Origin: Sipunculus nudus
Lineage: Eukaryota; Annelida; Sipuncula; Golfingiida; Sipunculidae
Reading direction: 5' to 3'
NCBI GenBank assembly: GCA_026874595.1
Contig: CM049318.1
Coordinates: forward strand, 6,339,741-6,403,740
DNA: 64,000 bases
Shown here: in pieces, positions 1 through 64,000 of the stretch
Layout of the letters: the number at the start of each line of letters is the position of its first letter
Numbering within the stretch: position 1 is the first letter of the stretch
The notes under the pieces: generated by a model
Told to the model about the DNA's origin: nothing
Databases searched by the model: none
What the model saw: the letters and a program-made list of their open reading frames with translations, nothing else
Position numbers and translations under genes: made by a program

Positions 1-869
1 TGACCAGGTGGCTCCAAGTACCTCCAGATTTTGTATAATGAATCAATGCCCTTTTCTCATGAGTGATTTGCAGTAATGGCCTGAAATTATGCATATCCAT
101 AGATCGTTGACTCCTCCATCTTATACTTAAGACTGGTGGTGCCATGAACAATAATTTTTCCGTGGCCTCCATTTGTACATGTGCTTTTAGTGGAAATTGC
201 TCATATCTCAGCAGTGGTTCAAGGTATTGGTTTGAAATTTGGCATGTCCATCCATCTTGGAAAGTTTTGTCATAAATGAGACAGCTGGCACCACTTACCT
301 TTCCGTTTTTGTTGAATAAATTTTTGCCCCTTTCTCAGGAGTGAATCACAGCATTGGCCTGAAATTGTGGATATCCATAGATCTGGGACTCTTCCATCTT
401 GTACTTAAAACTGGTGGCACCATCTGAAATTATTTTCTCATGGTGTCCATCTGTACATGTATGTGTTTTTGATGGAAATGGCTCATATCTCTTATGAGTG
501 GTTCCAGGTATTGGTCTGAAATTTGGCATATCCATCCCTCTTGGAAGTTTTTCTCATAAACCAGACAGGTCTCACAACTTACCTTTCTGTTTTCCTAGAA
601 TGAATTAATGCTCTTTTCTCAGGAGTGAGTCAAAGTATTGGCCTGAAATTGTGCATATTTATAGATCTTGAACTCCTCCATCATGTACTCAAGACTGGTG
701 GCACCATCTGCAAACTTTTCCCCTGGCTCCAATCTGTACTTGTGTAATGGGTGTTAATTGCTCATATTTAAGGTGTGGGTCAAGGTATTGGTCTGAAATT
801 TGGCATGTTCATCCAACTTGGAAAGTTGTCACATAAACCAGACACTTTGCGCCATCTACCTTCCATTTT
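1..869 (+). repeat. ~283-bp tandem units, left part of an interrupted array
   Basis: Roughly three copies of a ~283-bp unit are visible. The phrase 'tttctca.gagtga' followed by 'ggcctgaaatt' recurs near 50, 335 and 620, and a second half-unit ('ggtattggtctgaaattt') recurs near 220, 505 and 785. Each half ends near a degenerate GGTGGCRCCA motif. The same unit resumes at 11,538, so this array was split by the material between 870 and 11,537. No coding sequence is supported here; the short open frames fall in the repeat. Confidence 0.8.
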
Positions 870-1756
870 TTAGCGAACCTGGAGCTTATGCGATGGTGCG
901 TCATCGTCCGACGGCTGTCCAAGGTTGGCTGTCCAATGTCCATGGCTGTAAGTCAGAAAACGTTGGAGTTAGCAGCTCCAAATTACATATAAGAATTAGT
1001 CACATGTAAAAACATGGTGTCCTAAAGCTTATTATTTGATATCTGCATTAATTTAGATTTTATAGAGAAATAGCTTAAAAACCTTTAAAAATCTTCTGTG
1101 AAACTGTCCAGCCAAATTGTCCAATATTTCACAGAAATGTCCATGGAACAATCTCTCTCAAGTTTGTTCAGATGGTTCCAGTTCAGTGATTTTTGACAGA
1201 GTTACAGGAAGTTGAACTTGAGTCATATCTGAATTTGTGGTATTGGTGGCGCCACCTGCATTGGTCTTTTTGTACAGGGGTCAACGGTGCCTGAAGCATA
1301 CAGAGGGCTACAAAAAACTTCTCTGAAAGGGTAAAGCCAAATTGTTAGCGAACCTGTGAGCTTATGCGATGGTGCAGCGTCGTCCGTTGTGTGTCGTGCG
1401 TGGTCTGTACGTTAACCATAGCTATCTCAAAAACGGCAGAAGCTAGCATCACCAAATTTTTTGCAAATAATCAGTCATCTGAAAAACTATCGGATTTTGT
1501 TTATTTTTTTTCTAACTGCATTTTCTTAGATTTTATAGGGAAAAAGCTAAAAAAGCTTTAAAAATTCTCTTCTCCGAAACTGTCCAGCCAAATTGTCAAG
1601 TATTTTACAGAAATGATCCCTAGAACAATCTTTCTTAAGTTTATTCGAATGGTTCCAGTTTGGAGATTTTTGGCCAAGTTACAGGAGGTTGAACTTAGTC
1701 ATCTGTCCAAAAAAGCACACTAAAATTAAAATCTCAGAAACGGCTAGAGCTATAAT

Positions 1757-2150
1757 CGGTCCGTCGATTTACCCAAAACACCGGTGTTTTGGGTAAATAG
1801 GACGAAACACTATGAAACACCTATTAAGCCTCAATATTTAACAAATTTAACAACACATGTCGTTAGAATATAACATTATTCACTTACAGGCGTTGTTTTA
1901 AAGTAAAATGTTGGATAATAAAGTAAATTTTGAGTGTTTAGTTTGAGATCGTTTACGCCGGCCACAAGAGCCCGACTTTTTCCATTACACCCCTTGATCG
2001 GTAGTGCTGCCATCCCCTGGAGGATATGAAAACAACCGTGCTCCGGGTTGGTCAGGCAAAACATCGTGACTCCCGCCTTAAACATGCCGTCCACCTCGTT
2101 CCAGAACGGGCTACATGCTTATGATAATAGTGTTGATTATGTGATTATTA
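1757..2150 (+). repeat. Left terminal inverted repeat of the MULE-like element
   Basis: The outermost bases read GGTCCGTCG, followed at 1,767-1,798 by a perfect 32-bp palindrome whose half is ATTTACCCAAAACACC. The arm is the reverse complement of 6,800-7,195 with only scattered differences until about 2,150, where similarity fades into AT-rich sequence. On the minus strand it holds an open frame (1,876-2,094) matching the one in the right arm with two residue changes. Confidence 0.85.
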
Positions 2151-2262
2151 AATAATAATTAGGACATAGACCTAAAAATCAAGAAAAGGAGAATAAACTT
2201 GATTTTAGCGAGTCCTATAGGCCCATGAGTTGCAGCTTGGGGTTAAACCGCGAGAACATGTT

Positions 2263-2361
2263 TCAGACACATGTGGACATCGTCGGCCGCTTAGTCTGAC
2301 AATTGGGCCAACCCATGTTAACATAACACGAGTCACTGAAGTCACCGGGCGTGTATGCCAT
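2263..2361 (-). pseudogene. Short exon-like frame inside the MULE-like element
   Basis: The minus strand reads an ATG followed by 31 sense codons (MAYTPGDFSDSCYVNMGWPN and 12 more) before a stop. Beyond the stop the same frame stays open for another 15 codons. The patch is richer in GC and CpG than its surroundings. No family is recognised. It may be a captured exon piece, a decayed element gene or chance. Confidence 0.15.
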
Positions 2362-2777
2362 GTAAATAAAAACTTTTTTTCCAGAAGGATGATATTATTA
2401 TTTCCCTAAGGATGATTAACTTTCACTCTCAACAGATGATTTGTTACTCCGTGTTCTGACTTATGCATAAAGCTGGACTCGTGGGTTATATACACATTTA
2501 TCGTTATAAACTTTAACGTTCTATCGTTATAAACTGGACTTTCGTTTTTCGTAATTGAACATTTATTATAGGGCCCTAATAGAATGTAGGAATATACCCA
2601 AATATCAAACCCCTTCTTTCGGGAGAAAGATCTTTCGGGAGAAAGAAGATCTTTCGGGTATCGTGTAACAGCGAATGTGAAGCACTGCAAATACTGAAAT
2701 AATTAAGATTCTGAAGGGTTTATTACTATTGAGGACTATGAATATTTTATCTTTCACCTGAGCAGATGCTGTTTAAT

Positions 2778-2778
<1 letters not shown>

Positions 2779-2819
<41 letters not shown>
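2779..2819. repeat. (TA)n microsatellite
   Basis: About 20 uninterrupted TA dinucleotides in the interior of the MULE-like element. Confidence 0.95.
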
Positions 2820-2823
<4 letters not shown>

Positions 2824-3152
2824 AGTCATGCATTATTATTTAGTTGTAACATAATGTGAATCTGAGTAATTATACTGGTGCATGTTCCTGATTAATTATG
2901 TGATCACTCGGTTGCAGGATCATTATTTTTCATGTATTATACATACAAAATATATGTCTACATTTTCAATAAATGCTATAAGATTTATTTCACTCTGACT
3001 TGGTACTTGTAACATGTAAATGTGACTTTATCATGTGGACTCTATAGCTTAGTATATACCTAAATTATTCTCATGCCCTAATTATATTATTCATAAAATA
3101 TCTTAATGTTTAAGGTCCTTAACATCTGGTCGAGTGTTATATTTTTTTTCAG

Positions 3153-3546
3153 AATCCAGTATTAAAACTCCATGTTTTGAGCACTTATTCTGGATCATCA
3201 TATCAAAATACATCATTGAAATTTTGTAAAAGACACATCATCGAGGCACTGCATTCTGAGATAAAGCTGCAGATGCTAAACGTAAGGAGAGCCCTGCATG
3301 GTCAAGGTTATTACGTCCTGACAGAGACACTTTGTCCATGATTACGTTTGGACTACTTTGTCTCAAGAAGAGAAGGACCAACATTTACGCAAATTCCTTA
3401 AGGCCAATGCTCCACAGGTAGCTCCAGAATCCAAAGTGATAAAGGCAACACGTTTCAACTTCACGGTCCCAAAGGTTCCGAATGTTGCAAAAAAACCAGG
3501 CCAGAGAAAACGCCCACGCAGCGAACGAACCAGCACACGCCAGTAA
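3153..3546 (+). pseudogene. Exon-like coding remnant with a frameshift, inside the MULE-like element
   Basis: A pyrimidine tract and AG at 3,141-3,152 look like a splice acceptor. From 3,153 one frame stays open for 60 codons (begins NPVLKLHVLSTYSGSSYQNT, ends YVLTETLCP) to a TGA at 3,333. A neighbouring frame then continues (DYVWTTLSQEEKDQHLRKFL and on) to a TAA at 3,544, ending in a basic tail KKPGQRKRPRSERTSTRQ. The switch suggests one frameshift or an unrecognised intron. Product unknown: it could be the element's own decayed protein or a captured host exon. No catalytic motif was recognised. Confidence 0.3.
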
Positions 3547-3662
3547 TGATGAACAGACTGTTTACAGTGACATATGTGTCCTGTGTAATTGTATTGTTTG
3601 TATATGCAAAGGAGGAATCGATATGGTTTTAGTCATCAGTCCTTTGAATGAACTGGAGTATG

Positions 3663-3665
<3 letters not shown>

Positions 3666-3716
<51 letters not shown>
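3666..3716. repeat. (TA)n microsatellite
   Basis: About 25 TA dinucleotides, inside the MULE-like element. Confidence 0.95.
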
Positions 3717-3720
<4 letters not shown>

Positions 3721-4461
3721 CATGATGCTTCATATATACCATGCAGGATTCCAGGTATTAAATTTGTTTAAAAATTTACAGGCCAGTCGGGCCTGTATAA
3801 TACCGGGAAAATATACATACCAAGAACTTTCAGGTGGTATGTCAAGAAATTTATATATTTGAAAGCCAGAAAAACAATTTTCCACATGTAACCTATTTGT
3901 TTAATGTTATATGCATGCCCGCTGCAAAGGGTCAGTGCTTATTATTTCTATTTGGTTTTAGTTTATAAAAAAACATGGTCATTCTTGTCCATTTGTCAGT
4001 GCCTGTTATTGGATCCCCGCTTGATCATAATAAAAAATGCGTCAATGAAAATCGTCTTTTTACATCTGACAGGTCATGCTCTATATATCAGCACTTGGAA
4101 CTTCAGAACATACTCATATAATGTAAAATTACAATAATGGATATTAAGACTGGATCCTCAATCTATTTTTCAGTCTGTTTCAGTTTATTCATTTTGGAAA
4201 ATCCTTTTCCTATGGCCAGCTGATGCACAAAATACTTGTAAAATAAAATGCCACCATACTGCACTAAAAATTCCACGGCCAGCACGGTGTCTACAAATGC
4301 TGAACACATTTTCTGTAACTATATTGTCTGAGCGAGAAATGTTAATAAATCTGTATACTGTCTATACGTCTCCATAGATTCTAACAACATTCACCTGATG
4401 ATCGGGTCGCATCCCGTGAAAGAGACTGTAGTGAAATTACAGTGTTGTTTTTCTTCAGAGT

Positions 4462-4474
4462 TATATATATAGAG

Positions 4475-4508
<34 letters not shown>

Positions 4509-4546
4509 CCGGGCCTCATCTTTCCATGCCCCCCCCCCCCCCCCCC
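4462..4546. repeat. (TA)n microsatellite followed by an 18-C tract
   Basis: An interrupted TA run (4,462-4,507) is followed after 21 bases by a run of 18 C residues at 4,529-4,546. The C run lies directly before the exon-like patch at 4,549-4,836. Confidence 0.95.
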
Positions 4547-4548
4547 GG

Positions 4549-4836
4549 GACCTCGTGAAGTCATCGACAAATGGATAGAAGGCCGAAGTGTTGCGGCCAC
4601 GCTATGGACCCTGCATGGACAATTTGGACATACACCTGTGTGATATATGTGCATGTCCTGATGGGGCGCTTGTTGATATTAAGACAGGTGGGATTCTGCT
4701 TATCGGCAGACTCCCAGCCGGACCGATTGAAAACGCGCGCAACCAATTAGCGCTAGCAATAACGAGATTAACGGCTGATCTCGCGGCCCTCACAAACAAG
4801 GGCCCGATTGACCACGGCTGCAGGTGGTACAATTAG
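4549..4836 (+). pseudogene. GC-rich exon-like patch, frame broken, inside the MULE-like element
   Basis: One frame reads GPREVIDKWIEGRSVAATLW and on to a stop near 4,640. An overlapping frame, open from 4,579, reads through MDNLDIHLCDICACPDGALV and on to a TAG at 4,834-4,836. It includes a hydrophobic stretch (GGILLIGRLPAGPI). The patch has many CpG dinucleotides, unlike the AT-rich surroundings. It lies on the same strand as the patch at 3,153-3,546, so the two may be parts of one decayed gene. I recognise no family. Confidence 0.3.
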
Positions 4837-5033
4837 TACCGGCCATCGTGGGAACAAGGCTTGTAATGTGTGAAATGTCATGAGGTCCTGCACGTATAGG
4901 TTGCTCCCTCTGGCCCAAGATTAGATAACAAAGCTGATGTTTTACAAGTTTGAAATAATATATATCACAATAGGTCTTTTGATTTTAACTTTTGTAGCTA
5001 CCTGAATTAACTAGACAAGAACTTGTAGTCTAA

Positions 5034-5150
5034 GGAATAATAATAATAATAATAATAACCGCCTTAACAATGGTTAACGGTATGGATAGAAGCATAGGTC
5101 TTCCCTTTAACTGCATGTATGGATAGAGGCATATGTCTTCCCTTTAACAA
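5034..5150. repeat. (TAA)n tract and a ~48-bp tandem duplication
   Basis: A short TAA run (5,034-5,058) precedes two copies of a ~48-bp unit beginning 'tatggatagaRgcata' and ending 'cttccctttaac'. Confidence 0.7.
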
Positions 5151-6799
5151 TAACTTGAAATGGCATATGAATTGATTCCTGAAACAGTTGCACATAATGA
5201 TGGAGAGGGATTTAACGTAAGCAGGCAATACTGGGTGTATTCTCCTGAGTAAAACATTGATGTAAATACTGTATATTCAGATACTATCGTGGGCCTTACA
5301 TTCATGGTTTTTGTGCTATAAAACATATCGTGGGGTATTTGCATGAATTCGAAGAATAAGACTGGAAATGTGTATAATTTGTGGTTTTATTAATCTTCAC
5401 GTACATGTTATTGAAAAAGAGTCCATTATCGGCATATACATCGGCAACTCAATTGATCTGCGAATCACACGGTGTGCTTCCCCGCAATCATTACGCAAGT
5501 GTTGTCCAAGGAGGGAGGGCCCGCTGCACGGTGCCTTCTTCCAAGTTTAATTAGCCATGACGAGCGCGTGCTGACACGTGCACGTATCTGCCTTAGCTCC
5601 TCATTCCCTCATATTTCTTAACGAGAAATAATTAATGACAACAGTTAATAGATACCGGAAATGAGATGTAATTTAGTCAAAAATTCGTCAAATATTTAAA
5701 ATATATGATTTTACATACATGAATTTAATACCACATAAAAATTGAACATTTAGGTGTTCTTGAGCGATGTCAGGAGAAATTAACATATAAGATAAAAGAA
5801 GAACAACGGAATTGCAAAAAAAAAAGATATGCTTTATAAATCAGTACATATTATTTACTAGTTTCAGTCATAATATAATAAAAAACAAATTCATGAAGCT
5901 TTATTGGAAATTCATCAAACATATTGGTTGAGGTCGATCCCGTGTTGCCCCGTCAATGAATACATGTTACTTCTCAATGTATGTTATTTGATAACTCGGT
6001 GATTTTTTTTATCGTTGGGATCTTGAAATCGTGGATTATCTTTACCCACGAAAATAAAATTCCAACAAATATTTCTGAATATACAGTAATAATAAATCCT
6101 TGCCAATTTTCACACGGGTTGGCCTTGTAACAATGTAGTAAATTATATTCAGGGGCCCTCATAGTCATGACAGATGGATTATGAAAATATACATAAATAC
6201 ATAAGCGGTCTTGACAAATTAATATACATCAAAATTGGAGAGAGCGTATAGCTATGTTGGAATTGCTCCCTTTAGTAATGAAAACAATAAATGTAAGTAT
6301 ATATCTCAAATCTTATAATTTGTACTTGTATTGCCGTGGGCTTAGTTTTAAAAAAAGTTGTGGCCCGACGTCATGTCAGTGATCATTTTCCATGTCCATG
6401 TATGGAGTAACACGAAATGAATTTTAACTACGAACCTCTTGTTAGTTCTTTATTCTAATTCAGCTTTAAAATGCACATAGGCCTGTAGGAAAGGCAGTAT
6501 GATGTACTATATAAACATTCATTTGTGTCTTTTGTTATTCAAAAGCGAATTAACAAAAAAAAAGAGTTGGACTAAAGAATTCATTTTTTTTTCTTTCATC
6601 CGTCCACTCTTCCCTTCGTTTATTTATACACCTGACCCAGTGCAATAACAGTTATAATAATAATAGTAAAATTAATAATGATATTATTCACATAGACATA
6701 ATTCACATAAATGAATCAATCGATTATTTCATTCATTCGTCCATCTGGCCCACAGTAACAACAACAGTAATAATATCCATTATATAATAATAACATTCC

Positions 6800-7195
6800 A
6801 AATCACATAATCAGCGCTATAAATTTACCATAAACATGTAGCCCGTTCTGGAACGAGGTGGACGGCATGTTTAAGGCGGGAGTCACGATGTTTTGCCTGA
6901 CCAACCCGGAGCACGGTTGTTTTCATATCCTCCAGGGGGTGGCAGCACTACCGATCAAGGGGTGTAATGGAAAAAGTCGGGCTCTTGTGGCCGGCGTAAA
7001 CGATCTCAAACTAAACACTCAAAATTTACTTTATTATCCAACATTTTACTTTGAAACGACGCCTGTAAGTGAATAATGTTATATTCTAACGACGTGTATT
7101 GTTAAATTTGTTAAATATTGAGGCTTAATAGGTGTTTCGTAGTGTTTCGTCCTATTTACCCAAAACACCGGTGTTTTGGGTAAATCGATGGACCC
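6800..7195 (-). repeat. Right terminal inverted repeat of the MULE-like element
   Basis: Mirror of the left arm, ending ...CGATGGACCC before the target duplication. The same perfect 32-bp palindrome lies at 7,154-7,185, ten bases inside the end. On the plus strand, an open frame from 6,834 to 7,076 (SPFWNEVDGMFKAGVTMFCL and on) runs toward the outer end. Its partner in the left arm differs by V/M and E/K. It has no internal ATG before residue 10, and no family is recognised. Confidence 0.85.
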
Positions 7196-7205
7196 AGCTA
7201 TAATC

Positions 7206-7790
7206 ACCAAATTTTATACCAATGTTTGTCACACATGTCATATCTGAAATTGAGGTATTGGTGGCGCCACCTACATTGATGTGTTTTTTTACAAGCGAAA
7301 ATATAATTTTAAACTCTTCTAGCTTATACACTGACTTATGATGAAACTGTTAAGCCGATTGGTTTAAACTTTACAAGAATTATTCTATGGTAGGGTTCTG
7401 CCAGTTTTATAAGAATAGATAAGGTGAATACAGCTTTGAAAAAAGCATTGTAGCCAATTGAAAAAGGCATCCTGTGTTTGAAAACAGATTTGACAACATG
7501 CTGAGTTTCAGCAGCCAAGTCAAGAGGTCACTCAGTACAAACAGGTGGGGTCCAGACATCACCATGGCAACTGACCTGGCTCTGGTGGGTGTCTATAGAC
7601 AATGTGTCTAGACGTCAAGACACAGCATCTAGATGTCTAGACACAATGTCTAGATGCAGAATTCCCAGATTATTGGAACTATATCTTTCAACTGTTTGAA
7701 AAAACTTGGTTTGCATTTTTTAGCGAATCGGGTTTATCATCAGGTCACATGTGAACTGCTGCGCCGTCATTTTGGTTGACTTCTGACCTT
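7206..7790 (+). repeat. Family 2 body with XbaI-type palindrome cluster
   Basis: This resumes the family 2 unit interrupted at 1,757 and carries a perfect GGTGGCGCCACC at 7,260-7,271. Between 7,585 and 7,650, TCTAGACG/TCTAGATG motifs are clustered. The block 7,410-7,680 is repeated, diverged, at 8,778-9,005. A further shared segment (7,640-7,850) reappears at 42,520-42,770. Confidence 0.7.
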
Positions 7791-8775
7791 TCCTCTCTGC
7801 CCAGCGTCCATTTGTGCATCTGTTTCCACACATAAACCCACATATCTCAGGAACCATTTGACAGATCAGGCTACAAATTTTGCACAAATGTAGCCCTTTG
7901 ATAGCTTTATAACATACACTAAAAATGGTGGCACCACCTGCAACCATTTTTGCACAGCGACCATCTGTTCATCTGCCTTGGGATAAAATCACTCATATCT
8001 CAGCAGTGGTTTGACTTTTCCACCTGAAATTTTGCAGGTTTATACATCCTAGACAGCTTTCTCGAGTTTATGACAGGTGGCGCCACCTACATTCATGTTT
8101 ACTCTGCAGACATCCAAGCTCATATCTCGGGAACCGTTTGACCGATTGAGCCAAAATTTTGCAAGTGTATAGATCTCACATAGCTCTTCATCATAGGCAA
8201 AACTGGTGGCGCCACCTGCAACCATTTATGCACAACGTCCATCTGTTCATCTGCCTTGGGATAAAATCATTCATATCTCAGCAGTGGTTTGACTTATCCA
8301 CCTGAAATTTTGCAGGTTTATACATCCTGGACAGCTTTCTCGATTTTATGACAGGTGGCACCACCTACATTCATGTTTACTCTGCAGACATCCAAGCTCA
8401 TATCTCGGGAACTGTTTGACTGATCTGGCCAAAATTTTGCAAGTGTATAGATCTCACATAGCTCTCATCATAGGCAAAACTGGTTGCGCCACCTGCAACC
8501 ATTTATGCACAACTTCCATCAGTTCATCTGCCTTGGGATAAAATAACTCATATCTGAGAAGTGGTTTGACTTTTCCACCTGAAATTTTGCAGGTTTATAC
8601 ATAATAGACAGCTCTCATGATTTTATGACAGGTGGTGACACCTACATTCAGGTTTACTTTGCAGACATCCAAGCTCGTATCTCTGGAACGGTTTGACTGA
8701 TTAGGCCAAAATTTTGCATGTGTATAGATCTCACATAGCTCTTCATGATAGCAAAACTGGTGGCGCCACCTGCTT
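7790..8775 (+). repeat. ~277-bp dimeric tandem array (A/B monomers of ~138 bp)
   Basis: The phrase 'ggtttgac' after 'cagcagt' or 'gagaagt' falls at 8,008, 8,286 and 8,562. Each ~277-bp period contains two related ~138-bp halves: half A has 'atctcgggaaccgtttgac', half B 'atctcagcagtggtttgac'. Both halves have 'aaattttgca' and end in the GGTGGCGCCACC motif (perfect at 8,076, 8,205 and 8,759). The same array recurs at 47,354-48,540. The minus strand stays open over parts of it, but the frames follow the repeat and are not taken as coding. Confidence 0.85.
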
Positions 8776-9090
8776 TTAAAAAAGCAGTGTAGCCAATTGA
8801 AAAAGGCTTTCAGGGTTTGAAAACAGATTTGGCAGCATGGCAAGTTTCAACATGTCAAGTCAAGAGGACAATCAGTGCACTCAGGTGCAGTACAGATATC
8901 ACCATGGCAACTGACCTGGCTCTGCTTGGTGTCCGCATACAATCTAGACGTTTAGACGATGGGTCTAGACACACCGTCTGGACGTCTAGAACCTGCCAAC
9001 TGAGTCAGATTTTACAACAGTTCAAGTTACACTCTGTATCTATAAATAACTTTGGCAGACTGCCAACCATTTCAGATTTGCCAACAGGTC

Positions 9091-9144
9091 AAGTTTCAGT
9101 CTGTAAGAGCCAGTGGTAAGTTTCAGTCTGTAAGAGCCAGTGGT
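9091..9144 (+). repeat. 27-bp tandem duplication
   Basis: Two identical 27-bp copies, beginning 'aagtttcagtctgtaagag', lie head to tail within family 2 sequence. Confidence 0.9.
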
Positions 9145-9359
9145 GCTGTTACATGTGGCACATTAGGTACCCTGACCTGGGGGAAAGCTGAGCCTCCATT
9201 GCCAGGATGCATGAGTAGGTGTGACTCAATACCAAGGCTACAAAAGAAACTTGTTCTTAGATTTTATAGGGAAAAAGCAAAAAAAAAATGTTTATGCCCC
9301 CACAACAAAGTGGCCGGGGCATATAGTTTTACCCATGTCCGTCCTTCCGTCATTCTGTC

Positions 9360-9925
9360 ATTCTGAAATCAAACAGTTGTACGGACTTTTTTTCGCAGTG
9401 CCTGCAGATATTGGCCTGATTTTTGGTGTGTGGACAGATAATGACCAGTTACAGATCAAGTTCGAGTTTCATCTCGGTTGACCTACTTTTGACTGTTTTA
9501 CGGCTCCTAAACTTAGAAAATGTCATGAAAAATAGAAATTTTCATGACAAATACACATGTACAGACTTTTTTTCACAATGCCTGCAGATTTTGGCCTGAT
9601 TTTTGGTGTGTGGGCAGATAATGACCAGTTACAGATTGAGTTCGCGTTTCGTCGTGGTTGACCTACTTTTGACCGTTTTACGGCTCCTAAACTTAGAAAA
9701 TTTCATGAAAAATAGATATTTTTATGACAAATACACATGTACGGACTTTTTTTCGCAATGCCTGCAGATATTGACCTGATTTATGGTGTGTGGACAGATA
9801 ATGACCAGTTACAGATTGAGTTTGCGTTTCGTCACGGTTGACCTACTTTTGATTGTTTTACAGCTCCTAAACATAGAAAATTGCATGAAAAATATAAATT
9901 TTCATGAAAAATGTACATGTACAGC
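9360..9925 (+). repeat. ~184-bp tandem units of family 3
   Basis: Three copies start near 9,375, 9,560 and 9,740, each with 'cggactttttttcgcaatg', 'ttttggtgtgtggacagata' and 'ggttgacctacttttga'. Further diverged copies follow the inserted family 4 element (10,877-11,200). Unlike most arrays here, these units lack the GGTGGCGCCACC palindrome. Confidence 0.85.
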
Positions 9926-9930
9926 CGTTT

Positions 9931-10872
9931 TTAGCCCTCAGCTCATAGGCTGATGGGCTATTGTTGTCACCCAAGCTGTCCGTCTGTCCATCCGTCTTGA
10001 CGTCCGTCTGTCTGTCCGTCTGTTTGTCCGTCTGTCTGTCCATCTGACGTCCGTCCGTGCGTGTCTGTTAACTTTTACCTTGTGAGCAGGATTTCTCTAA
10101 AAGGATTCACAGTTGGAATTTTATTTCATCAGTGAAGATGTATATCGATAAAATCTCAGTCAAGTTCGAAGATGGGTGACCTTGACCCATTTTTCTACAT
10201 TTTACAGTTGATTATAGAAAAATACTCAGAAGCTTATATCTTGGGAACCATTGTGTCGATTTTCACAAAACTTACTATGATCATTGGGACTGATGGTCTG
10301 TAGGTGCTGCACAATTTTGGTGGCGCCACCTGCAATTTCTGATTTTTTAATCAATTTTTATCGGATTTTTCAATTTTGGCCTTGTGAGCGGGATATCTCT
10401 TAAAGGATTCACCGTTGGAATTTTATTTCATCAGTGAAGATATATATCAACAAAATCTTGGTCAAGTGCAAAGATTGGTGATCTTGACCTATTTTTCTTT
10501 GTTTTAGAGCTGATGATACAAAAACACTCAGAAGCTTATATCTCAGGAACCATTGTGTGGATTCTCACAAAACTTACTATGATCATTTGGAATGATGGTC
10601 TGTGCGTGCTGCACAATTTTGGTGGCACCACCTACAATTTCTGATTTTTTAATGAATTTTTATCAGATTTTTCAATTTTGAAAATTTACAAAATTTTGGT
10701 CAAGTTCAAAGATGGGTGATCTTGACCTACTTTTCAAGGTCACAGAGCTTAGTATAGAAAAAAACTTAGGAGCTTATTTCTCAGGAAGCATTTGGTGGAT
10801 TGTTATGAAACATGGTACATACCTCTCCAATTTAAATTTATAACTTAATATCAGCTTTTGCTAATATTCTAG
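9931..10872 (+). mobile_element. Family 4 element, TTAGCCC...CTAG, nested in family 3
   Basis: Begins after TTT with TAGCCC-TCAGC, which pairs with GCTGA-TGGGCTA at 9,949-9,960 to form a 5' hairpin. A CTGTC/CCGTC-rich stretch follows (9,975-10,065). The core has about three ~300-bp units, with a perfect GGTGGCGCCACC at 10,319-10,330 and a one-base variant at 10,621. It ends at CTAG (10,869-10,872) followed by TTTT. The family 3 unit ('acatgtac...' then 'gcaatgc...') resumes across the insertion, which supports both boundaries. Confidence 0.65.
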
Positions 10873-11537
10873 TTTTGCAATGCAATGCTTACAGATACTA
10901 GCCTAATGTTTGGTCTGTTGGCGCATAATGACCACTCACAGATCAAGTTCGCGTTTTGTCCCAGTTGACTTATTTTTGACCATATGACAGATCCTGAACA
11001 TAGAAAATTTCATGAAATACAGAAATTTTTATGAAAATGCACGTATAGACTTTTTTTTCACAATGCCTGCAGATACTGGCCTGATTTTTGGTGTGTTGCT
11101 TGATAATGACCTGTTATAGATCGAGTTTGCATTTTTGCCCTTGTTGACCTACTTTTGACCATATGACACCTCCTGAACTTTAAAAATTTTTACAAAATTT
11201 AACAAATGTTTCTAATTTGCCCCAGGCGGGGGCATTCGTGTCGTTCCGACACATCTAGTTTAATGTTCTTCTTCGAAACCATACTGCCAAATTGTCCGTT
11301 CATCTGTCCCAATATCCCTCCCTGGCCAAAAGAACATATTGGAAATATCCTGACTGATACATCCTAGTTTTAAAATGTCCTAGTCCGAAACGTGCAGGTC
11401 TGAAACATCCATTTGGCTGAAATCATAATGACTAAGGTAGATATGCAGGTTATGAGAGGATCAGTATTATATTTAAAAAAAATAAACATTAATACTCCCA
11501 ATCTTTGCACAGGTTTGCATTAGGCCTGTAGGCCTTG

Positions 11538-11965
11538 TTTGTAGAATAAATTAATTCTCTTTTCTCAGGAGTGTTTTTTTCAGTATCAGCCTGAAATTGT
11601 GCATATCCATAAATCTTGGACTCCTCCATCATGTACTCAAGACTTGTGGCACCATCTACAAATGTTTTCCCCTGGCATCCATCCGTACATGCGCTTTTGG
11701 TTAAAATTGTTCATATCACAGGAGTGGTTCAAAGCATTTGTCTGAAATTTGGCATGTCAATCCATATTGGAGAGTTTTCTCATAAACCAGACAGGTGGCG
11801 GCTGGTATTTTCTTTGAATAAATTAATGCCTTTTTCTCAGAGTTTTAGTGCACTATATTCAGGAGTGGTGTGATATAAGACTTTATCCATACCTCACTTC
11901 ACCTATACCACTCTGACTTTGGCAGATGCACATTGTCACTTGTCAACTACTTGTTTTCTAGTTGT
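11538..11965 (+). repeat. Right part of the ~283-bp array and family 2-type 3' module
   Basis: The unit seen at 1-869 resumes with 'gaataaattaattctcttt' and runs through 'acttgtggcaccatctac' and 'ataaaccagacaggtggcg'. The end (11,880-11,965; 'cctcacttcacctatacca') resembles the 3' module at 48,555-48,645. The outer array is therefore itself probably part of a family 2-like element whose 5' end lies outside the window. Confidence 0.6.
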
Positions 11966-12148
11966 TTCATGCTTCGTGAACATAGCCTAACAGTGGTTTT
12001 TAAGTATCTGCCTGAAATTTGATATGTCCATTATATGTCCCTATAGTAATCACCCTGTTTGTCCATCTGTTCGTCTCTCTGTCTGTCCATCCGTCCACAC
12101 AAATTTGTTTTCAGATAATAACTCCAGGTTGGATTGACATATGAATTT

Positions 12149-15100
12149 TTAGCTCAGCTGACTGAAAGTCATCTGAGCTATAGCGATCACTCTTTGTCCG
12201 TCGTCCGTCTGTCTGTCTGTCTGTCCATCTGTCTGTCTGTCCGTCTGTCTGTCCGTTAACCAGGCACAAATCGTAACTGCTAGAACTGGAATCTTCTTAC
12301 TTGACATCCTGGGAGGTCCATGAAAAATCTCCTTGGAAACCAGAAATTAGGTTTCTGTTACCCATATCCTTCGAGCTATGGGGCCCCAAAGTACCCCCCA
12401 GAAAAGTCCAAAATTTCATACAAAAACTTCAATATCTCATTAACTACTTGACTGATGGTCATGATTTTTGGCATACATATTGATCATGAGAGGTTCCATC
12501 AGTTTCTGAAGACTGGTGGCGCCACCTGTATTTTTCGATTTTTTACGAATTTTTTTCTCTTATTTTTGAGACCTTTAAAAATGTGAACATCTGTTAACAA
12601 GGCACAAATCGTAATGACTGGACTTAGAATCTTCATTCTCGACACACTGAGAGACCTATGAAAAGTCTCCAAGGAAACCAGAAATTAGGTCTCTGTTACC
12701 CATATCCTTCCAGCTATAGGGCCCCAAACTACCCCCCAGAAATGTAAAAAATTTCAAACAAAAACTTCAATATCTCATTAAATACTTGACTGATGGTCAT
12801 GATTTTTGTCATACATATTGATCATGAGATGTTCCATCACTTCCTGCAGACTGGTGGCGCCACCTGTATCGTTCAATTTTTTACGAATTTTTTTCTCTAT
12901 TTTTGAGACCTTTCAAAATGTAAACAACTGTTAACAAGGCACAAATCGTAAAGACTAGACCTAGAATCTTCATTCTTGACACACTGAGAGACCTATGAAA
13001 AGTCTCCATGGAAACCAGAAATTAGGTCTCTGTTACCCATATTCTTCGAGCTATGGAGCCCCAAAGTACCCCCAAGAAAAGTAAAAAATTTCATACAAAA
13101 ACTTCAATATCTCATTAACGACTTGACTGATGGTCATGATTTGTGGCATAACTATTGATCATGAGATGTGTCATCACTTCCTGCAGACTGGTGGTGCCAC
13201 CCTTTTTGTTCGATTTTTTAAGATTTTTTCCTCTATTTTTGAGACCTTTAAGGATGCTGTCATCTGTTAGCATGGCACAAATCGTAACAACTGGACCTAG
13301 AATCTTCATTCTTAACACGCTGAGAGGTCCATGAAAAATATCCTTGGAAACCAGAAATTAGGTCTCTGTTAACCATATCCTTCGAGCTATAGGGCCCCAA
13401 AGTACCCCCCCCCCCCCCAAGAAAAGTAAAAAATTTCATACAAAAACTTCAATATCTCATTAACTACTTGAATGATGGTCATGATTTGTGGCATAACTAT
13501 TGATCATGAGATGTGTCATCTGTTCCTGCAGACTTGTGGCGCCACCTGTATCGTTCGATTTTTTACGATTTTTTCCTCTATTTTTGAGACCTTTAAGGAT
13601 GCTGTCATCTGTTAGCATGGCACAAATAGTAACGACTGGACCTAGAATCTTCATTCTCAACACACTAGAAGACCTATGAAAAGTCTCCATGGAAACCAGA
13701 AATTAGGTCTCTGTTACCCATATCCTTCGAGCTATGGGGCCCCAAAGTACCCCCCCCCCAGAGTAGTCAAAAATTTCATGAATACAAAAACTTCAATATC
13801 TCAATAACTACATCACTGATGGTCATGATTTTTGGCATACATATTGATTATGAGATGTTCCATCAGTTCCTGCAGACTGGTGGCACCACCTATGTTATCT
13901 ATCAAGAGGGTACAAATTGCAACAACTGGACCTAGAAACTTCATTCTTGTCATGCAAGGAGGCCCATGAAGAGTGCCTGTGGAAACTTGAAATTAGGTCT
14001 CTGTTACCCATATCCTTGAAGCTATAGGACTCTGAAGTATCCCTCAGAATAATGGACAATTTGATACAAAAGCTGGAGTATCTGAACAACTAATACGGAG
14101 ATCATCATGATTCTTTGCATGGATATTGACCATTAAGTGTTTTAAGCTCAGCTGACTGTAAGTCATCTGAAGTATCCCTCAGAATAATGGACAATTTGAT
14201 ACAAAAGCTCAAGTATCTAAACAACTATTGCAGTGATCACCATGATTCTTTGCATGGATATTGATCATGGAATGTGTCATCAGTTTCTGCAGTATGGTGG
14301 CGCCACCTGTATTTTTTTTATTTTTACGAATTTTTTTCTCTATTTTTGAGACCTCATAAGATGAAGTCATCTGTTAACATGGCACAAATCGTAACAACTG
14401 GACCTAGAATCTTCTCTCTTGACATGCTGAGAGGCCCATGAAAAGTTTCCTTAAAAACTTGAAATTAGGTCTCTGTTACCCATAACCTCTGAGCTATGGG
14501 GCTCCGAAGTACCCCCATAAATAATGGAAAATGATACAAAAGCTCAAGTATCTGAACAATTATTATATTGATCACCATGATTCTTTGCATGGATATTGAT
14601 CATGAAATGTTTCATCAGTTTCTGCATTCTGGTGGCGCCACCTGTATTTTTTCAATTTTTAGCTCAGCTGACTGAAAGTCATCTGAGCTGTAGGGATCAC
14701 CTTTTGTACGTCGTCCGTCCGGCCATCCATGCGTCTGTCTGTTAACAGGGCACAAATCTTAACCGCTAGACCATGAATCTTCTTACTTGAAATCCTGGGA
14801 GTTCTATGGAAATTCTCCTTGTAAACCTGAAATTAGATCACTGTGACCTATATTCTTCGAGCTATGGGGTTCTGAAGTACCCCCCAGAATAATGCAAAAT
14901 TTAATACAAAAGCTCAAGTATCTGAACAACTAATGCATTAATCACCATGATTCTTTGCATGGATATTGATCATGGAGTGTTTCATCAATTTCTGGAGATT
15001 GGTGGCGCCACCTATATTTTTTTTATTTTTTACAATTTTTTTTCTCTACTTTTGTGATCTTTAAACATTTGGTCATCTGTAAACAGGGCACAAATCATAA

Positions 15101-15688
15101 GGACTGGACCTAGAATCTTCTGTCCTCACCTCCAGGGAAGCCCATAAAAGGTCTACATGGAAACCCGAAATAAGGTCCCTGTTACCCATATCCTTCATGC
15201 TCTGGGGCTCCGAAGTACTCCCCAGAATAAAGATTTGGTCATCTGTTAACAGAGCACAAATTATAATGACTTGACCTAGAATCTCCTTTCTTGATATGCT
15301 GGGAGGCCCCTGAAAAGTCTCCTTGTGCACCTGAAATTACATCTCTGTTACCCATATCCTTCATCCTATGCGGCTTTGAAATACCCCTCAGAATAAACAT
15401 TTGGATTTGTTAACAGGGCACAAATCATAATAACTGGACCTAGAATTTTATTTTTTGACATGCTGGGAGACCCCTGAAAAGTCATCTTGTAAACCTTGAA
15501 GATAGGTGTCTGTTACCCATATCCTTCATGCTACAGAGCTCCATAGTACCCCAATGAATATTGGATGATTTTATACAAAACGTCAAGTTTGGAAAAAGTA
15601 TTTCATTCAAATTTGACATTCAGATGATAAAATTACTTTTGTCAATGTCTTCCTGGTCAGCTGAGCGTCATGAACCCTGGGTCACTTG
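12149..15688 (+). mobile_element. Family 1 rolling-circle-like element, complete (3.5 kb)
   Basis: The 5' end TTAGCTCAGCTGACT pairs with AGTCATCTGAGCT to form a terminal hairpin. A CCGTC/CTGTC tract (12,195-12,255) follows, then about ten ~340-bp tandem units. The 3' end has CAGCTGAGC (15,658-15,666), which is inverted relative to GCTCAGCTG at the 5' end, then a weak GACCC/GGGTC-type stem and CACTTG next to T. The surrounding AGGTCA element reads through when this segment is removed. A second, truncated 5' hairpin lies at 14,145 and another complete one at 14,656, which suggests internal duplications or nested copies. Confidence 0.65.
12255..15560 (+). repeat. ~340-bp tandem units of family 1
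   Basis: The phrase 'gttaac..ggcacaaatc' recurs near 12,257, 12,592, 12,930, 13,263, 13,610, 14,370, 14,730, 15,072, 15,245 and 15,410. Early spacings are 332-347 bp and shorter later. Perfect GGTGGCGCCACC palindromes lie at 12,515, 12,853, 14,296, 14,631 and 15,001, with one-base variants between. Short C runs (10-14 bases) occur at the same unit position in two copies (13,405 and 13,750). The open frames here follow the repeat and are not called as genes. Confidence 0.85.
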
Positions 15689-15699
15689 TATTATTACTT

Positions 15700-16530
15700 A
15701 TGTATGGCCCACCCCTAAAACAAGAACCATTATGATTTCTAGGGTCATGAGGTCAAAGGTCAAGGCCACAGGACACAATTATTTAAAAAGATAATGGCTG
15801 CATTTTAAGCCAAGCTTTTTAACCCAAACCTATGATCTTGTGATATAGCTGACCTGCCAATAGAGGAAGAATATAAATGAATTTGGGGTCACAAGGTCAA
15901 AATTCAAGGTCACAGGGGCTATCTGTCCACAAATTAGTTTCCAGATGATAACTCCAGTTTGGAATGACATATTGGTTTACATACTAAAATTATATATGGC
16001 CCACCACTAAAGTAAGAACCCTGTTGATTTAGGGGTCATGAGGTCCAAAGTCAAGATCAAAATTTGAAAAGAATGTGTATGCATTTTAAACCATACTTTT
16101 CATCACAAACCTTCCATCTTCCATATATTGCTCACCTGCTCATAGGGGAAGATTCTTTTCAATTATGGGGTCATAGGGTCAAAGGTCAAGGTCACAGGGC
16201 CCATCTATTTATAAATTATTTTCATGGACAGATTGGCTTCAAACATAAATTTATTTATGACCTAACACTTGGGTAGAAACATTTTGATTTTTGGGGACCT
16301 GAGGTCAGAGGTGAAGGTCACAGGAGCCAGATCTTTTAAAAGATTATGAATGCACTGGAAATCAAAGTTTTCATCCAAAACTTTCCATCTTTCAAGTGTA
16401 CATGGCTTACCTGCCAAAAGTGGAAGAAAGCAGTCAGTAGACTTTCCATCTTTCATGTGTACATGGCTTACCTTCCCAAAGTGGAAGAAATCGATCTGTA
16501 GATTTTGAGGTTAACTGGTTAGAGGTCAAG
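15700..16530 (+). repeat. Tandem units rich in AGGTCA half-sites
   Basis: A ~285-bp dimeric unit made of two ~140-bp halves. Each half carries a phrase like 'gggtcatgaggtcaaaggtc' or 'aggtcaaggtcacagg' (near 15,744, 15,888, 16,033, 16,168, 16,297 and 16,520). AGGTCAAAGGTCA has the form of a DR1 nuclear-receptor site, and TCAAGGTCA that of an ERR/SF-1-type monomer site. Binding is not shown. A 63-bp duplication ('actttccatctttcaWgtg') lies at 16,379-16,490. Confidence 0.75.
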
Positions 16531-16560
16531 GTTACTGGACACACTTTTTTTAAAAGATTG

Positions 16561-17208
16561 TTACAATGATCTAAATGCTGCAGGACAAACATTTTGAAAA
16601 AAGCTCATATAAAATATCCTTATAGACACATTCAACAGAGGGTAGAGACCCATGGGTCCCTAGATGAGTTTCCTGAAAATAACATGTTTACAGTATGCAG
16701 GCAATAAGCTCTGAAGCAAAATGTGTAACCTATGTACATCCTACCCCTTTTTACTTTTTATTTGTTTTGTTGTCAACTAGAAACCTTGTAAAATAACACG
16801 TTCACTTATTTGAATAATTGGTTCAAGGATCGGGAATTTTGAATAATTGGTTCAAGGATAAGGAAGAAGATTAAATTGGAAGGAGAACCAGATAAAAGTT
16901 TAGACTAGCAGTTTTCCCATGAGTTTTGACTCTCCAGACCTAGCTCATGTATCATTAACTCACAATAAAAAAATAAACCAGATTACACTCTCCAGCTGTT
17001 TTATGTCTTTGACTCAATCAGTTTTACGTAATGTAATATAGAGATGATCCTAGGCCTTACTAAATTTATACTAATATCTGTCTCTTTACCCCTGAAAAAT
17101 TTTTAAATGAAATTCTCCAATGACCTATTAGACAGTACAAAAGTAATTTCCCCCTCAAGCAAAAATAGAAAAAAAAAAAAAATGGCTCAAGTTTTGAAAG
17201 ACAGAATA
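16561..17208. other. Unique non-coding DNA
   Basis: AT-rich sequence without a supported gene. The only structure seen is a ~29-bp duplication ('tgaataattggttcaagga') near 16,812-16,868 and a 15-A run near 17,168. Confidence 0.6.
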
Positions 17209-17865
17209 ATTCCTTTATTAAAAACAGCTAGCAGCCAGGTAGAACTTTTGTAGTTAGTTATGAGCAGTACCAAAGATAGTAAAATACAAAACGGTCCATT
17301 AAAAACGGCTGGCAGCCACGTAGAACTTTTATAGATAGTTATAAGCCTTACTTAAAATATAAAATTCAAAACGGTCCATTAAAAACAGCTGGCAGCCAAG
17401 TAGAACTTTTGTAGTTAGTTATGAGCAATACCAAAAATAGTAAAATATAATTTGGTCCATTAAAAACAGCTGGCAGCCAGGTAGAACTTCTGTAGTTAGT
17501 TATGAGCAATACTAAAAATAGTAAAATATAATTTGGTCCATTAAAAACAGCTGGCAGCCAGGTAGAACTTTTGTAGTTAGTTATGAGCAATACTTAAAAT
17601 AGTAAAATATAATTCGGTCCAATAAAAACAGCTGGCAGCCAGGTAGAACTTCTGTAGTTAGTTATGAGCAATACTAAAAATAGTAAAATATAATTTGGTC
17701 CATTAAAAACAGCTGGCAGCCAGGTAGAACTTATGTAGTTAGTTATGAGCAATACTAAAAATAGTAAAATACAATTCCGTCCATTAAAAACTGCTGGCAG
17801 CCAGGTAGAACTTATGTAGTTAGATATGAGCAATACTAAAAATAGTAAACTACAATTCAGTCCCA
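17209..17865 (-). repeat. 81-bp tandem array, eight copies
   Basis: Copies start at 17,221, 17,302, 17,382, 17,463, 17,544, 17,625, 17,706 and 17,786 (spacing 80-81), each with 'cagctggcagccaggtagaa' or a close variant. Because 81 is a multiple of three, the minus strand is open in two long stretches (17,366-17,590 and 17,594-17,869) that repeat LLITNYKSSTWLPAVFNGP plus eight residues. A one-base change in one copy splits the frame. No promoter, start or splice site supports expression, so I treat it as a minisatellite. Confidence 0.9.
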
Positions 17866-20485
17866 ACACTGTTTTACTTTGCCAAATAAATGTGTAATAA
17901 ATTTATTCACTTGAAAGAAAGCTTTACCACCATAAAAATGGTATGAGATGTGCCTTATTGGCAGAATTTAAAATTCCTTTTTTATAGACTTTGCCTTAGC
18001 TGTTTTCTAAAGCTAAAAAGCTCTGCTAGGCTGGAGGCTGGTTAAGATGCCTTCAGCTGCATAGAATTATACAGTTACAGGTCTCTTGTAAATGGCTTTA
18101 AAAGGAATATTTAAAGCTGGGCACATATTTTTTTTAGAAGTAAGGTGTTTGTTTAATCTCTTCAGAGGTGCTAAGGTTTAGTTGTGTGTCTGATTGATTC
18201 AGTTCAACATGACCATGAGAAGCCAGCCCAGTCCTTGTTTTTTGTTAACTTCTGCTCGGCTGGACTGATGAAGGACCAACTGTGGCAACGGGACATGCTT
18301 TGACTGCATGTTAAGATCGTAAAACGACATCTAATAAAGAAATATGTCAGAGTAACTCAAAGGTCTCCTCATCCATTTCCCCTTTTTCTTGGTCATCTGG
18401 TTAAAACAGAAATCATATTGTATAAAACTTGTTAGGCCACACAAGAAAAACTTGTAGTTTTTGGACTCTGGGTACAAAGATATGGTGCAATTGGGCACAT
18501 TCTTTTTTCTTCAAGGCAACACATGAGGAATTTTTACAAATTTACAAGAATATTAGCTTCAGTTCTTGATAAGTTTTATATGATCAACACAAAATTTAGT
18601 CCATTTTCCGTTAATTTAAGAAATCTTTTAAGGAATTTGTGCCAAGGCACAAATAAGCAACATATTTGAGGACCTCGTCTTCATTTGCATAAAAATGGTT
18701 TATTGATACGGAAAGCAGGGGTACAACAAGAGGTGGAAGCGCCAGACATAAATTCCATGAATTTGCTTGTTTTATGATAATTCAGTGATGGAGAAAACAG
18801 ATATATATTACTTTTCTGTTTTCTTCAGTTATAACAGATTATTTTAAAATGTTGTCTCTTTATATACTTCAGTGGTTAAATGTTCAGGGAAAAAAGCACA
18901 TTGTTTCTATAATTATTATATTTTAAAATTATATTTATCTAATTTCCTCTATGCTGATTACATTCGTCATTGTGCTGTTGAAGCTCATGCCATTTCTCTT
19001 GTATCCCTTTTTTTTCTGTGTGAAACATTTAGGTTATTAGGTGTCTTAAACTTTCAGGTAATTAGGTGTTTTATTTTAGCAAGTTCTCTAGATCTTAATT
19101 CACAGGCAGATGTGTAAATATTCATTTATTTAGTTATTTTTATTTAATATATTGCATTAGCTGCATGAAAAAAGAGTGAACTACAACAAAGCACATTTTC
19201 TTAAATTAATTTCCCCTAACTAAATTTCCCCTTGATGAATACACAGTTAATCAAATAATGTTTTAAGGTCTCAAAGAACCTGATGTAGTTGAACTGCTTG
19301 TCCATATTTATCCTTCTCTTCTGTTTCCATACAGTGTAAGAACTTTGCAGTAAATTGGATGTCCTTCTTGGGCGGTTCATCAGTTTTTCACAGGTAGTTG
19401 GTTTTAGATGTATTGGAGCATGCATTATGTGGTTGACAGTTGTATTGTCAGGATTCTGTGAATGCCAGAACTGGCTGAAAGGTTCACCGATTTAACGTTC
19501 ACCCGTTTACTGTGATACAAAACCCAGTTACATCTTGACAGAAAGAACCTTGCTTCTGAAATGGCATGCATGTCTGGAAATGCTAATGTAGACACCACAT
19601 TAACGGAATAATGGAATTAGGGTTTGAAAACAGATCCTTTTACAAAATCCAACGAATATTGATTAATATATAAGTTTGCATTAAAAATATATTCATAATG
19701 AACATTACTAAAATTACAATTTCAACATTTCTCTGTTCTGAGATAATGAGAAAGGTGACAAAAAAAACAGGTTCAAACTCATTCTGTGAAGGATTTTAAT
19801 AATATCAGATGTTTTTATTTAGTAAAGAATTACATACAATCTGCCAGACAGGAAGTCCAATTGTAACTGAAGACTTCGATATTTTGTGAACATTTTGAGC
19901 CCAGTTATATGAGACATGCAGTAAATGCCTGTAGCTGAGCATTATGATAAGGAATATGATAAGATATAACAATGACTTGAACTTCTGTCTTTTTTCTGAA
20001 CTTTTTATTTTTATATTAAACTAAGTGTAGTTTTGGAGCTTTTTCACTGACACTTTTTTCACATCCATGCCTGTGCCTAATTGGTAAACATATTTACTCT
20101 GGATATTAAAGGGGAGATGACATGTACATGAATATAAAGATAAGGTTTGTATATATGAAATAAATATAACTGTGTACTTCAGATTGTGTTAATATGTCTT
20201 ATTTGTCACAAAATTCACTCTTTATCCATTACTTTATTCATAACGTCATGAACATCACTGTTAACAAATGGCCAAGACCCTAAAGGTAATTTGATGCTCT
20301 GTTTATTATAAAATATGATATTTTTCCATAAAGAGTCCTTATTTTTTTCTATTTGTATCATCTTCGTGATTAACCATATGTAATGCAATATACTGAAGTA
20401 TCCATACATTCCTGTAGGAAAGCCCTTGGTAAAGAAACCCCTTAACTACAATACACCACCTGCTCTTTAATCTAAGATCATCTAA
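17866..20485. other. Unique non-coding DNA
   Basis: AT-rich sequence, possibly intronic or intergenic. Open frames are short, AT-driven and lack splice context. No repeat family was recognised. Confidence 0.55.
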
Positions 20486-20532
20486 GATATGTCCAGGTAA
20501 CGATCTGGGCTTTGACATATATATATATATAT
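20486..20532. repeat. Fragment of the TGTCAAGGCCCAG MITE and a short (TA)n run
   Basis: The sequence 'gatctgggctttgacatat' matches an arm of the MITE at 26,183-26,429. It runs into a TA run ending next to the minisatellite-bearing element. Confidence 0.45.
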
Positions 20533-20539
20533 GTACTTA

Positions 20540-23500
20540 CAGTGAAATCTTGCCTAATGACCACCCAGCTATCACTACCACCCCACTCAGATGACCATCC
20601 CCCTAACACAACCACCCAGCTAAGACGACCACCCTGCTTCCACTACCACCCCACTAAGATGACCATCCCCCTAACACAACCACCCAGCTAAGACGACCAC
20701 CCAGCTATCATTACCACCCCACTAAGATGACCATCCCTTAACACAACCACCCAGCTGAGACGACCTCCCAGCTATCACTACCACCCCACTAAGATGACCA
20801 TCCCCCTAACACAACCACCCAGCTAAGATGACCACCCAGCTATCACTACCACCCCACTAAGATGACCATCCCCCTAACACTACCACCCAGCTAAGACGAC
20901 CACCCAGCTATCACTACCACCCCACTAAGATGACCATCCCCCTAACACAACCACCCAGCTAAGACGACCACCCAGCTATCACTACCACCCCACTAAGATG
21001 ACCATCCCCCTAACACAACCACCCAGCTTAGACGACCACCCAGCTATCACTACCACCCCACTAAGATGACCATCCCCCTAACACAACCTTCCAGCTAAGA
21101 CGACCACCCAGCTATCACTACCACCCCACTAAGATGACAAACCCCCTAACACAACCACCCAGCTATCACTACCACCCCACTAAGATGACCATCCCCCTAA
21201 CACAACCACCCAGCTAAGACAACCACCCAGCTATCACTACCACCCCACTAAGATGACCATCCCCCTAACACAACCACCCAGCTAAGACGACCACCCTGCT
21301 TCCACTACCACCCAACTAAGATGACCATCCCCCTAACACTACCACCCAGCTAAGACGACCACCCAGCTATCACTACCACCCCACTAAGATGACCATCCCC
21401 CTAACACAACCACCCAGCTAAGATGACCACCCAGCCATCACTACCACCCCACTAAGATGACCATCCCCCTAACACAACCACCCAGCTAAGACGACCACCC
21501 AGCTATCACTACCACCCCACTAAGATGACCATCCCCCTAACACAACCTTCCAGCAAAGACCACCACCAAGCTATCACTACCACCCCACTAAGATGACCAT
21601 CCCCCTAACACAACCACCCAGTTGAGACGACCTCCCAGCTATCACTACCACCACACTAAGATGACCATCCCCCTAACACAACCACCCAGCTGAGACGACC
21701 ACCCAGCTATCACTACCACCCCACTAAGATGACCATCCCCCTAACACAACCACCCAGCTAAGACGACCACCCAGCTATCACTACCACCCCACTAAGATGA
21801 CCATCCCCCTAACACAACCACCCAGCTGAGACGACCACCAAGCTATCACTACCACCCCACTAAGATGACCATCCCCCTAACACAACCACCCCACTAAGAC
21901 GACAACCCAGCTATCACTACCACCCCACTAAGATGACCATCCCCCTAACACAACCACCCAGCTAAGACGACCTCCCAGCTATCACTACCACCCCACTAAG
22001 ATGACCATCCCCCTAACACAACCACCCAGCTAAGAAGACCACCCAGCTAAGATGACCACCCCCCTAACACAACCACCCAGCTAAGACGACCACCCAGCTA
22101 TCACTACCACCCCACTAAGATGACCCTCCCCCTAACACAACCACCCAGCTAAGACGACCTCCCAGCTATCACTACCACCACACTAAGATGACCATCCACT
22201 TAACACAACCACCCAGCTAAGACGACCAACCAGCTATCACTACCATCCCACTAAGATGACCATCCCCCTAACACAACCACCCAGCTTAGACGACCACCCA
22301 GCTATCACTACCACCCCACTAAGATGACAAACCCCCTAACACAACCACCCAGCTATCACTACCACCCCACTAAGATGACCATCCCCCTAACACAACCACC
22401 CAGCTAAGACAACCACCCAGCTATCACTACCACCCCACTAAGATGACAAACCCCCTAACACAACCACCCAGCTATCACTACCACCCCACTAAGATGACCA
22501 TCCCCCTAACACAACCACCCAGCTAAGACAACCACCCAGCTATCACTACCACCCCACTAAGATTACCATCCCCCTAACACAACCACCCAGCTAAGACGAC
22601 CACCCTGCTTCCACTACCACCCAACTAAGATGACCATCCCCCTAACACTACCACCCAGTTAAGACGACCACCCAGCTATCACTACCACCCCACTAAGATG
22701 ACCATCCCCCTAACACAACCACCCAGCTAAGATGACCACCCAGCTATCACTACCACCCCACTAAGATGACCATCCCCCTAACACAACCACCCAGCTAAGA
22801 CGACCACCCAGCTATCACTACCACCCCACTAAGATGACCATCCCCCTAACACAACCACCCAGCTGAGACGACCTCCCAGCTATCACTACCACCACACTAA
22901 GATGACCATCCCCTTAACACAACCACCCAGCTGAGACGACCACCCAGCTATCACTACCACCCCACTAAGATGACCATCCCCCTAACACAACCACCCAGCT
23001 AAGACGACCACCCAGCTATCACTACCACCCCACTAAGATGACCATCCCCCTAACACAACCACCCAGCTAAGACGACAACCCAGCTAGCTATCACTACCAC
23101 CCCACTAAGATGACCATCCCCCTAACACAACCACCCCACTAAGACGACCACCCAGCTATCACTACCACCCCACTAAGATAACCATCCCCCTAACACAACC
23201 ACCCAGCTAAGACGACCTCCCAGCTATCACTACCACCCCACTAAGATGACCATCCCCCTAACACAACCACCCAGCTAAGAAGACCACCCAGCTAAGATGA
23301 CCACCCCCCTAACACAACCACCCAGCTAAGACGACCACCCAGCTATCACTACCACCCCACTAAGATGACCCTCCCCCTAACACAACCACCCAGCTAAGAC
23401 GACCTCCCAGCTATCACTACCACCACACTAAGATGACCATCCACTTAACACAACCACCCAGCTAAGACGACCAACCAGCTATCACTACCATCCCACTAAG

Positions 23501-25271
23501 ATGACCATCCCCCTAACACAACCACCCAGCTTAGACGACCACCCAGCTATCATTACCACCCCACTAAGATGACCATCCCCCTAACACAACCACCCAGCTA
23601 AGACGACCTCCCAGCTATCACTACCACCACACTAAGATGACCATCCCCCTAACACAACCACCCAGCTAAGACGACCAACCAGCTATCACTACCATCCCAC
23701 TAAGATGACCATCCCCCTAACACAACCACCCAGCTTAGACGACCACCCAGCTATCATTACCACCCCACTAAGATGACCATCCCCCTAACACAACCACCCA
23801 GCTAAGACGACCTCCCAGCTATCACTACCACCACACTAAGATGACCATCCCCCTAACACAACCAGCCAGCTAAGAAGACGACCCAGCTAAGATGACCACC
23901 CCCCTAACACAACCATCCAGCTAAGAAGACCACCCAGCTATCACTACCACCCCACTAAGATAACCATCCCCCTAACACAACCACCCAGCTAAGACGACCT
24001 CCCAGCTATCACTACCACCCCACTAAGATGACCATCCCCCTAACACAACCACCCAGCTAAGAAGACCACCCCACTAAGATGACCATCCCCCTAACACAAC
24101 CTTCCAGCAAAGACCACCACCCAGCTATCACTACCACCCCACTAAGATGACCATCCCCCTAACACAACCACCCAGCTGAGACGACCTCCCAGCTATCACT
24201 ACCACCACACTAAGATGACCATCCCCTTAACACAACCACCCAGCTAAGACGACCACCCAGCTATCACTACCACCCCACTAAGATGACCATCCCCCTAACA
24301 CAACCACCCAGCTAAGACGACCACCCAGCTATCACTACCACCCCACTAAGATGACCATCCCCCTAACACAACCACCCAGCTAAGACGACCACCCAGCTAT
24401 CACTACCACCACACTAAGATGACCATCCCCTTAACACAACCACCCAGCTAAGACGACCACCCTGCTATCACTACCACCCCACTAAGATGACCATCCCCCT
24501 AACACAACCACCCAGCTAAGACGACCACCCAGCTATCACTACCACCCCACTAAGATGACCATCCCCCTAACACAACCACCCAGCTAAGACGACCACCCAG
24601 CTATCACTACCATCCCACTAAGATGACCATCCCCCTAACACAACCACCCAGCTAAGAAGACCACCCTGCTATCACTACCATCCCACTAAGATTACCATCC
24701 CCCTAACACAACCACCCAGCTAAGACGAGCACCCAGCTATCACTACCACCCCACTAAGATGACCATCCCCCTAACACAACCACCCAGCTAAGACGACCAC
24801 CCAGCTATCACTACCACCCCACTAAGATGACCATCCTCCTAACACAACCACCCAGCTAAGATGACCACCCTGCTATCACTACTACCCCACTAAGATGACC
24901 ATCCCCCTAACACAACCACCCAGCTAAGAAGACCTACCGGCTATCACTACCACCCCACTAAGATGACCATCCCCCTAACACAACCACCCAGCTAAGACGA
25001 CCACCCAGCTATCACTACCACCCCACTAAGATGACCATCCCCCTTAAAACAACCACCCAGCTAAGAAGACCACCCAGCTAAGATGACCACCCCGCTCACA
25101 TGACCACCCCGCCAAGACGACCACTCCTATATCACCCCCCCCCCCCCCCCACTAAGATGACAACTTTTTTTGGTCCGGGACTAATGTAAATCATGATAGA
25201 AACATGACCACCCCACTAACACTATCATTTAGTATGGTCTAACAGGTGATCTTGTTAGTGAGATTTCACTG
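20540..25271. mobile_element. DNA-transposon-like element whose interior is a minisatellite
   Basis: The outermost 11 bp are perfect inverted copies: CAGTGAAATCT at 20,540-20,550 and AGATTTCACTG at 25,261-25,271. The next bases are loosely similar. The left terminus and its continuation ('tgcctaatgaccaccc') closely match the right terminus of the 178-bp MITE at 52,813-52,990 read in reverse (CAGTGAAACCTTGCCCAATG). CAGTGAAACC-type ends are known from pogo/Tc1-like MITEs, but no clear TA duplication is seen (TA on the left, TT on the right). No transposase is present. Confidence 0.55.
20561..25160. repeat. 68-bp minisatellite built of four 17-bp subunits, ~67 copies
   Basis: The period is 68 bp and divides into CCACCCAGCTATCACTA, CCACCCCACTAAGATGA, CCATCCCCCTAACACAA and CCACCCAGCTAAGACGA. 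All are variants of one 17-bp ancestor starting CCAYCC. Some repeats lack one subunit (51 bp, e.g. near 21,131, 22,322 and 22,441), so whole subunits have been gained or lost. Rare variants recur in order about 1.2 kb apart, which shows block duplication. The array ends in a 16-C run at 25,135-25,150. The strand shown is C-rich and nearly G-poor. It is not a CRISPR array: there are no spacers. Confidence 0.95.
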
Positions 25272-26182
25272 TTTTTGCTTCAGCAACACAGTTTCTGTTT
25301 CTGGGTGGACAAAATGGTTGCTAAAGGGAATTATGTAACAGGCATATAGTAAATGTAGCAAAAGTATTCATATGAAATTGTGATAATAAAGGATTAAATT
25401 TGTTATGAATTTAAATTGATGCAATATTCATAAACTTACAACATTTATAAATTATATGATTTTCCACCCAATGTATATCTGTGATCCCTAAATCAAACTC
25501 CAGCACATCATAAATTTGTAACACCACTTAATATTTCAGAGCTAACGACACTGAGTGCCCCCATGGGAAACTCAATAGTATGGCTGATAAGTATTGATTC
25601 CCTGCTTACAGGGCAAAAGAGCGTTCTGCCAGCACCTGCCAAATTTTATCATATTGACATAAACAAAAGTGTTCCTGCTAACCCTCCAGGGCATTCAGAC
25701 ATTTATTACACAGCTGCTGGATGGTTCAAGTTTAGATCTAATTTAAGTCTGGGAAGATTGTGGTCCAAATTAAGGTACTTCTGGGCTTTGCTTTATATCC
25801 CTCAATATAAAACGACTGCTTCTTCATTTTATCCCGTTTCCACTTTTGGATGTGGACTTAAACTCATTTTTTGACAGTTATAAAACTCTTTATGGTGTTT
25901 TTATAGTTAATTTTATGTTACCACTGGATGTAAAATTATATGTAAATGTTTGAAACTTGCAGGTCACACATTTTTGTTTTCTTTTGCTTTCGTCCTGATC
26001 AAGTTCTCAGTTGATGTAAGGTCATAGTGTGACAGAAGGAATACATCTCAGAGCACCATGGGCCATTAGTGTCACTTAATTATAACTTGAAGTAAAGGCA
26101 GGCTTTAAAATCAGAGATGTAAAAATTTCATAGTCCAGAGCTTACTACATATGTAAAGTTCCTCAGGGTCTAGGGAAAACTA
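25272..26182. other. Unique non-coding DNA
   Basis: Contains a 103-codon plus-strand open frame (25,563-25,874) with no recognised domain and no splice context. I do not call it a gene. Confidence 0.5.
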
Positions 26183-26429
26183 CATGTATATGTCAAGGCC
26201 CAGGTAGTGATCTGGACGGATCTTATATCAGTCCAGCCCAGATTGCAATCCTGAAGCAAGTAAGACAGGATCACAATCTAGGCTGGACTAAACTGTGACC
26301 ACAATCTGGGCTGGATGGATCTAAGACCTGGCCAGCCTGGATTGCGATCGCAGTTTGGGTCAGCCTAAACTGCCATCGCAATTTTGGTTGTACAGTCCAG
26401 ATCTGGATCTGGGCCTTGACATATACATG
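26183..26429. mobile_element. 247-bp MITE or fold-back with 20-bp inverted ends
   Basis: ATGTATATGTCAAGGCCCAG at the left end is mirrored at the right end (CTGGGCCTTGACATATACAT). The interior holds further inverted and direct copies of 'cagcccagattgcaat' and 'atctgggctggat'. TATA flanks are possible, but the termini are themselves symmetrical, so the target duplication cannot be fixed. Confidence 0.7.
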
Positions 26430-27764
26430 GCATATATTATTAATTGGTCTCAGGCCAATACGGCCTAAGATATACCACATGTGCGGTGTATTGATTTTTA
26501 AAGCATTAAATGGATTCAGAGGAATATTTTTTATATACTTTTCAGAATTCCTTGTCTTTGAAGACTGATTTCAGGTATACATTTCTTTTACATTAAATAA
26601 CCAATGATCTGCAGGTCTTAGGCTTTTCCTTAAGGCCCATTGCCCTTTAACTTCAGAAGGTACATATGTGCATTCCATTGAAATTTAATACAATCCCTTG
26701 ATCATACATGTTGATTTTGTGTTTTCTTTGCTTTCAGACTGTGCTGGAAGACATCTCATGAAAATTTGGACAGACTGTTCATGAAGAAAATTTGGATTAC
26801 TAATTTTAAGTGATCTCAAGGATGTACTGGTATTAATTCATGTAAGTAACAAATCTGTTATCTTTGTAATATATGGACTTGAAGTGAAGCTGGCCCAGCA
26901 GTTTTAATATCCCTTACATAATGTATAAACCCTAAGTAGTACTTGCAGTGCATGTTACCTGTCATGTTAACTCCAGTCATCAAAGTTCTAAGTGGTCCTA
27001 GATAATTTCTTATAAATAGGCAGATATTGGGGTGTTTCTACATTCCCATAATCTAGTGTATTGTTTCCAATAATCTAGTGTATTTATACTTAAAACAAAA
27101 GATGTTCATTTGCCAGTCTTTGGCAATGAAATTTTGTTCAGAAAAGTATGAATATGACCTGGCTCCAGAAAGTGCAATAGGAAACCATCACATAGAATAT
27201 GAAAATTTGTAATTTCTTTGGTAGGAACGCAACGCAACAACCCCTTGAAGTTTTAAAACTGCTGTCATACCCTCAGAACTACCAAGATACATTTTTGCCT
27301 TATCAGTCTTTTGTGTAAAGCAGTGATGGGCTGATGATCAGTCATAACTGATGATCTTTAGTGTTGGTGCAAATAGTCTGATAGTCAATATTGCTCTGCC
27401 ATAATCATTTTCTAAGTTTTGTTATTTAACTAAGAGGAAATGTGTGCTTTCATATGATTTATGCAAGCTCACTTTATACCTTTATAAAGGTGGCGATTTG
27501 TGTTTAATAATAATTTAATTCTTGAGGTTGCTGTATATACATTGTAGGCTATTGTATTTGACTTATTAGCCAACATAAATGGCCTTATTATCTCAGTTGA
27601 GACAATGTACAAGTCTGTTTTTGGTCAGAAATTTTACACTCCTAAACAAATGATTAATTCTGCTTGACGGTTGGACGGTTTATATCAACAACCTGTCATG
27701 AAATTACAAAAAAATTCCCAACACTAATGGACAGTTCAGCTGACTTAGTTTTTATTTACCACAG
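26430..27764. other. Unique non-coding DNA
   Basis: AT-rich with no repeat family or convincing exon. Direct repeats of 'ataatctagtgtatt' near 27,050-27,080 are the only local structure. Confidence 0.5.
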
Positions 27765-27889
27765 CAAGAGGATCCCTTCAGATTTCATCATCAATCCATC
27801 TTTCTTACTGTCAGATCTGAAGGATCCAACATACACACTTGGGCCCATCCTGATTGTCCATTCAGATTATAAGGTGCACAGTGTAAAAG
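27765..27889 (+). CDS. Possible internal exon, product unknown
   Basis: 'tttttatttaccacag' at 27,749-27,764 looks like a splice acceptor and AAAAG/GTGAAT at 27,889/27,890 a weak donor. The frame between is open and reads KRIPSDFIINPSFLLSDLKD and 21 more residues. It has no stop, but no neighbouring exon was found and no family is recognised. It may be chance. Confidence 0.15.
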
Positions 27890-27983
27890 GTGAATGAAGT
27901 ATAAACCTGTAGTTTTAGAATGACTGCTGGTACTAGAAAGTGATTTAGTGAATGTGTTTAATAGCCAAAATAAAAAAAAGTAA

Positions 27984-28206
27984 GTAAAGGTGCAATATAG
28001 GTGACCTGCCACAAACTGGCATTACTCATACTTAATTATTTTCCTTACAATCAAGTCAGTGTTGTCTTATTTTTATGTGAATCTTTTTAAACATTTGTGC
28101 ATGTTGTTGGAATCATGAAGTGAGCTCTAGGTGGGAGCAAGAAAAATAAGGACAGACCATCAGTAAGTAAACCAGTTTTAGGCAGGTCACCTATACTGCA
28201 CTTTAC
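27984..28206. mobile_element. 223-bp MITE with ~35-bp inverted ends
   Basis: The left arm GTAAAGGTGCAATATAGGTG and 16 further bases (ACCTGCC then ACTGG) match the reverse complement of 28,171-28,206 with a few mismatches and one gap. An 18-C run and an A run follow just beyond the right end. No clear target duplication could be set. Confidence 0.65.
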
Positions 28207-28208
28207 CT

Positions 28209-29064
28209 CCCCCCCCCCCCCCCCCAAAAAAAAAATATGCCAGTGCAGCCTCTTGAAAATGCATCTATTTTGTACATGTAAATTTATCTGTAGTACAGGA
28301 CAAATAATTATTTTTCAGTTTCTTTTTATATTTATATTACACTTGTTTTAATTTCCTCTGAGAAGATATCCCATTGAAACTCTACTGAAGCCCTGGAGTT
28401 GAATGTCAGGAAATTAATGTCATGATACCAACATTTTGAAATATTAAGCAAAACTCTGTTTTGAATGAGAACCAAGTTTTCAGTCTTCTTTCCTCTGGGA
28501 AAATAATGTTGGTGCATAAATAGAAGTTTCTGACATTGACAGCTAGATCATAGAAGTAAGGAAAACTTCTGAACTTTATCAGGGACCTCGAGTTTAACTG
28601 AGTTTACTACAATATGTGAATATTTTCATGCTGTCTGTTCATTTCGGATGAATGCAGAAGTTTCTTAGCTAATTCAACAGATTGAATGACTGAAAGGGCC
28701 ACATATATATGTATGTACCTGACTTCCCTGGAAACTGACAACTGGTGAGCGATCAGGCAAGTCCTGGCTGTGTCAGCCAATTATTCAGGTCAGCAATTTG
28801 ACCAAGTCTGGGAAAAATTTGGACTGTCAGACTTAGACCTGCACATAAGGTGACCCCCCCCCCCCCCCCATCCCCCTTTTCTGGATAATTTCTTTGGGAA
28901 CAAATTTCTTGACATATAAGCAGGAATTTACGGTATGTCCATTTAACTCGTGTGTTTGCTCCCAAGAAGCATGTGCACCTCTGAGCTCAGTAGATCCAGA
29001 CATACATTTTCCTCAAACCATTTTCATTAAATTCTTTTATTGATGATAGAGCAGCCTAAGTTTC
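28209..29064. other. Non-coding DNA with two long C tracts
   Basis: C runs of 18 (28,209-28,226, followed by A10) and 16 (28,854-28,869). Otherwise unique AT-rich sequence without a supported gene. Confidence 0.6.
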
Positions 29065-30245
29065 ATTGTATCCCCAGACAAAGTCGGGGGAAAATATGTT
29101 TTCATACCGGTCCCGCCACTGCCGCGGCCGCATATAAATCTTGTTGGCGCAATAACTCAAAAAATATTTCACGGATCTTTACCAAACTTGGTATATGTAT
29201 AGATATGGGTGAGAGGACAATGCCTATTTAAAATGAGGTCATGACCTTTACTAGGAGAGTGACCTTGACCTTGAAAGGTCCAATTTTGGGGAAAATCACA
29301 CAAATTCTTTAATATCTCAAGAAATCTTGCATGGATTGTTCCAAAAATCAAGTTGATCAAAGATTCTGGATAGGGTTGTGATGTTCCAGAAACTGGTTGC
29401 GCCACCTATTATTCTTTACTTGTTTTCCTGCCTTTTAATATCCCCAAAATTGCCACTTGACAGTACTGTGAGCATTATAAGTCAAAAACTAATAGACAGA
29501 TTTTTTTTATATTATGCATTTACATAGACATGGATAGGGGATGATGTATATATAAATTGTGATCATGACCTTTCCTATGTGAGTAGCCTTGACCTTGAAT
29601 ATTGCCATATATGGTGAAAATTACACAAAATCATTAATATTTCAATAAGGGATGCATTGATCGGTCCAAAAATCAACTTGATCAAAGATCTTGGATAGTA
29701 TTGTCATGTACCGGAAACTGGTGGTGCCACCTGTTATTCTTTTACTCGTCTTTGTGCCATTTAATACCCCCATCATTAATTGCCACTTAACAGTACTGTG
29801 AGCAATTTAAGTCAAAAACTAATGGACAGATTTCATTCATATAATGCATATACATAGTCATGGGTTATGGGATGATGTATTAATAAATTGGGGTCATAAC
29901 CTTTCCTGTGAGAGTGGTCTTGACCTTGAATATTGCCATATATGGTGAAAATCACACAAAATCATTAATATCTCTATAAGGGATGCATGGATTGGTCCAA
30001 AAATCAACTTGACCGAAGATCTTGGATAGTGTTGTCATGTACCGGAAACTGGTAGCGCCACCTGTTATTCTTTTACTTGTTTTTGTGCTGTTTAATACCC
30101 CATTATTGCTACTTTACAGTACTCTGAGCATTATAAGTCAAAAACTAATGGACAGATTTTTTTTCATATTATGCATATACATAGACATGGATTAGGGGAT
30201 GATGTATATTTAAATTGGGATCATGACCTTTTCTATGAGAGTGAC
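29065..30245 (+). mobile_element. Tandem-core element with TGACCTTGACCTTGA units
   Basis: Begins near 'gtatccccagacaaagtcgg', an inverted CCCC/GGGGG arrangement like the 5' end of family 3. Three full ~330-bp units and a partial one follow. Each has a GGTCATGACCT-like phrase (exactly AGGTCATGACCT near 29,235), TGACCTTGACCTTGA or a variant, and a degenerate GGTGGCGCCACC (near 29,395, 29,720 and 30,050). The 3' end is not clear and may be truncated at about 30,245. A diverged relative lies at 51,480-51,740. Confidence 0.65.
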
Positions 30246-33200
30246 CTTTTCTTTGTCCCTGAGATGCTAACCATTAGCTTCCTTTTATGGGGACCCTCAA
30301 TTTTATAATATCAAACGAAAATTGTGTTTCTATGTTATTGACATCTGTTGTATCATTTGTATGTAATTTGTCAAATGTTTTTCATCAAATGCTAACATAA
30401 ACTCCCTGGGTAAATATTATATGAATAGCCAAAGACTAGAGAGAAACTTGATTGAAAAACGTGTTGCATGTATGTGCATATTTTTATATAATGATTCCCA
30501 GATGGTCTTTTACCTACTGTGGTCTTTCATCTGCTGAGTGTTAATCCTAGTTTCCTAATAACCCTTTTCTATTAACTCTTGCTTATATTAATATATGTAA
30601 TATATTTCATGGTAATATTAACTTAATATCCCATAGAATTGAAAAAAATATTATATCTTACTCCCTTTGATTAAAATTATACTTTCAACAATTTTATCCA
30701 AAGTTTTTCCATCACCATGGCAACAAAAACTTCATTGGGTGAAAAATAGCCAAAGTAAAATTATAAGCAATGTTATTGCTGACATTTCCTTCACATTCTC
30801 AATACTGCACATGATTTCAATACTGTTATGTTCTTCCTGAATTGCTCAGTCCTCACTTGACATGAAGCCATCAACTAAACATCAACATTTAGAACACTTC
30901 AAAATTAATACTAGTACAAGATTAAGTGTTGACATGTCAAAATCAGCATGAATTAAGCCTGAGAAACACTCTTTTCAACTTAGCTAAAGTTGTGACACCT
31001 TTCAATTTAAAAACGACACAATATGTTGCCAGTAATGAATATTCATATCTCCCTATCTCACCTATAGTGGCGATCAAGTCCCAAGGGGTTAATGAAAGTG
31101 ATCACATTCTAAATGACCAAATCATCTTAATGCTCCCCCGTTAGCCTCCGTTACAGCTTTCTCTCCTTCAGAATGTTACAATGGCTCTTTAGGTGACGCT
31201 ATGCTCTACAGATCTTTTTAATATAAAATGTGTAAGATATTTGGTGTCACCCAGGATCAGGGTGCAGGAGAATGCATGGCATCCTAAAGAAGATCTTGAT
31301 TTGTTAGTGCCAGATCCTGACACTATAATGATATCATGTGGTAAAAGCCTCCGTCTGTTATTTCAGTAATCTTATGTAAATGACCTTTAATATATATATA
31401 TATATATATATATGAACACATAAATTTATTCTTTTTCCTTCATTTTGTACAGATAGTTTGTTCTTACATTTTGGTGTACCATGGTTCTTAAAGTATAAAG
31501 GAATGTCAATCCTACTGACTGCAATCAAGCAAGGAGGAGACTGAATTCATTACAATACATCAACATTGTTCTCAGCCCATATTTGACCATAGTAAAGACC
31601 TTGATGTCTCCTTCTTGTGACAAAAAGTTTATTCAAGCCAGTTACATTAACCTACTTTTTCTGTAGAATATATGAGATTTCTAGCTTGTTCTGCATATAC
31701 ACTGATGAATTGTAGGTAATTCCTGTTAAGAAAATTTTTTATTATGTCCCTGTGATGGATGTAGAAGTTTGTTCACTTATAGGCTATTAGTAAATACCAA
31801 ATATTTGCAAATTTTGAAAAACAGAAAAAACATGCAACCTAACAAGCTTTCACTAAATATCTGCAAACTTTGACAAAAAAAACCCCAGAAAACATGTAAC
31901 CCTAGGTGATTGGTTGCATATGTGTCAGAGTTTAAAGGGTCAATATTTTCAAAACGCCCTTCTCTGCCAGACATCCTTGTTGAAAATGTAAGGATTATTT
32001 TAGCAGGCCTCCCACATGTGATTAAGTTGTGAAAATAAACAAAAGGAGCAGTTTGTGTGTGCTGGATTCAGTGTTTCCGGCCTATTTTTTTAAACTGCTT
32101 AAGGGATGTCTATGGAATAATTCACAATTCAGAGATAAATATTTATGAATCCAGGATTTTGAATGTATGATAATGAGTGTAATCCCATCTGATCTGAAAT
32201 GCCTCTTTCTTTGAAGATGTCTTTTTCTCATAATCTCTTCATGTCTACCTGGCCTTGATGTCTGTGAATATGTAGCTCTGGTCCTACTTAAATATCAGTT
32301 TATACAATATGTCCTATATATGTATATTTATAGATAGGAAGATAAAGTAAGGCAAATATAGTATCTTTCCAGGCATTACTGATGAACTTTACAATCCTTC
32401 CAAAGATGGGCATTTGTGCCAAAGATGAAGGGAGATGCATCTGTATCTATTTATGTAAGCATTATACCTGATGTACATGTCTGGGTCCGCCTCTAGTTGT
32501 CTCAGATGATTGAACGTGAGATGTTTCACACCATAGAAAATCTTCCATGTAAGCACCCTCTAAAAGTCTAATGGTGTGTCTGGATATGTTATGGCTTTAA
32601 GGACACTCAAGAGGGAAGTAATTCGGGATAATCTGTATCTGCCGTCTGTAAAAGTGTTATCTGTGAGACCAAACACACTCGCTGTCTCTGTCAATATTGA
32701 TCATTCAAATGTTCGCACTCCACAAAGTTTGGGAAGAATTGTTCATCATTGAAACCAGAAGGCTTACATTTATCTCAGTAGCAACCTGGGTAAACAACAT
32801 GTAGTGATCCCAAGAGCCAAACCTCATGTTTTGCAATAACATCAGCAAGAAGCTTCAACAAAGACCAAAAAAATGTTGGGTTCTCAGGCTCATTTCTTCA
32901 GAATTCAATGTGGGCAGGATTTTTTGTTTGTTTGTATGTTTCGATAAAAATGTCATATGATCAGGGAAGAGCCTTATAGTAACAGAAATGTTTTGCTTTA
33001 CAGGTTAAAACACTATGTAAATTACAATGGAAATCTTATAAAAATTATATTATTTTAATTTATCTTCTTGAAAGTTGTCTGAATGGCTGGAGCTCAAAAT
33101 TGGTAAGTTTCTAATGAAAATAAAAATTAAAATTTTTCATGTGGGGGATCAACATTGATTTTTTGCCTGAATTGTCACATGTATAATCATGTGGTAACAG

Positions 33201-34990
33201 TACATTCTTCCAGAGATGGTTTCTACTCAGAACAAACCTTACCACTTCAGTAAGGTACCTTATAGACTGGTTAATGTGTAATGATGGTACTGGTGTCACT
33301 GCAGACAGTAAATGAGTGTCCAAATGAAAGTGTTGCCATATATCCCATGTTTTAACCTTTCTGTCTTTTTTTCCTATTAAAGTGATGTTTCAGTGATGTG
33401 TCCAAATTGGGGTTGCTTTAAATAAGGAATATAGGAACAATGTTGAGGTATGTCAATTTGAAAGATATCAGATGTATAAAAAGCTAACTGAACCCAGAGG
33501 GGCTATTAGTATTTGTGTTAACCCACAGGATCTATCAGTGTTTGTGTCATATACCTAGAGATTGATTGTTTATGAGCTGACAGTGTCATGGTGAGCACAG
33601 ATGATAGAATGGGTTTAGATTTTACAGGTTTCTGTGGTGGACTGGGTCTATTTGTGACATATAATAGTGTTACCTGTATATGACATGAAGAGCGTCATGT
33701 TACCATGGTGATGTGTCTCAGGTGTATGGTAGCATCTGATTCAGAGTACAACTTTAACCTTCATCGTGTGTATGGCCAAATTAGTCTGTAACTTTAAGGA
33801 AGATTATGCATTATGTCAGTGAGTCATGGGCTGTCACGGAGAGGGCATATAATTTTTTTTCAAGAAAAAGTATGTCTGTTCTGTTATTTTGTATCATGAC
33901 AGAGAGGTCATGTATTCAGTTTGATGGAAAATGTAAAAGGCATGGCAGGAGATGCCACTGGGTATTGTATACATGTTTTATACAGCCTGATAAATTAGTG
34001 ATGGAACTACTAGTACTCTGATATAAGGGTTTGGCTGGCTCTGTGAACTGCGCCATGGCTATCTACCTTGTACTGGTACTTCATGTCCTCGTTGTGTGAG
34101 GAGTGTTTCATAATACTTAAGGCTTGCTCCCACAGATAAAACTATTTACAACAATTAAAGTTTTGAATCACCAAATGGCTGAAATGTCTGTCGGGATTAG
34201 GAATGATTGTAATCATTTAGCCAAAACATATGTATTGCCAGTCCTTAGCCTTAATGTGATAGTTAAAGAGCTGTAAAATCACAGAAGGCACTACCAAAAA
34301 GTTTCCCCTTATGTTGATTCATTGTCAGCTGCTCAGTACGTCATAGTGATTTGACTGAGTGCCGTCTTATGGTACTTTCCGCCAAGAAATGGACGGCAGC
34401 CACACATCTGTCTTATTGGGCAGGCTCCAGAGAACAATTGAAAGATTCATCCTGCCCTGATACATAGGGGAGCTTATAGTGAAAGGGGGCAGGGGCAGAG
34501 GTAGGTAGCTGTGATGTCCTACAATTCAAACAAAATAAAAATTTACATGTATAAATAGATCTTGCAGGATTTCAGTAAACTGTTATTAGTGTGATAGAAA
34601 ATTACAAGCAAATTTGTGTATTAATGTCCTTTGTTTCTGCCTCTTGTTGTCCTATGCTTGCCCTTTCATTATGTTTTAGTTTTTATTTACCCTGAAGATG
34701 TCTCATCATGCATGTCATAATTTTTGTTCATGAATTGGAAACCAAAGGGAAATTTTTGTTTTGTTTTTGAGCTGCTGATAATATCATTGAAAAAATTTTA
34801 AGTAAACACAGCAACTTATTTAAAAGCAACATATAGATGAATTTACCAATAGACATATTTTAAGGAAAGGATAGAAGTCCATCACATGATGGACTTTCAA
34901 ACTGAAAGGCAAAATCTGAAAGCTTAAGAAAACTGAATATCCACACTAGCAGAATGACTATCTTAATTGTTGTTTATTTTGTTCACATCA
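30246..34990. other. Unique non-coding DNA with a (TA)n run at 31,390-31,414
   Basis: About 4.7 kb of AT-rich sequence. No exon with convincing splice sites and no family repeat was recognised. Local near-repeats such as 'atcagtgtttgtgt' around 33,500-33,550 are weak. Confidence 0.5.
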
Positions 34991-34996
34991 TTAATC

Positions 34997-35000
<4 letters not shown>

Positions 35001-35044
<44 letters not shown>
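35001..35044. repeat. (TA)n microsatellite
   Basis: About 22 TA dinucleotides, 22 bp upstream of the SINE. Confidence 0.95.
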
Positions 35045-35047
<3 letters not shown>

Positions 35048-35066
35048 TATTCAAATAATAGAAAGC

Positions 35067-35371
35067 ACCTGTGTTAACCGGCTTCTCTGGGTCAGGGGTA
35101 GAACGCAGGACTCAAAGCCGGGAGATCATGGGTTCGAATCTCAGTTGAGGCAGTGAGGTTTTTAACGGTCGGCCCCCACCCAGGGTGAGCATGCACTCTA
35201 CAGGCTTAATGGGAAGGCTGTGCCACACATCAGTGTATCACTCACATATGAGTGGGTCTTTGGGGGTTCCTTGGTGTTATGACCCAGTGATGGGGATGAT
35301 TACACACCCAAGATCTGCAGGTGCAGTAGATGCCTGGCCTGGGTGACATCAGGATACAAAAAAAAAAAGTG
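35067..35371 (+). mobile_element. tRNA-derived SINE with A-rich tail and target duplication
   Basis: The head resembles a tRNA. A perfect B box GGTTCGAATC lies at 35,131-35,140, with a plausible A box (GGGTCAGGGGTAGAACG) 35-50 bases upstream. A unique ~200-bp body follows, then 'aggataca' and an 11-A run. ATAGAAAGC (35,058-35,066) and ATAGGAAGC (35,372-35,380) flank it as a 9-bp target duplication with one mismatch. Molluscan SINEs of this build are known; the exact family is not assigned. No reverse transcriptase is nearby. Confidence 0.8.
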
Positions 35372-35534
35372 ATAGGAAGCTAGTGCTACCTCCCTGTCAA
35401 GGAGTCCCAAAACTGAAATGGAACTCAGATGTACATACTTAGGTTAAGAATTAGATAAGTCAGCATTAAAAAATGGAGGCAGTTACCTCCACCAAAAAAA
35501 AAAAGTGCATGTGTTTGGTTATAATAATGGACTG

Positions 35535-35740
35535 TCACTTTAGGACAAGAAACTTAATCAAAATAAAGTCATCATTTGGTAGTGGAAGCACGGTTCTAGT
35601 ACACATCTTGGTGTCACTTGAATCCCCCTTCTTATTGTTAGCTTCATCATTAATTGGATTTTCCGTCGAACTTATGGCAGCTTGAGCTAGAAAAGCCTCT
35701 TCTGGGAAACACTTAAAGCTCTGATAAAGTTCAGTCAATG
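35535..35740 (-). CDS. Possible terminal exon on the minus strand, product unknown
   Basis: Read on the minus strand, 'ttttttactgtag' just before 35,740 is a good splice acceptor. The frame that follows is open for 67 codons to a TGA at 35,535-35,537. It reads LTELYQSFKCFPEEAFLAQA, then a polar stretch with NDEANNKKGDSSD, and ends NDDFILIKFLVLK. The composition is protein-like and unlike the AT-driven frames nearby. No domain is recognised. No partner exon was identified upstream (higher coordinates), so confidence is limited. Confidence 0.3.
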
Positions 35741-37734
35741 CTACAGTAAAAAATCTGATTGTAATAGCTGCAGGGATAAGGACAGCATTTGAGGGCCTTG
35801 CAGACTAGACAGGCAGTGTGCCTTCTGCATATGGCAGGGACTGATAGAATGAAGATGGCATTAGCCAGGTCCATTAGTACAGAACTGGGGACATGTAGGG
35901 CCTGTAATCACCTGTCTTCTTATTCTTTACCACCACATCTTCTCTTGGTTCACTGATCTTCATCTTGCTTGCCTTTCACACTTGTGTACTTGTCAATGAG
36001 GAAAGAAATGTCATCTTAGAAAGGTCCTGCTTAAAGCTGTGGATCTCGTCCCATCATGACTCATAGCAGCTGTAGAAAAGGTAGTCAGGGAAGTGGGGAA
36101 AAAATGATAGTATTAAGAAAAACACAAAGAGTTTAAGAGTTCTACAAAAACACAGGTTTGTGTTAACTTTACTTTGTGCTTGGCATATAAAGTGTTCACC
36201 ATTCAGTTTTATCTAGCCTTTGCTTACAAGTTAAATTCAACTTGTTACACATACAGAGAGAAATTGATACAGTGGGACTGTGGGAGTTTGGATGTATGTC
36301 ATCATGTAAGTTGCTAGGGTAGATTTTAATTGACTAGTTATAGTGGTGGTTCTTCGGCCATAACCTATCTTTCCAGCTATTAAACATAAAGAAGATAAAT
36401 CTAGTTGGGTAAAGATTAACTTACATACAAAGCTGACACAAAACGCTTGAGATCTAAGAAATAATCTCTTCGCCACACCTATTTGGGCCCCAGGTGTTCA
36501 GTTGGCCAAATGATATTATAATGCATGGGTGTGCTATATGTCTTTGCGTCAGACGCAAGTAAACTTGTTTACACTCACAGCAGCACCTCAGGATCAGCTA
36601 AGTCATGGCTCATACAAAGGCACTAGATAACGATGAAATAGCTGTATTATACCTAAAACAGTAATCCTGTTGACACATCAGGTTGGACTGTCATGACCTA
36701 ATTCTATTTCAGATGCAAGGTTTACCAGAGGATATAAACTAAATAAGATGAAACAACATGCATGTGATGGGTACAGCTGGTTTTCATACATCTAGAGAAT
36801 GCTTCTTTAATTAAAGGTAACATCAAGTCAGGCAACTAAAGAATGCTTCTTTAAAGGACATAAGTCATAACCTTTACATCTGGAAAGTTCTATAGTGCTG
36901 TTAAAGGGGTCCATTCCATACCAGGTATGTTAAATAGTATGAAATATAGTCTGTCCATCTCAGAATATTTGTTCTGAAACATTTGGCTAACTCTTGTACA
37001 CAAGTGGCAAGAGATGTACTTGCATTACAGTGGTGCATCACCCATTCATGATGAGCATGCCACCTGGCAGCAGTACCATGCATTATTGCAAATCAAGATT
37101 TTTACAAGCTTCAAACTGGTTTTTCTTCTGTGTTTGTTCTCCTTATATTGGAGTTGTCTGACATTTATTATCAGAACCTCTGGTCTCACAGTCTTGTTGT
37201 AACATGGTAAACAGCACATGTAGGCCTATGTTGATTGTGTTTACTTTCACAAGAACGTATTATTGAATTGGAGATAGTAAGTCTTTGTGCCTGGATTGTT
37301 TTGCTGGGGAAATTTTTTAACTTGAAACATGCAGTCAAAAGGAACTAATAGGGTGAGATAATAAACATTTTATTAAAAATGTACTTGTACCTTAAATTGA
37401 TTCTCTACATTGTTTTAAACATATGCTGGCCCACTTGCAAAGGCTTGCTATAATGGGTTTTGTCAGGTAGCTATTTGTGCTCAATATAATATAGTCCTTT
37501 CTACTCTGACCACATGATCATTTTAATTTACTCTCCTGTATATATAATATTTTATGATACAAGCCAGAAAAAAGAGTTATGGTAACCTGCACAGATGGTT
37601 CAGCAGTCAATGTTAAGTATCATCTTACTGTTCTTGGGAAATGTCTCCTTATCTTCCTTATCCTTTCCGAAGACCCATGTTAAAAAGTCCTCATAGAGTA
37701 CAGTCAAACCATGTATTGTTAAACTTGTCCTGTC
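35741..37734. other. Unique non-coding DNA
   Basis: No supported gene. A 15-bp interrupted palindrome TTGCGTCAGACGCAA lies near 36,543-36,557. Near-duplicate 'gaatgcttctttaa' phrases lie near 36,797 and 36,841. Confidence 0.5.
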
Positions 37735-38234
37735 TATGCGTCTTTGATGGCTTTCTCATTCAAAAGACAGGTGTTGCCACCTACAAAGATTTTTGCACAG
37801 TGTATGCACCTGCTTATTTCTACGGAGGAAGTTGATAAATCAGCCTGAATTGGGCATATTTTTACATATTGGATAGCTTTATCATGTACAAGACTGGTGG
37901 CGCCATCTACAATAATTTTTGCACAGTGTATGTCCCTGCTTATATTGCTGGAGGGGTTTCACATATCACTCTGAAATTGGGCATATGTGTATATATCTTC
38001 ATTGTATACAAAACATGTGGTGCCAGCTATAATTAGTTTTGTGTTGTGTGCACCCATGCCAGATTTCAGCAGAGATGTTTGTGTAATTGTTTCTTGTTCA
38101 AAATGTTTAGTACTGGTACCTGCATTGTTCATATACATGTTATGCATGTACTTGAAAAGTAATGGTCCAGCATTGCAGTATTATACCTGGTGTATATCAG
38201 ATTGCACAGGTTTGCATTAGGCCTGAAGGCCTTG
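37735..38234 (+). mobile_element. Family 2 copy, 5'-truncated
   Basis: About three ~133-bp units with degenerate palindromes (GGTGTTGCCACC near 37,770, GGTGGCGCCATC at 37,897) lead to the family 2 3' end: CACAGGTTTGC, hairpin AGGCCT-GA-AGGCCT (38,219-38,232) and CTTG at 38,231-38,234 followed by T. No 5' end was found upstream. Confidence 0.7.
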
Positions 38235-40185
38235 TATTATAACTTGATAAAACCTGCTTGTCAAACCTAGGATGTGTCAGAGGTTTTCCAAAGTCCTTTC
38301 TGACTATGAATGACACAACAAAGTTTTTTGTATTTACTATTTTGTAAGTGCACACATCTGGCAGGTAACTGAAAACCCTTGCTTACTTTAACATTTTCCT
38401 GTTACACACTTCATCTGACTGTGAACAAAATCATGCTTGCTGCTCTCACAGGGGATGAAATCCATTTACATTGTAGAAGTGCAGCAGCGAATTTTGTTCA
38501 ACCACAAATGTCCCAGGATATAGGGCATCTTGAAGGAAAGGATGTAATACATTTTCATACAGTAAAGTTCACCCAAAAGCTAATCACTTAAGTAAATGAT
38601 CTGCTTAAACCAATTAATGCAGTGACTTTAAAAAAATGTGGATTAATTTTATATTTATATAAACAATAAATCATAAGACTTTGTAAAGTATTTTTTCTGA
38701 GCATTTTTATTCCAAGACAGTTAAGTGAATAGACAGAAAGACAGCCAGAAAAAGAGGAATCTTTAATGAACTGGGAGTGTTGAAGAAGTTGTGAGTCCAT
38801 AGAAACAGTCATGCATGAGTGTGTGGGAACAATCTCATTCAACTGAAAAAAAAAAGCTTTTAGCAAGAAGATCTTAACATCAGCAATTAAAACAAAGTTA
38901 ACACTAAGGACGTTTTCCTTTTTTATGAACTGTGTGGTATCCCTTAAAAAAAATGCCTGACTAGCCCTCATAGTTGAATGAAAGAATATTCTGGTTGTCT
39001 TTGTTTGTACGGGTTAAATTTTGTAATATAAGCATGAAAGGGAAACCATTGCGAAAGTAAAACCTTGAAGAAGAGGTCCCATCATCGAAGATAAGTAGAA
39101 AGGCAAATGATTTATATTACTAATATTATTAAATAGATCGTGCATGTTACTTGTGAATGAAAGATTACTATTATAAATGATATCCTGTTTTTCAAATTAT
39201 CTGCTAGTAATTGGTGCAGTTGATACAACTTTGCTCATTTATTATATCATAAATAATATTGGCTATTTTCTACGCAGGTTATTTAATGGTAAGATCACAA
39301 AAAAAGATCGAACCCTCACAAAACAAGTAAAAATCGCAAAATTTTAACCTTGCAATTATTAAGCTATCCACAGTGTATTTTGTTTTTAAAACTAAATGTG
39401 TATGTGTTTAGGGCAGGCAGTGGCTATGTTTGGCTCTTCCAGCAAACAGAACCTATAAAATGATGAATTTCAGAAATGTAGCATATATGATCATTAAATA
39501 TCAAGTTTTCTGTAGATAGGGCAAGATATAATTCAGGGACCATTGTTTGTTGTTTTGATGCATATCAGACTACATACCGGTAAGTGGGGTTTGTTGCAAA
39601 TTACAGTAATTGTCAAATCAGCATTTGGGATTTAAAGTGGAAAGCCTCGGAGGTCTTTCAAGTGCTGTGCCTTTGACAGTAGACTGTCCTTCTCTGAAAG
39701 AGAAGATATTTACCATATACAATTAGGCAAGACTGAGGAAGACCTTTTTGTTTATTCCTAAATCCTCAAGGGTTGTCTTGTAGTTTTAAATCCTCTCATG
39801 TGCAATTGATTAAGGAACATAGAAGCCTTTAATCAAGTCTGTAGCCTGGCTCAGATATTTCAAGATAAAGGTCATTTGGATGCTTTCAATGCAGGTACAT
39901 GTCAATTTGTGCTTTTATTGTATCCAAAAAGACATCTCAGAACAAAAAACTTGACCATTAAGGATGATGGAACTACCTGTGTTCTAATGGAACAAGAATA
40001 GCTTGTTTATTTTAGCTCTGATTTTCTACAAAAAAAGGGACATGATTTGATATCTAATACTCTACTACAAACACTGCAGATAAGAAGTGCAGATCAATGG
40101 ATAATTTGTATGGAGAGGATAGTGTTGACTTGTCATTAACAGCCAGATATTTATACGAGAAGTACTTTCACCTATATATGATTTT
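38235..40185. other. Unique AT-rich non-coding DNA
   Basis: A 127-codon minus-strand frame (38,588-38,971) is rich in F, L, S and K and has no domain or splice context; I do not call it. An open stretch after 'ctgctctcacag' at 38,452 is noted among the rejected items. Confidence 0.5.
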
Positions 40186-42096
40186 TTAGCTCAGCTGACT
40201 ATAAGTCATCTGAGCTATAGTCGTGGTCCATTGTCCGTCGTCCGTCCGTCTGTCCGTCCGTCCGTCCGTCCGTCCGTAGATGTGGCACGTTTTCAAACCG
40301 TAAGACCTAGGATTCCAAAATTCAGCATAATGTTAGATGTCCCCAAGATCTCCTACCAAGCCGAAAACTGGGTCTTTGCGACTTCGTTCCTTTGAGAAAT
40401 TAAGGAAAAACCTCAATTTTTTATTAAAATCCTATTTTCACACTTCAGGACTGCCTAATATCAAAACCACTCATCTGTTTTTCCTCATATTTACCATAAA
40501 TATTCTTCCATATAGTTCCTATGTACATGCCAGAAATTAAGTCTGTTAAGTATAAATTCTTTAAGTTATGGGCCCAAACATAATGGACTTTGTAAAAAAT
40601 CAGGAAAAATATTTACTCACTTAACATGAAAAATTTTGAAACTAGAGTCTATTTTCCCAAGTATATAACTATGTTTAATTAAGATTCAATTGCTTACCAA
40701 AAATTAGATCTGAATTTTGTAAATTTTTTAAGTAATTAGCATAAAAATAAAATCAGTACCTTAAATTTTGCCCAACTTTGACCATGGCACGTTTTTTTCC
40801 TGTAAGTACCATTGATTTAATTTTCACAGCATGTAAACATAAATATTTAATTTGTTTAAATCTGAAATTTGGAAATAAAAGCTTGAAAATTAAGCTAGTT
40901 ATTGATTTTTTTCTTGAGGCTCTATTGTAGTCATTTGCTTTGATTAGAGGTTACAGATGCAGGGTCCCACTCCAGGTCACTGGAAGTCAGCTATGCCAGG
41001 GTTTCTGATTTGTTACAGTCACTGGGGGAGATCCCCTGCTGTGACAGGTGTACAGTTATTCTCATATCACCACCCCCAATATCACCCCCCCCCCCCCCGC
41101 AAACCCAACCCACCAAGTGTTATGCAGTATTGTTATTGTTTTCACTGTATCTCCTTAATTGTATTGCTGTTTCCACTCTAATATGCAAAAACTTTCCTTG
41201 AAAAAGTAATTCAAAGTGTTATCCAGAAGATGCAATGTTGTGTAATGTAGCATTTTTAAAGAAATCATTTTTCTTTTAAATCATTTTACCAATCATAATG
41301 GAACCCATCAGTATGCTTAAATTATGATAAAATATGAAGCACATTATGGATAAATAAAGACACAATTAAAAATTGTGAAATCTTAATCAAGTATTTTTTT
41401 TAGATCTTTATTGTTTTGCAGATTTAAAAGATATATTTTTGTGGTAAAAAATAAATAAACATTTGTATGCATGATGTGGTGTTATCTGACAAGATTGAGA
41501 TTTATGATGATGCAATTGAGAATTATGAATCAACTTTTATATTCAGATATATATGTTATATTGAAAATGTATAGATATATAAACTTAAATTTTAAAAAAA
41601 AATTGATGTGATAAAAAAATGAGGATTTATTACAAACATTTGTTCATTATTTTCCTGCATCAGCAGAATTTGAGATCAGGCTTTGTTTGCCATGTTTTAT
41701 GTTGTTAATTAGTTATATTTCAACTGTATACATTTCATAAAAAAAAACATATATTTAATAATATATATTATACAAAAAAAAGATTCGATTGAACAAATGT
41801 TTAAACTACTGAAATGTCAACAGTTAATCGAAAAGCCAACTAATGATCATGGTAATTGTACAGATCATTTGTTCACAAACTGCTCACATGCTTCAGTTTC
41901 AACATTAGGAAACACATGGTCAGGTCACAAAATATTATTTGCAACAATTTCTTGCTCATCAATACAAACCAATCATATAAACCAACCATGGCCTTTATTA
42001 CCTCTTCCTCTTACACTTTATCTCCATTTGATTTTATTTTAGATTTTTACCTTCAAGGTTAACGTCAGCTGAGCACAGTGACCCATAGGTCCCTTG
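40186..42096 (+). mobile_element. Family 1 element, complete (1.9 kb)
   Basis: The 5' end is TTAGCTCAGCTGACT with its pairing AGTCATCTGAGCT, then a (TCCG/TCTG) tract (40,236-40,278). The 3' end has CAGCTGAGC at 42,066-42,074, a GACC-CATA-GGTC stem and CTTG at 42,093-42,096 followed by T. The body differs from the 12-15 kb copy: instead of ~340-bp units it has the long AT-rich sequence shared with 42.9-46.6 kb ('cctaatatcaaaaccact', 'atgggcccaaacataatg'). Only the two ends are shared with the shorter-unit form. A 14-C run lies at 41,085-41,098. No coding capacity was seen. Confidence 0.75.
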
Positions 42097-42500
42097 TTTT
42101 TAATACAGCATGTCTGGAGGAGATTCTACAGCTGGTGATAAGCAGTTATAAGATGAGTCTTCATGTCATTTTCATGTGCCATAAATGTCATGTGTTGCAT
42201 CAGTAGCTCACAGTCAGACCAGCTTGCGGGCCACTTCAACTAGATAATACTAACCAGGTTTACATACCCAGTATTCTGATAATCCAAACATCAGCCATAC
42301 TGAAGAAACAACTGACATTGAGATTAAGTGAATATAGCATCTAATAGAACATTGAAATGCAGCATAATTCTGACCCATGACCTTTTAGAAAGATGCATTA
42401 CTTGTTTGGAGACATGGAAGATGTCACTGATTAAAGACTCATTGTCAATGCCATTAATTATGATTTAATAAAAAAAAACTATTTTAATCTATAAATCCCA
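42097..42500. other. Unique non-coding DNA between two nested elements
   Basis: No repeat recognised and no supported gene. Confidence 0.5.
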
Positions 42501-43964
42501 GCATCTGTTTAACTTGAGCACAGCGTCTAGACGTCTAGTCACAATGTTTAGATGCAGAATTCCCAGATTATTGGAACTATATCAACAACAGTTTGAAAAA
42601 ACTTGGTTTGCATTTTAAGCGAATTGTGTTTATCATCAGGTCACATGTGAACTGCTGCGCCCTCATTTTGGTTGACCTCTGACCTTTCCTCGCTGCCCAG
42701 CATCCATTTGTGCATCTGTTTCCACACATAAACCCACATACAACAGTTTGAAAAAACTTGGTTTGCATTTTAAGCGAATCAGGTTTATCATCAGGTCACA
42801 TGTGAACTGCTGCCCCCTCATTAGCTCAGCTGACTATAAGTCATCTGAGCTATAGTCGTGGTCCTTTGGCCGTCGTCTGGCCGTCCGGCCATTAACAGGG
42901 CATGTTTTAAAACCGTTGGACCTATGAATCCAAAACTTTGCATACCATTAGATGTCCCAAAAATCTCCTACCATACCAAAAATTGGGTCATTAGGACTTT
43001 GTTCCTTTGAGATATTAAGGAAAAACCTCCGTTTTCCATAAAAAAAGCCATTGTTACAATTCAAGGCTGCCTAATATCAAAACCACTGATCTGTTTTTGA
43101 TCATATTTAGTATTCATATACTTCCATACATTTTCTATGAATATACCAAAATTAGGTCAGTATTGTTTATTATTTTGAAGTTATGGGCCCAAATATAATG
43201 CAATTTTAAAAAAATCACGAAATATATTTACTCACTTAACATGAGAATTGCTGAAGCTGGAGACATTTTTTCAGGAATATAACTTCATTTAATCAAGATT
43301 CAATTGTTTACTCAAAATTAGATCTGAATTTTGCAAATTTGTCAAGTTATTAGCATAAATAAAAAATGAATACCTCAAATTTTGTCCAACTTTGGCAATG
43401 GCACATTTTTTCCCTGTAAGCACTGTTGATTTAAATTTCATAACATATATACACAAGGATTTAATCTTTTAAAATCTGAAATTTCAAAGGAATTGATTGA
43501 AAAGAGCAGTTTTTATTCAAGTTTCCATACACCATGTCAAGTGTTGTTTACATCTAGCCCACCTGGTAGTACAGCCTTCACTTGCATTATGTAACCGACC
43601 CCAGGCAGCTTGCATTAGCTCAGCTTGGCCACTACCAGCAGGCTTCCCCTCTGCCCTGCACTCCCTCCCCCCCCCCCCCCCAATGGTGCATTAACTAGAT
43701 GAATGTTATAATTTTCTGTATTTTATTTTATTCTTGGCTATGCTACATTTTAGATTTTGTATTGTACCAACAGGGTTACAATGATTTAAGTGCACATTTA
43801 ATTGTGTCCACAAAGTGGTGTATTGCTATGAAAGTGTGGATGTTCATCAGATAAGTAATTCCTTACTTCAGAAGAGTTAAAAACTTCCCCAAGTGTGAAA
43901 TTGAATATTAATTCCAGTAATAAATTATAGCTGAGATAGTAATTAAGCACAATGATATTGTTTT

Positions 43965-46605
43965 TTAGCTCAGCTGACTATAAGTCATCTGAGCTATAGT
44001 CGTGGTCCATTGTCCGTCGTCCGTCCGTCTGTCCGTCCGTCAGTCCGTTTGTCCGTCCGTCCGTAGATGTGGCACGTTTTGAAACCGTAAGACCTAGGAA
44101 TCCAAAATTTGGCATAATGTTAGCTGTCCCCAAGCTCTCCTACCAAGCCAAAAAATGGGTCTTTGCGACTTTGTTCCTTTGAGAAATTAAGGAAAAACCT
44201 CAATTTTTTATTAAAAACCTATTTTCACACTTTAGGGCTGCCTAATATCAAAACCACTCATCTGTTTTTCCTCATATTTACCATAAATATTCCTCTATAT
44301 AGTTCCTATGTACATGCCTGAAATTATGTCTGTATTATATAATTTAAGAAAGTTATGGGCCAGAACATAATGCATTTTGTAAAAAATCAGGAAAGATATT
44401 TGATCACTTAACACAAAACTTGTTAAAGCTATGGACTTTTTTTCAAGTAATATAACTTTAATTAATCAAAATTAAATTGTATACCCAAAATTAGATCAAA
44501 ATCTTTTAAATTTTTTAAAATATTAGCAAAAACAAAAAATTGGTACCTTAAATTTTGCCTAACTTTGACCATGGCACGTTTTTTTCCTGTAAGTACTGTG
44601 GATTAAATTTTCTCAGCATGTTTTTGTTAGCATTTTGTCTGTTAACACCAAAAATTTGAAACCAGTTGATCAAAAACTGTAGATTTTATTCAAGTTTTCA
44701 AGCACCATGTAACATGTTGTTTACATCAGGCTAGTGTTATGCAGTTTGCAAGAGCTCAGCTCCCCAGCTTAAGCTCTCAGTTCCTAAAATTTGGCATACA
44801 ATTAGATGTCTCTAAAATTCCCTACCATGCCAAGAATTTGGTCACTAGGACTTAATACCTTTGAGATATTAATGAAAAACTTCATTTTTCAATTAAAAAC
44901 CCATTATTACACTTCAATACTGCCTAATATCAAAACCACTGATCTGACTTTAATCATATATAATATACATGTTTTTCAATACATTCTCTGTGCACATGCT
45001 AGAAATGATGTCAGTATTGCGTAATTGTTTTAAGTTATGGGCCCAAACATAATGCACTTTGTAAAAAATCAAGAAATATATTTACTCCCTTAACAAGGGG
45101 CTTGCTGAAGCTAGAGATTTTTTGTCAGGGATGTAAGATTATTTAATCAAGATTCAATTGAATACCCAAAATTAGTTCTGAATTCTTAAAATTTTATAAG
45201 TTATTAGTATAAATATAAAATTAGTACCTTAAATTTTGCCCAACTTTGACCATTTCACTTTTGTTTAATGTGAGCTCTGTTTATATAATTTTCATATCAT
45301 GCACACACAAGGATTTCAGCTTTTTAGTTTAGAAAGCTGAAAGAAATTGGCCAAAAATTGTAGCTTTTATTAATGTTTTTATGAGACCATGTCAGACCTT
45401 GGCTCTCTCCAGCCACTCTTGAGTCACCTGTATGTTGACCTTGTTGAACTTTCAGCAAATTATGCACGCTTGAGGCGAGGCAGATACCGGGGCAGCAAGG
45501 CAGCTTATGGCCAGCCACAGTTGATCCAGGTGTCCAACCCAACTCATCAAGTAGTTTTAACCAACAACATAACAATAAATTAATCAATTTTTATTGGTTT
45601 TTAATAACAAATTAAAGAAAAATAGAAAAGGAATTTGTTAGTTTATATTAATAGGGAAATAACTTGCAGTTACTGATGATATAAGAATCTTGTATTGATG
45701 GATAGAATGTCACATATTCCAAATAACACCATGCAGTCGCCTATGGCATTTTTCAGTTCAATTTTAATAATAAAAAAATAAATCATATTATTCATTACTA
45801 ATCATTAGGGATCATATGAAGGAAATTAATGATAGACAAAGATGCAGTTGATAATATTAATCTAGATTCCTACTGTGTCTAGTGTGTACATTGATGTGAA
45901 ATTAGTCCAAAATAAATATATCACATTTATTTTTTTTAATATAAATAAAAGCCATAAAACCAGGTACTTATGATCATTATTTAAATGTGTGAATTTTGTA
46001 CATTCTGGATTCTCAACACCATTGTTTGGTGAAAACTGAATAAATACCAGACATGGTGGGAATACTTTGCAATTGTATTTAAATACGAATATGAATATGT
46101 ACTCCATTATAAAATTTCTTGCATAAAGAATGGGAATTCAGGAAAAAATGAAAGTATATGAATACCAGTGCAAATACTTTCCAAATGTATTCATAAATGC
46201 ATTCATGAATATATTCTTTAATATTATTTTAATAATCATTTCAGTTATATTTCATTTTAAAAATCATACGATTCTCTTATTATTTTTAATAAAAATTATA
46301 TCTGGGACAATATTTGTAATTTTTTTAATAAATAGTTAAACTCTTATATTATATGTTCTGCTTATAAGTTATATGGCCAAGTCAAAATCTGGGTGACAAT
46401 AGTACTCCATTTGTTAATAAAATAAATGAAATCAATTCTCTTCTCTGTCTCCAAAGGTACTATCAAAATTATACATAAGCTTAACAACAACAACTCATAA
46501 TACAGCTTATACTTATTACCACACAAAACCAGCATGTGCCTCATTTCTAAATCATATTTTTTTATCATATATAACAGCTGAGCGCCGTGACCCATAGGTC
46601 CCTTG
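43965..46605 (+). mobile_element. Family 1 copy nested in another family 1 copy
   Basis: The 5' hairpin at 43,965 is nearly identical to that at 40,186, including the TCCG tract. The nearest matching 3' end is CAGCTGAGC at 46,575-46,583 with a GACC-CATA-GGTC stem and CTTG at 46,602-46,605. A damaged second start lies at 44,752 ('gagctcagctccccagctt'), so this span may be two fused or nested copies. The pairing of these two ends is inferred. Confidence 0.5.
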
Positions 46606-47322
46606 TTCCTCATTCAACCAACAGTGTGTATACTTTATTTGAAAAGATGTTTTTATTTTATCAAATTTACTGAATCTTTTATTTCATTTCAGTGAATAAA
46701 ATTAAGCAAGTACTGAAAACTCCAATGTGCAAAACTTGTTTATAGTGATTCAAGGAATAATCTTGTAGATGCCATGTTGTGGCATTATTTTCTTTTAAAT
46801 TCAGTTTAAACATTTGTGATTTTAAAATAATAAAATAGATGTGTATGCATAATATGACCCAATATGAGCTACACTCTGGATATATAATGATTGCAACTTA
46901 TAATTCAAATATTTTAACTTATATTTTGTTTTTTTTTATTACAAATTTATTAAACTTGTAAATAAATAAAAATGATTCAGATAAAAACTATTAATAGAAA
47001 AAGTGGATATGCTAAAAAAATAGTCTTATATATAAACTTAAATGCATTATTCTCTTGAAAGTGAAATAAAGGTATAAGTCCATTCTGTCCACTTGCCTGT
47101 CCATCTGTAAATTTTTCATATGCATCACAGTACCTCAAAACTGTTACTGTTTTTCTTCATGACAGTCTTGTCAGAATATTAGTTTGCAATAATATATTTA
47201 GAACTTTACTATAACCGAGTAGGAGGGCCCCTTTCCTCTCAGCTTCTCATATGCTTATTTAAATGAAAAACATTACAATAGAACATTTTCATATTTTTGC
47301 ATTTGGTAAAAATTTCAAACTT
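46606..47322 (+). repeat. Body of the outer family 1 element
   Basis: AT-rich sequence between the inner and outer family 1 3' ends, belonging to the 42,821-47,353 element. No coding sequence supported. Confidence 0.5.
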
Positions 47323-47353
47323 CAGCTGAGCGCCGTGACCCATGGGTCCCTTG

Positions 47354-48540
47354 TTTTTTGTTGACCTCTGACCTTTCCTCGCTGCCCAGCGTCCATTTGT
47401 GCATCTGTTTCCACACATAAACCCGCATATCTCGGGAACCGTTTGACCGATCAGGCTAAACATTTTGCACAAATGTAGCCCTTTGATAGCTTTATAACAT
47501 ACACTAAAAATGGTGGCGCCACCTGCAACCATTTTTGCACAGCGTCCATCTGTTCATCTGCCGTGGGATAATATCACTCATATCTCAGCAGTGGTTTGAC
47601 TTATCCACCTGAAATTTTGCAGGTTTATACATCCTGGACAGGTTTCTCGATTTTATGACAGATGGGGCCACCTACATTCACATTTACTCTGCAGACATCC
47701 AAGCTCATATCTATGAAACCGTTTGACTGATTTGGCCAAAATTTTGCATGTGTATAGATCTCACATAACTCTTCATCATAGGCAAAACTGGTGGCGCCAC
47801 CTTTTACCATTTATGCACAGTGTCCATCTGTTCATCTGCCTTGGGATAAAATCACTCATATCTCAGCAGTGGTTTGACTTATCCATCTGAAATTTTGCAG
47901 GTTTATTCATCCTGGAAGCTTTCTCGATTTTATGACAGGTGGCACCACCTACATTCATGTTAACTCTGCAGACACCCAAGGTCATATCTCGGGAACCGTT
48001 TGACCTATTGGGCCAAAATTTTGCATGTGTATAGATCTCACAAAGCTCTTCATCATAGGCAAAACTGGTGGCCCCACCTGCAACCATTTATGCACAGCGT
48101 CCATCTGTTCGTCTGACTTGGGATAAAATCACTCATATCTCAGCAGTGGTTTGACTTATCCACCTGAAATTTTGCAGGTTTATACATCTTTGACAGGTTT
48201 CTTGATTTTATGACAGGTGGCACCGCCTACATTCAGATTTACTCTGCAGACATCCAAGCTCAGATCTCGGGAACCGTTTGACCGATTGGGCCAAAATTTT
48301 GCATGTGTATAGATCTCACATAGCTCTTCATCACTGGCAAAACTGGTGGCACCATCTCTGTTACCATTTATGCACAGCATCCATCTGTTCATCTGCCTTG
48401 GGATAAAATCACTCATATCTCAGCAGTGGTTTGACTTTTCCACCTGAAATTTTGCAGGTTTATACATCCTGGACAATTTTCTTGATTTTATGACAGGTGG
48501 CACCACCTACATTCACGTTTAAGCTGCAGACATCCATGCT
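47354..48540 (+). repeat. ~277-bp dimeric tandem array, second copy
   Basis: Same A/B units as at 7,790-8,775. 'ggtttgactt' recurs near 47,592, 47,873, 48,148 and 48,428. Perfect GGTGGCGCCACC at 47,512 and 47,790, with one-base variants in the other units. The minus strand has several similar short open frames (MVAGGATSFAYDEELCEIYT and on) that reflect the repeat rather than a gene family. Confidence 0.85.
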
Positions 48541-48828
48541 AATATGCAATACACCTCACTCTATTCCCCTTGCCACTTAATCCATGCCACACTTCACCTG
48601 TCCCACTCTGATTTCTGCGGATACACATAGTCGCTTGTCTACTACCCATATTCTAGTTTTAAAATGTCCTAGTCTGAAACTTGCAGGTCGGAAATGTCCA
48701 TTTTGCTGAAATCATAATGACTAGGGTAGATATGCAGGACTTAAAAGGATCAATATTAAATTTTAAAAGTAAACCTCCATTCATACTCGCAATATTTGCA
48801 CAGGTTCGCATTAGGCCTGTAGGCCTTG
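48541..48828 (+). repeat. Family 2 3' module
   Basis: About 170 bp (48,655-48,828) match 11,370-11,537 closely: 'gttttaaaatgtcctagtc', 'ctgaaatcataatgact', 'gtagatatgcagg' and the terminal hairpin. The segment before it (48,555-48,645) resembles 11,880-11,965. Confidence 0.8.
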
Positions 48829-50823
48829 TTAAAAAATCATATGATTCTCTTATTTTTAATTAAAAATTATATTTGGCACAATATTTGTTATTAAATTTTA
48901 ATAAATAGTTAAACTCTTATATTATATGTGCTGCTCATAGGTTATATGGCCTAGTCAAAATCTGTGTGACAATAGCACTCCAGTTGTTAATAAAATAAAT
49001 GAAATCAATCCTCTTCCCTGTCTCCAAAGACACTATCAAAATCATACATAAGCTAAACACCAACAACTCATAATACAGCTTATATTTATTACCACACAAA
49101 ACCAGCATGTGCCTCATTTCCAAATCATATTTTTTATCATATATAACAGCTGAGCGCCATGACCCATTGTTCCCTTGTTTGTCAGGGATATAACCTTATT
49201 TAATCAAGATCCAATTGTATACCAAAAATTAGTTATGAATTTTTTTTTTTAATTTTACAAGTGATCAGCTTAAATATAAAATCAGTACCAAAAATTTTGC
49301 CCAACTTTGACCATGGCATGTTTGTTTCCTGTAAGCAAGATGTTTTATGGATTATTTATGGATGGATGAAAATGTATTCAAAATAACACCATGGAGTCAC
49401 CTATGGTATTTTTCATTTCAGTTTTAGTAATAAAAGAAGGAATTAAATTATATTGTTCTTTACTACATGTATTAGGGATTATTTGATGGAAATAAATGAT
49501 AGACAAAGATGCAGTTGATAATATTAAAATAAATTTCAAGGTCTTTTCCAAGTGTTTCAGCTTGTTAATTTATATTAATTGCAAAATAAAAAAAAAAATA
49601 AAATAAAAATATGTCAAAATTTTAAAAATTTTATTCAGGCAAGTACTGATTAAAGATGTAAGAATGTTTCACTAATGACATTGAGACTCATGGCTGTATC
49701 AGTTGTCACAAGACTATGTAAATAATCAAAATTTATATTACTGGTTCCTTTATTTCAATTAATAAAATTAAACTTGCCCATCTCTAGTTTTCTCCTTGTA
49801 TAAGTTATAGGGTGTTCTTATCCTTCGGTTTTTACACATATAATGGTTTCATAGCTGAGATTTTTTTCTGATACATTTTTTTATAAAAATATTCGAATAT
49901 GATTAGAATCAGATCTTAGACAAGTTCTCCTTATGATTGTTGTAATGTTAATAAGTGTCATAAGACTCTTGCCGTGTCTAGTGTGTAGATTGATGTAAGA
50001 CAAGTTCAAAGTGAATGTAGTAGTTTTATTTTTAAATATAAATTGAAGCCATAAAACCAGGTAATTGTGATCATTATTTAAATTTGTGAATTTTGTATAT
50101 TCTTGATTCTCAACAACATTGTTCAGCTGAAACTGAATAAATACCAGACATGGTGAAAATTTTTTGCAAATGTATTCTAATACAAATATGAATATGTACT
50201 CCATAATATCATGCATAAGTATAGGAATACAGGTAAAAAAGAAAATTTTTGAATACAAATGCAGATACTTTCAAAATGTATTCATGAATGCTTTCGTGAA
50301 TATATTCTATAATATTATGTAAATAATTATTTATTTCAGTTATTTTTAAAAATTTCAGATGATGCTGTTTTTACTTTTAATTTAAATAATATTTAACAAT
50401 ATTTGTTTTTTAATTTTCTATAAATACTTAAACTCGTAGGCCTATATTATTTGTGCAAGTGCTACTCTTGGGTAGGGATAGCCTGTAAATATAAAATAAC
50501 AGTTAACTCATTTGTAAAAAGCATAATTAACATAACTGATAAAGGACAGTTTTTTTTTCAAATACTTCTACTGCATGTGGATAAAATTATATGGCCAAGT
50601 CAATACCTGTGTGACAATAACACTCAATTTGCAATTTATGTAAATGACATCAATCCACTTCCCTGTCTCCAAAGATACTATCATAATCTTACATAAGCTA
50701 AACACCAACAACACATAATACAGTTATATTACCACACAAAACCAGCATGTGCCTCATTTCCAAATCATATTTTCTGTTCATATATAACAGCTGAGCACAG
50801 TGACCCCTGGGTGAGGTCCCTTG
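48829..50823 (+). mobile_element. Two nested family 1 3' halves
   Basis: 48,829-49,177 matches 46,262-46,605 and ends with CAGCTGAGC (49,148-49,156) and CTTG (49,174-49,177). Directly after it, 'tttgtcagggatataacc' begins a second family 1 body that matches 45,118 onward and runs to another 3' end, CAGCTGAGC at 50,788-50,796 and CTTG at 50,820-50,823. Neither has a 5' hairpin directly upstream, so their starts were lost or lie in the pile to the left. The family 2 3' end at 48,828 abuts the first half. Confidence 0.65.
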
Positions 50824-52812
50824 TTTACTCAAGTCATGACCTTCAAGGATTAAAAATTGTCCTGAGCACTTCTTTTGTCTGCTATAATACACTGTGGTCA
50901 GTATTTTTTTTTGGTCCCAAGACTCAAAGGTCAGAGATTTATAGTTTCAAGATGATTCTACTAGTGTCAGTACCGTAGAAAATCCTTGCATGCTAGGTAA
51001 AAAAGTTCAAAATAATGGGTAGAATTCTTTTAAATTATGTTGGCACATAAAGTGGATGAGAGGAGGAAGCCTTTATAGAAAATTTACTGTAGGCCAAAAC
51101 ATTAAAGGTATGGTTCTCAGGCACCGCCCAAGTCAATTTTAAACCCCTGCATCAACATTTTTTTTTTATTTTCAATAGAAACTTACCAATTTTGAGCTCC
51201 AGCCACTCAGGCATTTCTATCAAGATGGTAAAATCATACAATTTCGATAAAATTTCCTTTGTTATGTAGTGCTTTTACTTGTTTAGCAAAATAAATCTCG
51301 TATTATCTAGCTTTTCCCTTATCATTTGACATTTTATTGGAACATACAAAAAAAAATAAAAATAAGAAAAAAAAACCCAACTCACATTTTTTTAAGAAAA
51401 AAAGTGCCTTAGAACCAGTCCCTTTTTTTAGGGCAGTATATTATTTATATATTTGAAATTTTTATAATTCTTATGTCTTGTCCTGACTTAAGTCACTGTG
51501 AGTGATACCTCCTGACTTCCCTATGAGAATGACCTTGATGTCCACTTTGAGTGAAATTCCTACTAAACGCCTAATTTCAAATTATATATAAGGAATAGCT
51601 CAAGGATTGTCCTGAACTTTGGTGTTGACACATTGATTTTGATTAACTTTATCCATTGCTCAAAGCATGTGGTGCCACCTATAATCTTTGGGTCCTTTTT
51701 GCAGTTTCTTCCGACAGTTTGAGCCACACATCAACAGTTTTTGCAAAATCAGTTTATAACTAGAATATAAAAAATGATCAACAGTTAAAGCAGAATTGAT
51801 AACTACCGGTAAAATGTGGCTGACGGGTTACTTAAAAATCTAAATTGGTAGATATCAATATTCATCAAAAGACAAAGGCTTTTAAAAGTGGGGTCAAGAC
51901 CTCAACCAGGAAGTGTTGCAAATTTCGGCTCAGTATTTAATTATTTTAAAGCCATTTTAACATATACTGTAAAATTATGATTATAAAACAAACACACAAG
52001 TTTATAATAATAATTTTTCATGTGTGCAGTTCATGGAACTATCTATGGAAAACATTATTGTTAACTAGACGTAGGCCTAACCCTTGGAGTTATGATGTTT
52101 ATTATCAGTATTATTTTTAATTAAGAAATTCCTCTGTTTGATATATTACCCTTTATTGTGTACCAATGCTGTGCTAGATTGAGATGGCAAATGTTATTGA
52201 CCTGTATTAAAGTGGCTCCTTTCTTTATATAGTCCAGAAGTAACATGTAATGGTCCTAGATGGAGGAAATGAAGGACTGGTTTAGAGTGCTTCAGGAAGA
52301 TCTACCACGTAATCTCCGTCAAGCTTGGCAGATCTGATCCTGATCACATGTTCTTAGATGACGGCATCTTGAAGTTGTTTGTGTGGTGTGACTGTAAATG
52401 ACAGGACTTTTGGCAGCCTTAGTGACCTCGCAAGTTAATGTGTCTCATACACTCAGGTGTACTACTGCTGTTATGGTGTGCTGCAAGAAAACAGGTGTTG
52501 ATTCTTTGATGTTACGCCTACAAGCAGAGTTTGGCCTAGCTAGGTTTTGTATAGTCAGCTGTTTCTCTGTTACACTGAATTTCTGTGATACCCCTTATAG
52601 ATAATCTGTTAAATTTCACCCAGATTCAGCTGTAGGAGGAGGAGTAAGTTTTTGTCTGGTTCTGCATCAGTCTTTACAGAATATCTCATGGCTTAATTGC
52701 TGAGGGATTTCACTGTACTTTTGTAGCCTGGATATTGGTTTTCCTGAAGGAACTGGGGATGATACATTTGTCTAAAATCATCAGTCTACAGACAGTTGTA
52801 CATATCCGTTCA
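50824..52812. other. Non-coding DNA with a diverged tandem-unit fragment
   Basis: 51,480-51,740 resembles a single unit of the 29-30 kb array ('agaatgaccttgatg', 'gtggtgccacctataat'). The rest is unique AT-rich sequence with no supported gene. Confidence 0.5.
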
Positions 52813-52990
52813 CAGTAAAACCTCAAAATAACGATGACCAACAGGACTGATAAAGTGGTTGCATTTTGAAGGTAGTCTTCTAAGTGTGGTCTTATATAAA
52901 AAGAAAAAAAAAGAGTCAAGACTGTGAACAAGTGGCTGTTATGTTGTGATGGTTACTAAACTTAAGTGGTCATTGGGCAAGGTTTCACTG
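52813..52990. mobile_element. 178-bp MITE with CAGTRAAACCT termini
   Basis: CAGTAAAACCTC at the left and, reversed, CAGTGAAACCTTGCCCAATG at the right. The right terminus matches the left end of the minisatellite-bearing element at 20,540. No clear target duplication was seen. Confidence 0.65.
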
Positions 52991-53005
52991 TCTCATATAG
53001 GTAAC

Positions 53006-53187
53006 AAGAGGAGGTCCAGGGGGTCCGGATCCCCCTGATTTATGCTGCAACAACCTTTTTTATAGGGTTTAAAACCAATTTATGTGACCTGGACCCCTTC
53101 CTTTCTGGACCAGAAGACCTTTTTTAGGTTTTCTTTAAGTCTTCCTGGGTTTGACCCTCCCTTTTCCAAAATCCTGGATTCGCCCCT
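53006..53187. mobile_element. ~182-bp MITE, hAT-like ends
   Basis: The left end AAGAGGAGGTCCAGG and the reversed right end AGGGGCGAATCCAGG are imperfect inverted copies. GTAAC occurs at both outer edges (53,001-53,005 and 53,188-53,192) and may be a target duplication or part of the ends. CAGGGGCGRATCCAGG-type ends are common in hAT-related elements of many animals; this assignment is inferred. Confidence 0.5.
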
Positions 53188-55719
53188 GTAACTGATGTGT
53201 CTAGTTTGTCCTCGTGTCATACACCTGCTTATCAGGATGGTTATCACATTCTTAGGGTTGGTACTTTATGACCTTGTCTAGACATCATCCAGACAACAGG
53301 TTTGATGGAACCCTTGATGTTGTATTCCCAGCTCAGGAAGAACTTTTGATGCTCGATGAATCTTTTCTGATCTAGCTTTATCAGTCTGTATGTTGATGGA
53401 GTAGAATTTTTATCAAAACAGTCCCTCGTTTTAAATTTATTTCATTAATGCTCAGTATTTTTCAAGATGTTGAGTCTTATCTAGGCAAGTGGAACCTCTG
53501 TTATAATACAGCCCTCGTGTAGCAGTAGGAGAACCAGTAAAATTATCATGAAAATACCTGGACCAAATGACAGTCATAAATCTCTTTCTGAATCAAATCA
53601 GTTATTGTTTATGTTATAGTTAATGTTGATCATGCTAAATGTTATCTGGCAGATAAAGCTGTCCTAAAATGCAATCTTACATTAAAAATGTTAAAAACTT
53701 TCCTTTCTCAAAATGCCCTTTTACTTGAGAAAAGCCATCATAGATACCATCTTACATGAAAATTTGTCTTACATGCAGTCACAGTCTAACATTATAAAAA
53801 AAATTCCTAGTCTTAGAAATTACTGTCTTATATATGATTGACTTTTGATATTTTATATTGCAGACTCAAAGGTTCTGGTTCATTAATGTATTATAGTTAA
53901 AAAGCTAGCCCTGGAGTGTAATACAAATTTCCGCATAATTCAAGTAAATTAAGATTTGATCAATGCATTAATTTTCTATATTATATATATTCAGAAAGGA
54001 ATGATTTTTTTTTTGGCTAGATTATAATAAATAATCTTTTGGTATTTAGTATTATAGTACGTGTCAGGCATCTGTTTTCTACTCTGAAAGACTTACATCA
54101 TGCAGTAGACAAGCTCCACAGTATTATAATTTTATCCAGTATATATGCTATAATAAAATAGAAGATGAAATTGGAAATAAGATAGCTAGGGCAGCTTTAG
54201 CACTATACATTTAATGCTTTATATTTGATCAGTTTAAATGATTTATATCATGACATGATAACAAATTTTACTTTAATAAAGTTGTAATAAACACATTATG
54301 GGATCACCTATCACCAGAAACAGACAAGAATTAATAGTAGCAATGATAATACTACATTCGTGTTCAGTGATAGCAGTGACAACCCGACTCAGTAGGCAAT
54401 TGGATAATTGGGCTGGTAAGCCTGCTCAAGTCGTGATACTAGTAATATGGAAGAATGTATCGCTGTGGTCTTGCATCAGGTTGCATTCATATTGTGGTAA
54501 ATGACCCATAATCTCAATATTATGCTAAAAATGAAGAATAAATACAATAGTATACATGTGAGCTCACAACCCAAACTGAAACACCATCTCCATGGACACA
54601 GGTCATTTCCTGTATTGCCTGCAAGCTGCCTGTGTCCTGTAACCCGTGCGAGACATGCTTGTGTTCCTGCGGTCATAAATTCAACAAACATGCTGCGGGG
54701 TTAACCAATGTGCTGGGTTAAACAGGAACCTTTCTCGCTCATATTTGGCTTTATTAGAAAGTACTCAAAAAATGCCAACAGTTGGTCTAGTTTATGTTGA
54801 TTGACAGTGTACCTAAAGGCAATGAAGCGTTGTCAGAAATGGCAAAAGTATTTGCATTTTCATAAGGCCTTATAATGCGTTCTTCAGACTTAGATGTCAT
54901 GACACTCTGGCACAAGTATAATCTGGTTGTAATTCCAGAGGGTCAATATGACGCTAGTTCTGTGAGAGTCCACATTTATTCATACCCATTTATATTGTTT
55001 CTACAGCCGTTACAGACCACCCTTATCTTACAGGTTGTAGATCTCCATGAACAGCAGTCTATGTGAAGTTTATGATGATATATACAGGTCTGTTGGTATT
55101 TTGTGATTACAACCTCCACAGCTCATTTCCCTGTCAAATGGGATTCTATGCTTTCAGGCTCATTGAAAAAGGCCATAAAATATTATGTCTTCAGCAAGTT
55201 TTTGACTTGGTTTTCATACCCAATTACAGCACAGGGAATATGCAGTGGATGAGAAGGAAAAGAATTTATGTCCAGTCATATTTGGAGTGTCATTCCTAAA
55301 TTTATGGTCAGTCCTCTAAATTGCTATATGACAGGCTTTAGAAGATTGCAGATTTGTCGATTCTATTAGATTATACATGCATTGTACAACTTTTTGTATC
55401 AATGGATAAAGTGATTACCGGTAGTGAAAGTTCACTTTGTCGTAACAGATGATGTATCATCACTCTGCCTTATGGCTCACATACATGATCAAAAGGCCTA
55501 TTAGCATACACTGTATTAAGACTGATATTTGTAAACTGCAGATTATATCTACTTCAAAGAACTACTTATTTCTTTAGATAAATTGACTCTGACTTGCAAT
55601 AATATCCTCTTGCAGACAACTGAATTATCAAGTAGAAAATATGTGCCATACTGTTCTTGGGGTTGCCATTCCCTGAACTGATATTTTTTTCAGCCTTCCC
55701 TCTCAGTTCAGTTCATCAT
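53188..55719. other. Unique non-coding DNA
   Basis: No recognised repeat family. Open frames at 54,298-54,704 and 54,875-55,299 are short, lack convincing splice sites and overlap on both strands. Confidence 0.5.
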
Positions 55720-56000
55720 GTGGAGCGTGGTGGGATAAAGGTTAGTGCGCTGGCCTCAAGACAGCCAAGTTTATCGGTTCGCATGCTGATCTGACCACTT
55801 TCCATGCTAATAAGACTCCTGGCCATAGTCTTTACCTCAAGGGTGTGCTCTCTTCACCCTGGAGTAAATTGGTACTGGTCAAACATAGAGTGAATAACCT
55901 TCTAGCACCTTGTGTGGCTGCTTGGTTGTATGATTCCCAGGGAGTGGAGAAAAGCAAAAGAAAGAACAGGTCTGAAAGACCAGGAAGGCAAAGTGTAATA
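55720..56000 (+). mobile_element. Probable tRNA-derived SINE, degenerate
   Basis: The head 'ggagcgtggtgggataaagg' then 'gcgctggcctcaagacagcc' resembles a tRNA. A B-box-like GGTTCGCATGC lies at 55,775-55,785 with one mismatch to GTTCRANNC. A body with 'cctcaagggtgtgctctct' follows. No A-rich tail or target duplication was fixed, so the 3' limit is approximate. Confidence 0.5.
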
Positions 56001-56189
56001 TTAAGTCAGATGAGACTGACATTGTTGGTGATATCAGACTATGACCCCCTCCCCCCCCCCTCCCCCCTTTACCTACTTGCATGTACATCATATACTAGAG
56101 CCATCTACTGAAGTTTTACCTTTGTCAGAAAATCAATTCCAATGTTTAAATGCATTAAATTTAAAAAAATATATATCCCAACAATCTAG

Positions 56190-57180
56190 TAATCGTAGTT
56201 CTAGAAGTAAAATTTGACATAATACTAAATTATGCCTTATGCCCAGTGACTTGAACTTTGACCTCATGACTCCAAAATGAAAAGGGTTCTTACTTTATTT
56301 AGGTGGGCCATATATAAATCAAGTTTGAAACCAATATGTAAATCCAAAGAATGGAGTTATCACTCTGAAAAAAATAATGGACAGATGGCCACTGTGACCT
56401 TGACCTTTGACCTAGTAACCCCAAAGTCAACTAGAATTATCTCCTAATAGCAGGTCACTTATGTATGTTAGATGGAAGGTTTGTGCTTTTAATGCATCCA
56501 CAGTCTATATAGATAAGTTGGTCCTCTGACCCTGGCCTTTGACCCCAAATCAATAGGGATCTTACATTGTTGGTGGGTCATATTTGGTATAAGTTTGAAA
56601 CATAAATGTCATACAAAACTGGAGTTATCATCTGGAAACAAATATGCAGACAGATGGCCCCTGTGACCTTGACCTTTTACCTTGTGACCCTAGTATCAAT
56701 CAGAATCTTTTCCTTTTGGCAGGTCAGCTATATGTACAAGATGGAAGGTTTGGATGAAAAGTTTGGCTTGAAATGCATCCACAATCTTTCTTAAAAAAAA
56801 TTGGTCTGAAACACTTAAATAAAGCTTGTGGCAGCTGAAAAAGGAGGGGTCTGGACCCTCCCCCTGGATCTACTTTTTTTGGGTGACTTTGACCTTAGAC
56901 CTCATTACCCCAAAATCTATAGAGGTCTTTTGATAAAGTGGGCCATATGGTCAAGTTTAAAATCAGTATGTCAATCCAAACTTGAGTTATCACCAGGAAA
57001 AGTACGTTCATTAGCACTTTTGCGCTACTTGTACAATTCGATAGAAATAAATATGTTTATAAACCAACAAAATGACCAACGTATACACAGAATGATGAAC
57101 AGATGGTCAGACAGGCACACAGTCCCGGTGATTACCACAGGGCATCCACTTACTCAAGTAGGGTCCAAATAACACACATG
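56190..57180 (-). mobile_element. AGGTCA-rich tandem element, minus orientation
   Basis: This is the reverse-strand counterpart of 15,700-16,530. 'tgaccttgacctttgacct' phrases (near 56,235, 56,395, 56,525, 56,665 and 56,885) are the complements of AGGTCAAAGGTCAAGGTCA. Its start, read on the minus strand, is near 57,140 with 'gtggtaatcaccgggac', like 'tagtaatcaccctg' at 12,045. A 10-C run lies upstream at 56,051-56,060. Confidence 0.7.
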
Positions 57181-57189
57181 GTTTCAGGA

Positions 57190-57689
57190 AAAGAGATGAA
57201 ACCACAGTTGCAAATTTGATAGATTAAATAAAATTTGGCATTCTCAAAATAAAGGAAAAAATTAGTAAAACATGAAAAAATAAAGGGGCAACACCAGTCT
57301 TAAGGAACTAAAAAAAACAGTCATAATCAATATACACGCAAGGTTTCTTGATGCTAGATGAATCTGAAATTGAGAAACGGACTCAATTGCTGTCATTTGA
57401 CAGTCTCTTAAACAAGGGGGAAAATCGTAAAAATTAGAAAAAAAATGCAAGTTGTGCCACCAATTTTCGGGAACTAACAACCCTAGTCATGGACAGTAAT
57501 AAAGCCATAATTCAGAGCAATCCATGCATGAATTGTCAAGATATTGGAGGTTTTGTATCAAATTTTTAATTATAGGTTTCTAGGTCCAATTGTGTCAAAA
57601 TGTGCCAGTCTAACAGGCAGACAGATGCAAGGACGACAGATGTTGCCCAATCACAGTAGCTCAGTTGGACTTACAGTCAGCTGAGCTAA
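57190..57689 (-). mobile_element. Family 1 fragment, minus orientation
   Basis: Read on the minus strand, TTAGCTCAGCTGACT begins at 57,689 with its pairing half, then a 'ctgtcgtccttgcatctg' tract, then about one and a half ~340-bp units with 'ggcacattttgacac' and a degenerate palindrome (GGTGGCACAACTT near 57,450). No 3' end (CAGCTGAGC...CTTG) was found on that strand before the AGGTCA element, so it is truncated. Confidence 0.6.
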
Positions 57690-58217
57690 ATATGATCTTT
57701 CGACAGTTAACTTCCACAGGCTGTCTAAAAACAAATGTTACGGTTTTGTGCACATTTTTTCTAACCTTTCTTCCACCATTGAACATTAGTGTTGCCAACC
57801 TCACCTCCCTTAATTTATGCCCATCAATTTCCCATGCATGTCTTGCTTGTTGTATTTCTCTTACCAACTGTCCTCATCCATTATAGCAGCATTTTTTTTT
57901 TTTTATTTCTATGGTCCAAACATGGCATCATTGCACAATTTCCTCCTTTATATTTGCTTAACTCGATGCCTCAAAGACATAGAATCTTCACAGAGCAGAA
58001 TCCCTGTGTTCAATCATCAAAAGACTTACCCTTCAGTCAGGATGGATTGATATTGCTATCTTTAGTGAATGGCCATGACCCATGACCACTCTTTCAGCAA
58101 ATTTTGGTATCATCTGGTCTATCCTGTGGTTCCTCAGACTCTTCTGGCTGCTGTTCCCAAATACAGATGTGAAGTTTTAGAGGAATTATAGGTGGTTCTT
58201 GCCCTGCCCCATCCAAG
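57690..58217. other. Unique DNA upstream of a possible exon
   Basis: Several overlapping short frames on both strands, none convincing. The last 20 bases ('ttcttgccctgccccatcc' then AAG) are pyrimidine-rich and could be a splice acceptor for the frame at 58,218. Confidence 0.4.
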
Positions 58218-58466
58218 ATGTTTCTACCAGGAAATCATTCCATGTCTTGTTCTATGGTGAATGTTTATACCCCTGTATTTGAGGACATATATCAGGCCTG
58301 TATAGCAAAAACAGATTCAGAAGTTTTCAAAAGCAAACTTCAAAAGGCATTAATCAGTGTCTGGCTGTGTCGAACATCAGATTTATTGTACACCAGGGAT
58401 AGACTCAGACAATATGAGAATGAAAGAGGGTGGAACTTTGGGGATAAATCAATAATAAGTGCCTGA
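58218..58466 (+). CDS. Possible terminal exon or small gene, 82 codons, product unknown
   Basis: An ATG directly follows the pyrimidine-rich tract and AAG at 58,217. The frame is open to a TGA at 58,464-58,466. It includes VFEDIYQACIAKTDSEVFKS, then KLQKALISVWLCRTSDLLYT and RDRLRQYENERGWNFGDKSI. It is rich in charged residues with helix-like spacing, which is more protein-like than other frames nearby. No domain is recognised and no partner exon was found. Confidence 0.25.
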   Translation: MFLPGNHSMSCSMVNVYTPVFEDIYQACIAKTDSEVFKSKLQKALISVWLCRTSDLLYTRDRLRQYENERGWNFGDKSIISA

Positions 58467-58698
58467 GTGTTATGCTGTTTCAAGTTTGCCATTAAACCAG
58501 GCCTGTTTTGCTGGAAAACCAAATCTTGTAGATCAGGTTAGTATACCACTGGCCTACAAAAATATGCCTTACACATGTTTTACAATGGGTCATTCATTTA
58601 TAACATGCTTCTGAGATGAATTTAAAAAAAAAAAGTAACCTAGAGAAGCTGATAAGAGTGATCATGCAAAACATGGTGGAGATCTCTTATTGGTCACT
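58467..58698. other. Unique non-coding DNA
   Basis: No supported feature between the possible exon and the minisatellite. Confidence 0.5.
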
Positions 58699-60415
58699 GT
58701 GTCTGTAACCTGATTACCAAGTACCTGTAACTTTATTACCAGCCCCTGTAACTTGATAGCAAGTACCTGTAATCTGATTGCCAGTACCTGTTACTTGAAT
58801 ACCAGCACCTGATATCTGACTACCCGTGCCTGTAAACTGATAACTAGTTCCTGTAACCTGATCACCAGTACCTGTAACTTTATTACCAATGTCCGTAACC
58901 TGACTACCAATGTCTGTAACCTGATAACCAGTTTCTGTAACCTGAATACACGTACCTGTTACTTTTTCACAGTACCTGTAACCTGATAACCAGTGTATCT
59001 TACCTAAATACCAGATTTCTATAACTTTATGACCAAATGTCTGTAACCTGACTACCAGTTTCTGTAACCTGACTACCAGTTTCTGTAACCTGACTACCAG
59101 TTTCAGTAACCTGACTACCATTGTCTGTAATCTGATTACCAGTGTCTGTAACCTGATTACGAGCGTCTGTCACCTGATTACTAGTAACTGTTACTTGATT
59201 ACCATTTCCTGTATCTTGATTACTAGTACCTGTAACTTATTAACCAGTGCCTGTAACCTAATAACCATTACCTGTAACCATATTACCAGTGTCTGTAACC
59301 TGAATACCAGTATTTGTTGCTTGATTACCAAACTTCTGTAACTTGATTACCAAATGTCTATAACCTAACTACAGGTGTCTGTAACCTAACTTCCAGTTTC
59401 TGTAACCTGACTATCAGTGTCTGTAGTCTGATTACCCGTGTCTGTCACCTGATTATGAGTGCCTGTCACCTGAATACCAGTAACTGTTACTTGATTACCG
59501 TTTCCTGTAACTTGATAACCAGTGCCTGTAACCTCATAACCAGTGCCTGTAACTTGATTACCAGTACCTGTTACCTGATTACCAGTTCCTGTTACTTGAA
59601 ACCAGTACCTGAAACTTGATAACCAGTACCTGTTACTTGATTACCGGTACAGGTCTGTAACCTGATTACCAGTACCTGTAACTTGAAACCAGTACCTGTT
59701 ACCTGATTACCAGTTCCTGTTACTTGAAACCAGTACCTGAAACTTGATTACCAGTACCTGTTACTTGATTACCGGTACCTGTAACCTGATTACCAGTACC
59801 TGTAACTTGAAACCAGTACCTGTTACCTGATTATAGGTACCTGTCATCTGATTACCAGTGTCTGTCACCTGATTACCAGTGTATGTAACCTGATCATTAC
59901 CAGTGTCTGTAACCTGACTACCAGTGTCTGTAACCTGATTACCAAGTGTCTGTTATCTGAATACCAGTATCTTTAACTTGAATGTCAGTGTCCAATTATC
60001 TTTAATGTGATTACTAATGTCTGTAACCTGATTACCAGTTGCTGTAACCTGATTACTTATGTCTGTAACAGGACTACCAGTGTCTGTTACCTGATTACCA
60101 AGTGACTGTTATCTAATTACCAGTGTCTGTATCTAAAATGCCAGTGTCCAAGTATCTGTAATGTGATTATTTATGTCTGTTTCCTGATTACCAGTTACTG
60201 TAACCTGATTGCTTATGTCTGTAACATGACTACCAGTGTCTGTCACCTGATTTCCAGTGTTTGTACCCTGATTACCAAGTGTCTGTAACCTGATAACCAG
60301 ATGTCTGTAACTAAACAAATGATGTCTATCCTGACTACCAGTGTCTGTAAACTCATTACCAAGTGTCTGTTTCCTGATTAGTGATTACCAAATGTCTTTT
60401 ACCTGATTACCAGTG
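58699..60415 (-). repeat. 21-bp minisatellite, about 80 copies
   Basis: The unit is CTGTAACCTGATTACCAGTR plus one base, with many point variants and occasional 1-3 base insertions (e.g. CCAAGTGT for CCAGTGT). Because 21 is a multiple of three, the minus strand has a 135-codon open frame (58,714-59,121) reading VTGTGNQ-type heptads, ended by length changes. No start context or splice signal supports expression. The array divides into zones where GTACC, GTGTC or TTTC variants dominate, which suggests local homogenisation. Confidence 0.9.
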
Positions 60416-60540
60416 TATATGGTTTGACCTTCTGGTTTGGGTGGAGGAATATGTCTGTGGATGTTTCGTTAATTGATACCTCCTCACGGCACGGTCTGGC
60501 AAGGATAATCTGGAGCAGCATCACACCATGGCAGTTAATG

Positions 60541-60612
60541 CAGCCTGCAGGGCCTACTCTTGTGGGATTCATAATCCAGCCTGCAGGGCCTGCTCTTGTT
60601 GGATTCATTATC
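60541..60612 (+). repeat. 36-bp tandem duplication
   Basis: Two copies starting 'cagcctgcagggcctRctct' lie head to tail; they differ at a few bases. Confidence 0.9.
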
Positions 60613-62664
60613 TGACTCCCAGTAAATATCTCTCAGTTCTATAATCAATCCTAAAACAATTTCTTCAGCATGTTATTCAAATGTTTTTCATAGACAGTTT
60701 TGTCCTCATAAACACCACTTGAATAACAATTTACTACTTGTGAAAAAACTATTTTGGGTACTTTTTCTTTAAATTTCCTACCTTTTCTTACTTTTCCCAC
60801 TTTCTTGTTTTGTACTATAGCATGCACACGAAGTGTCCTAAAGCTGTCAATTACAGTGGAATTATCCTTTTGTAATTACAGATAAAATGTTATGGGTGAT
60901 ATTATATCACCACATGCATATGATCTCACAACTACAGGTACAACCACATGTGACAACCCCATAAAAGCTGGAATATGATCTCAGTAATATAACTTTTTTG
61001 ACTCCACATTCAATCAAGATTTAACATGAATAATGTTGTTACATGTTACACTCTTAACACAGAGCTTCACCTATAGGCCTGCTTCCTATATCGTAAGCCC
61101 TGTTTGTTATGACCTTGTATCCTGAATTGCTACACCAGAGGGGAGCACTGTATTTTTGTCCAATCAGATGAGACCTTGTGCTGGAAGACACAGTCAAGCG
61201 AGGAATACATGGAGCCAATGTTCATTTTGTTTTGAGTGACAGCTCATCGCCCCAGTAACAGTCTGAACAGGCCACAGGCTCAGAGAGAATGGCCCCAGAC
61301 TTGGTTTGCTTAGGGGCTTGGGCACATACAATGCCCGGCTGGTGAGCTGTAATTCAAACGAAAAGTAACAACAAAGGCTGCGTGCACACCTCACTGGCTG
61401 GTTTCAGTTCTGCAGACAACAGATAAATGGCTACACTAACACAGTCATAATGTCATAATCGAATGATGTGAGAATGCACAGGGAGCAATTAAAATTTAAC
61501 CATCAACTGTCATCAGGTGGCACTTAAAGCACAGCTATAAGCGGAGCCAGGATGCCTGTTGAGTGTTTGTTAATTGGCATCTGGTTGGCTGCTTGTCACA
61601 TCATACGTACGTTTTTTTCAGCGGACAACGAACCACCATCTGGTGTCTAAATGTATCATAAACGGTCAGGGCAGGCAGCGGGAAAATCAGTTGTCTTGCG
61701 CAAGATTATCGCTGCCTCGGGAGCGTATTTACATGTGTGCTTTCAGTTCTATTTTTGTCCTACTTTTGCCATGAATTTTCCTACTTTGTCTCATTTTATT
61801 TTATAGTCCTACTTTTGTACTGCTTCTGCATGACTGTGCTTGAAAGCCTAAAAAATGATTGATTCTCTCTTTGGACAAATGGTTGCTTCAGATTAATGGC
61901 CTGACATTTCAGCCTATGAATTCCTGCCCAGGACCATCTAGCAGTGGACATCTATGCCAACATTGTTACCTACTTGGGTAGATATATTCAGAGTTGCCTA
62001 TATGCTACAAAGCACTTATGCAATACTTGATAAATCATAATTCTGATAAAAACTAGTGGTCTTCCATGCAAGTAGATGGAGAGAAACCTTTTTTCATGAT
62101 ACACAGTTCACATGGGGCTCCAGGGCCAAATTGCCAATAATACTCTCAGAGCAGTTCAAAAATTCGAAATTACATGGTGACCCCCCCCCCCCCCACCCCC
62201 CACCCCCCCAAAAAAAATAGCAAAGGTAGGTATTTGGAAAAAGATGAATGATAAATAGAGCTGAGAAAAAAAGTAGGAAAAATAGGTAAACAAAAGCAGG
62301 CAGGCTGTATGGGCTGTTCTGTGTTTACCATGTCAGAGTCACTGCTGGTTATCTTAGACAACCGGCTGTGGGATACAGACCTTGGAAGACACATAAAGTA
62401 ACTCTTCACACGCAGCTTCAGAAGACTATTGGTTGGTTTTCCAACTATAGACCTTAGGTTTGACCGTCCTGTAACAGGACCAAGAACACAAGGCAGCCAC
62501 AGCTGTAAATTTGTGCTCTGTTGGTCACAAGTGGTTGGTTTGGCTCTCAGTAAACAAGTTATCCCAAAGTCTCCCAAAGCCCCTGGCTGTACTGGATACA
62601 GGCTGGAATCAGTAGCTGTTACCTAGTTGGCTCTTATCCTTTTGGGTGCTGCTGATTGAGGAGG
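60613..62664. other. Unique non-coding DNA
   Basis: No recognised repeat and no supported gene. A C-rich tract (62,181-62,209) with a 14-C run is followed by A7. The 135-codon minus-strand frame at 62,170-62,577 ends in that tract and is not called. Confidence 0.5.
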
Positions 62665-62905
62665 AATTACTTTATTATAATTCACATGGTGACGCCCCAG
62701 AAAGGTCACAGGAAATAAAGTCACAATTATAGGTATGATACCATAGGAAATAAAGTTTTTGAAAAAAAGTCGCAAACTACGTTAGGAGAAAAAGTCACGT
62801 GACATAAATGTCACAATTTTTAGCAGGGAAACACACTTTTTTCCTGTTGCTTTTTTTTTCCACAAGACCTGTGACTTTTTTTCTGTGACTTTTTTCCTGG
62901 AATTG
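62665..62905. repeat. Fold-back cluster of CAGGAAATAAAGTCACA-type motifs
   Basis: The left half has 'tcacaggaaataaagtcaca', 'taggaaataaagtttttg' and 'gagaaaaagtcacgtgac'. The right half has the inverted forms 'acttttttcctgttgc', 'tgtgactttttttctgtgac' and 'ttttttcctgg'. The arrangement could fold into a long imperfect hairpin. Its origin is unknown. Confidence 0.6.
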
Positions 62906-64000
62906 ATTCACAAATTCATTTGCAGATCAGAATGGCATGTTTGCTGAATAACAAATTTGATTATAATATTATATAAAACATTAATTCCACTAACATTATG
63001 TGCCATATTATGAAATAATTTTTATACATGTATGGCAATAAAGACACAAGAAAGCAAAGTATATAAAGTGAAGGTGTCTGTAAGAAAAGCCTGACTATTG
63101 CTATGGTTAATTCTTTAATGTAATGTCTGCTGCTACAGTATGTGCTGCAACAGCTCACTGCAAATATTTTTATACATACATGTATTTATTTTCATATTGA
63201 TTGAAATATCTACCACCATGGTTAATGGTCAGTTCATTATAAAGTTAAAATATACAAATTCAGTATTAATTTTTATATTTTATCTCAAAAATTTAACCCA
63301 CACATTCTCAAACAGCAGATCAGACCTACAAAATTGAACTCCAGATGGACTGACGTGTAGAATGATAACCTACCAGTTTCTGAAAATTTAAATTAATTTG
63401 AATAAATCATTTAGTTAAAATAAGCACTATTATAATTAACTGCAACTATCTACAGAGAATATGCTTTTAAAAGGAACATTAAATTTCCACTGTTGGTTGC
63501 TTGCTCAGAAAGTTTTGTGGCTTTGCCTGTAGCAGATAATGCAAAAGCAGTTGGGATTTTTTGAGATGTTGACAGGATCAACACTTCATAAAGTATCTTC
63601 TTACAGCTTATCAAAACAAGGAAAAAGAGGGATAAATTTATGGTGTTTATAAATAATTGATAACTCAGCCCTTTCAAGTGATAAAATATGAAAATTGTCA
63701 TTCAATTGTCACAACAAATGACTGCATAAAGCTGTAGAAAATATAAAGGACAAAACTGAATGACAACAGCCATTGATTTTTATATTTGTTCTATCTGAGT
63801 AAGTAAACCCTGGCAGGGTTATCTCTTCCATCTTGAGACATTTCTGGAAACAAAATGAGTTTTATTACTGTGGTTCCACCTTGACCGTCAAATAATAAAA
63901 TTATCAGGCACTCAATAAAAGTACCGGTATTTAATTTAAGAGGACTAAGGCCATTTCAGATCAGTGTGTGAGGGAGAGGAACTGATTGTTGTCTTGGTTT
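62906..64000. other. Unique non-coding DNA
   Basis: AT-rich, no recognised repeat and no supported gene to the window end. Confidence 0.5.

What the first reader, a model, noticed from the sequence alone, without database searches (positions are those of the whole stretch)
870..50823. Four sequence-unrelated repeat families share one modular plan
Families 1, 2 and 4 all begin with TTAGC after a T tract (TTAGCTCAGCTG, TTAGCGAACCTG, TTAGCCCTCAGC). Families 1, 3 and 4 then have a paired 5' motif and a CCGTC/CTGTC-rich tract or remnant. All four carry a core of tandem units (138-340 bp). They end at CTTG or CTAG followed by T. Families 1, 2 and 3 also have subterminal inverted motifs (GCTCAGCTG/CAGCTGAGC, GCGAACCTGTG/CACAGGTTCGC, ATGCCCCC/GGGGGCAT) and a hairpin just before the 3' end. 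Known HINE/Helentron and bivalve 'pearl' elements have a similar plan, but the repeated TTAGC...CTTG/CTAG frame across unrelated bodies suggests a superfamily mobilised by one enzyme.
Basis: partly seen in the sequence, partly recalled or inferred. Interest (0 to 1): 0.85.

Follow-up and report, generated by a model that had tools for sequence, protein, structure and literature searches.

The report
Rolling-circle transposons inserted along transcription direction
Small non-coding rolling-circle transposons of a known kind lie in this animal genome in stretches where nearly all copies point the same way, and around the genes that could be checked that way is the direction in which the gene is read, which suggests that they insert into the single DNA strand bared by transcription.

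Summary
Subterminal inverted repeats, 5' hairpins, GTCC tracts, tandem cores, T-rich targets and one empty site without duplication match the published plan of HINE/Helentron elements (11 Cg_HINE in oyster), so the plan is not new. "Sequence-unrelated" is overstated: several, not all, cores share TGGTGGCGCCACCTGCA (26,352 exact copies; control 0). "One enzyme" could not be tested.

What appears new is orientation. On C1 the families share strand domains: cross-family pairs 10-30 kb apart agree in 167 of 174, falling to 60% at 1-3 Mb; a tRNA-SINE ignores the domains (7 of 17). Of 21 pieces (6-10 kb) around protein-kinase exons on 14 other chromosomes, 13 held recognisable elements, all in the gene's sense direction; seven held none, one had a lone ambiguous motif in the opposite sense. 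T-tract supply and antisense poly(A) signals do not explain it. Best explanation: HUH-type insertion into the displaced non-template strand of transcribed DNA. Replication-fork polarity and selection remain rivals. Seven literature searches found no such report.

The parts
870..50823 (+). Stretch of the window in which every recognised terminus motif of families 1-4 points to + (one orientation domain)
   Evidence: 18 + terminus motifs before 50.8 kb; the only - terminus is at 57.7 kb
870..881 (+). Family 2, left end TTAGCGAACCTG after a T tract
1345..1356 (+). Family 2, second left end, close behind the first copy and similar to it over 360 bp
9294..11258 (+). Family 3 element: T-tract|ATGCCCCC 5' hairpin, 180-bp core units, right end GGGGGCAT..GTGTCGTTCCGACACATCTAG|TT; interrupted by family 4
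9931..10872 (+). Family 4 element nested in the T tract of a family-3 core unit: TTAGCCCTCAGC hairpin, GTCC/GTCT tract, 302-bp core units, right end CTAG|TTTT
   Evidence: sister family-3 units at 9378, 9558, 9738 serve as the empty site
11507..11537 (+). Family 2 right end GCACAGGTTTGCATTAGGCCTGTAGGCCTTG|TT
12149..15688 (+). Family 1 cluster: left ends at 12149, 14143, 14659; GTCC tract; 345/166-bp core units; right end about 15658-15688
38204..38234 (+). Family 2 right-end motif
40186..42097 (+). Family 1: left end at 40186, next right end 42066-42097 (not shown to be one copy)
42821..46606 (+). Family 1: left ends at 42821 and 43965, right end 46575-46606
47323..47354 (+). Family 1 right end
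48798..48828 (+). Family 2 right end
49147..49178 (+). Family 1 right end
50788..50823 (+). Family 1 right end
   Evidence: read by eye; not in the motif counts
7210..8775 (+). 277-bp core array of a related element; units carry the GGTGGCGCCACC palindrome
29150..30250 (+). 331-bp core array of a related element with variants of the same palindrome
47426..48545 (+). 278-bp core array, related to 7210-8775
57446..57689 (-). Family 1 left end and core motif on the other strand: the neighbouring, opposite domain
1244..1260 (+). Exact copy of the core motif TGGTGGCGCCACCTGCA in family 2 (others exact at 8204, 10318, 47511)
   Evidence: 26,352 exact copies genome-wide

Best explanation
The families are non-autonomous Helentron-type rolling-circle elements (HINEs). 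Shown: their orientation on a chromosome is not random but shared by different families over tens of kb to 1 Mb, and in the genes examined it equals the direction of transcription. Inferred mechanism: the transposase, a single-strand HUH endonuclease, does not open its own target. It uses T-rich DNA already single-stranded where RNA polymerase passes, that is the displaced non-template strand of a transcription bubble or R-loop. The element's top strand is joined to that strand, so an insertion ends up with its T|TTAGC..CTTG|TT strand in sense. Each transcription unit active in the germ line thereby collects copies of all families in one orientation. Unverified steps: that the Mb-long C1 domain is transcribed; that the bias arises at insertion and not afterwards; which Rep/helicase does it.
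For: Orientation domains across families on C1: pairs of different families agree in 64 of 72 (3-10 kb), 167 of 174 (10-30 kb), 370 of 444 (30-100 kb), 777 of 1029 (100-300 kb), 3533 of 5879 (1-3 Mb); beyond 3.3 Mb on C1 families 2, 3, 4 give 15 of 15, 26 of 27, 66 of 98, 164 of 266 and, at 1-3 Mb, 1107 of 2270 (places). Each family agrees with the local majority of the two others in 148 of 174 cases, a tRNA-SINE with the local majority in 7 of 17 (SINE places). Gene test: of 21 pieces round protein-kinase exons on 14 chromosomes, 13 (on 11 chromosomes) hold recognisable elements and all 13 are in the gene's sense direction: eight by terminus motifs (23 sense, 0 antisense), five by similarity alone (L016, L018, L020, L029, L038). 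In L017, L018 and L019 they lie between exons of what appears to be one kinase domain. C1 genes within 35 kb of a listed terminus agree in 3 of 4. In L014 eight + termini lie within 13.5 kb between - copies (with one - end among them), less than a usual replicon (recalled). Sense strands of the gene pieces have no excess of T runs (417 T5+ against 399 A5+), so target sequence does not supply the strand choice.
Against: No RNA or germ-line data were available. In the six pieces (54 kb) read inside the C1 0.1-1.1 Mb domain, codon-usage scoring showed no convincing host exon among its 90 best segments, so transcription there is unproven. Counter-examples: C1 kinase 17783285 (-) with a family-4 end 12.4 kb away on +; a lone degenerate, nearly palindromic core motif on + in L021 (gene -); a 32-bp minus match inside the plus elements of L024; single discordant termini L006 6689, L011 173, L014 9451. 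No gene was identified in the window among the seven frames tried, so the rule is untested for the finding's own coordinates. Pair counts are not independent. SINE pairs under 30 kb also agree somewhat (16 of 22).
Confidence: 0.5

Rival explanations
1. Replication-coupled insertion: elements enter the exposed lagging-strand template, so orientation records fork direction, as for bacterial IS200/IS605 elements (recalled); genes agree because long active genes tend to be replicated co-directionally.
For: One domain of 1 Mb in DNA where no convincing exon was found; cross-family agreement; the same single-strand chemistry.
Against: 13 of 13 gene pieces in sense is more than partial co-orientation would give (0.75^13 = 0.024, own arithmetic with an assumed 75%; not decisive). 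Small islands such as L014. Outside the first 3.3 Mb of C1 agreement already falls to 66 of 98 at 30-100 kb.
Confidence: 0.2
2. Selection: insertions are random, but antisense copies in genes were lost because they disturb transcription or splicing; only sense copies remain.
For: Orientation bias of intronic elements put down to selection is well documented in mammals (PMC3517506, PMC1794541, abstracts in the listing), though there it is an antisense excess.
Against: Bias without a clear exception in the 13 gene pieces, in families of different sequence and in short fragments (135 bp in L016, about 54 bp in L032). No excess of poly(A) signals on the antisense strand of the window's elements (45 observed, 44.4 expected), nor of 3' splice-like sites there (0 against 2.4). 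SINEs in the same regions do not follow the element strand.
Confidence: 0.17
3. Segmental or tandem duplication of DNA that already carried oriented copies, plus inversions.
For: The family-4-in-family-3 composite shows that nests move together; SINE pairs under 30 kb agree in 16 of 22.
Against: SINEs do not follow the element orientation (7 of 17; SINE-element pairs under 30 kb 24 of 45); a LINE reverse transcriptase in L009 lies on + inside the - domain; flanks of most aligned copies differ (the three composite family-4 copies share theirs); gene pieces on 11 chromosomes give the same rule.
Confidence: 0.05
4. Target preference alone: elements need a T tract on the strand they join, and introns are richer in T tracts on the sense strand.
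For: T tracts on the left of most copies.
Against: 417 T5+ against 399 A5+ runs on the sense strand of 20 gene pieces, T/A skew 0.013.
Confidence: 0.03

Closest known systems
Cg_HINE elements of Crassostrea gigas (Vojvoda Zeljko et al. 2020, PMC7492417; Results section read)
   Same: 5' subTIR, adjacent complementary IR, GTCY/GTCC microsatellite, satellite-like tandem core always in one orientation within the element, 3' subTIR, 3' palindrome, TT/T-rich target, no duplication; unrelated bodies under one plan; compound cores.
   Different: The paper reports insertion 'in both orientations' and no chromosomal preference; the Results do not mention orientation domains or agreement with gene strand. 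The GGTGGCGCCACC core motif was not seen in the text read (its sequence figures are not held).
DINE-1 / HINE / Helentron (Thomas et al. 2014, PMC4067079; passages read)
   Same: subTIRs, 5' IR, microsatellite, central repeats, 3' stem-loop, Ts at the borders, TT target.
   Different: No autonomous partner sharing these ends was found here; orientation relative to host genes not discussed in the passages read.
Bivalve 'pearl' elements (recalled, no call)
   Same: Tetranucleotide tract plus tandem core of about 160 bp.
   Different: Not compared by sequence.
IS200/IS605 single-strand transposons (one passage in PMC5876387; lagging-strand preference recalled)
   Same: HUH chemistry, single-stranded DNA, no duplication, orientation set by which strand is bared.
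   Different: There replication bares the strand; here transcription is the better candidate.
Helraiser Helitron (PMC5876387; passages read)
   Same: Rolling-circle Rep/helicase, single strand transferred, no target duplication.
   Different: AT target; which strand of the target is used was not treated in the passages read.
Orientation biases of human L1 (review PMC10030826; passages read)
   Same: Transposon orientation correlated with transcription and with replication direction.

Membership tests
HINE / non-autonomous Helentron | Subterminal inverted repeats (5' and 3' complementary) | tested here: met
   GCTCAGCTG/CAGCTGAGC, GCGAACCTGTG/CACAGGTTCGC, ATGCCCCC/GGGGGCAT in aligned ends. For family 4 on its own no 3' partner was identified.
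HINE / non-autonomous Helentron | 5' IR forming a hairpin with the left end | tested here: met
   DNA folds -10.6, -17.5, -9.9 kcal/mol, z -5.4, -7.6, -4.2 for families 1, 3, 4; family 2 not folded
HINE / non-autonomous Helentron | Palindrome just before the 3' end | tested here: inconclusive
   Family 3 z -2.6, family 2 z -0.9, family 1 z +0.6
HINE / non-autonomous Helentron | Microsatellite followed by tandem core | tested here: met
   GTCC/TGTC tracts at 9978, 12195, 40233, 44012 and core arrays of period 166-345; clear for families 1 and 4, only traces in families 2 and 3
HINE / non-autonomous Helentron | T-rich target, no target-site duplication | tested here: met
   Ts on both sides of most ends; one empty site, family 4 in a family-3 core unit
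HINE / non-autonomous Helentron | Autonomous Rep/helicase partner with the same ends | tested here: inconclusive
   143 PF14214 matches listed; three 5' flanks fetched, no recognisable element end in them
Cut-and-paste DNA transposon | Terminal inverted repeats with staggered target duplication | tested here: not met
   Asymmetric ends, no duplication at the one empty site examined
Single-strand-targeting HUH transposon (works-like claim) | Orientation follows which strand is single-stranded at the target | tested here: inconclusive
   Orientation follows gene strand in 13 of 13 pieces with elements; the strand state of the target cannot be seen from sequence

The most novel reading that the evidence does not exclude
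Helentron-type elements insert almost only into the displaced non-template strand of DNA transcribed in the germ line. Their orientation is then a cumulative, genome-wide record of germ-line transcription direction, readable from the assembly alone, including transcripts that no gene model covers (perhaps the 1-Mb domain of C1). If general, this answers what state of DNA eukaryotic rolling-circle transposons attack.
Probability: 0.42. Interest if true: 0.92.

Novelty: new variant of a known kind. Interest (0 to 1): 0.78.

Why it matters
How Helitrons choose and open their target is, to my knowledge, unsettled. A sense orientation shared by families of different sequence, and not by a SINE, points to target strand state rather than element sequence. 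It can be tested at once in any annotated genome rich in HINEs (oysters, clams, DINE-1 in drosophilids). If it holds, these elements become strand-specific markers for gene annotation and for past germ-line transcription, and it explains how they pile up in introns.

Tried and rejected
First idea, replication-fork polarity, came ('-' to 0.94 Mb, then only '+'). The all-plus tail is a listing artefact: searches compared show that '-' places are cut off earlier than '+' (the lists seem to run assembly piece by piece, plus before minus; my inference). I therefore dropped every '+' after the last '-' in each list: 3 of 100 for the family-1 20-mer, 0 of 100 for family 2, 4 of 100 for family 4, 1 of 100 for family 3, 7 of 100 for the core motif (left out when typing), 3 of 100 and 4 of 100 for the two SINE lists. 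The place list was not used in the counts. For the cross-family counts 19 of 99 family-3 ends within 3 kb of a family-4 end were also left out (80 used).

Rejected: duplication (SINE control) and T-tract asymmetry. The quasi-palindromic 5' end as a source of false strands was checked by reading copies; L006 6689 is a true exception. The first terminus count missed all family-1 right ends through a slip in my pattern; one search repeats it correctly (gene pieces 23 sense and 0 antisense instead of 14 and 0) and brings out one discordant right end, L014 9451. Codon-usage scoring found the kinase exons but in the window and C1 pieces mostly tract artefacts. Ten frames from window (7), L009 (2) and L006 (1) gave no host-gene domain over its cut-off (one reverse transcriptase). 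A degenerate kinase motif (9 hits) gave nothing useful; the zinc-finger motif gave two C1 genes inside the mapped range, one of them 64 kb from the nearest listed terminus (same strand) and so not counted within 35 kb; kinase C1:20761737 had no listed terminus within 100 kb. Flanks of three Rep loci did not reach a recognisable element end. The opposite-strand gene pair L037 held no element, so the fine-scale flip test at genes failed for lack of data.


Full report
WHAT IS THERE. The quoted left ends are exact and are genome-wide repeats: TTAGCTCAGCTG 21,473 + 21,752 copies, TTAGCGAACCTG 3,441 + 3,339, TTAGCCCTCAGC 1,650 + 1,662, with 14, 33 and 13 copies of the reversed control patterns. The right end GTTCCGACACATCTAGT has 1,527 + 1,535 copies, control 0.

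ENDS. Left of TTAGC only a T tract is conserved (TTT directly before 28 of 37 family-1, 15 of 16 family-2 and 4 of 4 family-4 left ends; three of the four family-4 copies share more of their left flank because they are copies of one nest). Right of family 1's CAGCTGAGCGCCGTGACCCATGGGTCCCTTG and family 2's CACAGGTTYGCATTAGGCCTGTAGGCCTTG only TT(T) is conserved. Family 3 starts T-tract|ATGCCCCC and ends ..GTTCCGACACATCTAG|TT; L032 holds an approximately 54-bp version that is little more than the two ends. Family 4 is inserted in a T tract of a family-3 core unit: sister units at 9378, 9558 and 9738 read ..GTACRGACTTTTTTTC.., the occupied one has ..GTACAGCCGTTTT before TAGCCC and TTTTGCAATG.. after CTAG: no staggered duplication. 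Nest and host then spread together: 19 of 96 family-4 left ends on C1 are followed within 3 kb by the family-3 right end, 12 of them at 1033-1056 bp (upstream control 1). 5' hairpins are strong, 3' hairpins uneven.

A SHARED CORE MOTIF. Core units of family 2, family 4, one family-1 body and several related arrays share TGGTGGCGCCACCTGCA: 29 matches in the window at up to 3 mismatches against 0.07 expected and 26,352 exact copies genome-wide, control 0. The family-3 units and the family-1 bodies at 40.2-46.6 kb lack it. So the bodies are neither all related nor all unrelated. Its role is unknown.

KNOWN KIND. The structural features are those in the published description of 11 Cg_HINE elements (PMC7492417, Results read) and of DINE-1/HINE (PMC4067079, passages). 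Whether one enzyme moves the four families was not testable: 143 Helitron_like_N matches are listed, but the three 5' flanks read held no recognisable end.

ORIENTATION DOMAINS. In the window 18 of 19 terminus motifs are on +, the last, at 57.7 kb, on -. On C1, after dropping list tails that could be biased, pairs of copies of different families agree in strand in 64 of 72 (3-10 kb), 167 of 174 (10-30 kb), 370 of 444 (30-100 kb), 777 of 1029 (100-300 kb), 1953 of 2833 (0.3-1 Mb) and 3533 of 5879 (1-3 Mb). Leaving out the first 3.3 Mb, families 2-4 give 15 of 15, 26 of 27, 66 of 98, 164 of 266, 400 of 736 and 1107 of 2270. Pairs are not independent; shuffling strands within families never reached the observed neighbour agreement for families 1 and 2 in 20,000 trials and did in 77 of 20,000 for family 4. 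The largest domain runs from 96 kb to 1.10 Mb with one exception among 112 listed markers (families 1-4 and clustered core motifs). Sequence pieces confirm the strands: in six pieces inside that domain 31 terminus motifs on - and 1 on +; in the + pieces L012, L013, L015 13 on + and 0 on -; in L011, at a domain border, 5 and 1. Islands can be small: in L014 eight + termini, with one - right end among them, lie within 13.5 kb between - copies.

CONTROL. A tRNA-derived SINE found in the window (35,087) and in L006 was located on C1 by two patterns (union 162 copies). Its strand agrees with the local element majority in 7 of 17 cases, while each element family agrees with the majority of the two others in 72 of 81, 49 of 60 and 27 of 33 (families 1, 2, 4). 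SINE-element pairs under 30 kb agree in 24 of 45; SINE-SINE pairs in 16 of 22 under 30 kb (a mild excess) and 12 of 35 at 30-100 kb. Duplication of oriented blocks therefore does not explain the domains.

GENE STRAND. Protein-kinase exons (PF00069) were used as markers of gene direction. Pieces were picked by hand from the 138 listed matches by exon pattern, before anything was known of their repeats: 18 of 8 kb and three of 6-10 kb, on 14 chromosomes. Thirteen of the 21 contain elements recognised by similarity to the window's families or by terminus motifs, and in all 13 they lie in the sense direction: L016, L017, L018, L019, L020, L022, L024, L026, L027, L029, L031, L032, L038. L024 has in addition a 32-bp minus match inside its plus elements. 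Terminus motifs alone: 23 sense, 0 antisense, in eight pieces. In L017, L018 and L019 the elements lie between exons of what appears to be one kinase domain. Seven pieces have none. L021 has one lone, near-palindromic core motif in the opposite sense. On C1, four listed genes have a listed terminus within 35 kb: kinase 11192008, zinc finger 15236867 and kinase 24862308 agree, kinase 17783285 disagrees.

MECHANISM. The sense strands of 20 gene pieces have about as many A runs as T runs (399 against 417), so T-tract supply does not choose the strand. The antisense strands of the window's elements have no excess of poly(A) signals (45 against 44.4 expected), which gives no support to purging of antisense copies. 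Established knowledge (partly recalled; passages in PMC5876387): Helitrons and related HUH enzymes transfer one strand and leave no duplication; the bacterial IS200/IS605 group depends on replication to expose single strands. The simplest account is that here transcription exposes the strand: the element's top strand is joined to the displaced non-template strand. Steps shown: domains, cross-family sharing, independence of the SINE, sense direction at the genes examined. Steps inferred: single-strandedness, transcription of the large domains, bias at insertion. Replication-fork polarity with co-oriented genes is the main rival, selection the second.

NOVELTY. Seven literature searches (listings and starts of abstracts, with passages of PMC5876387, PMC4067079, PMC4683698, PMC13286980 and PMC10030826) showed no report of orientation domains or gene-strand agreement for Helitrons or Helentrons; the library lacks most subscription journals. 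PMC7492417 states integration in both orientations and mentions no domains in its Results.

Noticed in passing
window 1244, 8204, 10318, 47511 (exact) and 31 further variants: Palindrome GGTGGCGCCACC (35 matches at up to 2 mismatches, 0.62 expected) in many but not all core units, usually extended to TGGTGGCGCCACCTGCA; 26,352 exact 17-mers genome-wide. A conserved protein-binding or recombination site is possible; function unknown.
   Followed up: partly
window 20559-25124: 4.6-kb C-rich tandem array of 68/204-bp units with very strong GC and AT skew.
   Followed up: no
window 58703-60380: 21-bp minisatellite CTGTAACCTGATTACCAGTAC, about 60 units in the first array and more in its continuation.
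   Followed up: no
window 1758-2146 and 6801-7194: Two 96%-identical copies in opposite orientation, starting near a palindrome (ACCCAAAACACCGGTGTTTTGGGT); looks like a different DNA transposon, and its opposed strands fit the idea that only the rolling-circle elements are oriented.
   Followed up: no
window 35087; L006 5251: tRNA-derived SINE (TGGCTCAGGGGTAGAGC..), about 2,000 copies by exact pattern; used as control.
   Followed up: yes
L032 about 358-420: An approximately 54-bp complete family-3 element consisting only of 5' hairpin, 3' subTIR, 3' hairpin and CTTG|TT: a candidate for the minimal substrate.
   Followed up: partly
L008 (C1:600001-608000): Long repetitive open frames (QFASNLRIFQKK..) and no recognised rolling-circle element, in a gap of the 1-Mb minus domain: probably a satellite array.
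   Followed up: no
L034 and L036: Rep/helicase-encoding Helitron copies on C7 and C11, 95.6% alike from about 1.7 kb before the long frame, with an array of short peptide repeats near the start of that frame.
   Followed up: no
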